A DNA stretch of 64,000 nucleotides. Source: Bacteroidales bacterium. GTDB lineage: Bacteria > Bacteroidota > Bacteroidia > Bacteroidales > UBA932. Under the pieces are notes generated by a model. That model did no database searches. It saw only the letters and a list, made by a program, of their open reading frames with translations, and had not been told where the DNA came from. Positions 1-64,000 of this stretch are shown here, piece by piece. Location of the stretch: NCBI GenBank assembly GCA_017454905.1, contig JAFTCB010000044.1:1-64000 (forward strand), read 5' to 3'. The position numbers and the translations under genes were made by a program. Positions within the stretch are counted from its first letter, which is position 1. Each line of letters begins with the position of its first letter.

Positions 1-154
1 CGTCCTTCTTGTTCTTCTTCACGTGCTCGGTAAGGTGAGCGATACGGTAGGAAAATAAAGCAACCTGACTCTCAGGAGAGCCGGTGTCCTTATTGGACTT
101 CCCGTACTTCGCGAAAATCTCTTGCTTCTTCTCAGGCATCAGATATTCAGCCAT
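1..154 (-). CDS. rpsO: 30S ribosomal protein S15, N-terminal part (runs off the window)
   Basis: The minus strand reads from an ATG at 154 and stays open to the window edge, giving the first 51 residues. The start [18 protein letters not shown] and the segment [16 protein letters not shown] are typical of bacterial S15, a primary 16S rRNA-binding protein of the small subunit. The C-terminal part lies outside the window. A well-formed Bacteroidetes promoter lies about 60 bases upstream of the start, so this is probably the first gene of its transcript. The identification is secure from the sequence motif. Confidence 0.95.
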
Positions 155-214
155 TTCTCAGCAAAAAAATTAAGGGTTAATACTCATCTGCTCCCCATAA
201 CGGGAAAAAGCGTG

Positions 215-245
215 CAAATTTAGACAATTTTTACAAGAATGCAAA
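215..245 (-). promoter_or_regulatory. Promoter for rpsO
   Basis: Read on the minus strand, TTTG (245-242) is followed after exactly 19 bases by TAAATTTG (222-215). This is the Bacteroidetes housekeeping sigma pattern TTTG-N19-TAnnTTTG. It points toward rpsO and leaves a leader of roughly 55 bases. It is the best-matching promoter in the window. Confidence 0.75.
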
Positions 246-325
246 GTGTTTCAAATAATAATCAATTTCATGCAGTATTCCCTATTCCTTTGCGTTTTCT
301 ATATAGTTTTTCATATTTTTACAAC

Positions 326-1066
326 ATGAAACACACCAGACATCTGTCCGGCTGCCTCACTGCCCTCCTGCTTCTTGGTTGTGCCTGCGTCCATGCGCAG
401 GAAATGCCGGAACTCAGGACCTTCCAGCAGATGGCCGGAAGCCGCTCCGCCCTCTACCGCGGACTGCTGGCAGACCGGCAGGAAGCCCAGGCCAACGGCA
501 ACCCTTATTGGAGCACTTCCGAATTCCTGCCCGGAGACATCGTCTTCGAAGGCAGGATCTACCGCGATATTCCGCTCAACATCAATGCGCTCAACCAGCG
601 GGTGCTGGTCAAATCCGCTTCGAACATGGTCTATGCCGCGGTCCTCTCCCCGGGGCAGGTGAGCAGCATCGATCTCGAAGGGCACCATTTTGTCGGGACC
701 GGTCCGGAAGAGACGGAGATTCCCCAGGGGTTCTATGAGGTCCTCGGGAAAGGTCCCTCCCGGGTGTACAAGCAGGTGACCAAGCGGCTGAATTCCAGCA
801 CCGAGAACATGAACGGGGATCCGATCGGCTACTACGATCCGGACTACAAGACCAGCGTTTTCAGTTACTATGAAATCCACCGCAGCTATTACTTCCGGGA
901 CCACGACGGCCACTTCTCGCGCATCCGGAACAGGAACGCGCTGATCCGCAAATTCCCCGGGAGCCGGAAGGAGATCCGCAAGGCGCTCCGGAACACGCCT
1001 CTCAACGAGCCGGGAAGCGATTTCGATGCTTTCTGCATTTCCGTCCTTAAAATCGCCGAACCGTGA
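326..1066 (+). CDS. Secreted protein of unknown function, first gene of a TonB-receptor operon
   Basis: Encodes 246 residues. An upstream in-frame ATG at 239 exists, but the start at 326 gives a normal signal peptide (positive MKHTRH followed by a hydrophobic stretch ending near CVHAQ), so 326 is preferred. The body has no motif I can name. It is rich in charged and aromatic residues, with a tyrosine-rich centre around residues 165-190 and a basic C-terminal part. Its stop overlaps the GTG start of the next gene by four bases (GTGA), which implies translational coupling with the TonB-dependent receptor. A role at the cell envelope linked to that receptor is inference from context only. Confidence 0.7.
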   Translation: MKHTRHLSGCLTALLLLGCACVHAQEMPELRTFQQMAGSRSALYRGLLADRQEAQANGNPYWSTSEFLPGDIVFEGRIYRDIPLNINALNQRVLVKSASNMVYAAVLSPGQVSSIDLEGHHFVGTGPEETEIPQGFYEVLGKGPSRVYKQVTKRLNSSTENMNGDPIGYYDPDYKTSVFSYYEIHRSYYFRDHDGHFSRIRNRNALIRKFPGSRKEIRKALRNTPLNEPGSDFDAFCISVLKIAEP

Positions 1067-3711
1067 GAAAACTACTATCCGTCCTGCTGTCCACCCTGCT
1101 GCTGGGCGCTTCCGGACTGGCCGCCCAGGAGCGGTTTGAGGTCCGACGCGTGGAGCTCGACTCGCTGGTCCGCTTCCTCAACCGGCATTTCCCGGAGAAA
1201 TTCTATTGCGTCAAGGACGCCGCCGAGCAGTCCACCTTCAGCGTCAGCGCTCCGCGCGAGGCATTCGTGGATGCGGCTTTCGCCCAACTGCAGGAGAAAG
1301 GCTACACCGTCAGCAGCTGGCAGGACTGCCGCTTCATCCTGCACGGCAAATCGGTGTACACCACCCTGCCCTCCGGCTTGTTCGACGACGGCCGGAAACT
1401 GACGGACGACAGCGGCCTGCAGCAATACCTGGCCGAACAGAGCGCCGTCGCCACTTTCCAGAACAAGGTCTACGAGATCGGCGATCCGGGTGCCCGGCAG
1501 TCCGGCAAGGCCTATGTCAGCGGCCATGTCCGCGACATCTCCAGCAACGAGCCGCTGGCCGGCGTGTCCGTCTATGACGAGAAAACCGGTGCCTACGCCG
1601 TCACCGATGCGGATGGTTTCTACCGCGTCGCGCTCCCCCTCGGCGAAGGGCAGCTCAACTTCAGCGGCTACTCCATGGATGACATGCACCTGACCCTCAA
1701 GGTCTTCGACGACGGCACGCTGGATGTCCAGATGAAAGAGAAGGTCACCTCCCTCACCGGCGCCGTCATCGCCGCCGATGCCGTCTCGCACCACCGCGAT
1801 GCCAAGATGGGCATCGAGCGTGTCCGGATGGAGGTCATCAACAAGATCCCCACCGCCTTCGGCGAAGGCGACATCCTCCACGCCGTGCTCACCCTGCCCG
1901 GCGTGAAATCCGTTGGCGAAGCCTCCAGCGGCTTCAACGTCCGCGGTGGCTCCACCGACCAGAACCTCATCCTTTTCAACGACGGGACCATCTACAATCC
2001 CACCCACCTGTTCGGCATCTTCTCCGCTTTCAATCCCGACATCGTCAGCGAAGTCGAACTCTACAAGAGCAGCATCCCCGCCGAGTTCGGCGGCCGCATT
2101 TCCTCCGTGCTGGATGTCCGCAGCCGGGAAGGCAATGCCAACAAGATCGCAGGATCGATGGGCATCGGCCTGCTGACCAGCCGCTTCCAGCTGGAAGGGC
2201 CTCTCGTCAAGGGGCGCACCACCTTCATCGCCGGCGCGCGCACGACCTATTCCAACTGGATCCTCAACCTGCTTCCGCAAAACAGCAACTACCATGGCGG
2301 CCGGGCATCGTTCAGCGACGTCAACGCCTCGGTGACGCACAAAATCAACGAGAGCAACACCCTCCAGGGCCATTTCTACTGGTCCCGCGACCGCTTCTCG
2401 TTCAGCCGGGACACCACCTTCCGCTACGCCAACCTCAACGCTTCGCTCAAATGGCGCAGCCGCATCTCCTCCCGGCTCAACCACACGGCCGTAGCCGGTT
2501 ACGACCAGTACGCGGCCAGCCTCGAGAACACCCTGGGCGAGAACCTGAAATCCGGCTACCGCGTGGACACGCAGATCCGCCAGGCCTTCGCCAAGAGCAC
2601 CTTCCGCTATGCGGTCTCGGATGTCCACAACCTGAGTTTCGGCGGGCAGGCCACCTGGTACCACTTGCTGCCCGGCGAGATGAATCCGCTCTATGAGAAC
2701 TCCCTCGTCGCGCATACGCTGCTTCCGGCACAGGATGCCCTGGAGCCCTCCCTGTTCGCCAGCGACAATTGGACCGTGACTTCCCGGCTCTCCCTGGAAG
2801 GCGGCATCCGGCTGAGCGGCCTGCTGGCCCTGCACCCGGCCAAGTTCTACCTGCATCCGGAATTCCGCCTGTCGGGTAAGTATTCCCTGCGCGACAACCT
2901 GTCCGTCAAGGCCGGCTTCAATACGATGACCCAGCACATCCACCTGATCTCCAACACCTCCTCGATCTCCCCCATCGACACCTGGCAGCTCTCCACGGAC
3001 CGGATCCGCCCCCAGACCGGCTGGCAGGCCGCCAGCGGCCTCTACTGGACGGTCGCGGACGGGGCCGTGGACCTGACCCTGGAGGCGTACTACAAACGCA
3101 CCCTGCACCAGCTCGACTACCGCTCCGGGGCCCGGCTGCTGATGAACGAAAACCTGGCGGATGACCTCGTGGAGACGCGCGGCAAGGCCTGGGGCGTGGA
3201 GCTGATGGCCCGGAAGACCACCGGAAAACTGACCGGCTGGATCTCCTACACCTACGCCCGGTCGATGCAGCAGGAAATGCAGGACCGCGGCGTGGAGACC
3301 ATCAACGGCGGCGCCTGGTACAACGCGCCGCACGACAAGCCGCACGAGATCAAGTTCGTGGGCAACTACAAATTCACCCACCGGTACTCCGTCTCGGCCA
3401 ATCTCGAATATGCCACCGGACGTCCGGTCACCCTTCCGGTTGCCTCTTTCCGCTACGGAGGAGGTTACAGGCTTGCCTATTCCCTGCGCAATGCGCACAG
3501 AATCCCGGATTATTTCCGGCTGGACCTGGCCGTCAACATCGACCCGGGCCACTACCTGCGGCAGTTCTCCCACATGTCGTTCACCATCGGCGTGTACAAC
3601 GTGACCGCCCGCAAGAACGCCTACTCCGTCTACTTCACCCCCGAAGGCAGCTATATGCTCTCGGTCTTCGCCTGTCCGATCCCCTATATCAACCTTAACC
3701 TGAAGTTCTGA
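1063..3711 (+). CDS. TonB-dependent outer-membrane receptor with STN and carboxypeptidase-like N-terminal domains
   Basis: 882 residues from a GTG start. Order: signal peptide (1-21); an STN-like domain (about 24-105) as in receptors that signal to anti-sigma factors; a linker; a carboxypeptidase-D regulatory-like domain (about 148-235, including DADGFYRVALPLGEG); a plug domain (about 240-350, with GFNVRGGSTDQNLILFNDG); then a beta-barrel ending in the aromatic-type terminus INLNLKF. Such receptors import a ligand across the outer membrane using TonB/ExbBD energy. The coupled DUF4249 lipoprotein downstream is the usual partner of this receptor type. No FecR anti-sigma or ECF sigma gene is nearby, although the STN domain would suggest one. 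The ligand cannot be deduced. Confidence 0.9.
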   Translation: MRKLLSVLLSTLLLGASGLAAQERFEVRRVELDSLVRFLNRHFPEKFYCVKDAAEQSTFSVSAPREAFVDAAFAQLQEKGYTVSSWQDCRFILHGKSVYTTLPSGLFDDGRKLTDDSGLQQYLAEQSAVATFQNKVYEIGDPGARQSGKAYVSGHVRDISSNEPLAGVSVYDEKTGAYAVTDADGFYRVALPLGEGQLNFSGYSMDDMHLTLKVFDDGTLDVQMKEKVTSLTGAVIAADAVSHHRDAKMGIERVRMEVINKIPTAFGEGDILHAVLTLPGVKSVGEASSGFNVRGGSTDQNLILFNDGTIYNPTHLFGIFSAFNPDIVSEVELYKSSIPAEFGGRISSVLDVRSREGNANKIAGSMGIGLLTSRFQLEGPLVKGRTTFIAGARTTYSNWILNLLPQNSNYHGGRASFSDVNASVTHKINESNTLQGHFYWSRDRFSFSRDTTFRYANLNASLKWRSRISSRLNHTAVAGYDQYAASLENTLGENLKSGYRVDTQIRQAFAKSTFRYAVSDVHNLSFGGQATWYHLLPGEMNPLYENSLVAHTLLPAQDALEPSLFASDNWTVTSRLSLEGGIRLSGLLALHPAKFYLHPEFRLSGKYSLRDNLSVKAGFNTMTQHIHLISNTSSISPIDTWQLSTDRIRPQTGWQAASGLYWTVADGAVDLTLEAYYKRTLHQLDYRSGARLLMNENLADDLVETRGKAWGVELMARKTTGKLTGWISYTYARSMQQEMQDRGVETINGGAWYNAPHDKPHEIKFVGNYKFTHRYSVSANLEYATGRPVTLPVASFRYGGGYRLAYSLRNAHRIPDYFRLDLAVNIDPGHYLRQFSHMSFTIGVYNVTARKNAYSVYFTPEGSYMLSVFACPIPYINLNLKF

Positions 3712-4970
3712 TGGCGGCACATTTCCACAAACACCTGGCAGCCCTGGCCGTCCTGCTTCTGGCCGCAGCTTCCTGCAAATACCCCTTCGAAATGGAAATC
3801 CAGAACGAGGACTATCCGCTCGTGGTCGAAGGAGACATCCTGATCGGCGCGGAGACCGTCTTGTCCCTGAGTTTCGCCCGGCCCCTGAACTCCTCCAAAG
3901 ACGGTGCTCTCTACGGATATCCTGCACCGTTCAGCTATTTCAGCGGCTACATTGAAGGCGAAGACGGGACGCGGGTCGAAGGGACCTCGCTGGTTTATGG
4001 TACGAATGAACTCCGCTTCGACACCCGCAATCTCCGCCCGGACCAGCGCTACCGCCTGCATTTCGAAGCCGAGGCGTCCGGCAATGCCTACGTCGATCCC
4101 TACAGTTCCGCACTGCCTGTCGTTTCGGTGTTCGAGGGCGGCAAAATGGAGAAAAAGGTCTTCGAATCCGACTGGCTGACCGTCTGCCCGGCCCCGGTCA
4201 TCGACCGGCTCTCCTACGACAAGGATGACGTGCACGGGGAACTTGACATCGCCCTGAGCATGCACTGCCTCGGCTCCAGCCACTTCCGTTGGACCTATAC
4301 CGAAGACTGGGAGTACCACAGCGACATCCAGAGTTCCTACACCTTCGATCCGAACAGCGGAATGGTCATGGGCCAGCCTTATCCGTATTACAGTTGCTGG
4401 AGGCGGGACGCATCTGCTTCCATCCAGATGTTTTCGACGGAGAACCAGACCGAGGACCGCTTCGAAGACCTCGACTTCATCCGGATTCCGCTCGAAGACC
4501 GGCGGCTCCAGGTGCTCTACCGCGTCACGGTCCGCCTGACCGCGCTGAACGAAAACGCCTATGCCTATTGGCGGACCATTCAGGAAGGCACTTATGAGCA
4601 GGGCTCCATCTTCGCTCCTACCCCGAGCATGATGTCCAGCAACGTGCACTGCATATCGGATCCGGACTATCAGGTCCTGGGCTACCTCAACGCAGGCGCG
4701 GTGGCGGAAGCCCGGATGTATTACGACAACCGGCTGGAAAAATACCACATCCCGCCCAAAGGCGGATATTTCAAGATCGAGCGGGTGACCGTTGACAATG
4801 ACTATCAATCCAACATGGGGGCTTACCGCTCAGGCTACCTCCCCAACGAAGGCGTCTGGGGAGACATGCCCAGTTCCACCCCCATCCAATTCATCTGGGT
4901 TCCCGCACCGTGCATCGACTGCCGCATGAGCGGCGGGACTCCCGACAAACCGGACGACTGGCCCGAATAA
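3711..4970 (+). CDS. DUF4249 family lipoprotein
   Basis: 419 residues. The N-terminus has a hydrophobic segment ending in LLAAASC, a good lipobox with the cysteine at about residue 20, so an outer-membrane lipoprotein is expected. The following region (FEMEIQNEDYPLVVEGDIL) and the extended beta-rich body fit the DUF4249 family, which is regularly encoded just after STN-containing TonB receptors in Bacteroidetes. Its ATG overlaps the receptor stop by one base (TGATG), indicating coupled translation. By analogy it may be an extracellular lid or ligand-binding partner of the receptor; that function is inference. The C-terminus has a short CIDC motif near the end. Confidence 0.85.
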   Translation: MAAHFHKHLAALAVLLLAAASCKYPFEMEIQNEDYPLVVEGDILIGAETVLSLSFARPLNSSKDGALYGYPAPFSYFSGYIEGEDGTRVEGTSLVYGTNELRFDTRNLRPDQRYRLHFEAEASGNAYVDPYSSALPVVSVFEGGKMEKKVFESDWLTVCPAPVIDRLSYDKDDVHGELDIALSMHCLGSSHFRWTYTEDWEYHSDIQSSYTFDPNSGMVMGQPYPYYSCWRRDASASIQMFSTENQTEDRFEDLDFIRIPLEDRRLQVLYRVTVRLTALNENAYAYWRTIQEGTYEQGSIFAPTPSMMSSNVHCISDPDYQVLGYLNAGAVAEARMYYDNRLEKYHIPPKGGYFKIERVTVDNDYQSNMGAYRSGYLPNEGVWGDMPSSTPIQFIWVPAPCIDCRMSGGTPDKPDDWPE

Positions 4971-4980
4971 CCGTATCCCG

Positions 4981-6672
4981 ATGAGAAAATTCCTTGCCAT
5001 ATTCCTTTTCCTGGCCTTGCTGCCCGTTTCCGCCCTTTCCGGTGCGGAGCGCCTGCGCGAGCGGGTCTTCATCTCGACAGACCGTGAAGTCTACGTGGCC
5101 GGCGACGCCGTCTGGATGTCCGCCTGGTGCGTGGATGCCGCCAGCGGGCGCCTGTCTGATTTCAGCAGCATCGCCTATGTGGAGATCCATTCGCCCGCCG
5201 GCATGGTCCAGACGGCCAAAATCGCCTTGAACGGCGGCCGCGGGGCAGGACGGCTCATGCTGCCCAACACCCTGCCCACCGGCAATTACCGGCTGCTCGC
5301 TTACACCCGGCTCGGCGCCTCCGAAGAAGGATTTGACGCCCTGACCGGCGCCCGGACGATCTCCGTGGTGAACACGTTCAGCACCGACCGCATCGAAGGC
5401 GGCGTGGAGATTGTTCCCCAACTCCCGGTCCCCGTCCCGACCCCTGCAGCCGGTGATCTTGAGATCAGAACGGCGGGCAGCGCCTCTGCTTCCGGCACCA
5501 CCCGCATCACCATCGCCAACCGCGGCACCCGGGAAGCCGGTTTCAGCCTGAGTGTCTTCCATGACGACGGCATCCCTGGCGCCGGAGGCCAGCGGATTCC
5601 TGACTTCACCGCCGCTTTGAAACGGCTCCCCGCCGCCCGCGGATTCGCGGACGACGTGATCCCGGAATACGAAGGGGAAATCATCCGCGCGCGCGTTTCC
5701 GGCACCGACGAGGCAGGACGCCGGGCCACGCAGGACAAATATGCCTTCATCTCCTCCCCGGGCAGCGGCGAGAACCTCTACACGGAAGCCATTGACAAGG
5801 ACGGCAACGCCATCTTCTTCACGACCAATATATATGGGAATCAGAACATGTTCCTGGAAATCGAGGATGTGGACAAGAACAACATCTGCCACCTGGACCT
5901 CCTCAGCCCCTTCCTGGACCTGGACCCCGGAGAGATCCCTCCGATGCGGCTCAGCGCCGCAGCGGCTCCCGCACTGGAGCTTCGCAAGCTCGGGATGCAG
6001 CTGGAGCGGAACTTCGATGCCGACACGCTCTATGAGGCCCTGCCCATCCGTGAGCACCGCGTTTTCGACGAGCGCGACTGCACACGCTACAACCTCGAGG
6101 ATTACACCCGGTTCCCGGTCATGGAGGAACTCTTCATCGAATTCATCAGCGAACTGCGCGTACGGCGCGTGAACGGGCGCCGCGTGCTGCAGGTCAGCAC
6201 CCACACCTCCGACGGCCGTTTCTCCTTCCGCCAGGGGAACGCGCTGGTCCTGCTGGACGGCGTACCCGTCATCGACCACGAGAAGATCATCCACTACGAT
6301 CCGCTGCTCGTCCACCACATCGACATCTACCGCAGTTCCTACTCTTTCGGCATCCGCAGTTTCAACGGCATCGTCAACTTCGTCACCTACAAGGGCACCC
6401 TGCCCTCCCTGCAGTTCGAGGACAATGTCCGCATCGTGGATTTCCAGGGCTGCTCGCTGCCGCTGGCCTACACCTGCGCCGGCGTCGGGAACGACTACCC
6501 GGACTACCGGCAGACCATCTGGTGGCATCCGCTGCTGACCCTGGCGCCGGGAGAGAGCCTGGAGGTGGAATGCAAAACGCCCGCCTATGGCGGACGTTTC
6601 GAAGTGGTCGCTGAAGGGCTCGACACGGCGGGAGACGCCCTCTTCGCCCGGACTACGCTCGACGTTCGATGA
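4981..6672 (+). CDS. Secreted macroglobulin-like (MG2) protein with a C-terminal TonB-plug-like domain and no barrel
   Basis: 563 residues with a signal peptide (MRKFLAIFLFLALLPVSA). Residues about 25-110 resemble a macroglobulin MG2-type beta-sandwich (STDREVYVAGDAVWMSAW, then LPTGNYRLLAYTR). Toward the C-terminus, NALVLLDGVPVIDHEKI and VHHIDIYRSSYSFGIRSFNG match the pattern of a TonB-receptor plug (compare NLILFNDG and VSEVELYKSS in the operon's own receptor), but no barrel follows. It starts 10 bases after the DUF4249 gene, completing a four-gene operon. It may assist or mimic the receptor at the periplasmic side; this is inference. Its last 20 bases overlap the convergent glycosyltransferase gene. 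Confidence 0.75.
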   Translation: MRKFLAIFLFLALLPVSALSGAERLRERVFISTDREVYVAGDAVWMSAWCVDAASGRLSDFSSIAYVEIHSPAGMVQTAKIALNGGRGAGRLMLPNTLPTGNYRLLAYTRLGASEEGFDALTGARTISVVNTFSTDRIEGGVEIVPQLPVPVPTPAAGDLEIRTAGSASASGTTRITIANRGTREAGFSLSVFHDDGIPGAGGQRIPDFTAALKRLPAARGFADDVIPEYEGEIIRARVSGTDEAGRRATQDKYAFISSPGSGENLYTEAIDKDGNAIFFTTNIYGNQNMFLEIEDVDKNNICHLDLLSPFLDLDPGEIPPMRLSAAAAPALELRKLGMQLERNFDADTLYEALPIREHRVFDERDCTRYNLEDYTRFPVMEELFIEFISELRVRRVNGRRVLQVSTHTSDGRFSFRQGNALVLLDGVPVIDHEKIIHYDPLLVHHIDIYRSSYSFGIRSFNGIVNFVTYKGTLPSLQFEDNVRIVDFQGCSLPLAYTCAGVGNDYPDYRQTIWWHPLLTLAPGESLEVECKTPAYGGRFEVVAEGLDTAGDALFARTTLDVR

Positions 6673-7855
6673 GCGGAAGGCCGCGGCTTTTCAGCAAGGC
6701 ATTATATCGGTCAAGGACCTCTTCCACACAATCCTCCCAGGACCGGACAATGGTCTTGGAGGCCTGCACGCCCACCCGGTGGACACGCTCGGGATCATGG
6801 ATCAGGGTGCGGAGCAGCTGGGCCATCTTGTCCGGATCATTCTCCACCAGGAAGCCGTTCTCGCCGTCCTTGAGGATGGTTGCCGCCGTGGCGCCCCGGG
6901 CCATCACGGCCGGGGAATGCAGGGCCGCAGCTTCCCGTACGACGAGCGGCGCGTTGTCATAGAGCGAAGGGAACAGGAAAAGGTCCGAAGCAGCGTAGTA
7001 ATCCGTCAGCTTCGCGCGGTCCGTGATGGATCCGACGAAGGTCACCTTGTTGTCAAGCCCCCGCTCCGTGACGAGTTTTTTCATTTCTTCGGCGGCATAG
7101 CCGACTCCGACGAAATACATCCGGAACGGCACATCCGGGATGAGGGCCAGGCTCTCGATGATCAGGCGCGGGTTCTTCTCCCAGATATGCTGTCCGACGA
7201 ACAGCAGCACGAACTCTTCCGGAGCGATTCCGAGGCGCTGACGCGCCTCCACGAAGAATTTTTCCGGATAGTCCGCCGCCAGGTCGGAACCATTGTCCAT
7301 CACCTCCACATGGCCTTTGAATCCATATTCACGGATCACATCGACCACCGACTCCTGCGGCACCCAGACCAGGTCGGCCCGTTCATAGAACTCAACAATC
7401 GAATCAATCACCGCATCCACGGCCAGTTTGGGCAGGACACGCGCAAAATCATCCCGGTACTTGGAGTGGAAGGTGGCCACGACCGGAATCTTCTGCATCC
7501 GCCCGATCCGCAGCGCTGCCTTTCCGGAGGCGAAGGGACAGTGGGCATGGAGGATCTTGAAGCGCGTCGTGGCGATCTTGGCCAGATAGGTCGGGTCGAT
7601 CTCCGCGATGCCCGTCACGTAAGGCGCTCGCATCGGCACCGGGATCGAGAAATAGTCGTAGACCTTGTAGTCGTGGACGCTGTAGTCCGTCCCGGGCACG
7701 TTGGGCGTGATCACCGCCACGCCTCCAACTTTTTTCTGCATCCAGTAAGCATAGTTCTCCATGCATACGGACACGCCGTCCATCACGGGCGGGAAGACAT
7801 CGCAGAACAGGCCGACATTGGCCTGTTCGGGGGAAAAAATCGTCGGTTTGGTCAT
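6653..7855 (-). CDS. Glycosyltransferase family 4 (GT-B fold)
   Basis: 400 residues starting MTKPTIFSPEQANVGLFCD at 7855. A longer in-frame extension to 7960 is low-complexity and lies in the upstream gene, so it was rejected. The N-terminal half has the GT4 pattern FPPVMDGVSV and HAHCPFASGKAA. The C-terminal nucleotide-sugar half has LLFVGQHIWEKNP and the E-x7-E-type segment SLYDNAPLVVREAAALHSP. Such enzymes add a sugar from a nucleotide donor to a lipid or glycan at the cytoplasmic face of the membrane. Its start overlaps the stop of the EF-hand protein gene by one base (TAATG), so both are probably co-translated. The acceptor is unknown; a diacylglycerol glucosyltransferase-like activity is possible. 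Confidence 0.9.
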   Translation of the reverse strand: MTKPTIFSPEQANVGLFCDVFPPVMDGVSVCMENYAYWMQKKVGGVAVITPNVPGTDYSVHDYKVYDYFSIPVPMRAPYVTGIAEIDPTYLAKIATTRFKILHAHCPFASGKAALRIGRMQKIPVVATFHSKYRDDFARVLPKLAVDAVIDSIVEFYERADLVWVPQESVVDVIREYGFKGHVEVMDNGSDLAADYPEKFFVEARQRLGIAPEEFVLLFVGQHIWEKNPRLIIESLALIPDVPFRMYFVGVGYAAEEMKKLVTERGLDNKVTFVGSITDRAKLTDYYAASDLFLFPSLYDNAPLVVREAAALHSPAVMARGATAATILKDGENGFLVENDPDKMAQLLRTLIHDPERVHRVGVQASKTIVRSWEDCVEEVLDRYNALLKSRGLPLIERRA

Positions 7856-10074
7856 TATTCCGCGTTTTCGGCAACGGGAGCTTCCGCCACTTCGGCAGGT
7901 TCGGCGGCCGGAGCTTCCTCCACCGCTTCTACCTTCGGCTTGCGCTCGATGCCCATCCATTTCAAGTTATCCGTAAAATAGCATACGCCGAAGGCGACGA
8001 TCAGCAGGGCGATCAGCCAGCGCAGGCACTTGCGCCACCAGGGCGTACGCTGCGCATACGGGTCTTCCAGCTTGAGTTTCGGGTACTTGGCCACCGTCGT
8101 CAGCTGCTTGCCGAAGAGGATGTTGACCAGCACCTGCGAGTTGATGGCCCAGCCGTTGGCATTGAGCACGGGGCCCAGGTTGCGCTTGCGGAGCTTACGC
8201 CAGGCGATGAAGCAGGAAGGGCCGGAGATGATCAGCATCACGGCGGCGATCAGTACGAGCCACTGCCACCAGGACATGCCCTTGACCGCGGAGCCGATCA
8301 GGCCGATGGCTCCGGCGATGCCGGCGAGGGCCAGGCCGATGGCCGCACCGATTCCGGCGAATTTGGAGATGTCGAAAGGCTGCTTGGCACCGGCGGGGCC
8401 GGCATCGGCCGTGGTCTGGAGCTTCGACAGCGCGGCTGCGTCCTTGTCGGCGGCATTCTTGTCAATCTTGTCGGAGACGAAACGGGCGACCTTGCGGTAC
8501 GGGGCCCAGAAGGCATCCTTGACGCTGATCGGGTTCTCGACCACCTTGGTGATCACGGCATCCCAGTCGCCGCCGTCGAGGTCATAGAAGAGTCCGTTCT
8601 TGCCCGGGCGCAGGTCCTGGGTCTTGCCGTCGGTCATCACGGCGACGATGTCCATCGTAGCGGCCTTCGTCTTGGAGGTACACTTGCAGTAGAGCAGGAA
8701 CATCCCGCTGAGTTTCGGCATGTCGCCGTGCGCCCCCATGTCGGAGACCTTGATGCAGAGGTCGCAGCAGCGCTCGTCGATGTAGAGTTTGCCCGTCTCG
8801 AAAATACCGCGGGTACCCTGCTTGCGGCCATAGAAATCGGTGAAGATGACGTAATTGCGCAGGAGCTTCGCAAAATCGCGGTAGCACAGCAGCAGTTTCT
8901 TGACGTCATCGATGGAGTTGGCTTCCTCCTCCAGGGCCTTGTCGGCATCGACGAGGGCCAGCAGGTCGGCCTTGCGGTCCGCCTTGAGCAGTGCCTTCAC
9001 CTCGTCCAGGCCGAGCGCCTCCACGGCGTCGCCCTTCTTGGCGCCGAGCCAGGCGGTGTAGGCGCCGAACTTGGCCAGGACGCCGTTCCACTGCGCCTCG
9101 GTGATGCTTTCCGCTTTCGGGAAATCCACATCCAGGACGAGGCTCTTGACCGCGTCGAAAGCCGGCTGCCAGGCCGGATTGATCGCATCGAAAGGCAGGA
9201 GGCCTTCCTTGGCCGGACGGGCCAGCGGATAAGAGGAAATCTCCTCGGACTGCGTAGCAAGGTTCTTGTCGCTGATGGCGCCGAGCCGGTCGGCGGAGAC
9301 ATCCACGGCCGCGGAGACGGCATCGTCGAAACGGATCAGCTTGCAGCGCATGAAGTAGTCGGCCACTTTGTCTTTGACCGCATCACAGGCGGCCAGGGCG
9401 GCCGCCGTATTGTCCCCGTACGGGAAGACGGCTGCCTTGTCGGCTTCTCCCGCGGCCTGCCAGGCGGCATAGTCCGCAAGGGCGGTGTAGAAGGCCTCGA
9501 TGTGCTCGGCCGTGATGCCCGGCTCGCCGCTGCGGTCCACGGCCGTGCCGATCTTCTCGCCGATCGTGGCGATGAGCGGTTTGAGCGCCTCGTCGTCGGC
9601 GGAAGCCTGCGTGATCACACCGTCTCCGTTGGACTGCGTCTTGGCGAAAATGGCCACGCTGTCGGAAGCCTCGTCCACGGTGAGGTCTTCCTTCTCGAGA
9701 CCGAGGTTGGAAAGGATCTGCTTCGCGGACTTGTAGAGTTTCTGCCCGGCTTCGTTCTCCGTGTTGATCTGGTCCAGGCGCAGGACGCTCTCGCCCTTGA
9801 GGATGTCATCCTTGTCCTTGAGCACAGCGGTGAGCCACTGGGCGGCGGCTACGATCTCCGCAACGCGGATCTTGCCGTCTCCGTCCGTATCGATCAACTG
9901 CAGAGTGCGCTCGTCCAGGGCCAGGTCCTTGGTCGGACAGCTGAGCACCGTCCAGAGTTTCTGGTCGAGTTCTCCCAGATGGGCGATATCCTCGCCCGAG
10001 GTGATGCCAACCCGGACCACGCCCCCGAGGGAGCAGTATTTCCAGGGATAGCCTGTAGTCTGTTTCTTTGCCAT
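7855..10074 (-). CDS. EF-hand-containing membrane protein of unknown function
   Basis: 739 residues with no signal peptide. Residues 62-73 form a canonical EF-hand calcium loop (DTDGDGKIRVAE), and a second loop-like segment lies near 148-157 (SNGDGVITQAS). The central part is helical and alanine/lysine/aspartate-rich, with a short cysteine-containing segment (ERCCDLCIKVSD). Hydrophobic helices occur at about 573-598, 604-625 and 684-703, and the tail is acidic and Ala/Pro/Glu-rich. The topology suggests a large soluble N-terminal domain anchored by C-terminal helices. It lies 20 bases downstream of the deacetylase gene and overlaps the GT4 gene, so the three probably form one operon. I know no assigned function for this architecture. 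Confidence 0.7.
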   Translation of the reverse strand: MAKKQTTGYPWKYCSLGGVVRVGITSGEDIAHLGELDQKLWTVLSCPTKDLALDERTLQLIDTDGDGKIRVAEIVAAAQWLTAVLKDKDDILKGESVLRLDQINTENEAGQKLYKSAKQILSNLGLEKEDLTVDEASDSVAIFAKTQSNGDGVITQASADDEALKPLIATIGEKIGTAVDRSGEPGITAEHIEAFYTALADYAAWQAAGEADKAAVFPYGDNTAAALAACDAVKDKVADYFMRCKLIRFDDAVSAAVDVSADRLGAISDKNLATQSEEISSYPLARPAKEGLLPFDAINPAWQPAFDAVKSLVLDVDFPKAESITEAQWNGVLAKFGAYTAWLGAKKGDAVEALGLDEVKALLKADRKADLLALVDADKALEEEANSIDDVKKLLLCYRDFAKLLRNYVIFTDFYGRKQGTRGIFETGKLYIDERCCDLCIKVSDMGAHGDMPKLSGMFLLYCKCTSKTKAATMDIVAVMTDGKTQDLRPGKNGLFYDLDGGDWDAVITKVVENPISVKDAFWAPYRKVARFVSDKIDKNAADKDAAALSKLQTTADAGPAGAKQPFDISKFAGIGAAIGLALAGIAGAIGLIGSAVKGMSWWQWLVLIAAVMLIISGPSCFIAWRKLRKRNLGPVLNANGWAINSQVLVNILFGKQLTTVAKYPKLKLEDPYAQRTPWWRKCLRWLIALLIVAFGVCYFTDNLKWMGIERKPKVEAVEEAPAAEPAEVAEAPVAENAE

Positions 10075-10094
10075 ATTCGTGTAGATGTTGATGA

Positions 10095-10997
10095 TTATTT
10101 CTCGAAAAACTGTTCGTGCCCGAATGGATCGAAGGTCAGCAGCCGCGTGCGGCCGTTCACGGTCACTTCAGCCGTGAGGGGCTCCCGGTACAACGCCGGA
10201 TCGAGGTCGCAGCTGGGCTTCAGCCCGATGCATTTGTGGTACTTGCGGACCCGGATCGTGCAGTGCTCGCGTTCGGCCCGGTAGGCGGCCACGGCGGCGA
10301 AGGTATCGATCCAGACATCGTCCTGCCGGGCTGCCAGATCCTTGTAGAAGTCCCAGAGGACCTGCTCATCTTCCCACTGGTCCCAGCCGTGATGGATGCC
10401 GTGCGTCATGGTGACGCCCCAATCCCCTTCCGCGATGACCCGGTCCAGCCAGGCGCGCAGGCTCTCCGGCGTGCTGTGGCTGTTGACCTGGCCCTGCGCC
10501 TCCTGGAAATCCCGCGTAGCGATGCGGCCTTCGTGGCACACCCGGGCGACCAGTTCGTTCTGGGCGTTATAGGGATAGCAGAAGGTGACGGGACGCTTGC
10601 CGGTGGCCTTTTCGATGGCATCATCGTTCCGGAATACCTCCTCGCGGAGCGCTTCTTCGGAAAGTCCGGTCAGGTTCGGATGCGACCAGCTGTGGTTGGA
10701 GATCTCATGTCCGCGCTCCGACATCTCCCGGCACATCTCCCAGGTCAGGCGGGGCGCATAGTTGTAATCCGGCTTCCCGATGCTGATTCCGTTGACCCAG
10801 AAAGTCCCCCGGATCCCGAGGGAGTCCAGGTGCGGGGCCACCAGGGTATAGTGGTCCAGGATCCCGTCGTCGAAAGTCAGGCTGACGGCAGCCTTTTTGC
10901 CGTCCCGGTACTCGGTGATCCGGGCGTCTTCGACCGCGCTGCATGCGGCCAGGGTAGAGAAGACGGACAGGCTCATAATGAAAAGGCGGATGTTCAT
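10095..10997 (-). CDS. Polysaccharide deacetylase (NodB/CE4) lipoprotein
   Basis: 300 residues. MNIRLFIMSLSVFSTLAAC gives a short lipoprotein signal with the lipobox cysteine near residue 19. The NodB homology domain shows VSLTFDDGILDHY (metal and catalytic aspartates) and HEISNHSWSHPNL (the two metal-binding histidines), plus TFCYPYN. Enzymes of this fold remove acetyl groups from N- or O-acetylated sugars in the envelope or in glycans. A -7 promoter box ends only six bases before the ATG, so the transcript may be almost leaderless. It probably heads an operon with the EF-hand membrane protein and the GT4 glycosyltransferase. The substrate is unknown. Confidence 0.85.
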   Translation of the reverse strand: MNIRLFIMSLSVFSTLAACSAVEDARITEYRDGKKAAVSLTFDDGILDHYTLVAPHLDSLGIRGTFWVNGISIGKPDYNYAPRLTWEMCREMSERGHEISNHSWSHPNLTGLSEEALREEVFRNDDAIEKATGKRPVTFCYPYNAQNELVARVCHEGRIATRDFQEAQGQVNSHSTPESLRAWLDRVIAEGDWGVTMTHGIHHGWDQWEDEQVLWDFYKDLAARQDDVWIDTFAAVAAYRAEREHCTIRVRKYHKCIGLKPSCDLDPALYREPLTAEVTVNGRTRLLTFDPFGHEQFFEK

Positions 10998-11003
10998 ATC
11001 GTA

Positions 11004-11011
11004 CAAATATA
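11004..11011 (-). promoter_or_regulatory. -7 promoter box upstream of the deacetylase gene
   Basis: The minus strand reads TATATTTG, matching TAnnTTTG, with only six bases between the box and the ATG at 10997. No convincing -33 element is seen. If used, the transcript would be leaderless or nearly so. Confidence 0.45.
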
Positions 11012-11055
11012 ACATTTTTCCGGATATCTTTCCGGGGCGTCCCCGGCTGCCGGGA

Positions 11056-13395
11056 TCAGTTCTCCGCGGTTTCGCGGATCCGTACCGGGCCCAGCAGGCC
11101 CGAAGGCCGGAGCGGGGCGTGCTGGCTGAAGAACTTGAAACTCATCACCGCATGGCGGCCTTGCGAAGGACGGGGCTGGTTCTTCTCCAGCCATTCCGGC
11201 ACTTCCCGCATCATGCTGCCGATGACCGGACTGCCCGGGGCATAGGTATAGCGGAACGGCGCACCCCAGACGACATCGTCCGGTTCGAACTCATCGCCGA
11301 TCATCCGGTTGGCCCAGAGGTTCGTGACTTTGATCTCCAGTTCGTTGTCTCCTTCCCACAGCGCGTCCGTGATGTCCGCCACGAAAGGCGGACGCCAGAG
11401 CAGGCCGCAGGAACGGCCGTTGACCACGACTTCCGCCAGGTTGTGCACCTCGCCGAGATCCAGATACACCTTGTCGCCACGCACCGGCCGGGATGCCTGG
11501 AAGGTCTTGTGGTAGGCGGCCGTGCCGGAGAAATATTTCACGCCCGGCTCGGCGTGGTCCTTCCAGTCCGTCAGGCCATCCAGCGTGACCTGCGCCGGAG
11601 CGCCGCTGCCCTCGGGGAAGGTCAGCGTCCAGGCACCGTCCAGCGTCTGCCCGGAGGAAAGCGCCAGCGCGGAGCGGACCCCGCCGGGGTTCAGGGTGAC
11701 GGGCAGGCGTTTGTCGCCGTGCAGGACGACGAATTCCGACCCGCCGGGATCCAGGGCCAGGCCGTTCACGAAGGGCAGGTCCACCGTCACCGCCTCATCT
11801 GTCTTCTGATTGGAAACGAACCAGATATCGATATCACCGTCTCGCCGGTGGATCCAGAGCAGATCGCCTTCCACCTGGTTCTCCACGAACTCTCCCCGCT
11901 GCAGGAGCGCCTGGCACTGCGCGAAATAGCGGAAGAGCGCCTTGGCGCCGCCCGCCTTCCACCAGGTGCTGCCGGGCGTGAACTGCGTTCCCCATTTGCC
12001 GAAGGTCATGCCGGGTTCCGCCCAGGGCCAGGGATTGGCCGCCCCGGCATGGAGCATCAGGCGGTTGATGCCGACGCAGAACACCTTGTCCGCCACCACC
12101 TTGAGGCTGTATGGATCGTCCTCCCAGGCGTTGAGCGGCCAGCAGGTGAAGCCCTCGGCATAGACTTCCCGGCGGCCCAGTTTGTGGGCCAGCTCAGACA
12201 TCTTGTAGATGCTGCGTCCGCCCCAGTCGGCGGGGTTGGTCCAGAATTCGCCGCAGAGGAGGAAGTCCTCGTCCTGCGAGGCCACCTTTTCCGGATCGAG
12301 CGGCTCGCCGTATGGCTGGATGAGCAACCGCATGCCGGGCGTCTGCTTCACGAGTTCGGACATATAGGCGTAGTAGTTCTCCGCGAACAGGTCCTCGATC
12401 GTGGCCTGCCAGTCGGCAAGGAACTGTGCGCTGCGCTCCGCACTCTCCAGCGTCCGGCCGGCGAGCACGGGCAGCCACTGACGCAGGGGATAGCCGCGCC
12501 GGGCTTCGAATTCCTGCTCCATCAGCGGCGTCCAGCTCTGGCTCTTCTGCTCGTAACTGTCGATCTCGAAGTCCACCAGGGTCTTGCCCGCCAGGTCGCC
12601 GGCCAGTTCCAGGATCATGGACGGATACCCGTCGAAGAAGCGTTTCACGGCCTCGCGGCTCATCTTGTCACACTCCAGTCCGGCGCCGGAAGCGGGCGAG
12701 GTGCTGTCATCCCGCTTGTTCAGCGTGGTATAGCCGAAACGGTAAACGTCCCACTTTTTTCCCTGGGGATCCCAGTCCAGAGAGCCATCCTGCTTCATGG
12801 CAGTACTCAGGTCCACCATTCCGGTGCCGGACTCATCGCCGGCAGGCAGGACCAGCACGCAGATATCCCGGTAGAAGCCGAGGCGCTCCGCGGGCTGCGG
12901 CAGTTTCGCACTGCGCTGTCCGGCGCGCCACGGCGTCACGGTCCAGACCAGCTCCAGCATCGAGTACTCCGGCGTCACGTCCGGATAAGCACTCGAAGAC
13001 CAGCCCGGGCAGTTGTGCGTACCGAAGGTCAGGCCCAGACGGGCGCACTCCTGCATGGCGAAGCGCATCAGTTCTTTCCATTCCGGCGAGCCCACCGGAT
13101 GTTTCTCATAGGTGAAATCCGTCTGCGTGGGGCCTCCCACCTGGAAATTCTGCACGCCCGCGAGGCCGGCTTCGGCATAGGCCTCCAGGTCGTGGGTAAT
13201 CCCCTCCTTGCTGACCCAGCCGTCCATCCACTGCCAGATCATCACCGGCTTCGCCTCCTGGGGCGGATTCTCGAAAACTGCGATCAGGTCCTTCTCCGCG
13301 CGCGGCGTGCAGTCATTCAGCGTGACACACAAAACACTGAACATCAGGCTGGTTAGCATTTTTCGGGTGGTCAAAAACGGTACCCGTGTTTTCAT
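11056..13395 (-). CDS. Glycoside hydrolase family 106-like alpha-L-rhamnosidase, intact copy
   Basis: 779 residues from the ATG at 13395; in-frame ATGs at 13404 and 13416 are alternatives. The N-terminus has a lipoprotein-like signal ending LCVTLNDC. FENPPQEAKPVMIWQWMDGW followed by ITHDLEAYAEAGLAGVQNF is the typical opening of GH106 catalytic domains, which release terminal alpha-L-rhamnose from pectin or other glycans. The C-terminal beta-sandwich (about 640-760) includes ELEIKVTNLWANRMIGDE, also characteristic. It is shorter than many GH106 proteins. It lies 33 bases downstream of a 45-codon GH28 remnant. A second, broken copy of this gene lies at 26696-27500, and the two share long near-identical stretches at both ends. 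Confidence 0.82.
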   Translation of the reverse strand: MKTRVPFLTTRKMLTSLMFSVLCVTLNDCTPRAEKDLIAVFENPPQEAKPVMIWQWMDGWVSKEGITHDLEAYAEAGLAGVQNFQVGGPTQTDFTYEKHPVGSPEWKELMRFAMQECARLGLTFGTHNCPGWSSSAYPDVTPEYSMLELVWTVTPWRAGQRSAKLPQPAERLGFYRDICVLVLPAGDESGTGMVDLSTAMKQDGSLDWDPQGKKWDVYRFGYTTLNKRDDSTSPASGAGLECDKMSREAVKRFFDGYPSMILELAGDLAGKTLVDFEIDSYEQKSQSWTPLMEQEFEARRGYPLRQWLPVLAGRTLESAERSAQFLADWQATIEDLFAENYYAYMSELVKQTPGMRLLIQPYGEPLDPEKVASQDEDFLLCGEFWTNPADWGGRSIYKMSELAHKLGRREVYAEGFTCWPLNAWEDDPYSLKVVADKVFCVGINRLMLHAGAANPWPWAEPGMTFGKWGTQFTPGSTWWKAGGAKALFRYFAQCQALLQRGEFVENQVEGDLLWIHRRDGDIDIWFVSNQKTDEAVTVDLPFVNGLALDPGGSEFVVLHGDKRLPVTLNPGGVRSALALSSGQTLDGAWTLTFPEGSGAPAQVTLDGLTDWKDHAEPGVKYFSGTAAYHKTFQASRPVRGDKVYLDLGEVHNLAEVVVNGRSCGLLWRPPFVADITDALWEGDNELEIKVTNLWANRMIGDEFEPDDVVWGAPFRYTYAPGSPVIGSMMREVPEWLEKNQPRPSQGRHAVMSFKFFSQHAPLRPSGLLGPVRIRETAEN

Positions 13396-13428
13396 TTCTC
13401 CCATTATTTCAATCATTTACATGTCACA

Positions 13429-13566
13429 CTATTCTGCCGGCGGCAGCAGGTCTGCCGCCTCGAACTGTACGCCCTGGCAACCATTCAAGGAGATTCTGTT
13501 GTCCTGCGCGCGCACCACGGCAGTAAGGCCGACAGCCATCAGCAAGAGACAGAGATACTTTTTCAT
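13429..13566 (-). pseudogene. GH28 remnant: signal peptide joined to the last ~24 residues of a GH28 enzyme
   Basis: A 45-codon open frame. Residues 1-21 (MKKYLCLLLMAVGLTAVVRAQ) form a complete signal peptide. Residues 22-45 (DNRISLNGCQGVQFEAADLL and a short tail) align with the C-terminal end of the intact GH28 gene at 27497 (DNGMVLDGCSGVQFDNVKIL). The whole catalytic body is missing, which implies an in-frame deletion of about 1.3 kb. The position also matches: both lie immediately upstream of a GH106 gene on the minus strand. A -7 promoter box 20 bases upstream is retained, so a secreted peptide of about 24 residues could still be made, or the frame may serve only as leader for the GH106 gene. 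Confidence 0.75.
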
Positions 13567-13586
13567 CGGATTCTGGTTAATGTGAA

Positions 13587-13594
13587 CAAATATA
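13587..13594 (-). promoter_or_regulatory. -7 promoter box before the GH28 remnant and GH106 gene
   Basis: The minus strand reads TATATTTG, an exact TAnnTTTG match, 20 bases before the ATG at 13566. No clear -33 element is seen. It would transcribe the GH28 remnant and the intact GH106 gene together. Confidence 0.5.
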
Positions 13595-13627
13595 ATGAAT
13601 TTCCGCCGGGTTCCCGCGAAGAATTGT

Positions 13628-13635
13628 TATCTTCG
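13628..13635 (+). promoter_or_regulatory. Possible -7 promoter box for the outer-membrane barrel gene
   Basis: The plus strand reads TATCTTCG, one base from TAnnTTTG, about 95 bases before the ATG at 13730. It lies back-to-back with the minus-strand box at 13587. Support is weak because no -33 element was found. Confidence 0.3.
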
Positions 13636-13729
13636 CCCTCATCAACGGGAAGGAGATCCGCGAATAGTTTTTTCTTGCACTGTTCCAGGCAGTTTCCGGG
13701 ACGGACCGCGTTTTATTGAAAAAGACGTT

Positions 13730-14308
13730 ATGAAAAAATTCATCGCCGTTGCAGCTGTCTTGCTGCTAGCCTGTGCCATTGCTTCCGCACAGTTCCACAT
13801 CAGCCTGGGATATGCCCGTGCCTGGGATCTGGAGGTGATAGATACATCCTTAAACTCGTCCGGAGTCATTGCCGATTCAGAAAGGTACAACGGTTTCTCC
13901 GCAGGGGCCGGGTACTCCTTCAAACTCGCTGACGGGCTCTTTCTCACCCCAGGGGTGAACTATCTGCTCATCAGGGGGCGCAGGACCTGTATTCCAGAAG
14001 AACGGGTAAAGACCGAGCATTTTATCAATGTTCCCTTACATCTAAGCTACGACATCGCCTTCGCTCCAGGCGTCAAGTTCTTCGTGTTTGCCGGTCCGAC
14101 GGCTTCCATGCTTTTTTCTACCGGCAACCCTGAGTTTCGTAGACAAAAGAGTTTTGATATCCTGGCCGGCGGCGGTGCCGGCCTCAAGTTCGTTGACAAG
14201 TTCTGCCTCCGGGCAGGTTACGATTACGGGCTGTTCAACAGCAGCAACTATAACTTTTTCACCTTGCACCGGAGCCGGCTGAACATCAGTCTGGCCTACC
14301 TGTTTTAA
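13730..14308 (+). CDS. Small outer-membrane beta-barrel protein (porin-like)
   Basis: 192 residues from the ATG at 13730, chosen because it begins a clear signal peptide (MKKFIAVAAVLLLACAIASA); the open frame extends upstream to 13595 without signal-like character. The mature part alternates hydrophobic and polar residues (FHISLGYARAWDLEV, FLTPGVNYLLIRGRR, PLHLSYDIAFAPGVKFFVFA) and ends in LNISLAYLF, a terminal strand with a final phenylalanine as in outer-membrane barrels. Length and pattern fit an eight-stranded OmpA/OprF-like barrel of the OMP_b-brl type common in Bacteroidetes. It stands alone between the divergent GH106 unit and the kinase gene. Function unknown; codon use seems less GC-rich than its neighbours. 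Confidence 0.75.
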   Translation: MKKFIAVAAVLLLACAIASAQFHISLGYARAWDLEVIDTSLNSSGVIADSERYNGFSAGAGYSFKLADGLFLTPGVNYLLIRGRRTCIPEERVKTEHFINVPLHLSYDIAFAPGVKFFVFAGPTASMLFSTGNPEFRRQKSFDILAGGGAGLKFVDKFCLRAGYDYGLFNSSNYNFFTLHRSRLNISLAYLF

Positions 14309-14380
14309 GCCTTTCCTGAGAGGGATCACTGGTTCGTTTCGCGATTATTCACTATCTTGGCACAATAAAAACCTTGCGCC

Positions 14381-15316
14381 ATGTCATTTCCTCTTCAGAA
14401 CAGGACGGTCGCCGGCATCGGGGAAACGGTCCTGGATATCGTGTTCAGAAACAGCCAGCCGCAGGCGGCCGTGCCGGGCGGATCCGTTTTCAACGCCATG
14501 GTCTCGCTGGGCCGGACCGCCGGACGGGACTGCCCCGGCACACGCCTGGTGATGGCTTCCCAGACCGGCCGGGACGCCGTAGCGGACCTCATCCTGGACT
14601 TCATGCGGCAGAACGGCCTGGACAGCTCCTGCATCCAGCAGGATCCCGGGCAGAGCACGGTCTCGATGGCCCTGCTGGACGCGCAGAACAATGCCCGCTA
14701 TGAGTTTTTCCGCGACAGGGAACTGCCCCCGTTCCGCACGCCCCGGATCGCCTTCCGGGCGGAGGACATCCTGCTCTTCGGATCCTTTTTCGCCGTGAGC
14801 GGGGCCACCGGGCCGCAGACCCGCGAACTGGCCCGGGCGGCACGGGACGCCGGCGCCATCATCTACTACGACATCAATTTCCGGAAGAACCATCCTGCGG
14901 ATCCCCGCACGGTCGAGGAAAACATCGCCCTGTGCGACATCGTCCGCGGATCAGACGAGGACATCGAGAACCTCTGGGGCGACCCGGATCCCGCCCGGGT
15001 GTACCGGAAGCACATCGCCCCGCGCTGCCCCAACTACATCTGCACGAAAGGCGCGCTGCCGGCGGAAATCTTCTCACCGGGCGTACATGCCACCTTCCCG
15101 ACGGAGCCGGTCGCGCAGGTGCTCTCCACCATCGGTGCCGGCGACAACTTCAACGCCGGAATCGTCTACGGCATCCTCCGGCAAGGCTTCACCCGGGACA
15201 GGGTCCGGCAACTCTCCGAGGCCGACTGGAGCCGGCTCGTCCCTACAGCGATGCGCTTCTCTGCTGCCGTCTGCGGAAGCTTGCAGAACTACGTGGGACC
15301 GGACTTCCGGCCCTGA
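14381..15316 (+). CDS. PfkB-family carbohydrate kinase, intact copy
   Basis: 311 residues. It has the PfkB/ribokinase fold signatures: an N-terminal VPGGSVFNAMVSLGRTAG glycine-rich substrate segment, a central YYDINFRKNHP motif as in fructokinase-like members, and STIGAGDNFNAGIVYGIL with the catalytic base aspartate in GAGD. It phosphorylates a sugar or sugar acid using ATP in the cytoplasm. The setting among glycan-degrading genes suggests a released monosaccharide as substrate, but which one is not evident. A close paralogue lacking 38 residues lies at 25814-26623. It converges on the GH35 gene, with only six bases between the stops. A TATCTTGG sequence at 14353 could be a weak -7 box. Confidence 0.88.
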   Translation: MSFPLQNRTVAGIGETVLDIVFRNSQPQAAVPGGSVFNAMVSLGRTAGRDCPGTRLVMASQTGRDAVADLILDFMRQNGLDSSCIQQDPGQSTVSMALLDAQNNARYEFFRDRELPPFRTPRIAFRAEDILLFGSFFAVSGATGPQTRELARAARDAGAIIYYDINFRKNHPADPRTVEENIALCDIVRGSDEDIENLWGDPDPARVYRKHIAPRCPNYICTKGALPAEIFSPGVHATFPTEPVAQVLSTIGAGDNFNAGIVYGILRQGFTRDRVRQLSEADWSRLVPTAMRFSAAVCGSLQNYVGPDFRP

Positions 15317-15322
15317 CAGGGC

Positions 15323-17437
15323 CTATTTCGTGGCCCGGTGGATCAGCCGGACGCCGTGCAGGGCCAGCAGGGTGTCGCCGGGAGCGCCGTCCAGGACGGC
15401 GCGCTGCTCCGCCTGCAGATAGATGGGTGCGTCCTTGCGCAGCGGAAGGATCTGCAGTTGAGCCTGTTTTCCGGCCAGGTCGCTGACCCGGACGAGCATT
15501 TTGCGCCCGTTCCAGAAATTGTCCTCAACGAGGCGTCCGTCCGCGCAGACACGCGCCACGTCCCCGTCATAATCGATCTCCAGGAACCAGTCGTCAGGAT
15601 CGGTCACCTGCGGAACGGGAAGGTCCCATACCGCCGCGGCTTCGAAATCAGCCTCTGAAGGCTGTTCCGCCACGAATGCCTGTCCCATGCCGATCTCCCG
15701 GGCCGGACCTGCCTCGCGGACCTTTTCTGCCTGCAGGTCCTCCCCGGGCACCCAGCTCTCTTCGACGAGCCGCCGGCCGTCCCGGTAGAGGATACCCTCG
15801 CTGAAGCGGACCTTCCGTTCGGATACCTTGTAGGCCGTCAGCGCTTTCTGCGGGCTCATCACGACCACCTTGACACCTTTCACGCGGAAGGGCTTGTCCA
15901 GGCGCGGATGGTATTCCCTGCCATTGATTTTCAGGACGGGTTCGATCCCGTCGACAGCCACGAAATAAAGCGCGCGCCGCAATTTGCAGAAGGGCTGTGC
16001 CGTCGCCCAGTCGATATGCAAGCGCTTGAATTCCAGTCCGAAGGGGAAGCAGAAACTGGCCCCTTCCGGCACGGTCAGTTCCCGGCCACAAAAGTTCCAG
16101 GGCTGTGCGCCGAGTTCTGCCATCCGCTCGTAATTGTTGACGAACACAAAGCCCCTGTCTCCGCTGCGGCGCGTTGCGGTACGCAGCGGGCCTTCGCCGA
16201 ATTCCGGCTGCATCGGGGCCAGTTCCCCGCCCCAGTCGCGCAGCAGCTGGTGCAGCAGGCGGAGATGGTGATACGAGCGGTTGGGCTGTCCCATTTCGCC
16301 GAGCGGCGCCTGAAAGTCATAGGTCATGTGCGGAAGGTCGTTCCAGAAGGTGTACTTGGACGCCTGGAACTCCGCCATGGAATGCTCTGCGCACCAGGGG
16401 TTGGTGCCGCCGTGGTACATGTAGTAGCCGGGCAGGTTGCTGCCGGAGCCGACCTTGCAGATGGCCAGGGCCAGGGCATCCCGGTCGAAAATGTGGATCC
16501 GGCGGTGGTAGGAAGGCATCATCCCGCCGCCCAGTTCGCAGGTCAGGTAGGGATAGGCGCGGTCCGCCGCACTCATCTCCGTACTCTGGTCCGTGCCGAA
16601 CACCTCCGTAGCGATGACCGCTGACAGACGGCTGTCCTTGAAGCGGAACGCCGCCCGGTAATCACCCGGCATATCCGTCAGGACGCGGTCCCAGAAACCG
16701 TCAGCATAGTCACCGTAGAGCGGCAGGATCTCGCCGAAAACGGCCGGGCCCTGCATCTTCGGCCAGCCGGTGCGGGTATAGAACGGCACGTCCATCCCGG
16801 CAGCGATGATCGCTTGCTTGAGCGCGGCGAAATACGGCCAGGGACCGCTGCTCTCATTGTCCACCTGCACCCCGATCACCGGGCCCCCGTCCTTCCAGAG
16901 CAGGCCCTCCGCCTGTTTGCCGATGGCATCGTAGAAACGGGAAACGGCCGCGAGGAAGCCGGGAGCCGTGGTGCGGACCCGGTACTGCTCCGGGTCGGCA
17001 AGCGCCTTGTCCACCACCCACTCCGGGATGCCGCCGAGATACACTTCGCCGTGGCAGAAGGGGCCGACGCGCAGGACCACCTTCATGTGGCAGTCCCGGC
17101 AGACCTCCAGGAACTCCCGGAGATTGCGGTTGCCGCTCCAGTCCATCTGTCCTTCCTGCATCTCATGGTGTCCCCAGAAGATATAGCAGGCGGCGATATC
17201 GATGCCGCCGGCCTGCATCTTGAGGATTTCCCGCCGCCAGTCCCGCTCCGGGACGCGGCTGAAATGGATTTCTCCCATCACCGGGAGAACGTATTCTCCA
17301 TTCAGCAGGATGCCCGTGCCGTCCACATAGAGGGTCTGGCCGTCCGGAGTGACGGCGGTGCCGAATTTGAAAGGCTCGCCGGCGGATAGGAGGGTGGAGA
17401 GTGTCAACAAAAAGAGAAAGAGGATGCCGTGGCGCAT
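15323..17437 (-). CDS. GH35-type beta-galactosidase, secreted
   Basis: 704 residues with a signal peptide (MRHGILFLFLLTLSTLLSAG). The catalytic barrel shows LPVMGEIHFSRVPERDW, GGIDIAACYIFWGHHEM, VIGVQVDNESSGPW (acid/base glutamate after Asn) and YLTCELGGGMMPSYHRR (probable nucleophile glutamate), plus PGYYMYHGGTNPW, all in the order expected of GH35. The C-terminal third is beta-rich. Such enzymes release terminal beta-galactose from galactan or arabinogalactan-type chains in the periplasm or outside. It follows the DUF5107 gene after 84 bases and is probably the third gene of the permease operon. The acid/base motif is DNES rather than the common ENEY, a small deviation that keeps the glutamate. 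Confidence 0.85.
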   Translation of the reverse strand: MRHGILFLFLLTLSTLLSAGEPFKFGTAVTPDGQTLYVDGTGILLNGEYVLPVMGEIHFSRVPERDWRREILKMQAGGIDIAACYIFWGHHEMQEGQMDWSGNRNLREFLEVCRDCHMKVVLRVGPFCHGEVYLGGIPEWVVDKALADPEQYRVRTTAPGFLAAVSRFYDAIGKQAEGLLWKDGGPVIGVQVDNESSGPWPYFAALKQAIIAAGMDVPFYTRTGWPKMQGPAVFGEILPLYGDYADGFWDRVLTDMPGDYRAAFRFKDSRLSAVIATEVFGTDQSTEMSAADRAYPYLTCELGGGMMPSYHRRIHIFDRDALALAICKVGSGSNLPGYYMYHGGTNPWCAEHSMAEFQASKYTFWNDLPHMTYDFQAPLGEMGQPNRSYHHLRLLHQLLRDWGGELAPMQPEFGEGPLRTATRRSGDRGFVFVNNYERMAELGAQPWNFCGRELTVPEGASFCFPFGLEFKRLHIDWATAQPFCKLRRALYFVAVDGIEPVLKINGREYHPRLDKPFRVKGVKVVVMSPQKALTAYKVSERKVRFSEGILYRDGRRLVEESWVPGEDLQAEKVREAGPAREIGMGQAFVAEQPSEADFEAAAVWDLPVPQVTDPDDWFLEIDYDGDVARVCADGRLVEDNFWNGRKMLVRVSDLAGKQAQLQILPLRKDAPIYLQAEQRAVLDGAPGDTLLALHGVRLIHRATK

Positions 17438-17521
17438 AATTCTGTAGTTATCAATTTTTTACAAAAAACCGGACGGTCAAAATACATACCGGTGTTTTTT
17501 TGTTGGTAATTCATTTTCAAA

Positions 17522-20500
17522 TCATTGCAAGTCACGCAGTCCCGCCTCTCCCAGGCGGGTCATCAGGTCGCAGTGCGCGATATTGCGGAGGGTCAGGTCT
17601 TCGTCCCAGATGGCGAGGTCGGGCAGGGAGACGGCGAAGTAGTCCATCACCACCTCGTCGCCGCGGTGCTCCCGGCCGTAGTCCAGCAGCATCCGGAACT
17701 TGTCCTCCGCTTCGGCTTTCCGGCCGAGCGCGGCAAGGGCGAGGCCCTGGTAGTAGATCTTCTCGGGCTTGGCGTCGTTGTAGTAGAGCGCAGGGACGGG
17801 TTTGAGATCGCCTTTTGCGGCCAGCTCCCAGCATTCCTGTGCGCGGGCCGCATCACCGGCGCCCTGCCAGGCGCAGCCCAGCCAGTAGTAGAAGTCCTGC
17901 TCCTGGGCGCCCTGGAGTTTGCCTTCGCCCAGATGGTGCGGATAGACGAGGCACGCTTCCAGCAGGGAGACAGCCTCCTGCCAGCGGCCCGCGGCCATCG
18001 CCTGCTTCGCCATTTCGACGCGGCAGCGCTGGTACTGTGCCGGGACCTTGCCTTCGCCGCCTTCCCAGGGGTGGAAGCGGTGGGCGTCCAGTTTTTCTTT
18101 CGCCTCGGCAAAGCGGCCGAGGTCGTTCAGGAGCGTGATCTCTTCGAGGACGAGGTCATCGCGGCTTTCCACCTGTGCCCGGTGGGACTGCAGGCGGTCG
18201 AGGCGTTCTTGTGCCGGGTGGCCGAGCTTCTTGTGGAGCTGGTCGAGTTCCATCAGGATGCGGGCGTCGGTCTCGTCGAGGGCCCAGGCGCGCTCCATGG
18301 CCGCGAGGGCGCCGGGGGCGTCGTGGCGTTTGTTGTAGCGGACGAGGGCGAGGCAGCGCCAGGCGGCCGGGAAGTCCGGGTCGGCGGCAACGGCTTGCTC
18401 CCAGCATTGTTCTGCGAGGTCGTATTGGCGTTTGTCGTACCAGAGGTTGCCGAGGAGCCAGGGTGCCCGCGCGTCATCTTCCCGGGCCGCGGAGAGTACT
18501 TCGATTGCCTCCAGTCGATTCGGGAAACAGGGTCCGGCAACGCCGGACGTCTGGCGAGGCTGGCTGCCGCGGAGCGGAGTGGCGGAGCAATAATATTTCC
18601 AATAATAAAGCGACATCTCAGAGAGCGCATCACGCTCTGAGCCGAAGCCCCAGAGGGCATCCGCCTCATCACAGAGGCCGGCGGCGCAGAAATCGAGCGC
18701 GATCTCGTCGTAGTTCTCGCTCTCGCCGCGCATCAGCAAAGTGAACGCCTCCCGGTCGCCGGCACCGAGCAGCAGCTCTACCCAGCGGCAGCCGTAGTTG
18801 AACTTATCCAGCGCGAGCGACTCCGCACACAGCGCAAGCGCCTCGTCCGCACGTCCCAGCCGCCGCAGCACGGCAGCCTTCAGCGCACGGGCCTGGTGGT
18901 GGTGCCAGTTGCGCGCCAGCGCATGGTCCAACTGGTCCAGGGCATCGTCCAGGCGGCCCTGCGCCACGCTGATCTGCGCACAGGCGAAATATCCGGCATC
19001 CTGCCAGGCAGCATTCCAGGTGGCCTTATAGAACCAGTCATAAGCCTCATCCAGACGGCCCTGCCTGCGCAGGCAAAGGCCCAGGTTGTAGAGCGGCTCG
19101 CCATCGTACGGATTGGGATTGCGCCGCTGCAGGACCTTCACCGCCGTGCAGAAATACGGTTCCGCAAGTGCAAAACGCCCGCGCCGCAGATACCACAGGC
19201 CCAGGGCATTGTTGTTGCGCACATCGAGTGGATCGCGCCGCAGCGCCTCCTCATAATAATCCTTCGCGCTCCAGGTGGCATGGCGGTACTGCTCCAGATG
19301 CAGTCCCGTCAGGTACAGCTGCTCGCAGGTGGCGATCTCCGAAGGCTTCAGCGCCGCCTCCGCGGGCGGCGGGACCGGGCGGTCCGCCGGTTCGGCATGC
19401 CAGCGCAGCCGTCCCACGCGCAGGTCCAGCTGGTCGAACGGGACGTCTCCCACCGGGACCCGTTCGTCGAAGACGCGCTCCGGGCCGAGCTCCAGTTCCC
19501 GCTCATACAGGGTCTTGCCCCCGTCGCTGCACAACAGCACATGCACCTGCTGCTTCGAGGTCGCGAACAGGCGCAGCCGCACCTGACCGGCCCCCGCCGG
19601 ATCGATATTGAGCACCAGGTCCTTGCTGGCATTCTTCACGACACCCAGCTCCCGGTACGGGAAGAAATACTGCACGAAGGACTTCTCCTCATAGGGCATC
19701 AGCCAGCTGAAATCCGGCTGGTTCTCCGTATAGACGCCCGCCATCAGCTCGATGTACGGACCGTCCTCGTCGGTCAGGTTGCGGTCCCAGGCCCGGCCGA
19801 AGTCGCCGTTTCCCCAGGTCCACTGCTTCTTGCCCGGGGAGAAACGGTGGTCCGCCACGTGCAGCATGCCGCACTGCGTGTCATTCTCGTAGCCGCCCTC
19901 GAAGTCATACTCCGAAGCGGCGACCATATAGGAGGTCGGGACCTTGATGTTCTTGTAGTTGGAAATGTCCACCCCCGCGGAATAGTCCATCTTGTAATAG
20001 ACGCCCGTCGCAATCGGGAAGGTACTGACGGCGCGCTTGCCGTGGTCGAACACGGCGTTGACGTCCGGCGGGAAGACGCTCTGGTAGGCGTCGTTCACCT
20101 TGACGGCCGGATTGGCCCACCAAAGGAAGGTCTGCGGGACCTCGGTGCGGTTGTACAGTACGCCGCGGATCTCCAGGTACGCACAGCCCGGGCGCAGGGT
20201 GAAACCGGCCATGCCCTTCTGGTGGAACATCCGCTCCATCTCGCTGCACCACACGGTGACGCTCCCGTCGGTATGCTCTTCGATGGTGCAGTCCACCGGC
20301 ATGAAGGTGCTCGGACGGTGGTGCTGCGGCCAGTTGAACTCGATGCCGCCGCTGATCCAGGGGCCCGCCAGGCCCACGAGGGCCGGCTTGATGACCTGGT
20401 TGTAATAGATAAAGTGCCGTCCGGCGATCTTGTCATACGCCATCTGCACGCGTCCGCCCAGTTCCGGCAGGATCATCACCTTGATGTACTCATTCTCCAA

Positions 20501-20680
20501 CCAGACGGCCTTGTATTCCTTGTCCTTCTTCTCGTCCGAGATGGACTCGATCACGGGATAGGGATAGACCACGCCGCTGCTGCCCTGGTAGACGCGTTTC
20601 TCCAGGAAAATCGGATTCTTCTCCGGCGCTCCCGCCTCATAGGTCGGGATGACGACCGTCTCTTTCCAAGCTTTGACCAT
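17522..20680 (-). CDS. DUF5107/TPR protein, probably acting in carbohydrate metabolism
   Basis: 1052 residues with no signal peptide. The N-terminal 450 residues form a beta-rich domain of the DUF5107 type, related in look to galactose-mutarotase-like sandwiches (MILPELGGRVQMAYDKIAGR; WISGGIEFNWPQHHRPS). The rest is a chain of TPR-like helical repeats (for example NNNALGLWYLRRGRFALAEP and YNLGLCLRRQGRLDEAYDWF). Proteins of this build sit in glycan-utilization loci; the exact reaction is unknown to me. Its start overlaps the stop of the MFS gene by one base. An unusual segment at about residues 700-720 (TPLRGSQPRQTSGVAG) lies just before CFPNRLEAIEVL and is encoded by DNA containing a 17-base palindrome, which suggests an in-frame insertion. 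Confidence 0.75.
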   Translation of the reverse strand: MVKAWKETVVIPTYEAGAPEKNPIFLEKRVYQGSSGVVYPYPVIESISDEKKDKEYKAVWLENEYIKVMILPELGGRVQMAYDKIAGRHFIYYNQVIKPALVGLAGPWISGGIEFNWPQHHRPSTFMPVDCTIEEHTDGSVTVWCSEMERMFHQKGMAGFTLRPGCAYLEIRGVLYNRTEVPQTFLWWANPAVKVNDAYQSVFPPDVNAVFDHGKRAVSTFPIATGVYYKMDYSAGVDISNYKNIKVPTSYMVAASEYDFEGGYENDTQCGMLHVADHRFSPGKKQWTWGNGDFGRAWDRNLTDEDGPYIELMAGVYTENQPDFSWLMPYEEKSFVQYFFPYRELGVVKNASKDLVLNIDPAGAGQVRLRLFATSKQQVHVLLCSDGGKTLYERELELGPERVFDERVPVGDVPFDQLDLRVGRLRWHAEPADRPVPPPAEAALKPSEIATCEQLYLTGLHLEQYRHATWSAKDYYEEALRRDPLDVRNNNALGLWYLRRGRFALAEPYFCTAVKVLQRRNPNPYDGEPLYNLGLCLRRQGRLDEAYDWFYKATWNAAWQDAGYFACAQISVAQGRLDDALDQLDHALARNWHHHQARALKAAVLRRLGRADEALALCAESLALDKFNYGCRWVELLLGAGDREAFTLLMRGESENYDEIALDFCAAGLCDEADALWGFGSERDALSEMSLYYWKYYCSATPLRGSQPRQTSGVAGPCFPNRLEAIEVLSAAREDDARAPWLLGNLWYDKRQYDLAEQCWEQAVAADPDFPAAWRCLALVRYNKRHDAPGALAAMERAWALDETDARILMELDQLHKKLGHPAQERLDRLQSHRAQVESRDDLVLEEITLLNDLGRFAEAKEKLDAHRFHPWEGGEGKVPAQYQRCRVEMAKQAMAAGRWQEAVSLLEACLVYPHHLGEGKLQGAQEQDFYYWLGCAWQGAGDAARAQECWELAAKGDLKPVPALYYNDAKPEKIYYQGLALAALGRKAEAEDKFRMLLDYGREHRGDEVVMDYFAVSLPDLAIWDEDLTLRNIAHCDLMTRLGEAGLRDLQ
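18532..18548. repeat. Palindrome inside the DUF5107 gene (REP-like core)
   Basis: The sequence GTCCGGCAACGCCGGAC is a seven-base perfect inverted repeat around a three-base centre. The same arms with a different centre (GTCCGGC-GCA-GCCGGAC) occur at 63396-63412 inside the TrmH-like gene. The surrounding 50-60 bases encode residues that do not look like the flanking TPR protein. Confidence 0.55.
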
Positions 20681-22050
20681 TACAATTCCGCTTCAAGTTG
20701 TTCGAGGCTCTTGCCCTTCGTCTCCGGGCAGGCCTTGAGGAAATACAGGAAGCCGCACAGGCAGATGGCGGCATAGATCAGGAAGCTGCCGCTGCAGCCC
20801 AGGGCCGCATTCATCGACGGGAAGGCGAAGGTCAGCGTGCAGCTGCCCACCCACAGGGCGAAGGTGCAGACCGCCATCGCAATGCCGCGCACGCGGTTCG
20901 GGAAGATCTCCGACAGGAGCACCCAGGTGACGGGGGCCAGCGTCAGGGCATAGCAGGCAATGGCGGCGACGGTCAGGACGACCATCACGATGCCGGTCAC
21001 GCCGGCGCGGAAACAAAGTCCCAGGACCAGATAGATCAGGGCAAGTCCGCCCGAGCCCAGCAGCATCAGGCTGCGGCGACCCCCGCGGTCCACGACCTGC
21101 AGGGCCAGGATGGTGAAGAGCACGTTCGCCACGCCGGTCACGATGATATTGAGGAAGGCCTCGCTGACGGAATAGCCCGCCCCGGCGAAGACATCCTGCG
21201 CGTAGATGAAAATCACGTTGGTGCCGCACCACTGCTGGAACACGGCGATGATGATGCCGAGCGCCAGGACGCGGGCGTAGCGCTTGCGGAAGAGTTCCTT
21301 CAGGCCTGCCTTGCGCTCCGGAGCATCCGCCACCGAAGCGGAAATGGCTGACAGTTCCGCTTCCGCGTAAGCTGTCCCGCCCACGCGGGAAAGGACGGAC
21401 AGGGCCTGCTCCCGGTGGCCGCCCAGCGCCGTCCAGCGCGGACTTTCCGGGATGAAGAAAGACAGGACGAGGAACGCGGCGGCCGGGACGGTCTCCGCCC
21501 AGAACATCCAGCGCCAGCCCATCTCGATATTCCAGGGATCGATCTGTCCGCCAATGTCCGGCCGGGCGATGGCCCAGTTGGCAATCTGCGCCGCCAGGAT
21601 ACCCAGCACGATGGTCATCTGGTTGAGGCTAACCAGGCGGCCGCGCACCTCCGAAGGCGACACTTCGGCGATATACATCGGCGAGATGGCAGAGGCCAGG
21701 CCGATGCCCACGCCGCCCACCAGGCGGGCGATGCAGAACAGCCAGAAATCATTGAAGAGGCCCGTGGCAACGGCGCTCACGGTAAACAGGACCGCCGCCA
21801 GGATCAGCAGCGGCTTGCGCCCGTAGCGGTCCGCCAGCGCCCCGGCGGTCAGCGCGCCCGCCATGCAGCCCACCAGGGCCGCACTCGTGGCGATGCCCTG
21901 CAGGACCGGGCTGCCGCCCAGGCCGAAGAACTGTTCATAAAACTTGACAGCCCCGCCGATCACGACCCAGTCGTAACCGAACAGCAGCCCGCCCATCGCC
22001 GAAACCAGGCAGATGAAATAGATGAAACCTTTGTTGTAGGATGCGGTCAT
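20680..22050 (-). CDS. MFS sugar permease (sugar porter family)
   Basis: 456 residues from the ATG at 22050, chosen because a -7 promoter box lies just upstream and the longer frame to 22125 would cross it. Twelve hydrophobic segments are apparent. Family motifs are present: GGLLFGYDWVVIGGA in helix 1, ALADRYGRKPLL between helices 2 and 3, FIPESPRWTALGG at the end of the first half, and ACPETKGKSLEQLE at the C-terminus. This subfamily imports monosaccharides such as xylose, arabinose or galactose by proton symport across the inner membrane. It heads a minus-strand operon with the DUF5107 and GH35 genes, and is divergent from the AraC regulator gene, which probably controls it. Confidence 0.92.
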   Translation of the reverse strand: MTASYNKGFIYFICLVSAMGGLLFGYDWVVIGGAVKFYEQFFGLGGSPVLQGIATSAALVGCMAGALTAGALADRYGRKPLLILAAVLFTVSAVATGLFNDFWLFCIARLVGGVGIGLASAISPMYIAEVSPSEVRGRLVSLNQMTIVLGILAAQIANWAIARPDIGGQIDPWNIEMGWRWMFWAETVPAAAFLVLSFFIPESPRWTALGGHREQALSVLSRVGGTAYAEAELSAISASVADAPERKAGLKELFRKRYARVLALGIIIAVFQQWCGTNVIFIYAQDVFAGAGYSVSEAFLNIIVTGVANVLFTILALQVVDRGGRRSLMLLGSGGLALIYLVLGLCFRAGVTGIVMVVLTVAAIACYALTLAPVTWVLLSEIFPNRVRGIAMAVCTFALWVGSCTLTFAFPSMNAALGCSGSFLIYAAICLCGFLYFLKACPETKGKSLEQLEAEL

Positions 22051-22066
22051 AATCCGGATATTTGTG

Positions 22067-22074
22067 CAAAGGTA
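22067..22074 (-). promoter_or_regulatory. -7 promoter box for the MFS-DUF5107-GH35 operon
   Basis: The minus strand reads TACCTTTG, an exact TAnnTTTG match, 16 bases before the ATG at 22050. The position -33 is weak, as expected for a promoter needing an activator. The divergent AraC-type gene is the obvious candidate. Confidence 0.6.
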
Positions 22075-22131
22075 CACGGAATCCTCGCCGGAAAGAATAG
22101 AAAATGTAAATAAAAAGATGGACAAAATTGT

Positions 22132-22139
22132 TATATTTG
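22132..22139 (+). promoter_or_regulatory. -7 promoter box for the AraC-type regulator gene
   Basis: The plus strand reads TATATTTG, 21 bases before the ATG at 22161, in the A/T-rich stretch shared with the divergent permease promoter. No strong -33 element is seen. Confidence 0.5.
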
Positions 22140-22160
22140 CACAGACCAGACCAACACAAC

Positions 22161-23045
22161 ATGCTCAAGCTTAAAGACGGATTCAAGGGGAGCCGGATGA
22201 TCGTCCTGCCGCCGCCGGTCGTGGAAGCGCTTGCGCGCGACCCCTTCACGTCCCGGCTCTACCTGACCGACATCGGCCATTTTCCGCATGCGGAGCACCA
22301 CTTCCGCCAGCGCCCGGAAGGCGCCGACGCCTGGATCCTGCTCTACTGCACGGATGGGCAGGGCTGGATCGAGTACCGCGGGACCCGGCACACCCTCGGG
22401 CCCGGACAGTCGTTCATCATCCCGGCCGGGGCTCCCCACACCTACGGGGCCGACGAGGACCGGCCCTGGTCGCTCTACTGGGTCCATTTCAAAGGAGAAC
22501 TGGCACCCTATTTCGCCGAAGGCTGCGACCGGGTCTGCTCCATGGCCGACCCGGACCACGACCGCATCACGGGCCGCACCACCCTCTTCGAGGAGCTCTA
22601 CCTGGCCGTCGAGACCGGTTTCGGCGACGCCCAGTTGCGCTACGCCTGCGCCACGCTCTACCATTTCCTCGGGACCTTCCGCTACCTGCAGGCGGGCTTT
22701 ACGCCCCGCCAGGACGGCCGCTCGCTCGGCATCATCGAGCGCTGCCGGAGCTATATTCTGGAGCACATTGAGCAGCGCATCACGCTGGGCGACCTGTGCC
22801 GCTTCACCGGCTTCTCCCCGGCCCGCTGCAACACTCTTTTCAAGCAGCACACCGGCATGACCCCGGTCGCCTACCTGCAGGAACTCCGCATCCAGACAGC
22901 GATGCAGCTCTTCGACACTACCGGCCTCCACATCAACCAGGTCTGCCACAAGGTCGGCATCGAAGATCCCTACTACTTCTCCCGCCTCTTCCGCAAGCGC
23001 ACGGGCTATTCCCCCTCCGCCTGGCGGCGGCAGGGGAAGAAATAG
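22161..23045 (+). CDS. AraC-family transcriptional regulator
   Basis: 294 residues. The N-terminal half is a cupin-like sugar-sensing domain (GQGWIEYRGTRHTLGPGQSF, then IPAGAPHTYGADEDRPW). The C-terminal 100 residues contain the two helix-turn-helix motifs of the AraC/XylS family (LGDLCRFTGFSPARCNTLFK and INQVCHKVGIEDPYYFSRLF) with the closing KRTGYSPSAWR. It lies divergent from the MFS-DUF5107-GH35 operon with a 110-base shared control region and upstream of the GH43-GH28 gene, so it probably activates both in response to a released sugar. The inducer is not known. The start at 22161 is preferred over 22128 because the -7 box lies between them. Confidence 0.92.
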   Translation: MLKLKDGFKGSRMIVLPPPVVEALARDPFTSRLYLTDIGHFPHAEHHFRQRPEGADAWILLYCTDGQGWIEYRGTRHTLGPGQSFIIPAGAPHTYGADEDRPWSLYWVHFKGELAPYFAEGCDRVCSMADPDHDRITGRTTLFEELYLAVETGFGDAQLRYACATLYHFLGTFRYLQAGFTPRQDGRSLGIIERCRSYILEHIEQRITLGDLCRFTGFSPARCNTLFKQHTGMTPVAYLQELRIQTAMQLFDTTGLHINQVCHKVGIEDPYYFSRLFRKRTGYSPSAWRRQGKK

Positions 23046-23076
23046 GGTTTTGTCCATCATTATTTTGAAATCTTCC

Positions 23077-23108
23077 ATTGTATCCGGGAAGGAGCCTTGG
23101 TATCTTTG
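23077..23108 (+). promoter_or_regulatory. Promoter for the GH43-GH28 fusion gene
   Basis: The plus strand reads ATTG at 23077-23080, then 20 bases, then TATCTTTG at 23101-23108. This fits TTTG-N19/20-TAnnTTTG with one mismatch in the -33 element. It lies after the AraC stop and 24 bases before the ATG at 23133. Confidence 0.6.
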
Positions 23109-23132
23109 CAACCGTAACCAAATCTCCGGGCC

Positions 23133-25748
23133 ATGAAGAAAACCCTTTTCCTTTTCTCCCTTCTGCTTATCTGCACCGCAGCCCCGGCGCAAACCCGCCA
23201 GCACTACGACAGCATCAAGCCCGGCCAGGTCTGGCTGGACACCTCCGGCAAGCCCATCCAGGCCCACGGATTCCAGATTTTCGAGCAGGACGGTACCTAT
23301 TACTGGTACGGCGAGAACAAGGAGCACACCCTCCCGGGGACCAATGTCTGGACCTGGGGCATCCGCGCCTACAAGTCCACAGACTTCTACAACTGGGAAG
23401 ACCTGGGCCTGATCATCCCGCCCGACGAGGAGAATCCCCTCTCCCCGCTGCACTATTCCCAGTCGCTCGACCGGCCCCATATCCTCTACTGCAGCAATAC
23501 CGGCAAGTGGGTCTGCTGGATCAAAAGCATGGCCACCGACGGCTATTTCGTGGTCCTGCAGGCAGACCGCTTCGAGGGCCCCTATACCCTGATCCGATCC
23601 TTCAAGCCCGAGGGTTTCGGCGTGGGGGATTTCGATATGTATGTGGATCCGGACACCGGTCATGGATACGTGTGGTTCGAACGTCCACACTGGGAGATGA
23701 TCTGCGCGGAACTGACCGACGATTTCCTCGGCACGAACGGCACCTTCTCCGAGCATTTCGTCGGGCTGCGCCCTCCCTATACGCGTGAGGCTCCCGCGCA
23801 TTTCGTGCGCGACGGCAAGCACTACATGTTCACCAGCGGTACTTCCGGCTATACACCCAACCCTTCGAAGGTGGCCGTATTTACGGATTACCATGGGGAA
23901 TACACGGATCTGGGCTGCCCGCATATCGACGATGCATGGCAGGATTCCTTCTGCTCACAGATCTCCGGTGTAGTCAAGATCCCCGGACGGGACCTTTATA
24001 TCGCCCTGGCGGACCGGTGGCTTCCGCATATTGCCGGCACGGATGTCGCGATGCGCACCTGGAAGAGCTATGAGACCCGCTATGTGAACCACCAGCCCAA
24101 TGAAAGGGATTTCTCGGAACCGCAGGTCCGGGACAAGTCCGGCAGTCGCCGCGGTGGATCTGATACCACCGTCGGCTCCACCTATGTCTTCCTGCCCGTC
24201 ACGTTCGACGCCGACGGCAAGCCCACGCTCGTCTGGCAGGACGAGTGGCGTCTGGAGGACTATCAGATCCCGACCCGCCTGGAAGTAGGCCCCGCCGTAA
24301 TGCCTGCGGAGATTGAGCCCATCGAGGCGCCCTTCCCGATGCCGCAGCTGGGCCGCCCGGAGATTCCCGCCCGGCAGGTCACGGTCAAGATGAAGAAGAA
24401 AGGGATGTCCACCGGCGCCATCCAGAAAGCGATCGACCAGCTGGCCGCGCAGGGCGGCGGCACGGTCGTGATTCCCGCCGGAGTCTGGCAGACCGGTCGG
24501 ATCGAGCTGCGCAGCCACATCAACCTGCACCTCGCAGCAGGGGCGGAACTGCACTTCAGCGGCGAGATCAAGGATTATCTGCCCGTCGTCTTCACGCGCG
24601 ACGAGGGCATCGAGATTTATTCCCTCGGCGCTTTTATCTATGCCTGCGACGCAGAGGATATTGCCGTGACGGGCAAGGGCCGCATCGTCGGTCCGTCCAC
24701 GGAGTGTGAAATCTATCGCAACAACGCCGAAAAGGCCCAGAACATCGAGGTCATCACCCACAACGGCGAGATGCCGCTGTCGGAGCGCATCTTCGACGGG
24801 GTGCACAACAGCGGCGAGGTGTTCCTGCCCAAGACCATTGCGCCCATTCGTTGCAAGAATGTCCTCATCGAGGGCGTGACCCTGGATGCCGGCCTCTACT
24901 GGAACGTGGTCCCGCAGTATTGCGAGAACGTGGTCATCCGCGGCGTCACCGTGCGCTCCCACGGCCATGGCCGCACCGACGGCGTGGACGTCGAGTCCTC
25001 CCGCAACGTACTTGTGGAATACTGTTCCCTGGACTGCCAGGACGACAACTATACCTTGAAATCCGGCCGCGGGGTGGATGGCGTGCGTGTCGGCATCCCT
25101 ACGGAAAACGTCGTGATCCGCAAGAGCCTGGCACTGCGCGGTGGGGGCGGGATCGTATTCGGCACGGAAGTCGCCGGCGGTATCCGCAACGTCTATATGC
25201 ACGACTGTGTCTTCGACGGCACCGGCCAGGGCTTCCGTTTCAAGACCCTGCGCCCGCGCGGGGGCGGCGTGGAGAACGTTACGGTGGAGCGCATCCGCGC
25301 CAACATTACAGGCAACGCCCTGCTCTGCGACCAGCTGAACAGCGTGAAATGGGCGGGCGACCTGGCCTACCGCTACGCCGTACCGGGCAAGGAATCCGCC
25401 ACGGCGGTGGAGATCGCCACACTGAAGGGGCCCTACACCCCGGACTTCCACACGGTCTCTATCAGCGATGTACTCATCGAGCACTGCGACCGCTTCCTGA
25501 ACTTCGTCTGCACCCCGGAACTGCCCTTCCGCGACGTCCTGTTCCGCAATGTAAAAGCTAAGGCCAACCATTTCGGCTCCCTGCGCGACGCCCGCAGCCT
25601 CGTTCTGGAGAGCGTGGACCTCAATACCCCGGACCCTGAGCTGAGGGTCGATGGCAGCGAGGGGATCTTCCTACTGGATGTCTCGGTCAATGGCGAAGCG
25701 CCCGTAATCCGGCAGACCGGTGTGCCGTCCTCGGTCGTGATTCGCTGA
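23133..25748 (+). CDS. Secreted bifunctional GH43-GH28 fusion enzyme
   Basis: 871 residues with a signal peptide (MKKTLFLFSLLLICTAAPAQ). Residues about 25-380 are a GH43 five-bladed propeller (IQAHGFQIFEQDGTYYWYGE, GVGDFDMYVDPDTG), most like the exo-beta-1,3-galactanase-type subfamilies. Residues about 383-415 are a linker (VGPAVMPAEIEPIEAPFPMP), and residues about 416-870 are a GH28 right-handed beta-helix (GGGTVVIPAGVWQTGRIEL, CQDDNYTLKSGRG, GFRFKT). GH43 would trim galactose or arabinose side chains, GH28 a galacturonan-containing backbone. The GH28 part deviates from the family at NTD (here RTD) and at the GHG histidine (here glycine). The separate GH28 protein at 27497-28954 carries the same linker sequence right after its signal peptide. 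Confidence 0.85.
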   Translation: MKKTLFLFSLLLICTAAPAQTRQHYDSIKPGQVWLDTSGKPIQAHGFQIFEQDGTYYWYGENKEHTLPGTNVWTWGIRAYKSTDFYNWEDLGLIIPPDEENPLSPLHYSQSLDRPHILYCSNTGKWVCWIKSMATDGYFVVLQADRFEGPYTLIRSFKPEGFGVGDFDMYVDPDTGHGYVWFERPHWEMICAELTDDFLGTNGTFSEHFVGLRPPYTREAPAHFVRDGKHYMFTSGTSGYTPNPSKVAVFTDYHGEYTDLGCPHIDDAWQDSFCSQISGVVKIPGRDLYIALADRWLPHIAGTDVAMRTWKSYETRYVNHQPNERDFSEPQVRDKSGSRRGGSDTTVGSTYVFLPVTFDADGKPTLVWQDEWRLEDYQIPTRLEVGPAVMPAEIEPIEAPFPMPQLGRPEIPARQVTVKMKKKGMSTGAIQKAIDQLAAQGGGTVVIPAGVWQTGRIELRSHINLHLAAGAELHFSGEIKDYLPVVFTRDEGIEIYSLGAFIYACDAEDIAVTGKGRIVGPSTECEIYRNNAEKAQNIEVITHNGEMPLSERIFDGVHNSGEVFLPKTIAPIRCKNVLIEGVTLDAGLYWNVVPQYCENVVIRGVTVRSHGHGRTDGVDVESSRNVLVEYCSLDCQDDNYTLKSGRGVDGVRVGIPTENVVIRKSLALRGGGGIVFGTEVAGGIRNVYMHDCVFDGTGQGFRFKTLRPRGGGVENVTVERIRANITGNALLCDQLNSVKWAGDLAYRYAVPGKESATAVEIATLKGPYTPDFHTVSISDVLIEHCDRFLNFVCTPELPFRDVLFRNVKAKANHFGSLRDARSLVLESVDLNTPDPELRVDGSEGIFLLDVSVNGEAPVIRQTGVPSSVVIR

Positions 25749-25813
25749 CGCAGCAGATCATCATCATTCTTCCCGATTATTTGCTAACTTGCCGGGAGAA
25801 TAACAATCGCGCT

Positions 25814-26623
25814 ATGCAGAACAGGACCATCGTCGGCATCGGGGAGACGGTGCTGGACATCGTTTTCAGGAACAACCAGCCGCAGGCGGCCGTGCCCGGC
25901 GGATCTGTCTTCAACGCCATGGTTTCGCTGGGCCGCACGGCCGGGCGGCTCATCCCGGGCACCCGGCTGATGATGGCTTCCCCGGCCGGCGACGACGCCG
26001 TGGCCGGCATCATCACGGATTTCATGCGGGAGAACCATCTGGACACCTCCTTGATTCAGCAGGACCCCGGCCAGACGACCATTTCGGTCGCCATGCTCAA
26101 CGACGGAGGCAATGCCCGCTATGAATTCTACCGCGACAAGGGGCTGCCCGCCTTCCGCACGCCGCAGATCCGCTTCCAGCCGGAAGACCTGATGCTTTTC
26201 GGTTCTTTCTTCGCCGTGAGCGAAGCCACGGGACGGCAGACCCGGGAGCTCGTGCAGGCCGCTCGGGAAGCCGGGGCCCTGTACGGCTGCGCCGACCCCG
26301 CCCGGGTGTACCGCGAACACATCGCAGCGTGCTGCCCCCGTTTCATCTGCACCCGGGGCGCGCAGCCCACGGAGGTATTCTCCCCTGGACTGCACCGCTC
26401 CTTCCCCGCTCCGGAGGTAGAACGGATCGCCTCAACGATCGGAGCCGGGGACAGTTTCAACGCCGGTTTCCTCTTCGGACTCTTGCGCCACGGCTTCATG
26501 CGCGAACGCCTGCAGGCGATCACCGAAGCCGACTGGGAGCGGCTCGTGCCCACAGCCATGCGCTTCTCGGCCGATGTCTGCGCGAGCCTGCAGAACTATG
26601 TCCGTCCGGACTTTCAGCCCTGA
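25814..26623 (+). CDS. PfkB-family kinase paralogue with a 38-residue internal deletion, probably inactive
   Basis: 269 residues from the ATG at 25814. It is closely similar throughout to the kinase at 14381-15316 (same VPGGSVFNAMVSLGRTAGR and STIGAGDSFNAG segments, catalytic GAGD kept). Between AREAGAL and DPARVYREH, however, it has five residues where the intact copy has 43, a net loss of 38 residues in frame. The missing part includes the YYDINFRKNHP motif and the adjoining strand and helix, so correct folding is doubtful. The frame is otherwise clean, which suggests a recent event or a retained non-kinase role. A perfect hairpin terminator follows. It may be annotated as a pseudogene. Confidence 0.8.
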   Translation: MQNRTIVGIGETVLDIVFRNNQPQAAVPGGSVFNAMVSLGRTAGRLIPGTRLMMASPAGDDAVAGIITDFMRENHLDTSLIQQDPGQTTISVAMLNDGGNARYEFYRDKGLPAFRTPQIRFQPEDLMLFGSFFAVSEATGRQTRELVQAAREAGALYGCADPARVYREHIAACCPRFICTRGAQPTEVFSPGLHRSFPAPEVERIASTIGAGDSFNAGFLFGLLRHGFMRERLQAITEADWERLVPTAMRFSADVCASLQNYVRPDFQP

Positions 26624-26640
26624 CGCTGATTCTCTGGCAA

Positions 26641-26684
26641 TTACAAATTAACCTTCGGAAAAACATCCGAAGGTTAATTTGTAA
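26641..26684. terminator. Bidirectional hairpin terminator
   Basis: A perfect 18-base-pair stem: arm TTACAAATTAACCTTCGG at 26641-26658, an eight-base loop, and its complement at 26667-26684. It sits between the convergent kinase copy and GH106 pseudogene. Its tip (CCTTCGG/CCGAAGG) is shared with the hairpin at 34031-34072 while the lower stem differs. Confidence 0.75.
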
Positions 26685-26695
26685 ACTATTGATAA

Positions 26696-27500
26696 TCAAT
26701 AGCCGGTAGTCAGGGAAACAGGACCCAGCAGGCCCGAGGGGTGGAGCGGGGCATCCTTGCTGAAGAATTTGTAGCTCACGACGGCATGGCGGCCCTGCGA
26801 AGGGCGGAGCTGGTTCTTCTCCATCCACTCCGGGATCTCCTTCATCGTGCTGCCAATGATCGGGTTGCCCGGGGCATAGCTGTACCGGGAAGGCTCTCCC
26901 CAGACCACGTCGTCCGGCTCGAACTCGTCGCCGACCATCCGGTTGACCCAGAGGTTCGTCACCCGGATCTCCAGTTCGTTCTCCCCGTCACGGAGTGCGT
27001 CTGTCACGTCCACGGAGAAGGGCGCATGCCAGAGGATACCGCACGGGTGGCCGTTGAGCACTACCTCCGCCATATTCTGCACCGCGCCGAGGTCCAGCCA
27101 CACGCGGCTTCCGTCCCGGGGCTGCTCCCAGGTAAAGTGCTTATGATAAACCGCCGTCCTGGAGAAATACCGCACGCCGGGCGCATTCCTGCATGGCGAA
27201 GCGCATCAGCTCCTGCCATTCGGGGGAACCGATCGTGCAGCCCTCCCGCACAAAATCCGTCTGGGCGGGGCCGCCCACCTGGAAGTTCTGCACCCCGCCG
27301 AGCCCGGCAGCCGCGAAGGCCTCCAGGTCATGGGTGATCCCTTCCTTGGTGACCCAACCGTCCATCCACTGCCAGATGATTACGGGCTTTGCCTCTTGAG
27401 GCGGATTGGCAAAAGCCTGCTGCAATTCTGTCTCAACACGCGGCGTACAAGCCGCCAGCATCAGGGCACAAGCCCAAATCCATCGCCTGTTTCCCTTTAT
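26696..27500 (-). pseudogene. Broken GH106 gene (about 1.5 kb internal deletion and frameshift)
   Basis: Two pieces in different frames. The N-terminal piece (27500 down to about 27181) has a lipobox LMLAAC, then ANPPQEAKPVIIWQWMDGW and on to AMQECA, matching the start of the intact GH106 at 11056-13395. The C-terminal piece (about 27180 down to 26696) resumes at PGVRYFSRTAVYHKHF and runs to PLHPSGLLGPV, matching the end of the intact copy. Everything between is gone. The join near 27177-27183 falls in GCGCCCGG, where both parental sites share a few bases, so a deletion by short homology is likely. The expected start codon reads ATA (27500-27498); ATG overlapping the GH28 stop would be natural, suggesting a further point change. 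Confidence 0.85.
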
Positions 27501-28954
27501 TCTGTCGTCAGGATTTTCACGTTATCAAACTGCACGCCGCTGCATCCGTCCAGGACCATCCCGTTATCCTTCACCCGGACCACGGCATCGCGCATCGAGA
27601 AACCCGACACGTCCTGCAGGCGGATCAGCGCACCGCAATCGGCTTCCAGGCCCTCGATCCGCACGTTCGCGAACGGGCGCTCCGGCAGGCCGCCGAAAGA
27701 GACCAGCTGCCCGCAGTCCTCCACCCGGATATCCCGGAAGGTGAAATCGCGGAACTCCGGGGTCAGGGGCGTGATCTCGCGGGCCGGATAGCGGTCCGCC
27801 AGTTCGCCGACCCATTTGCTCGAACCGAGCATGTTGCTGGAGAAAGCCGCATTGCGCGCGCCCCGGATCCAGATCCGCTCGGCCGTCAGGCGGCAGCCTC
27901 CGCCGCCACGCGGGCGACGTGTCTTGAAGAAGAAACCCTGGTCCGTGCCGTCGAAGATGCAGTCGTGGACATAGACATCGGAGATCCCGGCGGCCGTCTC
28001 GGTGCCGAACACCACGCCGCCGACTCCGCGCAGGGACTCACAATACCGGACCACCACCCGCTCCGTGGGCGCGGCGGCACGCAGGCCGTCCCAGCCGCGG
28101 CCGGACTTGAAGGTGTAGCAGTCGTCGCCGCAGTCCAGCGAACAGTATTCGATCAGGGCGTCCGTCGTGGACTCGATGTCGATCCCGTCCGTGCGGCCGT
28201 GGCCGTGCGAGCGCACAGTGACACCGCGGATGGTCACGTTGCGGCAGAACTGCGGGACGATGTTCCAGAAGATGCTGCGCTCCAGGGTCAGGCCCTCGAT
28301 CAGGATGCCGCTGCTGCGCGACAGCGCAATGAACATCGGCATCAGCACCGGACGCCCGTCCAGGCCGTCGCAGATGCGTTTCTCGATGGGATCGTCCAGG
28401 CTTACGCAGTCCTCCGTGCTCAGCGAATTCTGCGCTTCGGTATAGAGTTCACAGTCCAGGTCCGGGCCGACCAGGCGGCCCCGGCCGGTGATGCCGATGT
28501 TCTCAGCCCCGTCGGCGTAGATCATCCCGCCCGGAGCCATCAGTTCGATGCCCTCGATACGGGTGCGAACGGCGGGCTGGTAGTCCTTGATGTCACCGCT
28601 GAAATGCAGTTCCGCGCCCTCCTCCAGGTGCAGGCAGACGCCCGACTTGAGGATGATGCGCCCGGTGGTCCAGACCCCGGCCGGGATCACGACCACCCCG
28701 CCCCCGCGGGCGGACATCCGGTCGATAGACGTCTGGATGGGCCGGGTCGAGAGGCCCTTGCGGGCCATCTTCACGACCGCGCGGCGGGCGGCGAACTGCG
28801 GAGCGGCGATGCCGCTCACATCGAAGGGCGCCGTGATGGGCGCGATCTGCGCCGGCATCGCCGCGGGACCCACTTTCGAGCGGTCCACGGGCTCTACGGC
28901 CGCGAGGGTCTGGGTCAGCTGCGCGAGCAGCAGCGTCAGCAATATCTTTTTCAT
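27497..28954 (-). CDS. Secreted GH28 family pectinase-type enzyme
   Basis: 485 residues with a signal peptide (MKKILLTLLLAQLTQTLAAV). After a linker (VGPAAMPAQIAPITAPF) comes a right-handed beta-helix of family GH28, which cleaves alpha-1,4-linked galacturonic acid in pectin: GGGVVVIPAGVWTTGRIIL, HGRTDGIDIESTT, CGDDCYTFKSGRG, GVVFGTETAAG. Catalytic aspartates in TDG and DDC are kept. The family histidine of GHG is valine (GVGG), and the arginine of the RxK motif is phenylalanine (GFFFKT), so activity or specificity may be altered. It lies between the GH2 gene (12 bases upstream) and the GH106 pseudogene on one minus-strand unit. It is the closest relative of the GH28 half of the 23133-25748 fusion. 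Confidence 0.85.
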   Translation of the reverse strand: MKKILLTLLLAQLTQTLAAVEPVDRSKVGPAAMPAQIAPITAPFDVSGIAAPQFAARRAVVKMARKGLSTRPIQTSIDRMSARGGGVVVIPAGVWTTGRIILKSGVCLHLEEGAELHFSGDIKDYQPAVRTRIEGIELMAPGGMIYADGAENIGITGRGRLVGPDLDCELYTEAQNSLSTEDCVSLDDPIEKRICDGLDGRPVLMPMFIALSRSSGILIEGLTLERSIFWNIVPQFCRNVTIRGVTVRSHGHGRTDGIDIESTTDALIEYCSLDCGDDCYTFKSGRGWDGLRAAAPTERVVVRYCESLRGVGGVVFGTETAAGISDVYVHDCIFDGTDQGFFFKTRRPRGGGGCRLTAERIWIRGARNAAFSSNMLGSSKWVGELADRYPAREITPLTPEFRDFTFRDIRVEDCGQLVSFGGLPERPFANVRIEGLEADCGALIRLQDVSGFSMRDAVVRVKDNGMVLDGCSGVQFDNVKILTTE

Positions 28955-28966
28955 TCCCTGCTCCGA

Positions 28967-31033
28967 TTAATCGACAGCGCCCGCCAGGCTCTCGGAGGCG
29001 ATCACCTGCTCCTCCGGGCGGCTGCTGTCCAGGTTCCAAACACATTCGTCAGAAAGGGCGCCGGAGACCACGCGGACGGCATTGTCCCCTTCGTGCAGGC
29101 GCACACCCTCGAAGACAATCCGCCCCAGGCCGTCGTTGCGGCCGTTCGCGGCCTTCCGTCCGTCCAGGTAGAGGGTGGCTTTCGGCTGATTGGTATAGAC
29201 CTTTACGGACGTCTCCGCCTGCGAGCGCAGCACATAGCGCCGGTGGGCGATGTAGAGCATCGGGGTCTCGCTCCAGTTGGCCTGGTAGAAATAGTAGGCA
29301 TCCTTGCAGGTCTGCCGGTCGTAGGTCACCACGCCCTTGTCGTTCATCCCGCGGCGGTCACCCTCGTCGCGGATCGAGGACGGCGTGTCCGCCCACTGCC
29401 AGATGAACTTGCACCAGACGAAGGGCCGCGAGGCCATCTCCTCCCAGTTGTATTCATGCACCTTGCACTGGTACTCCTCGAAGTGGACATGGTTGCTGCG
29501 GCTCGTCTGGAAACCGTGGTGGTAGATGCTCGCCGAAGCACCATATTCGCACAGGCCGATGGGCTGGAAACCAGCCAGGGCATGGGCGTTGTCCATGAAT
29601 GCTCCGATTCCCTTGCCGTCGCTGCCATACCAACCGAAATACTTGTTCCAGCCGATGATGTCGGTGATGTGCTGGAAGCGGTCCTGGTCGTAGCAGATGG
29701 CCAGCGTGGTCAGTCGCTGCGGGTCGAGCGCCTTGGCGCGCAGGTGCAGCTCGCGCAGGAAGCGGTCGGGCGCGTCGAACTTGAACGACAGCTCGTTGCA
29801 CAGGCTCCAGAAGCAGATCGAAGGGGAATTATAGTTCTGCAGGATCATTTCCTCCAGGTTGTCCATCACGTTGCGCTCCAGGGCCGGATCGGCCACGTAG
29901 CCCGGCGAGCCGTAGCCGCCCGGACCTGCCAGGTTCAGTTCATACCAGACCACGATGCCGCGCCCGTCATACTGCGCCACATCAGCGCGGGAGTGCGGAT
30001 AATGCACGAAGCGCACGCCCGTCGCACCCATGTCGTAGATCAGGTCGGCGTCGCGCCGGAGCATCTCCTCATTGAGCAGGCTGGCGGTACCCGCCGCCTC
30101 CTCATGCCGGCATACGCCGTGCAGGTCCAGGTGTTCCCCGTTCAGGAAGAAACCCTGTTCCGGATCCACCCGGAAGAAGCGCAGGCCCGTCCGTTCGCTC
30201 ACGCTGTCCACCACCCGCGCGCCGTCCTTCAGGTCTACGCGCACGGTATATTGGTAGGGATCCCTGCGGCCGTCCCAGAGGCGCGGAAGGTCAACGGCAA
30301 GAGGCACACGCACGCGCTCCCCCTCTGCCGGAGCCGCCGCCCGGGCCACTTCCCGTCCGTCAGCGTCCAGCAGGACCGCCTCGAGGGTCAGACCGCGGTG
30401 CTGCAGCGAAAGGACGGCCTCGACCGTCAGTTCGGCGCGCTCGCGGCTCACCCGGTCCTGGTGCACATACACCCCGGAGGAGGCATGGTCCAGGGGCGAG
30501 ATGCAGTCCGCGCCGGTCGTGAGCAGCGTGACCGGACGCGTGATGCCGCCATAGATATTGAAGTCTCCGGCGAGCGGGGCCACGTCCTGCCGGTAGGCGT
30601 TGCTCACGTTGACCTCCAGGAGGTTGTCGCCTTCCTGCAGAAAATTCGTGATTTCGAAACAGAATGCTGTATAACCCCCGTAGTGGGAGCCGACCCGCCG
30701 CCCGTTGATGAAGATGTCGGCGACGGAATTGACCGCCTGGAAATGCAGGAAACGGCGCTGTCCGTCTGGCTTTCCAGCCGGGATCGTGCGCTCGTAGACG
30801 AAGGCCGAGCGCAGGTAGCCGCCCATCCCGTTGAACACGTCTTCCGCGTTCCAGGTATGCGGGACCTGCACCTCGGTGCGCGCAGGCTGCTTGTTCACAT
30901 CGTGCCTGGGATACAGGGTCCAGCCGGACTGCAGGGTCTCCGTCTGCCGGACGGAGCCGTCGGCCGCTGCGGGCAGGGCAAAGGCCAGGCAGAGCGCCGC
31001 CAGAAGGGCGAAGAACGGGTAGAATCTGGTCAT
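28967..31033 (-). CDS. GH2 family beta-galactosidase-like enzyme, secreted
   Basis: 688 residues with a signal peptide (MTRFYPFFALLAALCLAFAL). Domain order is that of GH2: a jelly-roll sugar-binding domain (about 30-185, with VPHTWNAEDVFNGMGGYLRS and VADIFINGRRVGSHYGGYTA), an immunoglobulin-like domain (about 190-300), and a TIM barrel (about 300-600) with GVRFVHYPHS, the acid/base glutamate in WSLCNELS and the probable nucleophile glutamate in GLCEYGASAS. A small beta domain closes the protein. GH2 enzymes release terminal beta-galactose, mannose, glucuronate or alpha-arabinopyranose; the specificity is not evident here. It is the first gene of the unit GH2-GH28-GH106 pseudogene, with a -7 box ten bases upstream of the start. 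Confidence 0.88.
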   Translation of the reverse strand: MTRFYPFFALLAALCLAFALPAAADGSVRQTETLQSGWTLYPRHDVNKQPARTEVQVPHTWNAEDVFNGMGGYLRSAFVYERTIPAGKPDGQRRFLHFQAVNSVADIFINGRRVGSHYGGYTAFCFEITNFLQEGDNLLEVNVSNAYRQDVAPLAGDFNIYGGITRPVTLLTTGADCISPLDHASSGVYVHQDRVSRERAELTVEAVLSLQHRGLTLEAVLLDADGREVARAAAPAEGERVRVPLAVDLPRLWDGRRDPYQYTVRVDLKDGARVVDSVSERTGLRFFRVDPEQGFFLNGEHLDLHGVCRHEEAAGTASLLNEEMLRRDADLIYDMGATGVRFVHYPHSRADVAQYDGRGIVVWYELNLAGPGGYGSPGYVADPALERNVMDNLEEMILQNYNSPSICFWSLCNELSFKFDAPDRFLRELHLRAKALDPQRLTTLAICYDQDRFQHITDIIGWNKYFGWYGSDGKGIGAFMDNAHALAGFQPIGLCEYGASASIYHHGFQTSRSNHVHFEEYQCKVHEYNWEEMASRPFVWCKFIWQWADTPSSIRDEGDRRGMNDKGVVTYDRQTCKDAYYFYQANWSETPMLYIAHRRYVLRSQAETSVKVYTNQPKATLYLDGRKAANGRNDGLGRIVFEGVRLHEGDNAVRVVSGALSDECVWNLDSSRPEEQVIASESLAGAVD

Positions 31034-31042
31034 AATTTCCTA

Positions 31043-31050
31043 CAAAATTA
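31043..31050 (-). promoter_or_regulatory. -7 promoter box for the GH2-GH28 operon
   Basis: The minus strand reads TAATTTTG, matching TAnnTTTG, nine bases before the GH2 start at 31033. No -33 element is convincing. Confidence 0.45.
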
Positions 31051-31103
31051 ATTTTTTTTCAACAATAATTGTACCTTGGTTTATTATCTATAATACGTTT
31101 CCA

Positions 31104-31355
31104 ATGAGACCTACCCTCTTTCCTCTCCTGCTGACCCTGCTGCTGCCCGTAGCCGCCCATGCCCAACAATAAGAAGTCTTTCCCGACGGAAAGCACATTT
31201 CTGCCTGGTTCTCCGAAAGCGGCAAAGTAGACATCTCCACCCTCGGGAAGCAGTATGTCGTGACACGCTATGGCGTGAGGCGCAACGCATTTGTTTTTAA
31301 CGCATTCCAAAAAGATACTCCAGGCATAAATACTCCCCTATATAATAGTATTTAA
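31104..31355 (+). pseudogene. GH28 N-terminal fragment with a stop after the signal peptide
   Basis: An ATG at 31104 begins a clean signal peptide (MRPTLFPLLLTLLLPVAAHA) that ends in QQ and a TAA at 31170-31172. The same frame then continues with EVFPDGKHISAWFSESGKVD and ISTLGKQYVVTRYGVRR, the characteristic N-terminus of a Bacteroidetes GH28/rhamnogalacturonase-type protein. After about 37 residues the similarity ends and an unrelated A/T-rich tail runs to a stop at 31355. The rest of the gene is absent. It lies divergent from the GH2 gene and fills most of the 425-base gap between GH2 and the DUF389 gene; the remainder of that gap holds only promoters and a short AGCGGC-TT-GCCGCT hairpin near 31361-31374. 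Confidence 0.7.
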
Positions 31356-31429
31356 TTCATTTTCAGCGGCTTGCCGCTCACGCATCTTCCTACAAAGTTA
31401 ACAATTAATCGGCACATAATTCTTTTTTG

Positions 31430-31437
31430 TATCTTTG
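31430..31437 (+). promoter_or_regulatory. -7 promoter box for the DUF389 gene
   Basis: The plus strand reads TATCTTTG, an exact TAnnTTTG match, 21 bases before the ATG at 31459. It overlaps the alternative TTG start at 31435, which argues against that start. Confidence 0.6.
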
Positions 31438-31458
31438 TCCGTTGTAATTCTGCAGGGC

Positions 31459-32805
31459 ATGAACAAGGTATCCCAGTTTTTCAGGTCGCTCGTCAACATG
31501 AAGGACCATGTCGATGTGCAGGCCGCCGCCACGAGCATCCGCAGCGGTATCTATTTCCGCGGGCCCAATGTCTTCATCCTGGCCTGCGCCATCATCATCG
31601 CCGCCGTCGGGCTCAACCTCAACTCCATCCCGGTGATCATCGGCGCGATGCTCATCTCCCCGGTGATGGGTCCGATCCTCGGCTTCGGGCTCGGGCTGGG
31701 CACCAACGACACCACCCTGGTCAAGGAAGCGCTCAAGAATTTCCTCGTGATGGTGGTGATCAGCATACTGGCTTCTTCCATCTTCTACCTGATCTCCCCG
31801 CTTCAGCTGGAGCATCAGACCGAACTTCTGGCCCGCACCAATCCGACCATCTACGACGTCCTCATCGCCCTGTTCGGCGGATTTGCCGGCATCCTGGAGA
31901 ACTCCCGCAAGGAGAAGGGCGGCACCGTCATCCCGGGCGTGGCCATCGCCACGGCCCTGATGCCTCCGCTCTGTACCGTCGGCTATGGCATCGCCCATCT
32001 GGACCTGCATTTCATCGTCGGCGCCTTCTATCTTTTCCTCATCAACACGGTCTTCATCACCCTGGCCACTTTCGTGACCGTCAAATACCTGCATTTCTCC
32101 TGTCCCGTCGGCGCGGATACGGCACGGCTCAGGCGCAATTCCCGCTGGGTCGCCCTGATCCTCATCATCATGCTGGTGCCCAGCGTACTGTCCGGCATCC
32201 AGATGATCCGGGACAACAATTTCGCCCGCAGCGCGCAGCGCATCGTCGAAGCGAACAAGAACATCGGCAAGAGCTACATCTACGACCACAAGACCAACCT
32301 CGAGAACAAGCCGCCCACCATCGATATCTACATGGCCGGTGAAAAGATGGAGGCTGTCGAACGCGAACGGCTCTACCAGCAGGCCGAAGCGGACGGCATC
32401 ACCCGGAGCCAGATCATCATCCACGAAGACGCTGCCTACCAGTACCAGATGATGTCCGAATCGGAAATCATCCAGGGCATCATCGACGGGCACAACCGCC
32501 AGGTCGAAGAACTGGAAGGGAAGATCGCGGAACTCTCCGGGGAGATCCAGCAATACCGCAACCGCCAGCTTCCCGCCGCCCTGATCACCCGGGAGCTTGC
32601 CGCGCAGTATGACGGCGTGCAGCAGGTCACGCTCACCCGCGGCGAACAGATCGCGGCCGGCAGCGAATCCGGCAGCGACATCATCGTGGCCATCATCCAG
32701 TGCACCAAACCGCTTAAGGCTGCGGAGCAGCTCCGTATCCGGAACTGGCTCCAGGTCCGTCTGGACACGGACAACATCGAAGTCATCGTAAATACGAAAA
32801 AATGA
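31459..32805 (+). CDS. DUF389 family membrane protein
   Basis: 448 residues. The N-terminal 250 residues hold several membrane helices with the DUF389 signature PVIIGAMLISPVMGPILGFG, then FGGFAGILENSRKEKGGTVI and VAIATALMPPLCTVGYGIA, a repeated small-residue and proline pattern seen in this family. The C-terminal 180 residues are soluble and include a predicted coiled segment (HNRQVEELEGKIAELSGEIQ). The family is widespread in Bacteroidetes; a transport or ion-related role has been proposed, but I know of no settled function. Its stop overlaps the start of the aldo/keto reductase gene by four bases (ATGA), so the two are probably co-expressed. Confidence 0.88.
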   Translation: MNKVSQFFRSLVNMKDHVDVQAAATSIRSGIYFRGPNVFILACAIIIAAVGLNLNSIPVIIGAMLISPVMGPILGFGLGLGTNDTTLVKEALKNFLVMVVISILASSIFYLISPLQLEHQTELLARTNPTIYDVLIALFGGFAGILENSRKEKGGTVIPGVAIATALMPPLCTVGYGIAHLDLHFIVGAFYLFLINTVFITLATFVTVKYLHFSCPVGADTARLRRNSRWVALILIIMLVPSVLSGIQMIRDNNFARSAQRIVEANKNIGKSYIYDHKTNLENKPPTIDIYMAGEKMEAVERERLYQQAEADGITRSQIIIHEDAAYQYQMMSESEIIQGIIDGHNRQVEELEGKIAELSGEIQQYRNRQLPAALITRELAAQYDGVQQVTLTRGEQIAAGSESGSDIIVAIIQCTKPLKAAEQLRIRNWLQVRLDTDNIEVIVNTKK

Positions 32806-33980
32806 TTTATCACGCTTTCCAAGACCTCCGCCTCTCCGCCCTGGGTTTCGGGGCGATGCGCCTGCCCCTGCTGCCCGACAAGAGCATTGACAGGGACACC
32901 GTGATGCAGATGGTGGACTACGCCCTCGAACACGGCATCAATTATTTCGACACCGCCGCGCCCTACCATGACGGACTCTCGGAGACCGTCCTCGGAGAAG
33001 CGCTGTCCCGGCATCCCCGGGAGCGCTGGATGCTGGCAGACAAATACCCGGGACACCAGCACAGCAAGGCCTTCGATCCGGCAGGCACTTTCGAGCGCCA
33101 GCTGGAAAAGTGCCGCGTGGACTATTTCGATTTCTACCTCTTCCACAACATCTGCGAGAACAGTCTGGATGACTACATGAATCCCCGCTGGGGCATGCTG
33201 GACTATTTCGCGCGGCAGCGCGAGGAAGGACGCATCAAGCACCTGGGCTTCTCCTGCCACGCCACGGCGGAGAACCTGGAAAAGATCCTGGACGGGCCCT
33301 ACGGAGAGGTGGCGGAGTTCGTCCAGATCCAGCTCAATTACCTCGACTGGACCCTGCAGGACGCCCGCCGGAAAGTGGAAATCCTCAACAAGCGCGGCCT
33401 CCCCATCATCGTGATGGAGCCCGTGCGCGGCGGCAAGCTCGCCCATCCGGGCGAAGCCGCGGAGCAGCGCCTCCAGGCCCTGCGTCCCGGCAGCAGCGCC
33501 GCCTCCTGGGCCTTCCGCTGGCTGCAGGACATCCCGGGCGTGACCGTGGTACTGAGCGGCATGTCCGCCCCGGAGCAGATGGAGGACAACGTCCGGACCT
33601 TCGAGAAGCCGGACCCGCTCACGGAGCAGGAGCGCGAAGTGCTGCTGGAGATCGCCGAAGGCCTGAAGAATTCCGTCCCGTGCACGGCCTGCCGCTACTG
33701 CTGCGCCGGCTGCCCGGCGGAACTGGACATCCCGCAGCTGCTTGCCGAGTACAACGACCTCCGCCTCCAGTTCTCCTTCACGCCGATGATGCGCCTGGAG
33801 AATCTCCCGGACGACAAGAAGCCGCACGCCTGCCTGGGCTGCGGCGCCTGCGCACAGATCTGTCCGCAGGGCATCGACATCCCCACGCACCTCGCCGATC
33901 TCGCCGCCCTCTACGACAAGTACCCCAAGTGGTCCGCCATCTGCGAAGAGCGCAACCGCATCGCGGAAGCCGGCGCCTGA
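32802..33980 (+). CDS. Aldo/keto reductase with C-terminal 4Fe-4S ferredoxin domain
   Basis: 392 residues. The N-terminal 280 residues form an aldo/keto reductase barrel with the catalytic tetrad positions visible: INYFDTAAPYHDG (Asp, Tyr), MLADKYPG (Lys) and FDFYLFHNI (His). The C-terminal 100 residues carry two cysteine clusters, PCTACRYCCAGCPAELDIP and HACLGCGACAQICPQGIDIP, typical of bound 4Fe-4S clusters. Such fused proteins are common in anaerobes and are thought to couple carbonyl reduction to ferredoxin-type electron transfer in the cytoplasm; the substrate is unknown. It is the second gene of the DUF389 unit and is followed by a strong hairpin terminator. Confidence 0.92.
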   Translation: MIYHAFQDLRLSALGFGAMRLPLLPDKSIDRDTVMQMVDYALEHGINYFDTAAPYHDGLSETVLGEALSRHPRERWMLADKYPGHQHSKAFDPAGTFERQLEKCRVDYFDFYLFHNICENSLDDYMNPRWGMLDYFARQREEGRIKHLGFSCHATAENLEKILDGPYGEVAEFVQIQLNYLDWTLQDARRKVEILNKRGLPIIVMEPVRGGKLAHPGEAAEQRLQALRPGSSAASWAFRWLQDIPGVTVVLSGMSAPEQMEDNVRTFEKPDPLTEQEREVLLEIAEGLKNSVPCTACRYCCAGCPAELDIPQLLAEYNDLRLQFSFTPMMRLENLPDDKKPHACLGCGACAQICPQGIDIPTHLADLAALYDKYPKWSAICEERNRIAEAGA

Positions 33981-34030
33981 CCTGCTTGCAAGAACATCCG
34001 GTTTTTGGTCAGTATTGAGTATCAGCCATT

Positions 34031-34072
34031 TATGAAACAACCTTCGGAGAAAACTCCGAAGGTTGTTTCATA
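34031..34072. terminator. Bidirectional hairpin terminator
   Basis: A perfect 19-base-pair stem: arm TATGAAACAACCTTCGGAG at 34031-34049, loop AAAA, and its exact complement at 34054-34072. It lies between the convergent aldo/keto reductase and ppdK genes. It shares the CCTTCGG tip with the hairpin at 26641-26684. Confidence 0.8.
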
Positions 34073-34091
34073 AATAGTTGATTGTCAATCC

Positions 34092-36818
34092 TTATTCCGA
34101 CTGGCGGATAGCGGACTGCGCCGCGGACAGACGGGCAATCGGCACGCGGAACGGTGAGCAGCTGACGTAGTCCACGCCGATCTTGTTGAAGAAGGCGATG
34201 GAGTCAGGGTCGCCGCCGTGCTCGCCGCAGACGCCGCACTTCAAATCCGGACGACGGGCGCGGCCGCTCTGGATACCGATCTCGACCAGCTTGCCGACAG
34301 CCTTGGTATCGATGGTCTGGAACGGATCGGCGTCGAGGATCTTGTGGCCGAGGTAGTTGCCCATGAAGGTACCCACGTCGTCACGGGAGAAGCCGAAGGT
34401 CATCTGGGTCAGGTCGTTGGTACCGAAGGAGAAGAACTCGGCGGTACGGGCCATACGGTCGCCGGTCAGGGCGGCACGCGGGATCTCGATCATTGTACCG
34501 AACTTGTAGGTGATGATCATCTCGTAGTGGACCTCGACTTCAGCCTTGATACGCTCGCAGATGGCACGCTGGAAGCCCAGCTCGCGGGCAGACACCGTGA
34601 CCGGGATCATGATCTCCGGCTGCGGGTGGAAGCCCTCGCGGGACAGCTCGGCCACGGCCGTGAAGATGGCGCGGTACTGGGTCTCGGCGATGAGCGGGTA
34701 GGCGACATGCAGACGCACACCGCGCAGACCCATCATCGGGTTGACCTCGTGCAGGTTCTCACCGCGGCGGGTCACCTCGGCGGCGGTGATGCCCAGCTCC
34801 TTGGCGACCTCGGCGGTCTTCTCCTTGGTGGTCGGGACGAACTCGTGGAGAGGCGGATCGAGCAGACGGAACACGACCGGCTTGCCGTCCATCACCTTGA
34901 GGGTGCTCTTGACGGAAGCCTTGATGAACGGCTCCAGCTCGGCCAGTGCATCCTTGCGCTCCTTGTCGGTGGTGCAGAGGATCATCTTGCGCAGCTTGGC
35001 AAGCGGGGTCTCGGCGTTCTTGCCGTAGAACATGTGCTCGATACGGAACAGGCCGATGCCTTCGGCACCGAAATCGAGGGCCTTCTGGGCATCCTCGGGA
35101 GTATCGGCATTGGTGCGGACACCCAGGCGGCGATACTTGTCCACGATGCTCATGAAGCGCAGGAAGGTCGGATTCTCGCTGGCGTCCATCATCTCGATCT
35201 GCTTGGCATAGACCATGCCCTTGGAGCCGTTCAGGGAAAGCCAGTCGCCTTCCTTGTAGACCTTCTTGTCACCGGCGAAGGTGAGCGTCTTGGCCTCGAG
35301 GTTGATCTTCATCGCTTCGCAACCCACGATGCAGCACTTGCCCCAGCCACGGGCCACGAGGGCCGCGTGGGAAGTCATGCCGCCGCGGGTGGTGAGGATA
35401 CCGGCGGAAGCGCGCATGCCCTGGATGTCCTCCGGAGAAGTCTCCTCACGGACGAGGATGGTCTTCTTGCCGGCGGCGGCAGCCTCCATGGCAGCCTCGG
35501 AGGTGAACACGATCGTACCGACGGCTCCGCCCGGAGAAGCGGGCAGACCCTTCGCGACGACCTTGGCTTCCTTCTCGGAAGCGGGGTTGAGGATCGGGTG
35601 GAGGACTTCGTCGAGCTGGGACGGGGTGACGCGCATCACGGCGGTCTTCTCGTCGATCATGCCCTCGTCCAGCATATCCATCGCCATCTGCAGGGCGGCC
35701 ATGCCGGTGCGCTTGCCGATACGGCACTGGAGCATCCACAGGGAACCTTCCTGGATGGTGAACTCGATGTCCTGCATGTCATGGAAATGGTTCTCCAGAC
35801 GCTTGCGGATGCCGTCGAGTTCAGCATAGACCTCGGGCATCGCTTTCTCGAGGGACTCGAGGTTGCGGTTGTGATCGTTCTTGGTAGCCTCGTTGAGCGG
35901 GTTCGGGGTGCGGATACCCGCGACCACGTCTTCGCCCTGGGCGTTGATCAGCCACTCGCCGTAGAAACGGTTGTCACCGTTGGCCGGGTTGCGGGAGAAG
36001 GCGACGCCGGTGGCGGAGGTGTTGCCCATGTTGCCGAAGACCATGGACTGGACATTCACGGCCGTGCCCCAGTCATCAGGAATCTTCTCGATACGGCGGT
36101 AAGCGATGGCACGCTTGCCGTTCCAGGACTTGAAGACGCCGCCGATGGAGCCCCAGAGCTGATCCTGCGGGGTGTCGGGGAACTCGACGCCGAGCACTTC
36201 CTTGACCTTCTTCTTGAACTTCTCGCAGAGGTCCTTCAGTTCGTCGGCGGTGATGTCGGTGTCGGAGGCATAACCCTTCTTTTCCTTGAGCTCGGCCATC
36301 ATGCGGTCCAGCTGCTGGCGGATGCCCTGGCCGTCGGCGGGCTCGATGCCCTCGGCTTTCTCCATCACGACGTCGGAATACATCATGATCAGACGGCGGT
36401 ATGCGTCATAGACGAAGCGGGGATTGCCGGTCTTCTTGATCATGCCCGGAATCGTGGAAGAGCACAGACCGATGTTGAGAATGGTGTCCATCATGCCCGG
36501 CATGGAGCTGCGGGCACCGGAGCGGCAGCTCACGAGGAGGGGATCGTTGGGATCGCCGAATTTCTTGCCCATCAGGGCTTCAGTGGCGTTCAGGGCGCCG
36601 CGGACTTCCATCTTGAGGTCCTCGGTGTAGCCGCCGCCCAGCTGATAGTACTCGGCACAGCACTCGGTGGTAATGGTGAAACCGGCAGGGACCGGCATCC
36701 CGAGTTTGCTCATCTCGGCCAGATTGGCACCCTTGCCGCCGAGAAGTTCACGCATGGTTCCATCGCCTTCGGCCGTCTTGCCGCCGAAACGATAGACACG
36801 TTTTTTCATTTCGAACAT
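34092..36818 (-). CDS. ppdK: Pyruvate, phosphate dikinase
   Basis: 908 residues from the ATG at 36818 (a second ATG at 36809 is also possible; the longer frame to 36968 is not homologous). It interconverts pyruvate, ATP and phosphate with phosphoenolpyruvate, AMP and pyrophosphate in central metabolism. Visible landmarks are the ATP-grasp start GGKGANLAEMSKLGMPVPAG, the phosphohistidine loop TRGGMTSHAALVARGWGKC, and the C-terminal PEP-binding barrel with FGTNDLTQMTFGFSRDD and LKCGVCGEHGGDP. Length matches the family. It lies downstream of the PhoH gene on the same strand after 55 bases and probably has its own promoter. Confidence 0.97.
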   Translation of the reverse strand: MFEMKKRVYRFGGKTAEGDGTMRELLGGKGANLAEMSKLGMPVPAGFTITTECCAEYYQLGGGYTEDLKMEVRGALNATEALMGKKFGDPNDPLLVSCRSGARSSMPGMMDTILNIGLCSSTIPGMIKKTGNPRFVYDAYRRLIMMYSDVVMEKAEGIEPADGQGIRQQLDRMMAELKEKKGYASDTDITADELKDLCEKFKKKVKEVLGVEFPDTPQDQLWGSIGGVFKSWNGKRAIAYRRIEKIPDDWGTAVNVQSMVFGNMGNTSATGVAFSRNPANGDNRFYGEWLINAQGEDVVAGIRTPNPLNEATKNDHNRNLESLEKAMPEVYAELDGIRKRLENHFHDMQDIEFTIQEGSLWMLQCRIGKRTGMAALQMAMDMLDEGMIDEKTAVMRVTPSQLDEVLHPILNPASEKEAKVVAKGLPASPGGAVGTIVFTSEAAMEAAAAGKKTILVREETSPEDIQGMRASAGILTTRGGMTSHAALVARGWGKCCIVGCEAMKINLEAKTLTFAGDKKVYKEGDWLSLNGSKGMVYAKQIEMMDASENPTFLRFMSIVDKYRRLGVRTNADTPEDAQKALDFGAEGIGLFRIEHMFYGKNAETPLAKLRKMILCTTDKERKDALAELEPFIKASVKSTLKVMDGKPVVFRLLDPPLHEFVPTTKEKTAEVAKELGITAAEVTRRGENLHEVNPMMGLRGVRLHVAYPLIAETQYRAIFTAVAELSREGFHPQPEIMIPVTVSARELGFQRAICERIKAEVEVHYEMIITYKFGTMIEIPRAALTGDRMARTAEFFSFGTNDLTQMTFGFSRDDVGTFMGNYLGHKILDADPFQTIDTKAVGKLVEIGIQSGRARRPDLKCGVCGEHGGDPDSIAFFNKIGVDYVSCSPFRVPIARLSAAQSAIRQSE

Positions 36819-36851
36819 AGATATTAGGTATAGTAAGTTAGTTTCGCACCG

Positions 36852-36882
36852 CGAATTTACGATAAAAATCTCATTATAGCAA
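36852..36882 (-). promoter_or_regulatory. Possible promoter for ppdK
   Basis: The minus strand reads TTGC (36882-36879), 19 bases, then TAAATTCG (36859-36852), close to TTTG-N19-TAnnTTTG. It overlaps the 3' end of the PhoH gene and lies 33 bases before the ppdK start. Confidence 0.45.
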
Positions 36883-38214
36883 TTTTGCAGCCAGTTCGGA
36901 AAGATCGCTCCGCTCGCCTTTCCGCAGGAAAACATGCTGGAAAAGAGCCTGTCCGTACATCTTTTCACCCAAGTGGGTCAGACCGTTGGACCACTGGTCC
37001 AGATAAGGCTGGTCGATTTGGAAGATATCACCCGTGAAGACCATCTTGGTCCCCTCGCCCGCCCGGGTGATGATGGTCTTCATCTCATGCGGCGTCAGGT
37101 TCTGCGCCTCATCGATGATGAAAAAGCATTTTCCGAGGCTCCGGCCACGGATATAAGCCAGCGGTTCGATGATCAGTTTTTCCTGCGTGAGCATGCCCTC
37201 GATGCGCTGCGCCTCCCGGGATGTGGGGCGGAACTGGTGCTTGATCACATTGAGATTATCCATCAGGGGCTGGAGGAAGGGGCTCATTTTCTGCTTCTGG
37301 TCGCCCGGCAGGAAGCCCAGGTCCTGGTTGCCCAGCACCACCGTCGGACGCGACAGGAAGATCTGCTCGTAGTCCTGCTCCTGGGCCAGCGCCGCGGCCA
37401 GGGCCAGCAGGGTTTTGCCGGTGCCGGCGCCGCCTGTCAGGGAGACCAGTTCCACCTTGGGATTGAGCAGTGCATCCAGGGCAAATTTCTGCTCGTCGTT
37501 GCGCGGACGGATGCCGTAGGCTTCGCGGGACTTGACCAGCACGATCCGGTCGCGGGGCGCATCATAGCGCGCGCACACCACCTCGTCCCGGTCGCCCTTC
37601 CAGTTGAAGCGGAACATCTGGTTCGGTTTCGGCTGCACTTTCAGCACCTTTTCCCATCCAATACTGGTCTCGGGGCCGTATACCAGTTCCTGAAGCACGT
37701 CGTTGTCCAGCTCCATGGCCTGCACCTCGCGCTGCGCCTCTTCGATCCGTTCTTCCTGGACCTTGTCGGTCAGATAATCCTGGACCGCCATCCCGATGGC
37801 CTTGGCTTTCATCCGGAGATTGATGTCCTTGGTCACCAGCGCCACGAAAGTGCCCGGGTTCATGTCCCGCACCCACATGGCCGTCGCGAGGATCCGGTGG
37901 TCCGGGATATCGTCCCGGAAGAAATCCGCGTATTCCTCCCCGAACGGGTGGTTGGGCTCGACCTTGATCCACCCGAGGTTCTTCCCGATGGGCAGGCCGC
38001 CCTGTCCGAAGTCCTTGCCGTTGGTGATCCTGTCCAGGTCACGCATGAAACCGCGCGCATTATAGGACAGCGTGTCGGTCCCCTTCTTGAATTTGTCGAT
38101 CTCTTCGATGACCGCGACCGGGATCACGAGATTGTTGTCCCGGAATTTCCGGATCGCTTTGTGATCGTGCAGGATGACATTGGTGTCCAGCACGAAGATC
38201 TTGGGTTTACCCAT
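36874..38214 (-). CDS. PIN-PhoH ATPase (PhoH2-type)
   Basis: 446 residues. Residues 1-140 are a PIN nuclease-like domain with the acidic residues of the active site (FVLDTNVILHDHKAI, IPVAVIEEIDKFKKG, and aspartates in VALVTKDINLRMKAKAIG). Residues about 240-446 are a PhoH ATPase with Walker A (LTGGAGTGKTLLALAAAL) and Walker B (CFFIIDEAQNLTPHEM), followed by VFTGDIFQIDQPYLD. The fusion is known as PhoH2 and is associated with RNA unwinding and cleavage. It starts 13 bases after the PurM-like gene, so the two may be co-transcribed. Confidence 0.92.
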   Translation of the reverse strand: MGKPKIFVLDTNVILHDHKAIRKFRDNNLVIPVAVIEEIDKFKKGTDTLSYNARGFMRDLDRITNGKDFGQGGLPIGKNLGWIKVEPNHPFGEEYADFFRDDIPDHRILATAMWVRDMNPGTFVALVTKDINLRMKAKAIGMAVQDYLTDKVQEERIEEAQREVQAMELDNDVLQELVYGPETSIGWEKVLKVQPKPNQMFRFNWKGDRDEVVCARYDAPRDRIVLVKSREAYGIRPRNDEQKFALDALLNPKVELVSLTGGAGTGKTLLALAAALAQEQDYEQIFLSRPTVVLGNQDLGFLPGDQKQKMSPFLQPLMDNLNVIKHQFRPTSREAQRIEGMLTQEKLIIEPLAYIRGRSLGKCFFIIDEAQNLTPHEMKTIITRAGEGTKMVFTGDIFQIDQPYLDQWSNGLTHLGEKMYGQALFQHVFLRKGERSDLSELAAKLL

Positions 38215-38227
38215 ATCAGTTTCAGTG

Positions 38228-39355
38228 TCAGTCCTCCCCTTCCGCGTTCTGCATCAGGGATTCCAAAATGGTTTGTATGCCGGATTTCGCGGACGCCTTG
38301 ACGCGGATGTCCGTCGTCCCGGGGTCGGGATGGCCCAGCGGGAAGAACGCCACATCCTGCAGCAGCAGTTCCGCATCCAGATAGTCAAAATCTGCGTCGT
38401 TGATCTGCACCACGACCCCGGGCACCTCGGAGAACAGGATCCGGACCGGGTCCTGCTCCTGGAAAGCGCGCATCACGTCGGAGACATCCACGGTCATGCC
38501 GCATCCGTCAGCCATCTTGCGGACGGTCCGGAGCAGGCCGCCTTCGCCCACCGTCGCACCGGACAGCAGGATGCCGTCTTCGACCAGCTCCCGGACCACC
38601 TCGTAGCAGTCCTGGAAGTAGTCCGCATCGGCGACCTGCGGCGCGGGTCCGCCTCCCAGTTCAAGCGCCTGCGAGAGCAGGGAGCCGCCCAGGCGGTAAT
38701 CCGAAGTATCAAAGGGGATATATACCACCCAGCTCTGCGGATCGGGAGCCAGCACGGAAGCGCAGCCCCGGCGTGTGCCGAGCACGGGATTCTCCGACCG
38801 GAACGGTTCGCTGACGAAGATGTACTCGTCCTCGGCGGCATCCCGGGAGATCCGGGGCCGCAGCGTCAGCCCTGAAATCCCGGTCGTCCGGGTGTAGCGG
38901 TAGCCGCTGAATTTGAGCCCGAGCGCATCTACATAATCCGCCGCAGCACGCACGGAAGCATAAAAAGCCGCCCGCGCCCCCACCGGCGTCTCGTCCCAGC
39001 GCCAGGTGGCGTCCAGCCGGAGATCGCCGAGGCGGAAATGCCCGGAGCGCCACAAGGCATCCAGCAGGGAAGAAGCGATCCGGATACGTGTATATGTGTC
39101 CGCCGCAGCGAGCGGAACCCGCTTTTCCCGGTCCAGCACTGCCTGAAGATAGCTTTCGACAGCATCCGGATCAAGCCGGGCACCCCGGAAAACCGGGTCC
39201 AGCGACTCGTCCAGCGCCCGCATCTCCGCCGGTCCGGCGAATGGATGTCTCCCCTCCGCTTCCGTCACGGCATCCAGAAGCTGAGCAGGGGTGAATTCCT
39301 GCTGGACTCCGTCGATGACATAAATCGCGTGCAACGCTGAAATTTTTTCCGCCAT
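38228..39355 (-). CDS. PurM/PurL-like (AIR synthase-related) protein
   Basis: 375 residues with no signal peptide. The C-terminal half resembles the second domain of the PurM/PurL superfamily: YRLGGSLLSQALELGGGPAP, then YEVVRELVEDGILLSGATVG and GGLLRTVRKMADGCGMTVDV, matching the AIR-synthase C-domain pattern of a glycine-rich LGGS, a DGxxxS/H loop and a GGL helix. The N-terminal half may correspond to the first domain (ETPVGARAAFYASVRAAADY) but lacks the usual GDGxGTK-type nucleotide-binding motif. It is therefore unlikely to be a complete formylglycinamidine ribonucleotide or AIR synthase. A moonlighting or regulatory role is possible. It is divergent from folC. Confidence 0.65.
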   Translation of the reverse strand: MAEKISALHAIYVIDGVQQEFTPAQLLDAVTEAEGRHPFAGPAEMRALDESLDPVFRGARLDPDAVESYLQAVLDREKRVPLAAADTYTRIRIASSLLDALWRSGHFRLGDLRLDATWRWDETPVGARAAFYASVRAAADYVDALGLKFSGYRYTRTTGISGLTLRPRISRDAAEDEYIFVSEPFRSENPVLGTRRGCASVLAPDPQSWVVYIPFDTSDYRLGGSLLSQALELGGGPAPQVADADYFQDCYEVVRELVEDGILLSGATVGEGGLLRTVRKMADGCGMTVDVSDVMRAFQEQDPVRILFSEVPGVVVQINDADFDYLDAELLLQDVAFFPLGHPDPGTTDIRVKASAKSGIQTILESLMQNAEGED

Positions 39356-39381
39356 AAGTTCTAAAAGCGTGTAAATTTAAT

Positions 39382-39389
39382 TAAATTTG
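39382..39389 (+). promoter_or_regulatory. -7 promoter box for folC
   Basis: The plus strand reads TAAATTTG, an exact TAnnTTTG match, 15 bases before the ATG at 39405. It covers the alternative TTG start at 39387, supporting 39405 as the true start. Confidence 0.55.
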
Positions 39390-39404
39390 AATTCAGTTGC
39401 AACT

Positions 39405-40637
39405 ATGATTTACACAGAAGAAAATTACAACCGGCTCCTGGAAGGGTTGTATGCCCGCCATCCCTCCGTCCAGAATTCCGGATTCACTTCCGGCGCCTAC
39501 AAGCCCGGACTGGAAGGGATGCTGCGCTTTGACGAGGCTCTCGGGCACCCTTCCCGCAAGTTCCGCTCCGTCCATGTAGCCGGCACCAACGGCAAAGGCT
39601 CCGTCAGCTCGATGCTGGCTGCCGCCCTGGCAGGTTCCGGACTGCGCGTGGGCCTCTACACTTCCCCCCACCTGACGGATTTCCGCGAACGGATCAAGCT
39701 GATCGGGCCGGACGGCTGGTCGATGATTCCCCGGGAGACCGTCTTCCGTTTCCTGACGGAACGGGACCTGCAGGACCTTTCTTTCTTCGAGATCACCACC
39801 GGCCTCGCTTTTCTCTGGTTCGCTGAAGAACAGGTCGACATCGCCGTCATCGAAGTCGGTCTGGGCGGGCGGCTGGACAGCACCAATATCCTCTGCCCGG
39901 AACTGGCCGTCGTGACCAGCATCGGACTGGACCACTGCGCCCTGCTCGGCAACACGCGCGCCGCGATCGCCGGCGAGAAGGCCGGCATCTTCAAGCCGGG
40001 CGTCCCGGCCCTCTGCGGCCAGTATGACGACGAGACCGCGCCCGTTTTCGAGCAGCGGGCCGCCGGACTGCCCTGTCCCCTGTTTTTCGCCGAAGATTTC
40101 GAGGTGGAGACCTTCCCCACCGACCTGACCGGTCCCTATCAGGAAGCCAACCTCCGGACCACCCTCGCGGCGCTCGCGCTGCTCGGCATCTCCCCGGACC
40201 GTGAAGCGATTGCCGCCACCGCCGCCCGCACCGGCCTGCGCGGCCGGTGGGAACGCCTGCAGGAGCACCCCGAAGTCATCTGCGACATCGGGCACAACCC
40301 GCCCGCCCTGGAGATCAATTTCCGGCGCCTGCGCGAAAGCGGCCGCCCGCTGGTCATCGTCTATGGCATCATGGCGGACAAGGACCTGGATGCCATCCGT
40401 CCGATGATGCCCGCCGGGGCAAAGTATTTCCTCGTGGCGCCGCAAGGGGACCGGGCGCTCCCGGTCGCGCAGCTCTCCGCCCGTCTGCAAGGGCTGGACT
40501 GCACGCCCTGCGCGAGCGTGGAAGAGGGTGTCAGACAAGCACTTGATGCAGCGGAAAAGGTACCAGGATGCATCTTATATATCGGTGGCAGCAATTTTGT
40601 TGTAGCAGAAGCCATCGGATGGTTTGACTCCCGATAA
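39405..40637 (+). CDS. folC: Bifunctional folylpolyglutamate/dihydrofolate synthase
   Basis: 410 residues. It attaches glutamate to dihydropteroate or folate using ATP in the cytoplasm. The Mur-ligase-like fold is shown by SVHVAGTNGKGSVSSMLAAA (P-loop), LYTSPHLTDFRERI, and EVGLGGRLDSTN followed by SIGLDHCALLGNT and AGEKAGIFKPGVP. The C-terminal domain contains CDIGHNPPALEI (equivalent of the DGAHNP motif, with Ile-Gly in place of Gly-Ala). Start chosen at 39405 because the upstream TTG lies in the promoter. It is followed after 10 bases by the macroglobulin gene. Confidence 0.93.
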   Translation: MIYTEENYNRLLEGLYARHPSVQNSGFTSGAYKPGLEGMLRFDEALGHPSRKFRSVHVAGTNGKGSVSSMLAAALAGSGLRVGLYTSPHLTDFRERIKLIGPDGWSMIPRETVFRFLTERDLQDLSFFEITTGLAFLWFAEEQVDIAVIEVGLGGRLDSTNILCPELAVVTSIGLDHCALLGNTRAAIAGEKAGIFKPGVPALCGQYDDETAPVFEQRAAGLPCPLFFAEDFEVETFPTDLTGPYQEANLRTTLAALALLGISPDREAIAATAARTGLRGRWERLQEHPEVICDIGHNPPALEINFRRLRESGRPLVIVYGIMADKDLDAIRPMMPAGAKYFLVAPQGDRALPVAQLSARLQGLDCTPCASVEEGVRQALDAAEKVPGCILYIGGSNFVVAEAIGWFDSR

Positions 40638-40647
40638 CTTGCGCCTT

Positions 40648-43600
40648 ATGAAAGCACTTAAATTATTAACACTAACCCTTCTGACGCTGATGAACATTCC
40701 CTTCAACGCCTGCGCGAAAGACAAGCAGGGCCATACCCTGACCAAGCTTTGGGCTGAATACGAAAAGGCCGTCGATGCCGACAAGCCCAAAGACCAGGCC
40801 GACATCCTCGAGCGGATCAAGAAAGAGGCTTCCGAGAAGCGTCTTGCCTGGGACTTTTATGACGCCTGCTGGAAATATGTGGATGCACGCAGCAGTTCCA
40901 ACTGGAAACTCCGGGGCGAGCTCCAGACCCAGGCCGACCGGGAGATCGAGCAGTTCGGCGAACCCGTCGCCGTCTTCTTCAACCGCCGCAGACAGAGCAG
41001 TTCCGAAGATTTGCTCCAATACATCACGGAGCACAAAGACCGGCTGCTCCGGACGAACAATCCCGAGTTCTTCCAAAACGATCCAGATGCCAATTCGTTC
41101 ATTTTCTCCGAATTTCTGGCTTCCCGGATTCCCAATGATTATGAATATGCGCTGTGGAGCCTCCTCCACAGGCGGGGCAGCCAGGCCGTCTACCAGACCG
41201 TCCGGGAGCATTTCTCCGGACGCTATCCTTATGATGCCTTTGCCGAGTATTACCTGATCCAGCAGGAAAACTCCTCGGTCCCCGTTGCCGTCAAGGCCAT
41301 GGAAGCCTTTGTCGAAGCACATGCCGGGCAGGCCGTTTCGATCCTCGGCCGGGACTACCTCCTGCTGCAACGCCAGAACCAGATCCGCTGGGACGAAGGC
41401 AGTTCCCAGGAATACCGTCAGCTCGCCCGCGACTGCGAGAGCTGCATTGCCGACCGCAAAAAGTTCACGGGCGAAGAGAAGGAAATCGCCGATTGCAGCC
41501 ACTACGCCGATGAGATCCTGGAGACCCTGACCGCCCGGGAACTCTCCGTGGACGTCACCCGCGGCACGGCCACCTTCACCGTGCGCAACATTCCCTCCGT
41601 CAAGGTCAGCATCCTGGACGGGAAGCAGGAGGTCTTCAACACCCGGGTGGACAATCCGGCGAACAGTTTCTATATCAAGGACACGCTTTCTCTCAAACTG
41701 CCCGACCTGGACGACAAGACCTATACCCTCAAGTGCTCCTACAATGACGTGGAGACGCAGAGCGCGTACCGGAAGTATACCCTCTCCATCGCCACCAAGC
41801 GCGACCTGGACGGGTACGGTGTCTTCGTGGCAGACTATCTCACGGGCGAACCGGTCCAACGCTGCGACCTGTTCCTGTATGATCAGGATAAGCAGATCGA
41901 ACAGGTAGCGGATTTTCCGATCGACGGTTTCACCTACCTGCCCGCATCTTTCACCAGGCATCTTGACGACAAGCACTGGAGCCTCGAGATCCAGGCCGTC
42001 GCCCGGATCGGCGGGCGGGTACGCGCATCCAACCGGCATAACCTCCACTACGAAAGGGCGATGACCGTCAGCACCGAAAACCCGGACATCCGCCACGCCA
42101 TGATCATCACGGACCGCAGCGCCTTCACCCCGGACGAGACGGTGCACTACAAGGTCCTTCTCTATTCGGGCCTCTACGAGTTCGCAACCCGGCCCGAAGG
42201 CATCCGGATCCATGCGACGCTGACCGATCCTTCCGGCAAGCAGATTGACGAGCAGGATCTGACCACCAACGAATTCGGTTCAGCGGCAGGCGCATTCGTC
42301 CTCAAGAAGGGTGAGCGCGGCGGCATGTACGAGATCAAGGTCAAAGAAGGCACCCGCACCCTCGCTACCAAGAAGGTGCGTGCGGATGAATTCGTCCTGC
42401 CGACCTTCGAGCTTACGTGGAAACCGGACAACCGGCTCTACCTCCCGCTCGACAATGTCCTCGTCGAAGGCGGCATCCGCAGCTACTCCGGGCACAATCT
42501 CGGTACCGCCACCGCAACATACACCGTCAGCAGCTACGACAAAACCATCGCCGAAGGGGAATTGAAGCTGTCCCCTTCCGGAGAATTCAGCATCCCCTTC
42601 CAGGCGCCGGAGACCGGTTACTACAGACAAAGCGTCTCGGTCACCGTCCGCGTCACGGACTCCACCGGCGAGACCCTGGAATTCAGCCGGGCCGTCACCG
42701 TTTCCCACTTCATTCCCCTGTACATTTCGGTCCTGAACGAGGTCGCCGGCCGCGTGGACGTCGACGGGAGCTACCGCAACGGTGCGATCATCGGCGAAGG
42801 GACGGCCCAGGTCCGCTTCCAGATCGGCTACGGCACCCCGCTGACACACCCGCAGCTGAAGATCGCCTACAAGGTCATGCATGAAGGAAAGGAGATCCTT
42901 TCCGGCACCGCCGTCAACGGGGAAGTCACTCCGGTCGACCTCTCCCGTTTCCCCTCCGGGAAATACACCATCGAAGCCGTCGCTACGGCCAGGAATGAAA
43001 AGGGGGATCCCTACGAAGCGAAAGAAAGCCAGGATCTCGTCAAGGCGGCCGATGAGGACACGGCCCTGGACCTGGACGCCCGCTGCTTCTTCAAGGAAAT
43101 GGCGGATGACGGCTCCAGCATCGCCCTGCAGGTCGGCGCCACCCGCGGTCCCATGTGGATCGTGGCCGAACTCTACGGCGACGGCAACCGCCTCCTGGAC
43201 AAGCGGATCGTCCGCATGCGCGGCGAACGCGGAAAGGACGGCTCGCTGCAGGTTGTCCGCTTCGAGCGCAAAGCCGCCTATCCCGAAAACCTGACGCTCA
43301 AGCTGTTCTGGTTCCATGACGAGAACGCCTACTCCTATACCGTCACTTCCTACAAACCCAAGTCGCAGCTGCAGCTGCCGCTGAGTTTCAGCCGCTTCCT
43401 GGACACGACGGCCCCGCACCACGATTATAGCTTCACCATCCGGACTGCGGCCGGCACGGAAGTAGCCGCCACCATCTTCGACAAAAGCACGGAGACCATC
43501 GAGCGCAACATCTGGTCCACCGACCTGCCGGACACCCGCACCCTGCCTTCCGTCGATTACAGCCATTCGACCGGCGAAGATGAGTCCAGCGCCTACGACA

Positions 43601-45843
43601 ATGCGGTCACCAATGGCCGTAGCCGCAGGAGAATCCTGGCCAAGGCGGCAGGAGGCGCCGTGATGGAAATGATGGTGGAGGATTCCGTAGACATGATGAG
43701 CGCGGACATGATGGCGGCAAGGGAGGTTCCCGCAGAGGCGGAAGAGCTCGTCGAAGAGAGCACAGCTGCTGAAGACATCCCCGTCCGCGAAAATTTCGCC
43801 AACACGATCGCCTGGGAGCCTTTCCTGCGCTCCGACAAGGACGGCGTGGTGACCTTCAACTTCACCACGGCCGACAAGCTCTCTACCTATTATGTGCAGC
43901 TTTTCGCCCACGACAAGGCCTTCCACAATGAGACGCTCCGGCAGGAGATGGTCGTGACCCTTCCGGTCAAAGTCGCCGTCGTCCAGCCGCAGTACCTCTA
44001 CGAAGGCGACCGTTACGTCGCCCGCGTGACCGTGGCCAACAGCAAGGGAGTAGCCATCGCCGGCCGCATCGGGGTCAAGTTCGTGAATGGCAAGGACTAC
44101 AAGACCGCCCCCGTGGTTTCCGACCAGGGCACGCGCGTGACGGTTCCGGCCTACGGATCCGCCGACTACAACTGTGAGATTTCCGCGCCCCGGCTCGAGA
44201 ACCTCGGCATGCTGGTCAGCTTCACCGCCGACAATGCAGACTACGGCTCCGACGCCGTTTTCGTGGCGATGCCGGTCAAAGCGGCCCGCCAGACGATCAC
44301 CGAAGCGCACTCCGCCCTGCTGCTCGCCGGGATGGATCGCGAAACGGTCCTCGCCTCCCTGCGCAGCCAGTTCATCAATGTGCAGGGGGCGGAAGCCGCC
44401 CTGCGCGAGATTTCCATCTTGGGCATGATCCAGGAAGCCGTCCCGGAGAAGGTGATTCCTTCGAGCGAGAACCTGCTCGACCAGAGCGAGGCCCTCTACG
44501 CCAATTTCCTCATTGACAAACTGCCCGGATCCAAAGGTTCCGGCGCCACGCCGGAGCAGCGCGCCGACATGGTGAAAAAGATCCTCGCCTGCAGGAACGG
44601 CGACGGCGGCTTCGGCTGGTTCGCCGGGATGAGTTCTTCCCCACTGCTGACGGCCACCCTGCTGGAACGGCTCGCGGACATGGGGGCGGACTGCCCGCAG
44701 GACCTCGCCCAGACCCTTCCCGCCGCCGTGAAGTACCTGGACCAGGACTTCCTCGGCGACCGCAAACGTCCTTTCTGGTGCGGCGGCCTGAGCCTCGAGC
44801 AATACCTCCACGTCCGCGCCCTGTTCCCTGAGGTCGGATTTGCCCCGAAGGGAGCCGCGCTCAAGACGATGCGCGAATTCAAGAAGGAAGCCAAATCCTA
44901 TCTCGTCCCGGGGAAGGTCCGCGGCCTGAACGGCCAGGTCTTCGCCAAGGCCCGCCGGATGAAGACCCTGCGCGCCCTGCTTGGAAACGAGCGCGGCACG
45001 GCCCTGGCCCACGCCTGGGGCATCTCCCTTTTCGCCAAAGGCAGGCTGACCAGATCGCTGGAGAAAGATATCGAGTCCCTGCTCCAGTACGCGGAACCGC
45101 ACCGCAGCGGCGGCACCTATTATCCGAACGCCGTCATGCCCTGGCGGGGCCTGCTCGAAAGCGAACTCTACGCCCATGCACTGATCTGCGACCTGCTGAC
45201 GGACTGCGGCCACAACGAAGTCGCCGAAGGCATCCGTCTCTGGATCATGGTCCAGAAAGAGACCCAGCAATGGGAAGATGACCCGGCATACATCCAGGCC
45301 ATCGGCAGCGTGCTGCAAGGCACGCAGGAGACCCTCCAGACCAAGGTCCTCGCCCTGAGCGCCACCACGACCCTGCCGTTCACGCAGATCAAGGCCTCCG
45401 GCAACGGATTCACCCTCGGGCAGAGTTTCACCCGCAACGGGGAGCCGCTCAAGGACGGCGATGTCCTGCACGTCGGAGACAAGGTCCAAGCCCGGTTCTC
45501 CATCTGGAACGAAGAGAACCGCAGTTTCGTGCGGCTCACCGCACCGCGTCCCGCCGCCTTCCGTCCGGTGGACCAGGTCTCCGGCCGCTACGGCTGGTTC
45601 GCGCGTCCGATTTCCATCACCGGCTGGGTGACCTTCAGCCCGCAGGGCTACCGGAGCGTCCTGTCTGACCGTACGGAATTCTGGTTCGACAGCTATCCGG
45701 AAGAGACGACCACCCTTACCGAAGAATACTTCATCACCCAGGAAGGCACGTTCCAGTGCCCCGTCCCCGTGATCGAGTCGCTCTATGCCCCGCACTACCG
45801 CGCGAACGACGGCGGGCATGAAGCCTTCGTCGTTCGCCCCTGA
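40648..45843 (+). CDS. Large alpha-2-macroglobulin family protein lacking the thioester motif
   Basis: 1731 residues with an N-terminal signal (MKALKLLTLTLLTLMNIPFN; the next residues ACA could be a signal-peptidase I site, a lipobox is less likely). The middle has MG2-type repeats (IITDRSAFTPDETVHYKVLL; GLYEFATRPEGIRIHATLTD). Around residues 1005-1045 lies a methionine- and acid-rich segment (MEMMVEDSVDMMSADMMAAR) in the place of a bait region, followed by TIAWEPFLRSDKDGVVTFNF of the A2M domain. The helical domain follows (CRNGDGGFGWFAGMSSSPLL). The usual CxEQ thioester is not found; that stretch reads IPSSENLLDQSEALYANF. Periplasmic or surface protease trapping is the presumed role. Its 3' end appears altered by a 90-base duplication. 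Confidence 0.87.
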   Translation: MKALKLLTLTLLTLMNIPFNACAKDKQGHTLTKLWAEYEKAVDADKPKDQADILERIKKEASEKRLAWDFYDACWKYVDARSSSNWKLRGELQTQADREIEQFGEPVAVFFNRRRQSSSEDLLQYITEHKDRLLRTNNPEFFQNDPDANSFIFSEFLASRIPNDYEYALWSLLHRRGSQAVYQTVREHFSGRYPYDAFAEYYLIQQENSSVPVAVKAMEAFVEAHAGQAVSILGRDYLLLQRQNQIRWDEGSSQEYRQLARDCESCIADRKKFTGEEKEIADCSHYADEILETLTARELSVDVTRGTATFTVRNIPSVKVSILDGKQEVFNTRVDNPANSFYIKDTLSLKLPDLDDKTYTLKCSYNDVETQSAYRKYTLSIATKRDLDGYGVFVADYLTGEPVQRCDLFLYDQDKQIEQVADFPIDGFTYLPASFTRHLDDKHWSLEIQAVARIGGRVRASNRHNLHYERAMTVSTENPDIRHAMIITDRSAFTPDETVHYKVLLYSGLYEFATRPEGIRIHATLTDPSGKQIDEQDLTTNEFGSAAGAFVLKKGERGGMYEIKVKEGTRTLATKKVRADEFVLPTFELTWKPDNRLYLPLDNVLVEGGIRSYSGHNLGTATATYTVSSYDKTIAEGELKLSPSGEFSIPFQAPETGYYRQSVSVTVRVTDSTGETLEFSRAVTVSHFIPLYISVLNEVAGRVDVDGSYRNGAIIGEGTAQVRFQIGYGTPLTHPQLKIAYKVMHEGKEILSGTAVNGEVTPVDLSRFPSGKYTIEAVATARNEKGDPYEAKESQDLVKAADEDTALDLDARCFFKEMADDGSSIALQVGATRGPMWIVAELYGDGNRLLDKRIVRMRGERGKDGSLQVVRFERKAAYPENLTLKLFWFHDENAYSYTVTSYKPKSQLQLPLSFSRFLDTTAPHHDYSFTIRTAAGTEVAATIFDKSTETIERNIWSTDLPDTRTLPSVDYSHSTGEDESSAYDNAVTNGRSRRRILAKAAGGAVMEMMVEDSVDMMSADMMAAREVPAEAEELVEESTAAEDIPVRENFANTIAWEPFLRSDKDGVVTFNFTTADKLSTYYVQLFAHDKAFHNETLRQEMVVTLPVKVAVVQPQYLYEGDRYVARVTVANSKGVAIAGRIGVKFVNGKDYKTAPVVSDQGTRVTVPAYGSADYNCEISAPRLENLGMLVSFTADNADYGSDAVFVAMPVKAARQTITEAHSALLLAGMDRETVLASLRSQFINVQGAEAALREISILGMIQEAVPEKVIPSSENLLDQSEALYANFLIDKLPGSKGSGATPEQRADMVKKILACRNGDGGFGWFAGMSSSPLLTATLLERLADMGADCPQDLAQTLPAAVKYLDQDFLGDRKRPFWCGGLSLEQYLHVRALFPEVGFAPKGAALKTMREFKKEAKSYLVPGKVRGLNGQVFAKARRMKTLRALLGNERGTALAHAWGISLFAKGRLTRSLEKDIESLLQYAEPHRSGGTYYPNAVMPWRGLLESELYAHALICDLLTDCGHNEVAEGIRLWIMVQKETQQWEDDPAYIQAIGSVLQGTQETLQTKVLALSATTTLPFTQIKASGNGFTLGQSFTRNGEPLKDGDVLHVGDKVQARFSIWNEENRSFVRLTAPRPAAFRPVDQVSGRYGWFARPISITGWVTFSPQGYRSVLSDRTEFWFDSYPEETTTLTEEYFITQEGTFQCPVPVIESLYAPHYRANDGGHEAFVVRP

Positions 45844-45923
45844 CGGGGTCCTTTATGACAGGGGGGCGTTCCCCCCTGACCCCCTGACTCGCTTCGCTCC
45901 GGCGGGCATGAAGCCTTCGTCGT
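45810..45923. repeat. 90-base insertion flanked by 24-base direct repeats at the end of the macroglobulin gene
   Basis: A 24-base sequence beginning CGGCGGGCATGAAGCCTTCG occurs at 45810-45833 and again, identical, at 45900-45923. Between the copies are 66 bases including a G6/C6 hairpin and GACTCGCTTCGCTCCGG. The first copy encodes the present protein end (GGHEAFVVRP). The second copy, followed by GTGAACTAA, would give GGHEAFVVN. The simplest reading is insertion of a short element with duplication of the target, which changed only the last residues. Confidence 0.65.
45859..45878. terminator. G/C hairpin between convergent genes
   Basis: CAGGGGGG and CCCCCCTG pair perfectly over eight bases around the four-base loop CGTT. 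It sits between the convergent macroglobulin and truA genes and could act as a terminator, but it belongs to the inserted element and lacks a T-run. Confidence 0.35.
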
Positions 45924-45926
45924 GAA

Positions 45927-46715
45927 CTAATACTGAACTCCGCTGAGGAAGAGCGCATGGCCGGGTACAGACTCCCCGGCCAGACAGCGCATCACCGTCC
46001 CGCCGGAGAAATCCGGAGGCAGGACCAGGGACCGGAAGTCCTCGACACTGCGCTTGCCGCGCCCGACTTCGAGCAGCGTCCCCACCACGGCGCGGACCAT
46101 GTTGCGCAGGAAGCGGTCGGCACTGATGCGGAAATACCAGTAATCCTCCCCGCCCTGCCTTCCTGTCAGCGACAGGTGGGTGGGCGTGTAACGCTGCCAG
46201 GCTGCCTGCGTAACCGTGCAGAGGGAGGTCTTGGAGTCCGCCCCCGTTTTCTCGAAACAGCGGAAATCATGATGCCCCAACAGAGCCTGCGCCGCCTGGT
46301 TCATCCGGTCGAAATCCACGCCCGGGAAGGTGTAGAGATAGGAAAACGCGTCCATGAACGGATCTTTCACCCGATGCAGGAAATATGTGTACTCGCGCTG
46401 AACGGCATCAAAACGGGCATGGAATTCCGGCGCTGCCGGAGCCACCGCATGAATCACCACGGAACGGGGCAGGATGGCATTTAATTTGTAGCATAATTGA
46501 TGCGTATCAAGCCCCTCGGCTGCGTCGAAATGAGCGATGTAGCCGATTGCATTCACGCCCGTGTCGGTCCGGCCGGCGCCGGTCACGGCCACGGGAGCAT
46601 GCAGCAGGGTGGACAAGGCCCCTTCGAGCGTCTGCTGGACACTGGGGGCATCCGGCTGGACCTGCCAGCCGCAGAAGTCCGCCCCGCGGTAGGAAAGCTT
46701 GATGGAGTAGCGCAT
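45927..46715 (-). CDS. truA: tRNA pseudouridine(38-40) synthase TruA
   Basis: 262 residues from the ATG at 46715 (an in-frame start at 46727 would fall inside the promoter box). It isomerizes uridines 38-40 in the tRNA anticodon arm. The family landmarks are YRGADFCGWQVQPDAPSVQQ, the catalytic aspartate in TGAGRTDTGVNAIG, FHARFDAVQREYTYF and FLRNMVRAVVGTLLEVGRGK. Length is normal. It is divergent from the MoxR gene, with only 26 bases between the two starts. Confidence 0.95.
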   Translation of the reverse strand: MRYSIKLSYRGADFCGWQVQPDAPSVQQTLEGALSTLLHAPVAVTGAGRTDTGVNAIGYIAHFDAAEGLDTHQLCYKLNAILPRSVVIHAVAPAAPEFHARFDAVQREYTYFLHRVKDPFMDAFSYLYTFPGVDFDRMNQAAQALLGHHDFRCFEKTGADSKTSLCTVTQAAWQRYTPTHLSLTGRQGGEDYWYFRISADRFLRNMVRAVVGTLLEVGRGKRSVEDFRSLVLPPDFSGGTVMRCLAGESVPGHALFLSGVQY

Positions 46716-46724
46716 AACTGACTG

Positions 46725-46732
46725 CAAAATTA
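46725..46732 (-). promoter_or_regulatory. -7 promoter box for truA
   Basis: The minus strand reads TAATTTTG, matching TAnnTTTG, nine bases before the truA ATG. A TTTA lies 19 bases further upstream (46755-46752), one base from TTTG, inside the start of the MoxR gene. Confidence 0.5.
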
Positions 46733-46741
46733 AAGAATTAT

Positions 46742-47734
46742 ATGGAAAGTGTAAACATCAAGGAGCTCAACGACCGCATCCAGAAAGAGAGCGCGTTCGT
46801 GGATCTCCTCTCCCTGGAGATGGGCAAGGTCATCGTGGGCCAGAAGCATCTGGTGGAGAACCTCCTGATCGCGATGCTTGCGGACGGGCACATCCTGCTC
46901 GAAGGTGTCCCCGGCCTGGCCAAGACCCTCGCCATCAGCACCCTGTCCCGCGCCGTGGACGCCAAGTTCAGCCGCATCCAGTTCACCCCGGACCTGCTGC
47001 CTGCCGACGTCACCGGCACGCTGATCTATTCGCAGAAGAAAGAGCAGTTCGAGGTGCACAAGGGCCCCATCTTCGCCAACTTCGTGCTTGCGGATGAAAT
47101 CAACCGTGCGCCCGCCAAGGTCCAGTCCGCCCTGCTGGAAGCCATGCAGGAGCGTCAGGTGACGCTGGGTGACGAGACCTACAAGCTGCCCGAGCCGTTC
47201 CTGGTGATGGCCACGCAGAATCCGATCGAGCAGGAAGGCACCTACCCCCTCCCGGAGGCCCAGGTGGACCGTTTCATGCTCAAGGTCGTGGTCGGCTACC
47301 CCAAGAAAGAAGAGGAGAAGCTCATCATCCGGATGAACAACAGCGGAGAGTTCCCCAAGGCACAGCCCGTGGTGAGCCCGGCGGACATCGTCCGCGCCCG
47401 CGAGGTGGTCCGGGAAGTTTACATGGACGAAAAGATCGAACGGTATATCGTGGACATCGTCTACGCGACCCGTACTCCCGGTGAATACGGCCTGAAGAAC
47501 CTGGAGGACCTGATTTCCTTCGGCGGATCGCCCCGTGCCAGCATCAGCCTGTCGATGGCGGCGAAGGCCTATGCCTTCATCAAGCGCCGCGGCTACGTAA
47601 TCCCGGAGGACGTGCGCGCCGTGTGTCCCGAGGTACTGCGCCACCGCATCGGCCTGACCTACGAGGCGGAAGCCGAGAACGTCACGCCGGAAGAGATTAT
47701 CGAACAGATCATCAATGCCGTCATCGTCCCGTAA
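46742..47734 (+). CDS. MoxR-family AAA+ ATPase
   Basis: 330 residues. Walker A is GVPGLAKTLAIS, Walker B is FVLADEINRAPAK, and sensor 1 is LVMATQNPIEQEGTYPLPEA, all typical of MoxR ATPases, which act as chaperones inserting metals or assembling complexes with VWA-domain partners. It is the first gene of the Bat operon; its stop lies within the start of the DUF58 gene (20-base overlap). The order MoxR, DUF58, membrane protein, BatA-E is the conserved Bacteroidetes arrangement. No clear plus-strand promoter is visible in the short 26-base gap before it. Confidence 0.95.
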   Translation: MESVNIKELNDRIQKESAFVDLLSLEMGKVIVGQKHLVENLLIAMLADGHILLEGVPGLAKTLAISTLSRAVDAKFSRIQFTPDLLPADVTGTLIYSQKKEQFEVHKGPIFANFVLADEINRAPAKVQSALLEAMQERQVTLGDETYKLPEPFLVMATQNPIEQEGTYPLPEAQVDRFMLKVVVGYPKKEEEKLIIRMNNSGEFPKAQPVVSPADIVRAREVVREVYMDEKIERYIVDIVYATRTPGEYGLKNLEDLISFGGSPRASISLSMAAKAYAFIKRRGYVIPEDVRAVCPEVLRHRIGLTYEAEAENVTPEEIIEQIINAVIVP

Positions 47735-48617
47735 TACGCGTGCGACCGAACTCCTGAAGAAAGTCAGGAAGATCGAGATCAAGACCAAGGCGCTCTCCCA
47801 CCAGATTTTCGCCGGCGAGTACCATTCGGCCTTCAAGGGCCGCGGCATGGCATTCAGCGAGGTGCGGGAGTACCAGTGGGGGGACGACGTTCGCTCGATG
47901 GACTGGAACGTCACGGCGCGCCTGCGCGCCCCGTATGTCAAGGTCTTCGAGGAGGAGCGCGAACTGACGGTCGTGCTGCTGGTGGACGTGAGCCGCTCCG
48001 GCCTGTTCGGCACCGCCGTGCAGACCAAGCGCGAACGCATCGCCGAGATCGCGGCCGTGCTGTCGTTCAGCGCCATCCTCAACAACGACAAGGTCGGCGC
48101 CCTGTTCTTCTCCGACCGCGTCGAGAAATTCATCCCGCCGGCCAAGGGCCGCTCGCATCTGCTGCACATCATCCGCGAGATGCTCGAGCTCCAGCCCGTC
48201 TCGGACGGGACGGACATCGGCGTCGCGCTGAAGTTCCTCACGAATGCGATCAAGAAGAAGTGTACGGCCTTCCTGCTGAGCGATATGCTCGACGCGGACC
48301 CCGAAGGGCATCCGCGTTACGAGGAGGCGCTCAAGGTGGCGGTGAACCGCCACGACCTCAGCGTGATCAAGGTACACGACCCGCGGGAGCGCTCGCTCCC
48401 GTCCGTGGGCCTGGTCCATATCAAGGACAGCGAAAGCGGACGCGGCGCCTGGATCGACACCGGCAGCCGCAGGACGCGTGCCGCCTATGAGCGCTGGTTC
48501 GCCGAACTCTCGGCCCGGGAGACGGGCCTGTTCAACAAATACCAGGTCGACCACGTGGACATCTCCACGGATGCCGACTATGTCAAGGGGCTGATGGCCC
48601 TGTTTGCTCACAGATGA
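47715..48617 (+). CDS. DUF58 domain protein (VWA-like)
   Basis: 300 residues, soluble. The DUF58 signature FSEVREYQWGDDVRSMDWNV is followed by KVFEEERELTVVLLVDVSRS, with a MIDAS-like DxSxS (DVSRS) as in VWA domains. These proteins are the standard partners of MoxR ATPases. It overlaps the MoxR gene by 20 bases and the next gene by four, consistent with coupled translation. A function in envelope stress or oxygen tolerance is inferred from the Bat context. Confidence 0.92.
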   Translation: MPSSSRNTRATELLKKVRKIEIKTKALSHQIFAGEYHSAFKGRGMAFSEVREYQWGDDVRSMDWNVTARLRAPYVKVFEEERELTVVLLVDVSRSGLFGTAVQTKRERIAEIAAVLSFSAILNNDKVGALFFSDRVEKFIPPAKGRSHLLHIIREMLELQPVSDGTDIGVALKFLTNAIKKKCTAFLLSDMLDADPEGHPRYEEALKVAVNRHDLSVIKVHDPRERSLPSVGLVHIKDSESGRGAWIDTGSRRTRAAYERWFAELSARETGLFNKYQVDHVDISTDADYVKGLMALFAHR

Positions 48618-49576
48618 AATTGTTGATGTTCATATGGCTCGCGATGCTGGACATCGTTCCGGCGGGGCAGGCTTGGCTCAAGCAGCTCCAGCCCCGGGAC
48701 TCCATCTTGATCGCCGACCAGATCGAATATGGATTCCAGCTGGACAGCGTGCCGGAAGGGACCGCCCTGCGCTTGCCCGATTTCTCGCAGGCATCCAGCG
48801 ACACCCTGACCCTGGTGCGCAGCTGGCAGCTTGACACGCTGGCCACCCTGAAAGTCCGCCGTCCCGGCAGCAAAGAGCGCACGCAGCTCTACAATATCCG
48901 GGGCAGCATCGTGCTCGCGCCCTTCGAGGAGGGCACCTACCAGCTGCCGCCCATCCCCGTGCTGCGCGACCGCGACACGCTCCTGTTCGAGGCCTTGCAG
49001 ATGCAGGTCAAGACGATGCCGGTGGACACGGCCACCTTCGTGCTCCACGACATCAAGGACCAGATGCGCTATCCGCTGACTTTCCGGGAATGCCTCCCCT
49101 GGATCGGGGGCGCGCTGCTGCTCGCCGGCCTGATCGTGCTGCTGGTCTGGCTGATCCGCCGCCGCAGACAGGCCGGAGGAGAGTTCCAGGCCAAGAAGGA
49201 TCCCGCCTATATCGTGGCGCTGCGCGAACTGGAAAAGTGGCGCGGCGACAAGTTCTGGGCGCCGGACAAGCAGAAATCCTTCTATTCGGGCATCACCGAC
49301 GCCCTGAAGAACTATATCGAAGACCGCTTCGGCATCGATGCGCCGGAGATGACGACGGCCGAACTGTTCGACGCGCTGAAGCAGGCGGAGGACCTCCCGG
49401 AAGAGCTCCGCGAGCAGACGCGCACCGTTTTCGAATGTGCGGACTTCGTCAAGTTCGCCAAGCATGTCGCCTCCGAGGAGGAGAACGCCCGGGCCGTACC
49501 GACGGCCGTCCGCTTTGTGACGTCCACTTATCAGACCGTGCTTGAGGAGGAGCCGAAAGAAGCGCATGAACTTTGA
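48614..49576 (+). CDS. Bat-operon membrane protein (DUF4381-like)
   Basis: 320 residues. A short hydrophobic N-terminus (MKLLMFIWLAMLDIVPAGQA) may be a signal peptide. A beta-rich periplasmic part of about 130 residues follows, then one strong membrane helix near 158-180 (WIGGALLLAGLIVLLVWLI) ending in a basic RRRR stop-transfer, and a helical cytoplasmic domain with FYSGITDALKNYIEDRFGID. This is the usual uncharacterized gene between DUF58 and batA in Bacteroidetes. It overlaps both neighbours (4 and 11 bases). The biochemical role is not known. Confidence 0.8.
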   Translation: MKLLMFIWLAMLDIVPAGQAWLKQLQPRDSILIADQIEYGFQLDSVPEGTALRLPDFSQASSDTLTLVRSWQLDTLATLKVRRPGSKERTQLYNIRGSIVLAPFEEGTYQLPPIPVLRDRDTLLFEALQMQVKTMPVDTATFVLHDIKDQMRYPLTFRECLPWIGGALLLAGLIVLLVWLIRRRRQAGGEFQAKKDPAYIVALRELEKWRGDKFWAPDKQKSFYSGITDALKNYIEDRFGIDAPEMTTAELFDALKQAEDLPEELREQTRTVFECADFVKFAKHVASEEENARAVPTAVRFVTSTYQTVLEEEPKEAHEL

Positions 49577-50549
49577 GTATCCAGCCCTGTTGTGGCTGCT
49601 GGCCGTGCCGCTGCTGCTCGTCGCGCTCTACGTGTACCGGGAGCTGGCGGAGCGGCGTCCGCACCTGCGCGTCTCGACCGCGGCGCCGTGGCTGCAGGGC
49701 GGCACCTCCCCCCTCGCGGTGCTGCGTCACCTGCCGATGGTGCTTCGTACCGCGGCGCTCTGCCTGATCGTCATCGCGCTGGCAAGGCCCCGCTCTTCCA
49801 CCGAGATCGAGAAAATCGACTCCGAAGGCATCGACATCGTCTTCGCGATGGATGTTTCCACGAGTATGCTGGCCCGGGACTTCACCCCGGACCGCATCAG
49901 CGCCGCCAAAGACATCGCCATCGAGTTCATCGCCCAGCGGCCTTCCGACCGGATGGGCATCGTGGTCTTCGCCGGCGAAAGCTATACGCAGTGCCCGCTG
50001 ACCACCGACCGCGCCACGCTCATCAACCTGATGAAAGAGGTGCAGACCGACCTGATCGAGGACGGCACCGCCATCGGCAACGGCCTCGCCACGGCCGTGG
50101 CCAGGATGATGGATTCCGATGCGCCAAGCCGGGTGGTCATCCTGCTGACGGACGGCGTGAACAACAGCGGCGAGGTGGCCCCGCAGACCGCCGCCGAGAT
50201 TGCCAAGACCTATGGCATCCGCGTCTATACGATCGGCGTGGGCGCCAACGGAATGGCTCCCTACCCGGTGATGACGCCCTGGGGCGTGGAAATCCAGAAA
50301 GTCCAGGTGGAAATCGACGAAGACCTGCTCAAAGGCATCGCCGAAGCCACCGGCGGCCGGTATTTCCGCGCTACGGACAACACCAAGCTCGCGGAGATCT
50401 ATTCGGAGATCAACAAGATGGAGAAGGCCCGCACGTCCGTGGACAGCTTCCCCGTCTATAAGGAACTGTTCGGGCGTTTCGGCCTGGCGGCGCTGATCTG
50501 CCTGCTGCTCGAACTCATTGTCGGACTTTTGATCAGGAGGATGCCGTAA
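49566..50549 (+). CDS. batA: BatA, VWA-domain membrane protein
   Basis: 327 residues from the ATG at 49566 (an upstream GTG-type frame to 49542 lies deep in the previous gene). Membrane helices at about 8-25 and 55-75 flank the N-terminus and one more lies at the C-terminus (LAALICLLLELIVGLLI). Between them is a VWA domain with the MIDAS motif FAMDVSTSMLARDFTPDR and the TDG loop ILLTDGVNNSGE. BatA-type proteins are tied to aerotolerance and stress resistance in Bacteroides. Overlaps its upstream neighbour by 11 bases and touches batB by one (TAATG). Confidence 0.93.
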   Translation: MNFEYPALLWLLAVPLLLVALYVYRELAERRPHLRVSTAAPWLQGGTSPLAVLRHLPMVLRTAALCLIVIALARPRSSTEIEKIDSEGIDIVFAMDVSTSMLARDFTPDRISAAKDIAIEFIAQRPSDRMGIVVFAGESYTQCPLTTDRATLINLMKEVQTDLIEDGTAIGNGLATAVARMMDSDAPSRVVILLTDGVNNSGEVAPQTAAEIAKTYGIRVYTIGVGANGMAPYPVMTPWGVEIQKVQVEIDEDLLKGIAEATGGRYFRATDNTKLAEIYSEINKMEKARTSVDSFPVYKELFGRFGLAALICLLLELIVGLLIRRMP

Positions 50550-51556
50550 TGCTGTATTTCGCCCGTGCCTATTTTCTCTGGCTGCTGTTGCTCGTGCCCG
50601 TGATCCTGATCGGATACGCGCTGCTGCGCCGCCTGCGCCGTGAGCGGATCCGCCGCTTCGGCGACGAGCAGCTCGTCCGCGCACTGATGCCCTCCTGGTC
50701 CTCTGCGAAAGGGTGGTGGCGCACCGTGCTTTTCGCCCTGGGGTTCGCCTGCTTCGCGATCGGCCTTTCCCGCCCGCTTATCGGGGCCAAACTGGTCGAG
50801 CGGGAGACCAAGGGGGCCGAAATCATGATCTGCCTGGACGTGTCCAATTCGATGCTCGCCCAGGATTACTCCCCGGACCGCCTCTCGCGTGCGAAACTGG
50901 CGATCTCCCGGATCGTTGACAAACTGCAGGGCGACCGCATCGGCCTGATCATCTTTGCCGGCAGCTCCTTCGTGCAGTTGCCGATCACCACGGACTACGT
51001 GTCCGCCAAGATGTTCCTCGGCAGCATCGACACCCAGTCCGTGCCCGTCCAGGGTACCGCCATCGGAGATGCCATCCTGACGGCCGCCAGGAGTTTCAGC
51101 GCGCAGAGCGAAAAGAGCCGCGCCATCATCGTCATCACCGACGGCGAGAACCACGAAGATGATCCCGTGGATGCCGCGAGACAGGTGGCCGAGACCGGCG
51201 TGCGCATCTATACGATCGGTGTCGGTTCGCTCCGCGGCCAGCCGATTCCCAAGGACGGAGATCTGATGAAGGACAGCGAGGGCAACATCGTCGTGACCCG
51301 GCTGGACGAGGAGACACTCAAGCGCATCGCCTCCGTCGGCAACGGCGCCTATGTCCACGCCGGAAACGAGGAGTTCGGCCTCAATCCGATCCTCGACGAG
51401 ATCCGCAAACTCGAAGACGAGCGCTTCAATTCGGTCGTTTTCGAGGAATATGACGAACAGTATATGTATTTCTTTGCCGCAGCGCTCTTCTTCTTCGTCC
51501 TGGAGATGCTGATCGGGGAGCGCAGGCCCAAAAGGAGATTGTTCGATGAGAACTGA
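50549..51556 (+). CDS. batB: BatB, VWA-domain membrane protein
   Basis: 335 residues. Same build as BatA: N-terminal helices (YFLWLLLLVPVILIGYALL; TVLFALGFACFAIGL), a VWA domain with MIDAS ICLDVSNSMLAQDYSPDR and IVITDGENHEDD, and a C-terminal helix (YMYFFAAALFFFVLEML). BatA and BatB are probably descended from one duplicated gene and likely work as a pair. Overlaps batA by one base and batC by 11. Confidence 0.93.
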   Translation: MLYFARAYFLWLLLLVPVILIGYALLRRLRRERIRRFGDEQLVRALMPSWSSAKGWWRTVLFALGFACFAIGLSRPLIGAKLVERETKGAEIMICLDVSNSMLAQDYSPDRLSRAKLAISRIVDKLQGDRIGLIIFAGSSFVQLPITTDYVSAKMFLGSIDTQSVPVQGTAIGDAILTAARSFSAQSEKSRAIIVITDGENHEDDPVDAARQVAETGVRIYTIGVGSLRGQPIPKDGDLMKDSEGNIVVTRLDEETLKRIASVGNGAYVHAGNEEFGLNPILDEIRKLEDERFNSVVFEEYDEQYMYFFAAALFFFVLEMLIGERRPKRRLFDEN

Positions 51557-52277
51557 GATATTGACCATCCTGCTGTTGTTCTGCTGTCTGCCGGGCTTCT
51601 CCCAGGCAGACAGGCACGACGTGCGCGCAGGCAACCGGAAGTTCGGCAAGGAACACTTCAAGGAAGCGGAGATCGACTACCGCAAGGCCGTGCTCAAGGA
51701 CTCCACGTCCGTGACCGCCCAGTACGACCTCGCCTCCGCGCTCTACCGCCAGGAAGACTGGGCCGGCGCCGCCAAGGCACTGGAAAGCGTGAAGGACCAG
51801 CCGGAGCTCCCGGCGCAGTATTATTTCAACGCCGGCGATGCCGCCTCGCAGCAGAAGGACTGGCAGGCGGCGGTGAATGATTTCCGGGAGGCCCTGTTGC
51901 GTGATCCGGGCGACCTGGACGCCAAGGAGAACTACATCTACGCCAAGAAGATGCTGGAGAACCAGCAGAACGGCGGTGGCGGCGGGAACGACAACCAGCA
52001 GGACCAGAACCAGGATCAGCAGAATCAGAATCAGGACCAGAACAAAGATCAGGACAAAAACCAGAACCAGGACCAGAACCAGCAGGATCAGCAGCAAGGC
52101 CAGCAGGATCAGCAGCAAGACCAGCAGGACCAGCAGGATCAGCAGCCGCAGATCTCCCCGCAGCAGGCCCAGCAGATGCTCCGTGCCATCCAGGCCAAGG
52201 AAAAGGAGACCCAGGACAAGGTGAACAAGGAAAAAGCCGCCCTGCTCAAATCCCGGCAGAAAGAAAAGAATTGGTGA
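51546..52277 (+). CDS. batC: BatC, TPR protein with a Gln/Asp/Asn-rich tail
   Basis: 243 residues with a signal peptide (MRTEILTILLLFCCLPGFSQ). Residues about 25-135 are TPR repeats (AGNRKFGKEHFKEAEIDYRK; YYFNAGDAASQQKDWQAAVN). From about residue 143 to 205 the chain is almost only Gln, Asp and Asn, with a few Lys and Gly. The end (QQAQQMLRAIQAKEKETQDK) is helical. TPR plus a Q-rich segment is the normal BatC pattern. The low-complexity stretch could vary in length by slippage. Confidence 0.9.
   Translation: MRTEILTILLLFCCLPGFSQADRHDVRAGNRKFGKEHFKEAEIDYRKAVLKDSTSVTAQYDLASALYRQEDWAGAAKALESVKDQPELPAQYYFNAGDAASQQKDWQAAVNDFREALLRDPGDLDAKENYIYAKKMLENQQNGGGGGNDNQQDQNQDQQNQNQDQNKDQDKNQNQDQNQQDQQQGQQDQQQDQQDQQDQQPQISPQQAQQMLRAIQAKEKETQDKVNKEKAALLKSRQKEKNW
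51986..52150 (+). repeat. Low-complexity hexamer repeat in batC
   Basis: About 165 bases made mostly of CAG, AAC and GAC/GAT codons in runs like CAGGACCAGAAC and CAGCAGGATCAG. It encodes the Q/D/N-rich segment of BatC and is a likely place for copy-number change. Confidence 0.7.
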
Positions 52278-54907
52278 TGATGAAGAGATTGACAGCCCTT
52301 TTCGCGGCACTCGCCCTTGCGCTGGCCGCACCCGCCCAGACCTCGATCAAGGTCCAGGCGCCCAACCTTGTCGGCTTGAACGAGCAGTTCAACGTGACCT
52401 TCATCATCAGCGGCGACCACGCCCCGTCCGACTTCCAGTGGGAGCCGGGCAATGATTTCCAGCTGGTCTGGGGGCCGCAGAAGGGAACTTCCACCTCGGT
52501 CAGTATCGTCAACGGCAAGACCACCCGGTCTTCCCAGACGACCTATACCTATGTCCTGCTGCCCCGGAATACCGGGCGATTCCAGATCAACGCCGCCGAA
52601 GCCACCGTCAGCAAGGAGAAGATCAGCTCCTCCCGCCCGACCATCGAGGTGGTCAGCGACGGTGCCGCCGCTTCCTCCCAGGGTTCCCAGGGCTCCCAGG
52701 GACAGTCTTCCCAGGGAAACAGCGGCAGCCAAGGTTCGGCCCAGACCGGCACGGTTTCGGCCGATGACATGTTCCTGCGGCTGAACTTCAGCAAGCGGAA
52801 CGCCATGGTCGGCGAGACCATCACGGCCACCCTGAAACTCTACCAGCGGGTCAACATCGCCGGATTCGAGGATGCCAGGTTTCCGACCTTCAACGGCTTC
52901 TGGAGCCAGGAAACCCAGGCGCCCACCAATATCCAGTTCCGCCGCGAGAGCGTCGGAGACAAGATCTACAACACCGCCGTGCTGCGCAGCTGGAACCTCG
53001 TCCCCCAGAAGGCCGGAGACATCACCATCGAAGGTGCCGAACTGGTCTGCCTGGTCAACATCCGCACCCAGCGGGCCCCCACGGGCAGCATCTTCGACGA
53101 TTTCTTTCAGGATGACTACCAGACCATCCGCAAGCGGGTGACCACGCAGCCCGTGACCCTGCACGTGAGCGCGCTCCCCGCCGGAGCGCCGGCCTCGTTC
53201 GGCGGCGGCGTGGGCTCGTTCAAGATGAAAGCTTCGCTGACGCGCGACTCCCTGCTGACCCATGATGCCGCCTCGCTCCTGATCACCGTCACGGGCAGCG
53301 GCAACACCACGCTCCTGGAGGCGCCGAAGGTTTCCTTCCCGCCGGATTTCGAAGTCTACGACGTCAAGACCTCCGACGTGTCCGGAGGCAAGCAGTTCGA
53401 GTATCCCTTCATCCCGCGCAGCCACGGCGAGTTTACCATCGGACCCGTGGAGTACGGCTACTACGACCTCAGCGCCAAGAAATACGTGACCCTGCGCAGC
53501 CCCGCCATGCAGCTGCGCGTGGGCAAGGGCGCCGACACCGCGGGCGGCACGGCCGGCGGGCAGCTCGTCCAGGGCGTGACCCGCAAGGACGTGCGCGACC
53601 TGGGCAGCGACATCCGCTTCATCTCCACCAAGCCGGGCACGCTGGCTTCCGTGGGGCACTTCTTCGTCGGTTCGGGCGGCTTCTGGATCCTGACAGTCCT
53701 GCTGCTCGCGCTCGCCGCGGCGGCTTATTTTGCCCTGCGCGGCATCGCCGCCCGCCGGGCCGACATCGTGGGCAGCAAAAACCGCGGGGCCACCAAGATG
53801 GCCCGCAAGCGCCTCGCGCAGGCCGACACCTTCCTCAAGGGCAGTCTATACACCGCCTTCTACGAGGAGCTGCACCGCGCCCTGCTGGGCTTCGTCTCCG
53901 ACAAACTGAACCTGGACGCCGCCGAGATGAGCAAGGAGAACATCGCGGCCCGCCTCAGCGAAAACGGCGTCGCAGAGGGGTTGGCGGCCGATTTCACCGC
54001 CCTGCTGGATGCCTGCGAATATGCCCGTTACGCCCCCGACGCCGGGCATGACGCCATGAATACCCACTACGAGAAGGCGGTCTCGGTCATCTCCGCCATC
54101 GATGAAAGCATGAGAAGAAATCCCCGCAAGGCCGGCGGCGCCGCAGCCGCCCTGCTGGCCCTGCTCCTGCTGCTGCCCGCCCAGCGCGGCGCGGCGCAGG
54201 CCAAGGCCCTGCCCGACTCCCTCTGGACAGCGGGCGTGACCGCCTACTCCGACGGCGACTGGGCCGGTGCCCGGAAGGCCTGGGAGGACCTGCGCGCCCT
54301 CGGACTGGAGTCACCCCAGCTGTACTGCAACCTGGGAGACGCCTGCTTCAAGCAGGACGACCTCGCCCACGCCATCCTGAACTACGAGCGCGCACTCAAG
54401 CTGGACCCGTCCTATTCCGACGCCCGCTACAACCTCGCTTTCGCCCAGAGCCAGGTCCAGGACAAGATCGAGGCCGTGCCGGAGTTCTTCCTGGAGCAAT
54501 GGGGCCGCAAGGCCTGCTGGCTGCTGCCCTCCGACACCTGGGCGGTCCTGTTCCTGGTCTTCTTCGCGCTCACGCTGGGCTGCGTGCTGCTCTTCCTGCT
54601 GGGTGGCCGGACAGGCATCCGCAAGACCGGATTCATCGCCGGCATTGCCGCCCTGGTGCTGGCCCTGCTCTGCCTGGACTTCGCCTTCTGGCAGCGGACG
54701 GATTACCGCAAGGCGGACAGCGCCATCGTCACCCGCCCGGTGACCACGGTGCAGAGCGCTCCGGGCCGGGATTCGGCCAAGGACCTGTTCGTCCTGCACG
54801 AAGGCACCAAGGTCAAGCTTCTCGACGCCGTCGGCTCCTGGCGGAGCATCGAACTGGCCGACGGCCGGCAGGGCTGGATGGAGGAGGCCGATCTGGAGGT
54901 CATCTGA
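52277..54907 (+). CDS. batD: BatD-BatE fusion protein
   Basis: 876 residues. Residues 1-22 are a signal peptide (MMKRLTALFAALALALAAPA). About 23-460 is the periplasmic BatD region, including a Ser/Gln/Gly-rich linker near 136-162. A membrane helix lies at about 463-490 (WILTVLLLALAAAAYFAL), then a cytoplasmic-type domain to about 611. At residue 612 (ATG at 54110) begins MRRNPRKAGGAAAALLALLL, which looks like a complete signal peptide, then TPR repeats (LYCNLGDACFKQDDLAHAIL), two membrane helices and an SH3-like end (LHEGTKVKLLDAVGSWRSIE): this is BatE. BatD and BatE are normally separate genes. The ATG may still serve as an internal start. Confidence 0.88.
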   Translation: MMKRLTALFAALALALAAPAQTSIKVQAPNLVGLNEQFNVTFIISGDHAPSDFQWEPGNDFQLVWGPQKGTSTSVSIVNGKTTRSSQTTYTYVLLPRNTGRFQINAAEATVSKEKISSSRPTIEVVSDGAAASSQGSQGSQGQSSQGNSGSQGSAQTGTVSADDMFLRLNFSKRNAMVGETITATLKLYQRVNIAGFEDARFPTFNGFWSQETQAPTNIQFRRESVGDKIYNTAVLRSWNLVPQKAGDITIEGAELVCLVNIRTQRAPTGSIFDDFFQDDYQTIRKRVTTQPVTLHVSALPAGAPASFGGGVGSFKMKASLTRDSLLTHDAASLLITVTGSGNTTLLEAPKVSFPPDFEVYDVKTSDVSGGKQFEYPFIPRSHGEFTIGPVEYGYYDLSAKKYVTLRSPAMQLRVGKGADTAGGTAGGQLVQGVTRKDVRDLGSDIRFISTKPGTLASVGHFFVGSGGFWILTVLLLALAAAAYFALRGIAARRADIVGSKNRGATKMARKRLAQADTFLKGSLYTAFYEELHRALLGFVSDKLNLDAAEMSKENIAARLSENGVAEGLAADFTALLDACEYARYAPDAGHDAMNTHYEKAVSVISAIDESMRRNPRKAGGAAAALLALLLLLPAQRGAAQAKALPDSLWTAGVTAYSDGDWAGARKAWEDLRALGLESPQLYCNLGDACFKQDDLAHAILNYERALKLDPSYSDARYNLAFAQSQVQDKIEAVPEFFLEQWGRKACWLLPSDTWAVLFLVFFALTLGCVLLFLLGGRTGIRKTGFIAGIAALVLALLCLDFAFWQRTDYRKADSAIVTRPVTTVQSAPGRDSAKDLFVLHEGTKVKLLDAVGSWRSIELADGRQGWMEEADLEVI

Positions 54908-55006
54908 TAGAATACACCCTGACGCTTTTCCATCGCCGCGGCACGCCTGTCCGCGGCTGCCGTGCCGTGTCCGGCGGCTTCCCCTTCTTTTTTCAAGAAA
55001 AATCCG

Positions 55007-55014
55007 TATATTTG
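55007..55014 (+). promoter_or_regulatory. -7 promoter box for exbB-exbD-tonB
   Basis: The plus strand reads TATATTTG, an exact TAnnTTTG match, about 60 bases before the exbB start, in the 167-base gap after the BatD-BatE gene. The -33 region is weak. It suggests that the Ton genes are not transcribed only from the Bat operon. Confidence 0.55.
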
Positions 55015-55074
55015 TACAATTATGCCTGAGTAGGCAGTGTTTTTGCTTAAATTGTATTAAAACCGTTATCTGAT

Positions 55075-55770
55075 ATGTTGTTCACGCTCCTCCAGACCGA
55101 CATCGCGCAGGCTGTCCCCGTGCAGCAGGAGATGTCCTATTCCCTGATCGAAATGGCCGCCAAGGGCGGCTGGCTGATGTGGGTCCTGCTTGCCCTCTCG
55201 ATCATCGCCATCTACATCTTCGGCAAGAAGTGGTGGATCATCCGCCAGGCCGGCAAGATCGACAAGGATTTCATGAATGATATCCGCGACTACATCCACG
55301 AAGGAAAGATCAAGTCCGCCCGCACGCTCTGCGGCAAGTACGATGCCCCCGTGGCCCGGATGGTCGAAGCCGGCATCGCCCGCATCGGCAAGCCCGCCAC
55401 CGACGTGCAGGCCGCCATCGAGAATGTCGGCAACGTGGAGGTGGCCCGCCTGGAGAAGGGACTTCCCTACCTCGCCACCATCGCCGGCGGCGCCCCGATG
55501 ATCGGTTTCCTCGGCACGGTGATCGGTATGGTCCAGGCATTCTTCAACATGTCCAACGCCGGCAACAACATCGACATCACCCTGCTCTCCAGCGGCATCT
55601 ACACCGCCATGATCACGACGGTCGGCGGTCTGATCGTCGGTATCCTCGCCTACTTCGGCTACAATTTCCTGACGGCCCGGATCTCCTCGCTGGTCTACAG
55701 CATGGAGAACGCGACCATCAAGTTCCTGGATATGCTCGGCGACGCCGGGGAAGCTCCCAAATCCGAATAA
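55075..55770 (+). CDS. exbB: ExbB/TolQ/MotA proton-channel protein
   Basis: 231 residues. Three membrane helices: about 32-48 (WLMWVLLALSIIAIYIF), about 135-160 (ATIAGGAPMIGFLGTVIGMV) and about 175-200 (YTAMITTVGGLIVGILAYFG). The second and third carry the conserved GFLGTVIGM and TTVGGLIVGI segments of ExbB. It forms the proton-driven stator that energizes TonB. Followed one base later by exbD. Confidence 0.95.
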   Translation: MLFTLLQTDIAQAVPVQQEMSYSLIEMAAKGGWLMWVLLALSIIAIYIFGKKWWIIRQAGKIDKDFMNDIRDYIHEGKIKSARTLCGKYDAPVARMVEAGIARIGKPATDVQAAIENVGNVEVARLEKGLPYLATIAGGAPMIGFLGTVIGMVQAFFNMSNAGNNIDITLLSSGIYTAMITTVGGLIVGILAYFGYNFLTARISSLVYSMENATIKFLDMLGDAGEAPKSE

Positions 55771-55771
55771 G

Positions 55772-56182
55772 ATGGCTCTCAGACGTATTACCAAGGCAGA
55801 CCCGAACATCGCGATGTCCTCCATGACGGACATCGTGTTCCTGCTGCTCATCTTCTTCCTGGTGACCTCGACCCTGGTCAACCCCAACGCCCTCAAGCTC
55901 CTCCTTCCGAAGAGTACCGGGCAGGTGGGAGCCAAGGCCACGGTAAGCGTGTCCATCAAGGACTGGGGAGAAGATCGCTATACCTACCACATCAACGGCG
56001 CAGAGTCGCCCGTGCCGTTCTCCGACGTGGAGGACGAACTGGTGGACCTGCTCCAGGCCGAGGAGGACCCGACCTTCTCCATCTATTCCGACGAGAGCGT
56101 GCCGATCGGACAGATCGTGCAGGTGATGAACATCGCCAAACGCAATCATTACAAAGTCATCCTGGCGACACAGCCAGAGTAG
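55772..56182 (+). CDS. exbD: ExbD/TolR biopolymer transport protein
   Basis: 136 residues: one N-terminal membrane helix with the conserved aspartate (AMSSMTDIVFLLLIFFLVTS) and a small periplasmic domain. It works with ExbB as the proton-powered unit for TonB. Many Bacteroidetes Ton clusters have two exbD genes; only one is present here. The gene starts one base after exbB and ends six bases before tonB. Confidence 0.95.
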   Translation: MALRRITKADPNIAMSSMTDIVFLLLIFFLVTSTLVNPNALKLLLPKSTGQVGAKATVSVSIKDWGEDRYTYHINGAESPVPFSDVEDELVDLLQAEEDPTFSIYSDESVPIGQIVQVMNIAKRNHYKVILATQPE

Positions 56183-56188
56183 TTCATC

Positions 56189-56968
56189 ATGCGGAACGAC
56201 CAGATAATCAGACAGAAGCGCGAGCGCAACGCAAAGATCACCGGCATCCTGATGACGGTGGTCCTGCACGTCTGCGCCCTCGTCCTGGTCTCTTTTTCCG
56301 GTCTGAAGTATCTTTATCCCCCGCCCCAGGAGCAGAGCATGCTGATCGATTTCAGCGAGGAGCCTGAGATCATCACCCAGCAGATGCAGGGACGGGAGCC
56401 GCTCGCGGACGAGATCGATCCCGAGCAGCCTGTAGAATTGGCGCAGAAAAGCGAATCCCCCACGGAAGCGGACCGGGAGAACCTGACCCCGGAGACGGAG
56501 CCGGATCCTGTCGGCGACGTCGATGTTCCCGCTCCGGAGCCGGAGAAGCCTGCGCTGGACCCGCGCGCCGCTTTCCCGGGGATGGCGAAGAAAGACACCT
56601 CCCTGACCGCCGGTCACGCCGCCGCCGAAGCCTCCGACAGCTTCAAGGCAGGCCAGGCCAGGGGCAACACGGACAGCGGCCGTACCGACGGCAAGCCGAA
56701 CGCACACGTCAAGGGCCGCAACACCGTGGGCAACATCCCCCGGCCGGTCTATAACGTGCAGGAAAGCGGCATTGTAGTAGTGGATATCTGGGTGGACAAC
56801 TACGGCAACGTAGTCAAGGCCGTGCCGGGAGGCGACGGCACCACCGTTTTGGACAAGACCCTCTATGCGGCGGCGCGCAAAGCCGCGATGGAAACGCACT
56901 TCAACATGAGTGCAGACGCACCTGCCATGCAGGAGGGCACGATTACCTATTTCTTTAATCTCAAGTAG
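56189..56968 (+). CDS. tonB: TonB-family energy transducer
   Basis: 259 residues. A basic N-terminus and one membrane helix (ILMTVVLHVCALVLVSF) are followed by a Glu/Pro-rich periplasmic spacer (about 50-125, with DVPAPEPEKPALDP) and a C-terminal domain (about 185-259) in which GIVVVDIWVDNYGNVVKAVP resembles the TonB fold strand-turn pattern. It transmits energy from ExbB/ExbD to outer-membrane receptors such as the one at 1063-3711, though a specific pairing is not shown. It closes the ExbB-ExbD-TonB unit. Confidence 0.9.
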   Translation: MRNDQIIRQKRERNAKITGILMTVVLHVCALVLVSFSGLKYLYPPPQEQSMLIDFSEEPEIITQQMQGREPLADEIDPEQPVELAQKSESPTEADRENLTPETEPDPVGDVDVPAPEPEKPALDPRAAFPGMAKKDTSLTAGHAAAEASDSFKAGQARGNTDSGRTDGKPNAHVKGRNTVGNIPRPVYNVQESGIVVVDIWVDNYGNVVKAVPGGDGTTVLDKTLYAAARKAAMETHFNMSADAPAMQEGTITYFFNLK

Positions 56969-56970
56969 TA

Positions 56971-58314
56971 ATGGATCAGTTTACTAAAGAAGGCCGAAAA
57001 CTTAGACCCCGGAAAAACGCAGGGACACATCCCCATTCCGAAAAAGTAGAATACACGCCCGGCGCGCACAGAAGCGAAAATGGCGGTGAAAGGGTCGGCA
57101 ACCACGGAGGCGGCTACCGCTCCTCCGACAACCGCGAACGCCGCCCGTACGGCGAGGGCCGCCCGCAGCGCCCTTACGGTGAGAACCGCAGCTACGGCGA
57201 CCGGGACAATCACGGTCTCAGCGACCGCCGCAGCGGCGGAGAGCACAAGACCGGCAATTACGGCGGCCACCGTTCCGAGTACGGCGAGCGCCGCTCCTAT
57301 GGCGAGAACCGCAATTACGGCGAAAAGCGGAACTACGGTGAGAACCGCAGTTATGGCGAGAGCCGCGGCTATGGCGAAGGGCGCAGTTACGGCGAGGGCC
57401 GTCCGCAGCGTCCCTATGGCGCAGGGCCGCGCAAACCGGCCGGCGCAGGCAAACCCCATGGCGCAGGCAAGAAGCCGGGAGGCCGCAAGCCGAACTTCAC
57501 CCGCGAATCCTCCGAAGGCATCAACCGCATGATCAGCCGCCGTCCCGTCGTGAACGGGAGCGAAAGCACCGAGACGCCGTATCCTTCCCCGATCCAGGAC
57601 ACCGTCCGCCTCAACAAGTTCATCGCCAACTCGGGCGTCTGCTCCCGACGCGAAGCCGATACCCTCATCCAGGCCGGCGTCGTGACCGTCAACGGTGAGG
57701 TGGTGACCGAACTGGGCACCAAGGTGAACGTCTTCACCGACGACATCCGTTTCAACGGAGAGCGCCTCAAGGGTGAGGAGAAAGTATATATCGTGATGAA
57801 CAAGCCCAAGGGCTTCGTCACCACCGCGAGCGACCCCCACGCCGAGAAGACCGTCGTGGACCTGGTGAAGAACTGCCCGGCCCGCGTTTATCCGGTAGGC
57901 CGCCTGGACAAGAACACGACCGGCGTGCTGATGCTGACCAACGACGGGGAGATCGCCGAGCGGCTGACCCACCCGTCCTATGACAAGAAGAAGATCTACC
58001 AGGTGGCGCTCGACCGGCCCCTGTCCCAGGAAGATTTCAACCGCATCCTGGAAGGCGTGGAGCTCACCGACGGGGAGATCAAGGCTGACGAACTGGAGTA
58101 CATCGACGCGAACGACAAGCGCAAGCTCGGCATCGAGATCCATTCCGGCAAGAACCGCATCGTCCGCCGCATCTTCGAGACCCTCGGCTACAATGTCAAG
58201 GCGCTGGACCGCGTGTACTTTGCCGGTCTGACCAAGAAGGGACTGAAGAAGGGAGAATGGAGATACCTCACGGAGGGTGAGGCCAATATCCTGAAAATGG
58301 GGGCATACGTATAA
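56971..58314 (+). CDS. RsuA/RluB-family rRNA pseudouridine synthase with a GYGE-repeat N-terminal extension
   Basis: 447 residues. The C-terminal 250 residues are a standard enzyme: an S4 RNA-binding domain (VRLNKFIANSGVCSRREADT), a catalytic segment with aspartate (YPVGRLDKNTTGVLMLTNDG) and KIYQVALDRPLSQEDFNRIL. It isomerizes a uridine in 23S or 16S rRNA. The first 170 residues are low-complexity, rich in Arg, Gly, Tyr and Glu, with many copies of a hexapeptide close to SYGENR, and are probably disordered and RNA-binding. Such R/G-rich tails are seen on Bacteroidetes pseudouridine synthases. Two bases separate it from tonB; it overlaps era by one base. Confidence 0.9.
   Translation: MDQFTKEGRKLRPRKNAGTHPHSEKVEYTPGAHRSENGGERVGNHGGGYRSSDNRERRPYGEGRPQRPYGENRSYGDRDNHGLSDRRSGGEHKTGNYGGHRSEYGERRSYGENRNYGEKRNYGENRSYGESRGYGEGRSYGEGRPQRPYGAGPRKPAGAGKPHGAGKKPGGRKPNFTRESSEGINRMISRRPVVNGSESTETPYPSPIQDTVRLNKFIANSGVCSRREADTLIQAGVVTVNGEVVTELGTKVNVFTDDIRFNGERLKGEEKVYIVMNKPKGFVTTASDPHAEKTVVDLVKNCPARVYPVGRLDKNTTGVLMLTNDGEIAERLTHPSYDKKKIYQVALDRPLSQEDFNRILEGVELTDGEIKADELEYIDANDKRKLGIEIHSGKNRIVRRIFETLGYNVKALDRVYFAGLTKKGLKKGEWRYLTEGEANILKMGAYV
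57148..57420 (+). repeat. Hexapeptide-coding tandem repeat (YGENRS-like)
   Basis: Roughly 18-base units of the type TACGGCGAGAACCGCAGT recur with small changes, densest between 57268 and 57400. They encode the repeated SYGENR/NYGEKR/GYGEGR series of the pseudouridine synthase tail. Confidence 0.7.
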
Positions 58315-59195
58315 TGGCGCACCGTTCCGGATTTGTCAATATCATCGGCAACCCGAACGTCGGGAAATCCACGCTGATGAATGCGCTGGTGGGCGAGAAG
58401 CTCTCCATCGTCACCGCGAAGGCACAGACCACGCGGCACCGCATCATGGGCATCGTCAACGGCGAGGACTGGCAGATCGTGTATTCCGATACGCCGGGCA
58501 TCCTCAAGCCCAACTACCGCCTGCAGCAGAACATGATGAATTTCGTGGACGGAGCGATCGGGGATGCCGACATCATCCTCTACGTGACGGATACGGTGGA
58601 GACCCCCGACAAGAACAGCGAGTATGTGGATAAACTCTCCCGGATCGCGTGCCCCGTCATCGTGGTGGTCAACAAGATCGACATCAGCGACCAGCCCCGC
58701 GTGGTCGAGTTGCTCCGCTACTGGCAGGAGAAACTCCCGGGTGCCGTGGTCATCCCGGCGTCCGCGCAGGAGCACTTCAATCTGGAGAGCATCCTCAACG
58801 CGGTCATCGAGCGCCTGCCCGAGTGTCCGCCCTGGTTCGACAAGGACGCCTTCACGGACAAGAATCTCCGCTTCTTCGCATCGGAGATCATCCGCGAAAA
58901 GATCCTCCTCAACTACAAGGAAGAGATCCCCTATTCCTGCGAAGTCGGCATCGAGACCTTCAAGGAAGGCGCCGAGCGCTATGACATCGGCGCAGTCATC
59001 TACGTGATGCGCGAATCCCAGAAGGGCATCATCATCGGGCGGCAGGGAGCCGCGCTCAAGAAAGTCGGCACCCAGGCCCGCCTGGACATGGAAGACTTTT
59101 TCCAGAAAAAAGTCTTCCTGCAGATCTATGTCAAGGTGGATCCCGACTGGCGGGAGAGCAAGCGGGAACTGCGGAAATTCGGTTACGAAGAATAG
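58314..59195 (+). CDS. era: GTPase Era
   Basis: 293 residues. GTPase motifs G1 (IIGNPNVGKSTLMNAL), G3 (IVYSDTPGIL) and G4 (VVVNKIDIS) are followed by a C-terminal KH RNA-binding domain with GIIIGRQGAALKKVGTQARL. Era binds 16S rRNA and assists maturation of the small ribosomal subunit. Length and layout are standard. It overlaps the pseudouridine synthase gene by one base and precedes parC by three bases, so rRNA-related functions and parC share a transcript. Confidence 0.97.
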   Translation: MAHRSGFVNIIGNPNVGKSTLMNALVGEKLSIVTAKAQTTRHRIMGIVNGEDWQIVYSDTPGILKPNYRLQQNMMNFVDGAIGDADIILYVTDTVETPDKNSEYVDKLSRIACPVIVVVNKIDISDQPRVVELLRYWQEKLPGAVVIPASAQEHFNLESILNAVIERLPECPPWFDKDAFTDKNLRFFASEIIREKILLNYKEEIPYSCEVGIETFKEGAERYDIGAVIYVMRESQKGIIIGRQGAALKKVGTQARLDMEDFFQKKVFLQIYVKVDPDWRESKRELRKFGYEE

Positions 59196-59198
59196 GTT

Positions 59199-61958
59199 AT
59201 GGAAGAAGAGAACATCATCACACCGGACGATATCATCGAGGACGACGACAAGGTCATCGAGGAAGAAGGAGAATCCTCCAACCGCTTTGACAAGCTGCTG
59301 GGAAGCGATGCACGCAAGTTCAAGCTCTCCGGCATGTTCAAGGACTGGTATCTGGACTACGCCTCATACGTGATCCTGCACCGGGCGGTCCCCCACATCG
59401 TGGACGGTCTCAAGCCCGTGCAGCGCCGCGTGCTGCATGCCATGTACCGCATGGACGACGGCGCCTACACCAAGGTGGCCAACATCGTCGGCCAGGCGAT
59501 GCAGTACCATCCGCACGGCGACCAGTCCATCCTCGGCGCCCTCGTCCAGCTCGGCCAGAAAGGATTCACGGTGGATTGCCAGGGTAACTGGGGCAACATC
59601 CTCACCGGTGATTCCAACGCCGCGCCCCGATACATCGAGGCCCGGCTCAGCAAATTCGCCAAGGAGGTGGTGTTCGATCCGAAAGTCACCCACTGGATGA
59701 ATTCCTACGACGGGCGCAACCAGGAGCCGACCGAACTTCCGGTCCGGTTCCCGCTGCTGCTCGCCCAGGGCACGGAAGGTATCGGCGTGGGCCTCGCTTC
59801 CAAGATCCTTCCCCACAACTTCAACGAACTCCTGGACGCCTCCGTCGCCATCCTCGAAGGCAAGCCCTACGAGATCTATCCCGATTTCCCGACAGGCGGT
59901 TTTGCCGACTGCAGCAAATACATGGCCGGCAGGCGGGGCGGAAGCGTCAAGGTCCGCGCCCGCATCGAGAAGATCGACAAGAACACGATCGCCATCACCG
60001 AAATCCCCTACGGGAAATACACCAAGGACCTGATCGATTCCATCCTCCGGGCCAAGGACAAGGGCAAGATCAAGATCAAGAAGATCGAGGACATGACCAC
60101 CGACAAGGTCGAAATCCTCATCCACCTGCCCAACGACGTCTCCCCGGACAAGACCATCGACGCCCTGTATGCGTTCACGGACTGCGAAATCAATATCGCC
60201 CCGAACGCCTGCGTGATCCGGGATGACAAGCCGGTCTTCGTCACGGTCAACGAGATCCTCGAATACGGCACGTACCACACCCGCGATCTGCTGCTCCAGG
60301 AGCAGCAGATCAAACTAGACGAACTGGAAGCCGACTGGCATTACAGTTCACTGGAGCGCATCTTCTTCGAGAACCGTATCTACAAGGTCCTCGAGCAGGA
60401 CCAGAAGGACTGGGATACCCAGATCCAGGACATCTTCACCCAGATGAAGATGTACCAGGACCTGTTCCGGCGCGAAATCGTACTGGAAGACATCCTCAAG
60501 CTCGTCGAAAAGCCCGTACGCAAGATCTCCAAGTTCGACACCAAGGCGATTGACGAGAAAATCCTCGCCCTGGAGGACCAGATGGCCGTCGTGCGCAACA
60601 ATATCGAGCACATCGACCGCTTCACCATCGACTGGTTCAAGGCCCTCAAGAAAAAGTACGGCAATGACTATCCGCGCCGTACCGAGCTGACCGGCTTCGA
60701 GACCATCGCCGCCACCAAGGTCGTCAACAACAACGCCAAGCTTCAGGCCAATCTCGCGGAAGGATTCGTCGGCATCGGCCTCAAGCGCGACGACGGCGGA
60801 GAGTTTATCTGCGACTGCTCCGACCTCTCCGAGATCATCGTCATCGGCCGGGACGGCAAATACCGCATCACCAAGGTCGAGGACAAGGCCTTCTTCGGCA
60901 AGGACCTGCTGTATGTCGGCCTGTTCAACCGCGGCGACACCCGCACCATCTACAATGTCATCTACCGCGAAGGCAAGACCTCGATCTACTACGCCAAGCG
61001 CTTCGCCATCACCTCCGTGACGCGCGACAAGGAATATGACATCACGACGGGAATGGCCGGCTCGCAGATCGTCTGGTTCACGGCCAACCACAACGGCGAA
61101 GCCGAGACGGTACGCGTGCTCCTGCGACCCAAGCCGAAGCTCAAGAAGACCAGTTTCGAATACGACTTTTCCACGCTGGCCATCAAGAGCAAGACCGCGC
61201 GCGGCAACCTGGTGAGCAAGAACGTCATCCGCAGCATCACGCTGCGCAGCAAGGGCGTCAGCACGATCGCAGGCAAGGACATCTGGTACGACACCGACAT
61301 CCAGAAGCTCAACGAGGACGGCCACGGCCTGTACCTCGGCCAGTTCGAGGACGGCGACAAGGTGCTTGCCGTCTTCAAGAACGGCACGTTCTATACCACC
61401 TCTTTCGACCTGGTCAACAAATACCAGGGCGATGTCCTCTTCATCGAGAAATTCGATGCGGACAAGACCTTCACCGTCCTATATTGGGACGGCGCCGTCA
61501 AGAGTTTTTACGTCAAGCGTTTCTCTTTCGTCCTGAGCGACAACACGCCCGTCAGTTTCATCTCCGAAGCGCCGAAGTCCTATCTGGTGGACATCAGCGG
61601 AGACAAGCATCCCCGGTACGAGGTCGTCTGGAAACTCGACGACAAGGAGCCGGAGCCGGTGGTCGCAGAGGAATGGATCGCCAAGAAGGGCATCGCCGCC
61701 AAAGGCAAGAAATGCGCCGAGCGCGGCGAGGTAAAGACAGTCCGCTTCATCGAGCCGCTCGTCGTGGACGAGCCGGAAGAAGAGATCCCCGATCAGGTCG
61801 AAGAAAGCGCGCAGGAACCGGCGGTCATGCCAGATACCCCTGCAGACATTCCGGCCGGCACGCCTGTCATCCCGGGCGAAGAACCGGAAACCACCGCCGA
61901 CCTCGACGAAGTTCCTGACTTCCCCGGCGGCCTCTTCGACGAGCCGACGCTGTTCTAG
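59199..61958 (+). CDS. parC: DNA topoisomerase IV subunit A (GyrA/ParC family)
   Basis: 919 residues. An acidic N-terminal extension of about 40 residues precedes the breakage-reunion domain: VPHIVDGLKPVQRRVLHAMY, QYHPHGDQSILGALVQL and the active-site tyrosine in SNAAPRYIEARLS. The helical gate and tower follow, then a C-terminal beta-pinwheel region (about 530-830) and an acidic Pro/Glu-rich tail. The pattern is closer to the ParC form of Bacteroidetes than to GyrA, but a gyrase assignment cannot be ruled out without comparison. It is the last gene of its transcript, with a hairpin behind it. Confidence 0.9.
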   Translation: MEEENIITPDDIIEDDDKVIEEEGESSNRFDKLLGSDARKFKLSGMFKDWYLDYASYVILHRAVPHIVDGLKPVQRRVLHAMYRMDDGAYTKVANIVGQAMQYHPHGDQSILGALVQLGQKGFTVDCQGNWGNILTGDSNAAPRYIEARLSKFAKEVVFDPKVTHWMNSYDGRNQEPTELPVRFPLLLAQGTEGIGVGLASKILPHNFNELLDASVAILEGKPYEIYPDFPTGGFADCSKYMAGRRGGSVKVRARIEKIDKNTIAITEIPYGKYTKDLIDSILRAKDKGKIKIKKIEDMTTDKVEILIHLPNDVSPDKTIDALYAFTDCEINIAPNACVIRDDKPVFVTVNEILEYGTYHTRDLLLQEQQIKLDELEADWHYSSLERIFFENRIYKVLEQDQKDWDTQIQDIFTQMKMYQDLFRREIVLEDILKLVEKPVRKISKFDTKAIDEKILALEDQMAVVRNNIEHIDRFTIDWFKALKKKYGNDYPRRTELTGFETIAATKVVNNNAKLQANLAEGFVGIGLKRDDGGEFICDCSDLSEIIVIGRDGKYRITKVEDKAFFGKDLLYVGLFNRGDTRTIYNVIYREGKTSIYYAKRFAITSVTRDKEYDITTGMAGSQIVWFTANHNGEAETVRVLLRPKPKLKKTSFEYDFSTLAIKSKTARGNLVSKNVIRSITLRSKGVSTIAGKDIWYDTDIQKLNEDGHGLYLGQFEDGDKVLAVFKNGTFYTTSFDLVNKYQGDVLFIEKFDADKTFTVLYWDGAVKSFYVKRFSFVLSDNTPVSFISEAPKSYLVDISGDKHPRYEVVWKLDDKEPEPVVAEEWIAKKGIAAKGKKCAERGEVKTVRFIEPLVVDEPEEEIPDQVEESAQEPAVMPDTPADIPAGTPVIPGEEPETTADLDEVPDFPGGLFDEPTLF

Positions 61959-61971
61959 ATCCGCCCGAGTC

Positions 61972-62001
61972 TCGCCCGGAAAAGTGTAGTATTCCGGGCG
62001 A
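61972..62001. terminator. Hairpin terminator between parC and aroE
   Basis: A perfect ten-base-pair stem, TCGCCCGGAA at 61972-61981 and TTCCGGGCGA at 61992-62001, around a ten-base loop. It lies between convergent genes and can act for both strands. Further partly complementary GGGCGA and TCGCCC copies follow to 62052, so larger alternative folds are possible. Confidence 0.6.
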
Positions 62002-62057
62002 CCCGTGCCGATTTCGCTGGGGGTCGCCCGTTCAGGACGGGTAAAACGGGCGAGGTG

Positions 62058-62720
62058 CTAATCTGCAAATACGATCCGCATGGCGGCAGCATCGGGCTGC
62101 TCGCCGGTCATCAGGATATAACCGGTGACAGCCTGCTGAAGCAGCCATTCCATACCCGGGATGTATCCCGGATGGGCGGACAGGCAGGGGTCCTTGTAGT
62201 TCGCTTCGATCAGGTGGGCGCATTCGAGACGGTCTGCGCCTTCGGCGAAGCGGGGCAGGGTGTAGATGATGACGTCCGCGCGGACTCCCTGTGCAATCTC
62301 CGCGTGGCGGTACAGGGTACAGCTGAAACCCAGGTCTTCGGCTGCAGCAAGGGCCGCTTTGCCGGCTCCGCCGAATCCAATCACGGCAGCAGTGCCGCCT
62401 CCGAGCGGCTCCAGCAGGGCTTTCACTCCCAGGTAATCCGAATTATAGGCTTTGAGCCCGTCCGGGGTCTTGACGACCAGGTTGGTCGCTCCGGCGCGTT
62501 CACACTCCGGGCTCTTCCAGTCGGCGCGTTCAAAAGCATTCCCCTTGAAGGGAGCAGTCACGTTGATAGCCTTGTAGTCCGAGAGGAAACGGGCCCAGGC
62601 TTCTTCGAAGTCCGGCGTCTCGATGAGGTCGTAGGGGTATTTCCCGCCGTAAGCGGCGGTGAACAGGGCCGGGCTGAGGGAGTGGGCGATCGGGTGCCCG
62701 ATGAGACCGAATCTATCCAT
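62058..62720 (-). CDS. aroE: Shikimate dehydrogenase
   Basis: 220 residues. It reduces 3-dehydroshikimate to shikimate with NADPH in aromatic amino-acid synthesis. Motifs: FGLIGHPIAHSLSPALFTAA (substrate serines), the catalytic lysine in INVTAPFKGNAFE, the aspartate in YNSDYLGVKALL, and a Rossmann glycine motif VIGFGGAGKAAL. It is shorter than many family members (about 250-280), mainly in the C-terminal nucleotide-binding half, but key residues are present. Its start overlaps the end of the TrmH-like gene by eight bases. Confidence 0.92.
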   Translation of the reverse strand: MDRFGLIGHPIAHSLSPALFTAAYGGKYPYDLIETPDFEEAWARFLSDYKAINVTAPFKGNAFERADWKSPECERAGATNLVVKTPDGLKAYNSDYLGVKALLEPLGGGTAAVIGFGGAGKAALAAAEDLGFSCTLYRHAEIAQGVRADVIIYTLPRFAEGADRLECAHLIEANYKDPCLSAHPGYIPGMEWLLQQAVTGYILMTGEQPDAAAMRIVFAD

Positions 62721-63627
62721 GGGTCTGGCGTTGTCTGACGGCTTCGAAAAGAAGGATGGCGGCTGAGACGGACACGTTGAGCGAATCCAGCCGTCCGAGC
62801 ATCGGGATGCGGATGTGGGCGTCGGCGGCTTCGCGCCATTGCGTCGTGAGTCCGGTGGATTCGGTCCCCATCACGAGGGCCGTGCCGGCAGTCATGTCGC
62901 AGTCGTAGTAGAGGGAGGAGTCCTGCAGCTGGGCCGTGAGGATGCGGATGCCGCGTTTCTTAAGGAAAGCGATGGCTTCCTGCGAACTGCATACGGCGCA
63001 GGGGACCGTGAAGACGGCGCCGATGGAAGCGCGGATGAGGTTGGGATTCCAGAGGTCGGTGAGCGGATCGCAGAAAAGGACGGCGTCGGCGCCGGCTGCG
63101 TCTGCGCTGCGCAGCACCGCCCCCAGGTTGCCCGGCTTCTCCACGCTCTCGAGCACCATCACCAGCGGGTTCTCCGGAAGCGCAAGGTCCTCCAACTGCC
63201 GCGAGGGCACCCGCACCTCCGCGATCACCCCTTCCGTCCCCTCACGATAAGAAATCCTGGAATAGACTTCTTTGGAAACCTCGAATACCTTCATTCTGCT
63301 TTCCGGCGACGTCCGGGTGGCAACTGCCTCAGGAAACCGTAGCCACCCTCGGCTCCGTAAGAGGGAGGGGCCCGCCGCCGCAGGCGGTGGGAGGGGTCCG
63401 GCGCAGCCGGACGTTTCCTGAGGCAGTTGGCAACCCGGCGGAGTGGAAAGCATATCCGGGCAGACAAAGACCGTATCGATCTCGAAGCCGGCGTCGATGC
63501 AATGCTGGAGCTCGCGCCGCCCTTCGACCACGAAAAGACCGCGCTCGCGCCGCGCAGAAGACTTCTGCTGCAGCGCGAGGAGCGTCTTGACCTTCGGATT
63601 CGAAGGAGAAGTGATGACCTCCGGCAT
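62713..63627 (-). CDS. TrmH/SpoU-family RNA 2'-O-methyltransferase with an in-frame palindromic insertion
   Basis: 304 residues. N-terminal substrate-binding domain (about 1-60: VVEGRRELQHCIDAGFEIDT) and C-terminal SPOUT methyltransferase domain with the three family motifs: VLESVEKPGNLGAVLRSADA, ALVMGTESTGL and IPMLGRLDSLNVSVSAAILL. It methylates a ribose in rRNA or tRNA. Residues about 64-109 (beginning PGCQLPQETSGCAGPL) have no place in the family and interrupt the linker between FVCPDML and MKVFEVSKEV. They are encoded by a 109-base palindromic DNA element (63321-63429). The frame stays open, so the protein may still work. The upstream neighbour is lysS, nine bases away. Confidence 0.88.
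   Translation of the reverse strand: MPEVITSPSNPKVKTLLALQQKSSARRERGLFVVEGRRELQHCIDAGFEIDTVFVCPDMLSTPPGCQLPQETSGCAGPLPPPAAAGPSLLRSRGWLRFPEAVATRTSPESRMKVFEVSKEVYSRISYREGTEGVIAEVRVPSRQLEDLALPENPLVMVLESVEKPGNLGAVLRSADAAGADAVLFCDPLTDLWNPNLIRASIGAVFTVPCAVCSSQEAIAFLKKRGIRILTAQLQDSSLYYDCDMTAGTALVMGTESTGLTTQWREAADAHIRIPMLGRLDSLNVSVSAAILLFEAVRQRQTHG
63321..63429. repeat. Palindromic element inside the TrmH-like gene
   Basis: Perfect 17-base inverted repeats CAACTGCCTCAGGAAAC (63321-63337) and GTTTCCTGAGGCAGTTG (63413-63429) bound a GC-rich interior. The interior contains GTCCGGC-GCA-GCCGGAC (63396-63412) and CCGCC/GGCGG complementarity. The structure resembles a small REP- or MITE-like element inserted in frame. 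A related seven-base palindrome lies at 18532-18548. Confidence 0.75.
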
Positions 63628-63636
63628 GGTCGGAAA

Positions 63637-64000
<364 letters not shown>

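Follow-up and report, generated by a model that had tools for sequence, protein, structure and literature searches.

Why does one carbohydrate region of a Bacteroidales genome hold, at two places, a GH28 gene followed directly by a GH106 gene on the minus strand, with only one of the two enzymes intact at each? The preliminary description read this as a duplication inside the island followed by subfunction sorting. Here, the whole stretch analysed, termed the window, comprises bases 1–64000 of the 78,712-bp contig C21, which belongs to a 2.42-Mb MAG in 62 contigs with a completeness of 81.7%. Its features are collected in Table 1, where the suffix 1 denotes the first place (site 1) and the suffix 2 a cassette shared with the genome G250. 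Every genome compared is a MAG, and the genus sample consisted of 400 genomes, the own genome included, taken from a larger group. In this sample, a relative of GH28_2 was found in at least 8 genomes (E 1e-70 or better, at most three candidates scored per genome), of GH106_1 in at least 15 (E 1e-75 or better, at most two candidates scored) and of the kinase in 81 (E 1e-60 or better), indicating a fairly common kinase and a rare GH28-GH106 pair. Among the results of our literature search, no title concerned this locus.

Table 1. Features of the two GH28-GH106 sites and their neighbours (window positions).
Feature	Position	Strand	Basis or remark
GH106_1, intact alpha-L-rhamnosidase-family gene, 786 aa	11056..13416	-	Pfam PF17132, E 8e-102
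45-codon ORF	13429..13566	-	promoter/start at position of the G118 SGNH-hydrolase gene; last ~26 codons, GH28 end
Outer-membrane beta-barrel gene	13730..14308	+	706 bp here missing from G118
PfkB kinase 1, intact	14381..15316	+	Pfam
Cassette common to window and G250	23178..31286		three matches, 95–98% identity
GH43-GH28 fusion gene, first cassette gene	23133..25748	+	leader and promoter like those of another gene
PfkB kinase 2	25781..26623	+	114 bp deleted in frame; each edge has GGCC
GH106_2, 3' fragment	26696..27175	-	Pfam C-terminal GH2-type sugar-binding domains
GH106_2, 5' fragment	27141..27461	-	Pfam GH106 N-terminus, E 2e-17
GH28_2, intact, 485 aa	27497..28954	-	Pfam GH28, E 2e-9
GH2 gene, first in the GH2-GH28_2-GH106_2 run	28967..31033	-	Pfam
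Third GH28-like gene, 5' fragment	31104..31286	+	in-frame stop; 3' part lost

Pfam matches and open reading frames bear out the coordinates, strands and intact or broken states originally given for both loci. GH106_1 and GH28_2 each score above the Pfam cut-off and belong to their families by Pfam match; their action on rhamnosides and galacturonan is predicted. GH106_1 is of the usual size, since the open GH106 frames of G118, G204, G250 and G258 measure 774–832 aa. An internal truncation, suspected from GH106-like frames of 987–1204 aa elsewhere in the genome, was rejected because close relatives are similarly long. The dN/dS values of GH106_1 are 0.14 and 0.19, and the intact GH106_1, GH28_2 and kinase 1 span 0.09–0.19; the broken pieces gave 0.16 and 0.33 with few changes, so that relaxation is not clear. 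The proposal that one working copy of each enzyme is left holds within the subfamily. More widely it does not, as five contigs of the own genome (C14, C31, C42, C60 and C62) carry other GH106 relatives, 28–39% identical, and the neighbouring GH43-GH28 gene also contains a GH28 domain by Pfam.

In the cassette, GH43-GH28 and kinase 2 point rightwards and are followed by GH106_2, GH28_2 and GH2, all pointing leftwards. The reported absence of about 1.5 kb from its GH106 was confirmed: relative to G250, 1499 bp are missing (remainder 2 on division by three), the frame is shifted and CCCGGC stands at both edges. The same break was seen against G204 (1499 bp) and against G118 and G258 (1493 bp each). 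An undivided pair, which it had been suggested to look for in relatives, is present on contig C44 of G250 (GH28 at 59349–60803, GH106 at 57061–59316; 95–98% DNA identity to the window). As the two genes are whole and adjacent there, the loss of GH106_2 in the window is derived, by deletion. Kinase 2 is also whole in G250, beyond the GH28-GH106 pair, and both kinase 2 and GH106_2 are whole in G204; the 114-bp break was seen against G204 and G014 as well. The stretch removed corresponds to YYDINFR to ENLWG of the intact kinase 1, which we take to hold a central motif conserved among PfkB kinases; judging from its sequence, kinase 2 has therefore probably lost its activity.

Further losses border these genes. 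The third GH28-like gene is whole in G250, and G204 has at this position a 24-codon ORF whose tail resembles that gene by eye. Between the AraC gene and the cassette, the window lacks ~5.1 kb present in G204, or ~8.0 kb present in G250. The promoter and leader of the window GH43-GH28 gene resemble those of a different gene in G204. Self-comparison of the window also revealed self-complementary stretches at 34011–34092 (82 bp) and 26641–26684 (44 bp).

The GH28 of site 1 had been described as cut to 45 codons. This stands for the last ~26 codons of the ORF: the GH28 identity comes from the C-terminal part, and the first codons may be of other origin. In that part, 14 of 26 residues are identical to the end of GH28_2. 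When the ORF was scored against 715 ORF tails, the GH28_2 tail (window and G250) reached 73, the GH28 of G118 51 and the next 30, and none of 20,000 shuffles reached 73. A search with the ORF gave E 7e-4 in the own genome and in G250, all other matches in 18 genomes lying at 0.13 or above. The head resembles a signal peptide by eye, and 77 bp covering its promoter and start match, at 93.5% identity, the promoter and start of a G118 SGNH-hydrolase gene (Pfam Lipase_GDSL_lke), which lies there between the kinase and polysaccharide deacetylase genes; the likeness then fades. Since promoter and start stand at the position of the SGNH-hydrolase gene, GH28_1 was perhaps never whole at site 1. Moreover, no whole GH28 preceding GH106_1 was found in any relative examined, so that the site-1 GH28 may have arrived already cut. 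TAnnTTTG, a Bacteroidetes promoter element, has matches upstream of both the 45-codon ORF and the GH2 gene; separate promoters for the two loci, as proposed, are plausible as far as these motif matches go.

The relationship of the copies was examined in a GH106 tree of 13 rows, in which GH106_2 fills 32% of the columns. GH106_2 is sister to the G250 gene (100/99) within a group formed by G204, G118, G258 and G250 (100/100). GH106_1 falls outside this group and is nearest by path to G035, the fork between these two not being settled by the tree. Forcing GH106_1 and GH106_2 together costs 174.6 log units (p-AU 4e-10), which rejects a sister relation; the middle of GH106_1 is mostly 83–90% identical to the cassette type, so that conversion may blur this tree. 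The synonymous divergence between GH106_1 and GH106_2 is comparable to that from another species. For GH106_1, dS is 0.77 against the G250 gene and 0.85 against that of G035. Between window and G250, four cassette pieces (GH28_2, GH43-GH28, GH2 and the C-part of GH106_2) gave dS values of 0.08–0.23 and kinase 2 gave 0.014, and the short N-part of GH106_2 shows no change.

The identity to G250 is uneven along the window. The three cassette matches (23.2–31.3 kb) are 95–98% identical and the adjoining ones 83–87%. Per kb, identity amounts to 96–100% at 23–30 kb and 88% at 30–31 kb; in the flanks it is 80–90% at 17–22 kb and 78–93% at 31–36 kb, with 91–93% at 34–36 kb, outside the cassette. Since the cassette is closer to G250 than its flanks are, a recent exchange between species is the likeliest cause; the left flank is 94–95% identical to G204 at 20–22 kb, which makes the identity contrast weak there.

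These results bear on whether, as originally proposed, the GH28-GH106 pair was duplicated locally and then lost in a complementary manner, which would explain why GH28 precedes GH106 at both sites, on the minus strand and separated by a short spacer, and why each enzyme is retained once. A recent local duplication is ruled out by the GH106 tree and dS. Gene orders also differ, with GH106-GH28 tail-OMP-kinase at site 1 and kinase-GH106-GH28-GH2 in the cassette rather than collinear blocks, and the kinases differ in place and lineage. Moreover, the GH106 genes of G035, nearest to GH106_1 by path, and of the more distant L075, L077 and L079 sit elsewhere, and no GH28_2-like gene was found in the stretches examined from these four. 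Local duplication of any age is thus very unlikely. The reciprocity of the GH28/GH106 loss has little weight, because one loss per pair gives a reciprocal outcome half the time. Subfunction sorting is not applicable, because whole genes died: of each gene, one copy has been disrupted by a deletion or survives as a mere tail.

In G035, L075 and L077, GH106 is followed by a GH115-like gene (by eye). GH106 and GH115-like sequence are separate genes in L077; in G035 (C29:28036–32544; L011, L073) GH106 continues in frame into the GH115-like sequence as one open frame (by eye). In L075 (9989–12301), an in-frame stop divides GH106 into two ORFs, 216 and 531 aa long.

Reciprocal loss between species was found for the kinase, in one gene and two genomes: kinase 2 is broken in the window and kinase 1 in G204, where 368 bp are missing, out of frame, and kinase 2 is whole. 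In the kinase tree, kinase 2 groups with the G250 and G204 kinase 2 (100/100), and kinase 1 with G118 and the G204 kinase-1 fragment (82/92, weak). The single kinase match of G250 at E 1e-60 or better is the cassette kinase. GH28_2 and GH2 are missing from the G204 region, and a GH28_2 relative was found in G204 only within the GH43-GH28 fusion (three of nine candidates scored); retention of one of each is thus no rule. G224 has two complete related kinases (C77:1484–2413 and C53:10229–11158), each adjoining a gene of DUF389 type; this may reflect duplication of a flank or an edge of the assembly.

The breaks, the whole versions seen in relatives, the separate placement of the copies in the trees and the uneven identity lead us to the view that xenologous redundancy was probably resolved here by deletions, the dying copy differing by gene and by species. 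A variable carbohydrate region between conserved genes would have held two xenologous versions of overlapping functions. In one version, kinase 1 would be the older at this place, GH106_1 and the GH28 tail having come from another lineage into the slot ahead of the deacetylase gene. The second version would be the cassette from GH43-GH28 to GH2, recently exchanged between species. We infer this order of events and direction of transfer. With both versions present, internal deletion would have removed one version of each redundant gene, namely kinase 2 and GH106_2 in the cassette and, if GH28_1 was once whole, the GH28 at site 1. Such deletions may have arisen by illegitimate recombination at short shared stretches (CCCGGC and GGCC; 6 and 4 bp). 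The choice of the dying version would be an accident, by the look of the opposite kinase outcome in G204. With its two distantly related versions of a carbohydrate gene set, the region would be a fairly ordinary example of tidy redundancy trimming.

At site 1, GH106_1 and the GH28 tail alone may have been inserted into the SGNH-hydrolase slot, the GH28 never having been whole there. The gene order of G118 and the shared promoter and start favour such a capture, which we hold to be a real possibility, if short of probable. However, the signal-peptide-like head shares its reading frame with the GH28 tail, which is what an internal deletion would produce, and L079 holds a similar head-tail remnant of another gene. 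Capture is compatible with resolved xenologous redundancy except for GH28_1, and only GH106_2 and kinase 2 would then have decayed here. Assembly error or strain mixture could also produce breaks in a MAG with the contig number and completeness given above. However, the deletion edges share only 4–6 bp, shorter than assembler words (for IDBA-UD, e.g., 90 and up according to PMC8199421, which may not be the source of this MAG); similar breaks occur in independent genomes, and no whole second GH106_2 or kinase 2 was found in the own genome. Collapse during assembly is therefore unlikely, and we give error or mixture very little credence as the origin of these breaks.

How upstream genes are lost in such arrays may be glimpsed elsewhere. 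We tentatively suggest, as an idea still more doubtful than probable, that in arrays of secreted glycosidases the stretches coding for signal peptide and lipobox serve as short homologies at which whole upstream genes are cut out, the next enzyme gaining a new promoter and leader, and that genes within operons lose their interior in frame, which keeps the following genes expressed. The cases behind this suggestion are L166/L163, the window GH43-GH28 leader, a GH115-like remnant in L079 and a GH28-like remnant in G204 (by eye). Between G125 and G153 (L166:14904–16460 against L163:14977–17932), 1399 bp are missing between two 9-bp TGGCCGCCT repeats, which lie in leader codons. The deletion leaves in L166 an open fused gene, the downstream gene with the leader of the upstream one; both stretches are 99% identical there, and L164 also has the longer form. 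In L079 (12299–12526), a GH115-like gene between GH106 and the next gene is cut to an in-frame head of ~51 codons and a tail of 25 codons. A leader scan yielded 48 pairs, of which the window GH43-GH28 and L166 rows were inspected; much of the remainder seems to consist of rearrangements or of matches between paralogs.

A break census of 56 sequences (1.08 Mb, 633 ORF queries) returned nine clusters. Five were kept, namely G176 (contig edge), G204 kinase 1, L079, L168 (weak) and window GH106_2; the four dropped were shadow-ORF queries (two in G204, one in L163) and a split transporter in L181. The census missed the 45-codon ORF, the 24-codon ORF of G204 and the kinase-2 deletion. Eight breaks were judged by eye, two of them noticed as open ORFs. 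Among non-terminal genes, four breaks are in frame (45-codon ORF, G204 24-codon ORF, L079 and G176) and one is not (L168); among terminal genes, one is in frame (kinase 2) and two are not (GH106_2 and G204 kinase 1). The idea of a rule by which genes are gutted in frame to spare those downstream was dropped, the hypergeometric value calculated by hand (16/56) not being significant.

The locus shows, for several genes at once, how overlapping carbohydrate genes may be trimmed in gut Bacteroidales once cassettes have moved between species, since a given gene can be whole in one relative, cut in another and cut in the opposite copy in a third. A further lesson is that fragments can enter the family counts of a locus. 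Should excision by leader swap prove general, it would help to explain why promoters and gene content turn over rapidly in loci of this type. Follow-up is worthwhile for the opposite kinase losses and for the leader-swap deletions; the GH28/GH106 pattern by itself would arise from random loss in half of all cases.

The clustered GH106, GH28, GH43, GH2 and GH35 genes, AraC-type regulator and sugar transporter recall a polysaccharide utilization locus. A canonical SusC/SusD locus has neighbouring SusC and SusD genes; the 29 window stretches scanned with Pfam gave no SusD family, and a TonB-receptor plug match only at 1063–3711. Reciprocal gene loss, or divergent resolution, is a known concept for duplicates from genome doubling; here, too, species retain different copies of a redundant kinase, but these copies are xenologous and belong to a carbohydrate region of a bacterium. 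In xenologous gene displacement, a newly arrived version exists beside another until one of them is lost. The present locus likewise has an incoming version beside another, followed by loss of one, but here each version has lost some of its genes and kept others. Finally, in reductive evolution, as PMC3040653 describes it, paralogs are lost and families kept. Paralogs go while families stay here as well, in one island of a gut MAG rather than in the extremely reduced genomes of intracellular bacteria.
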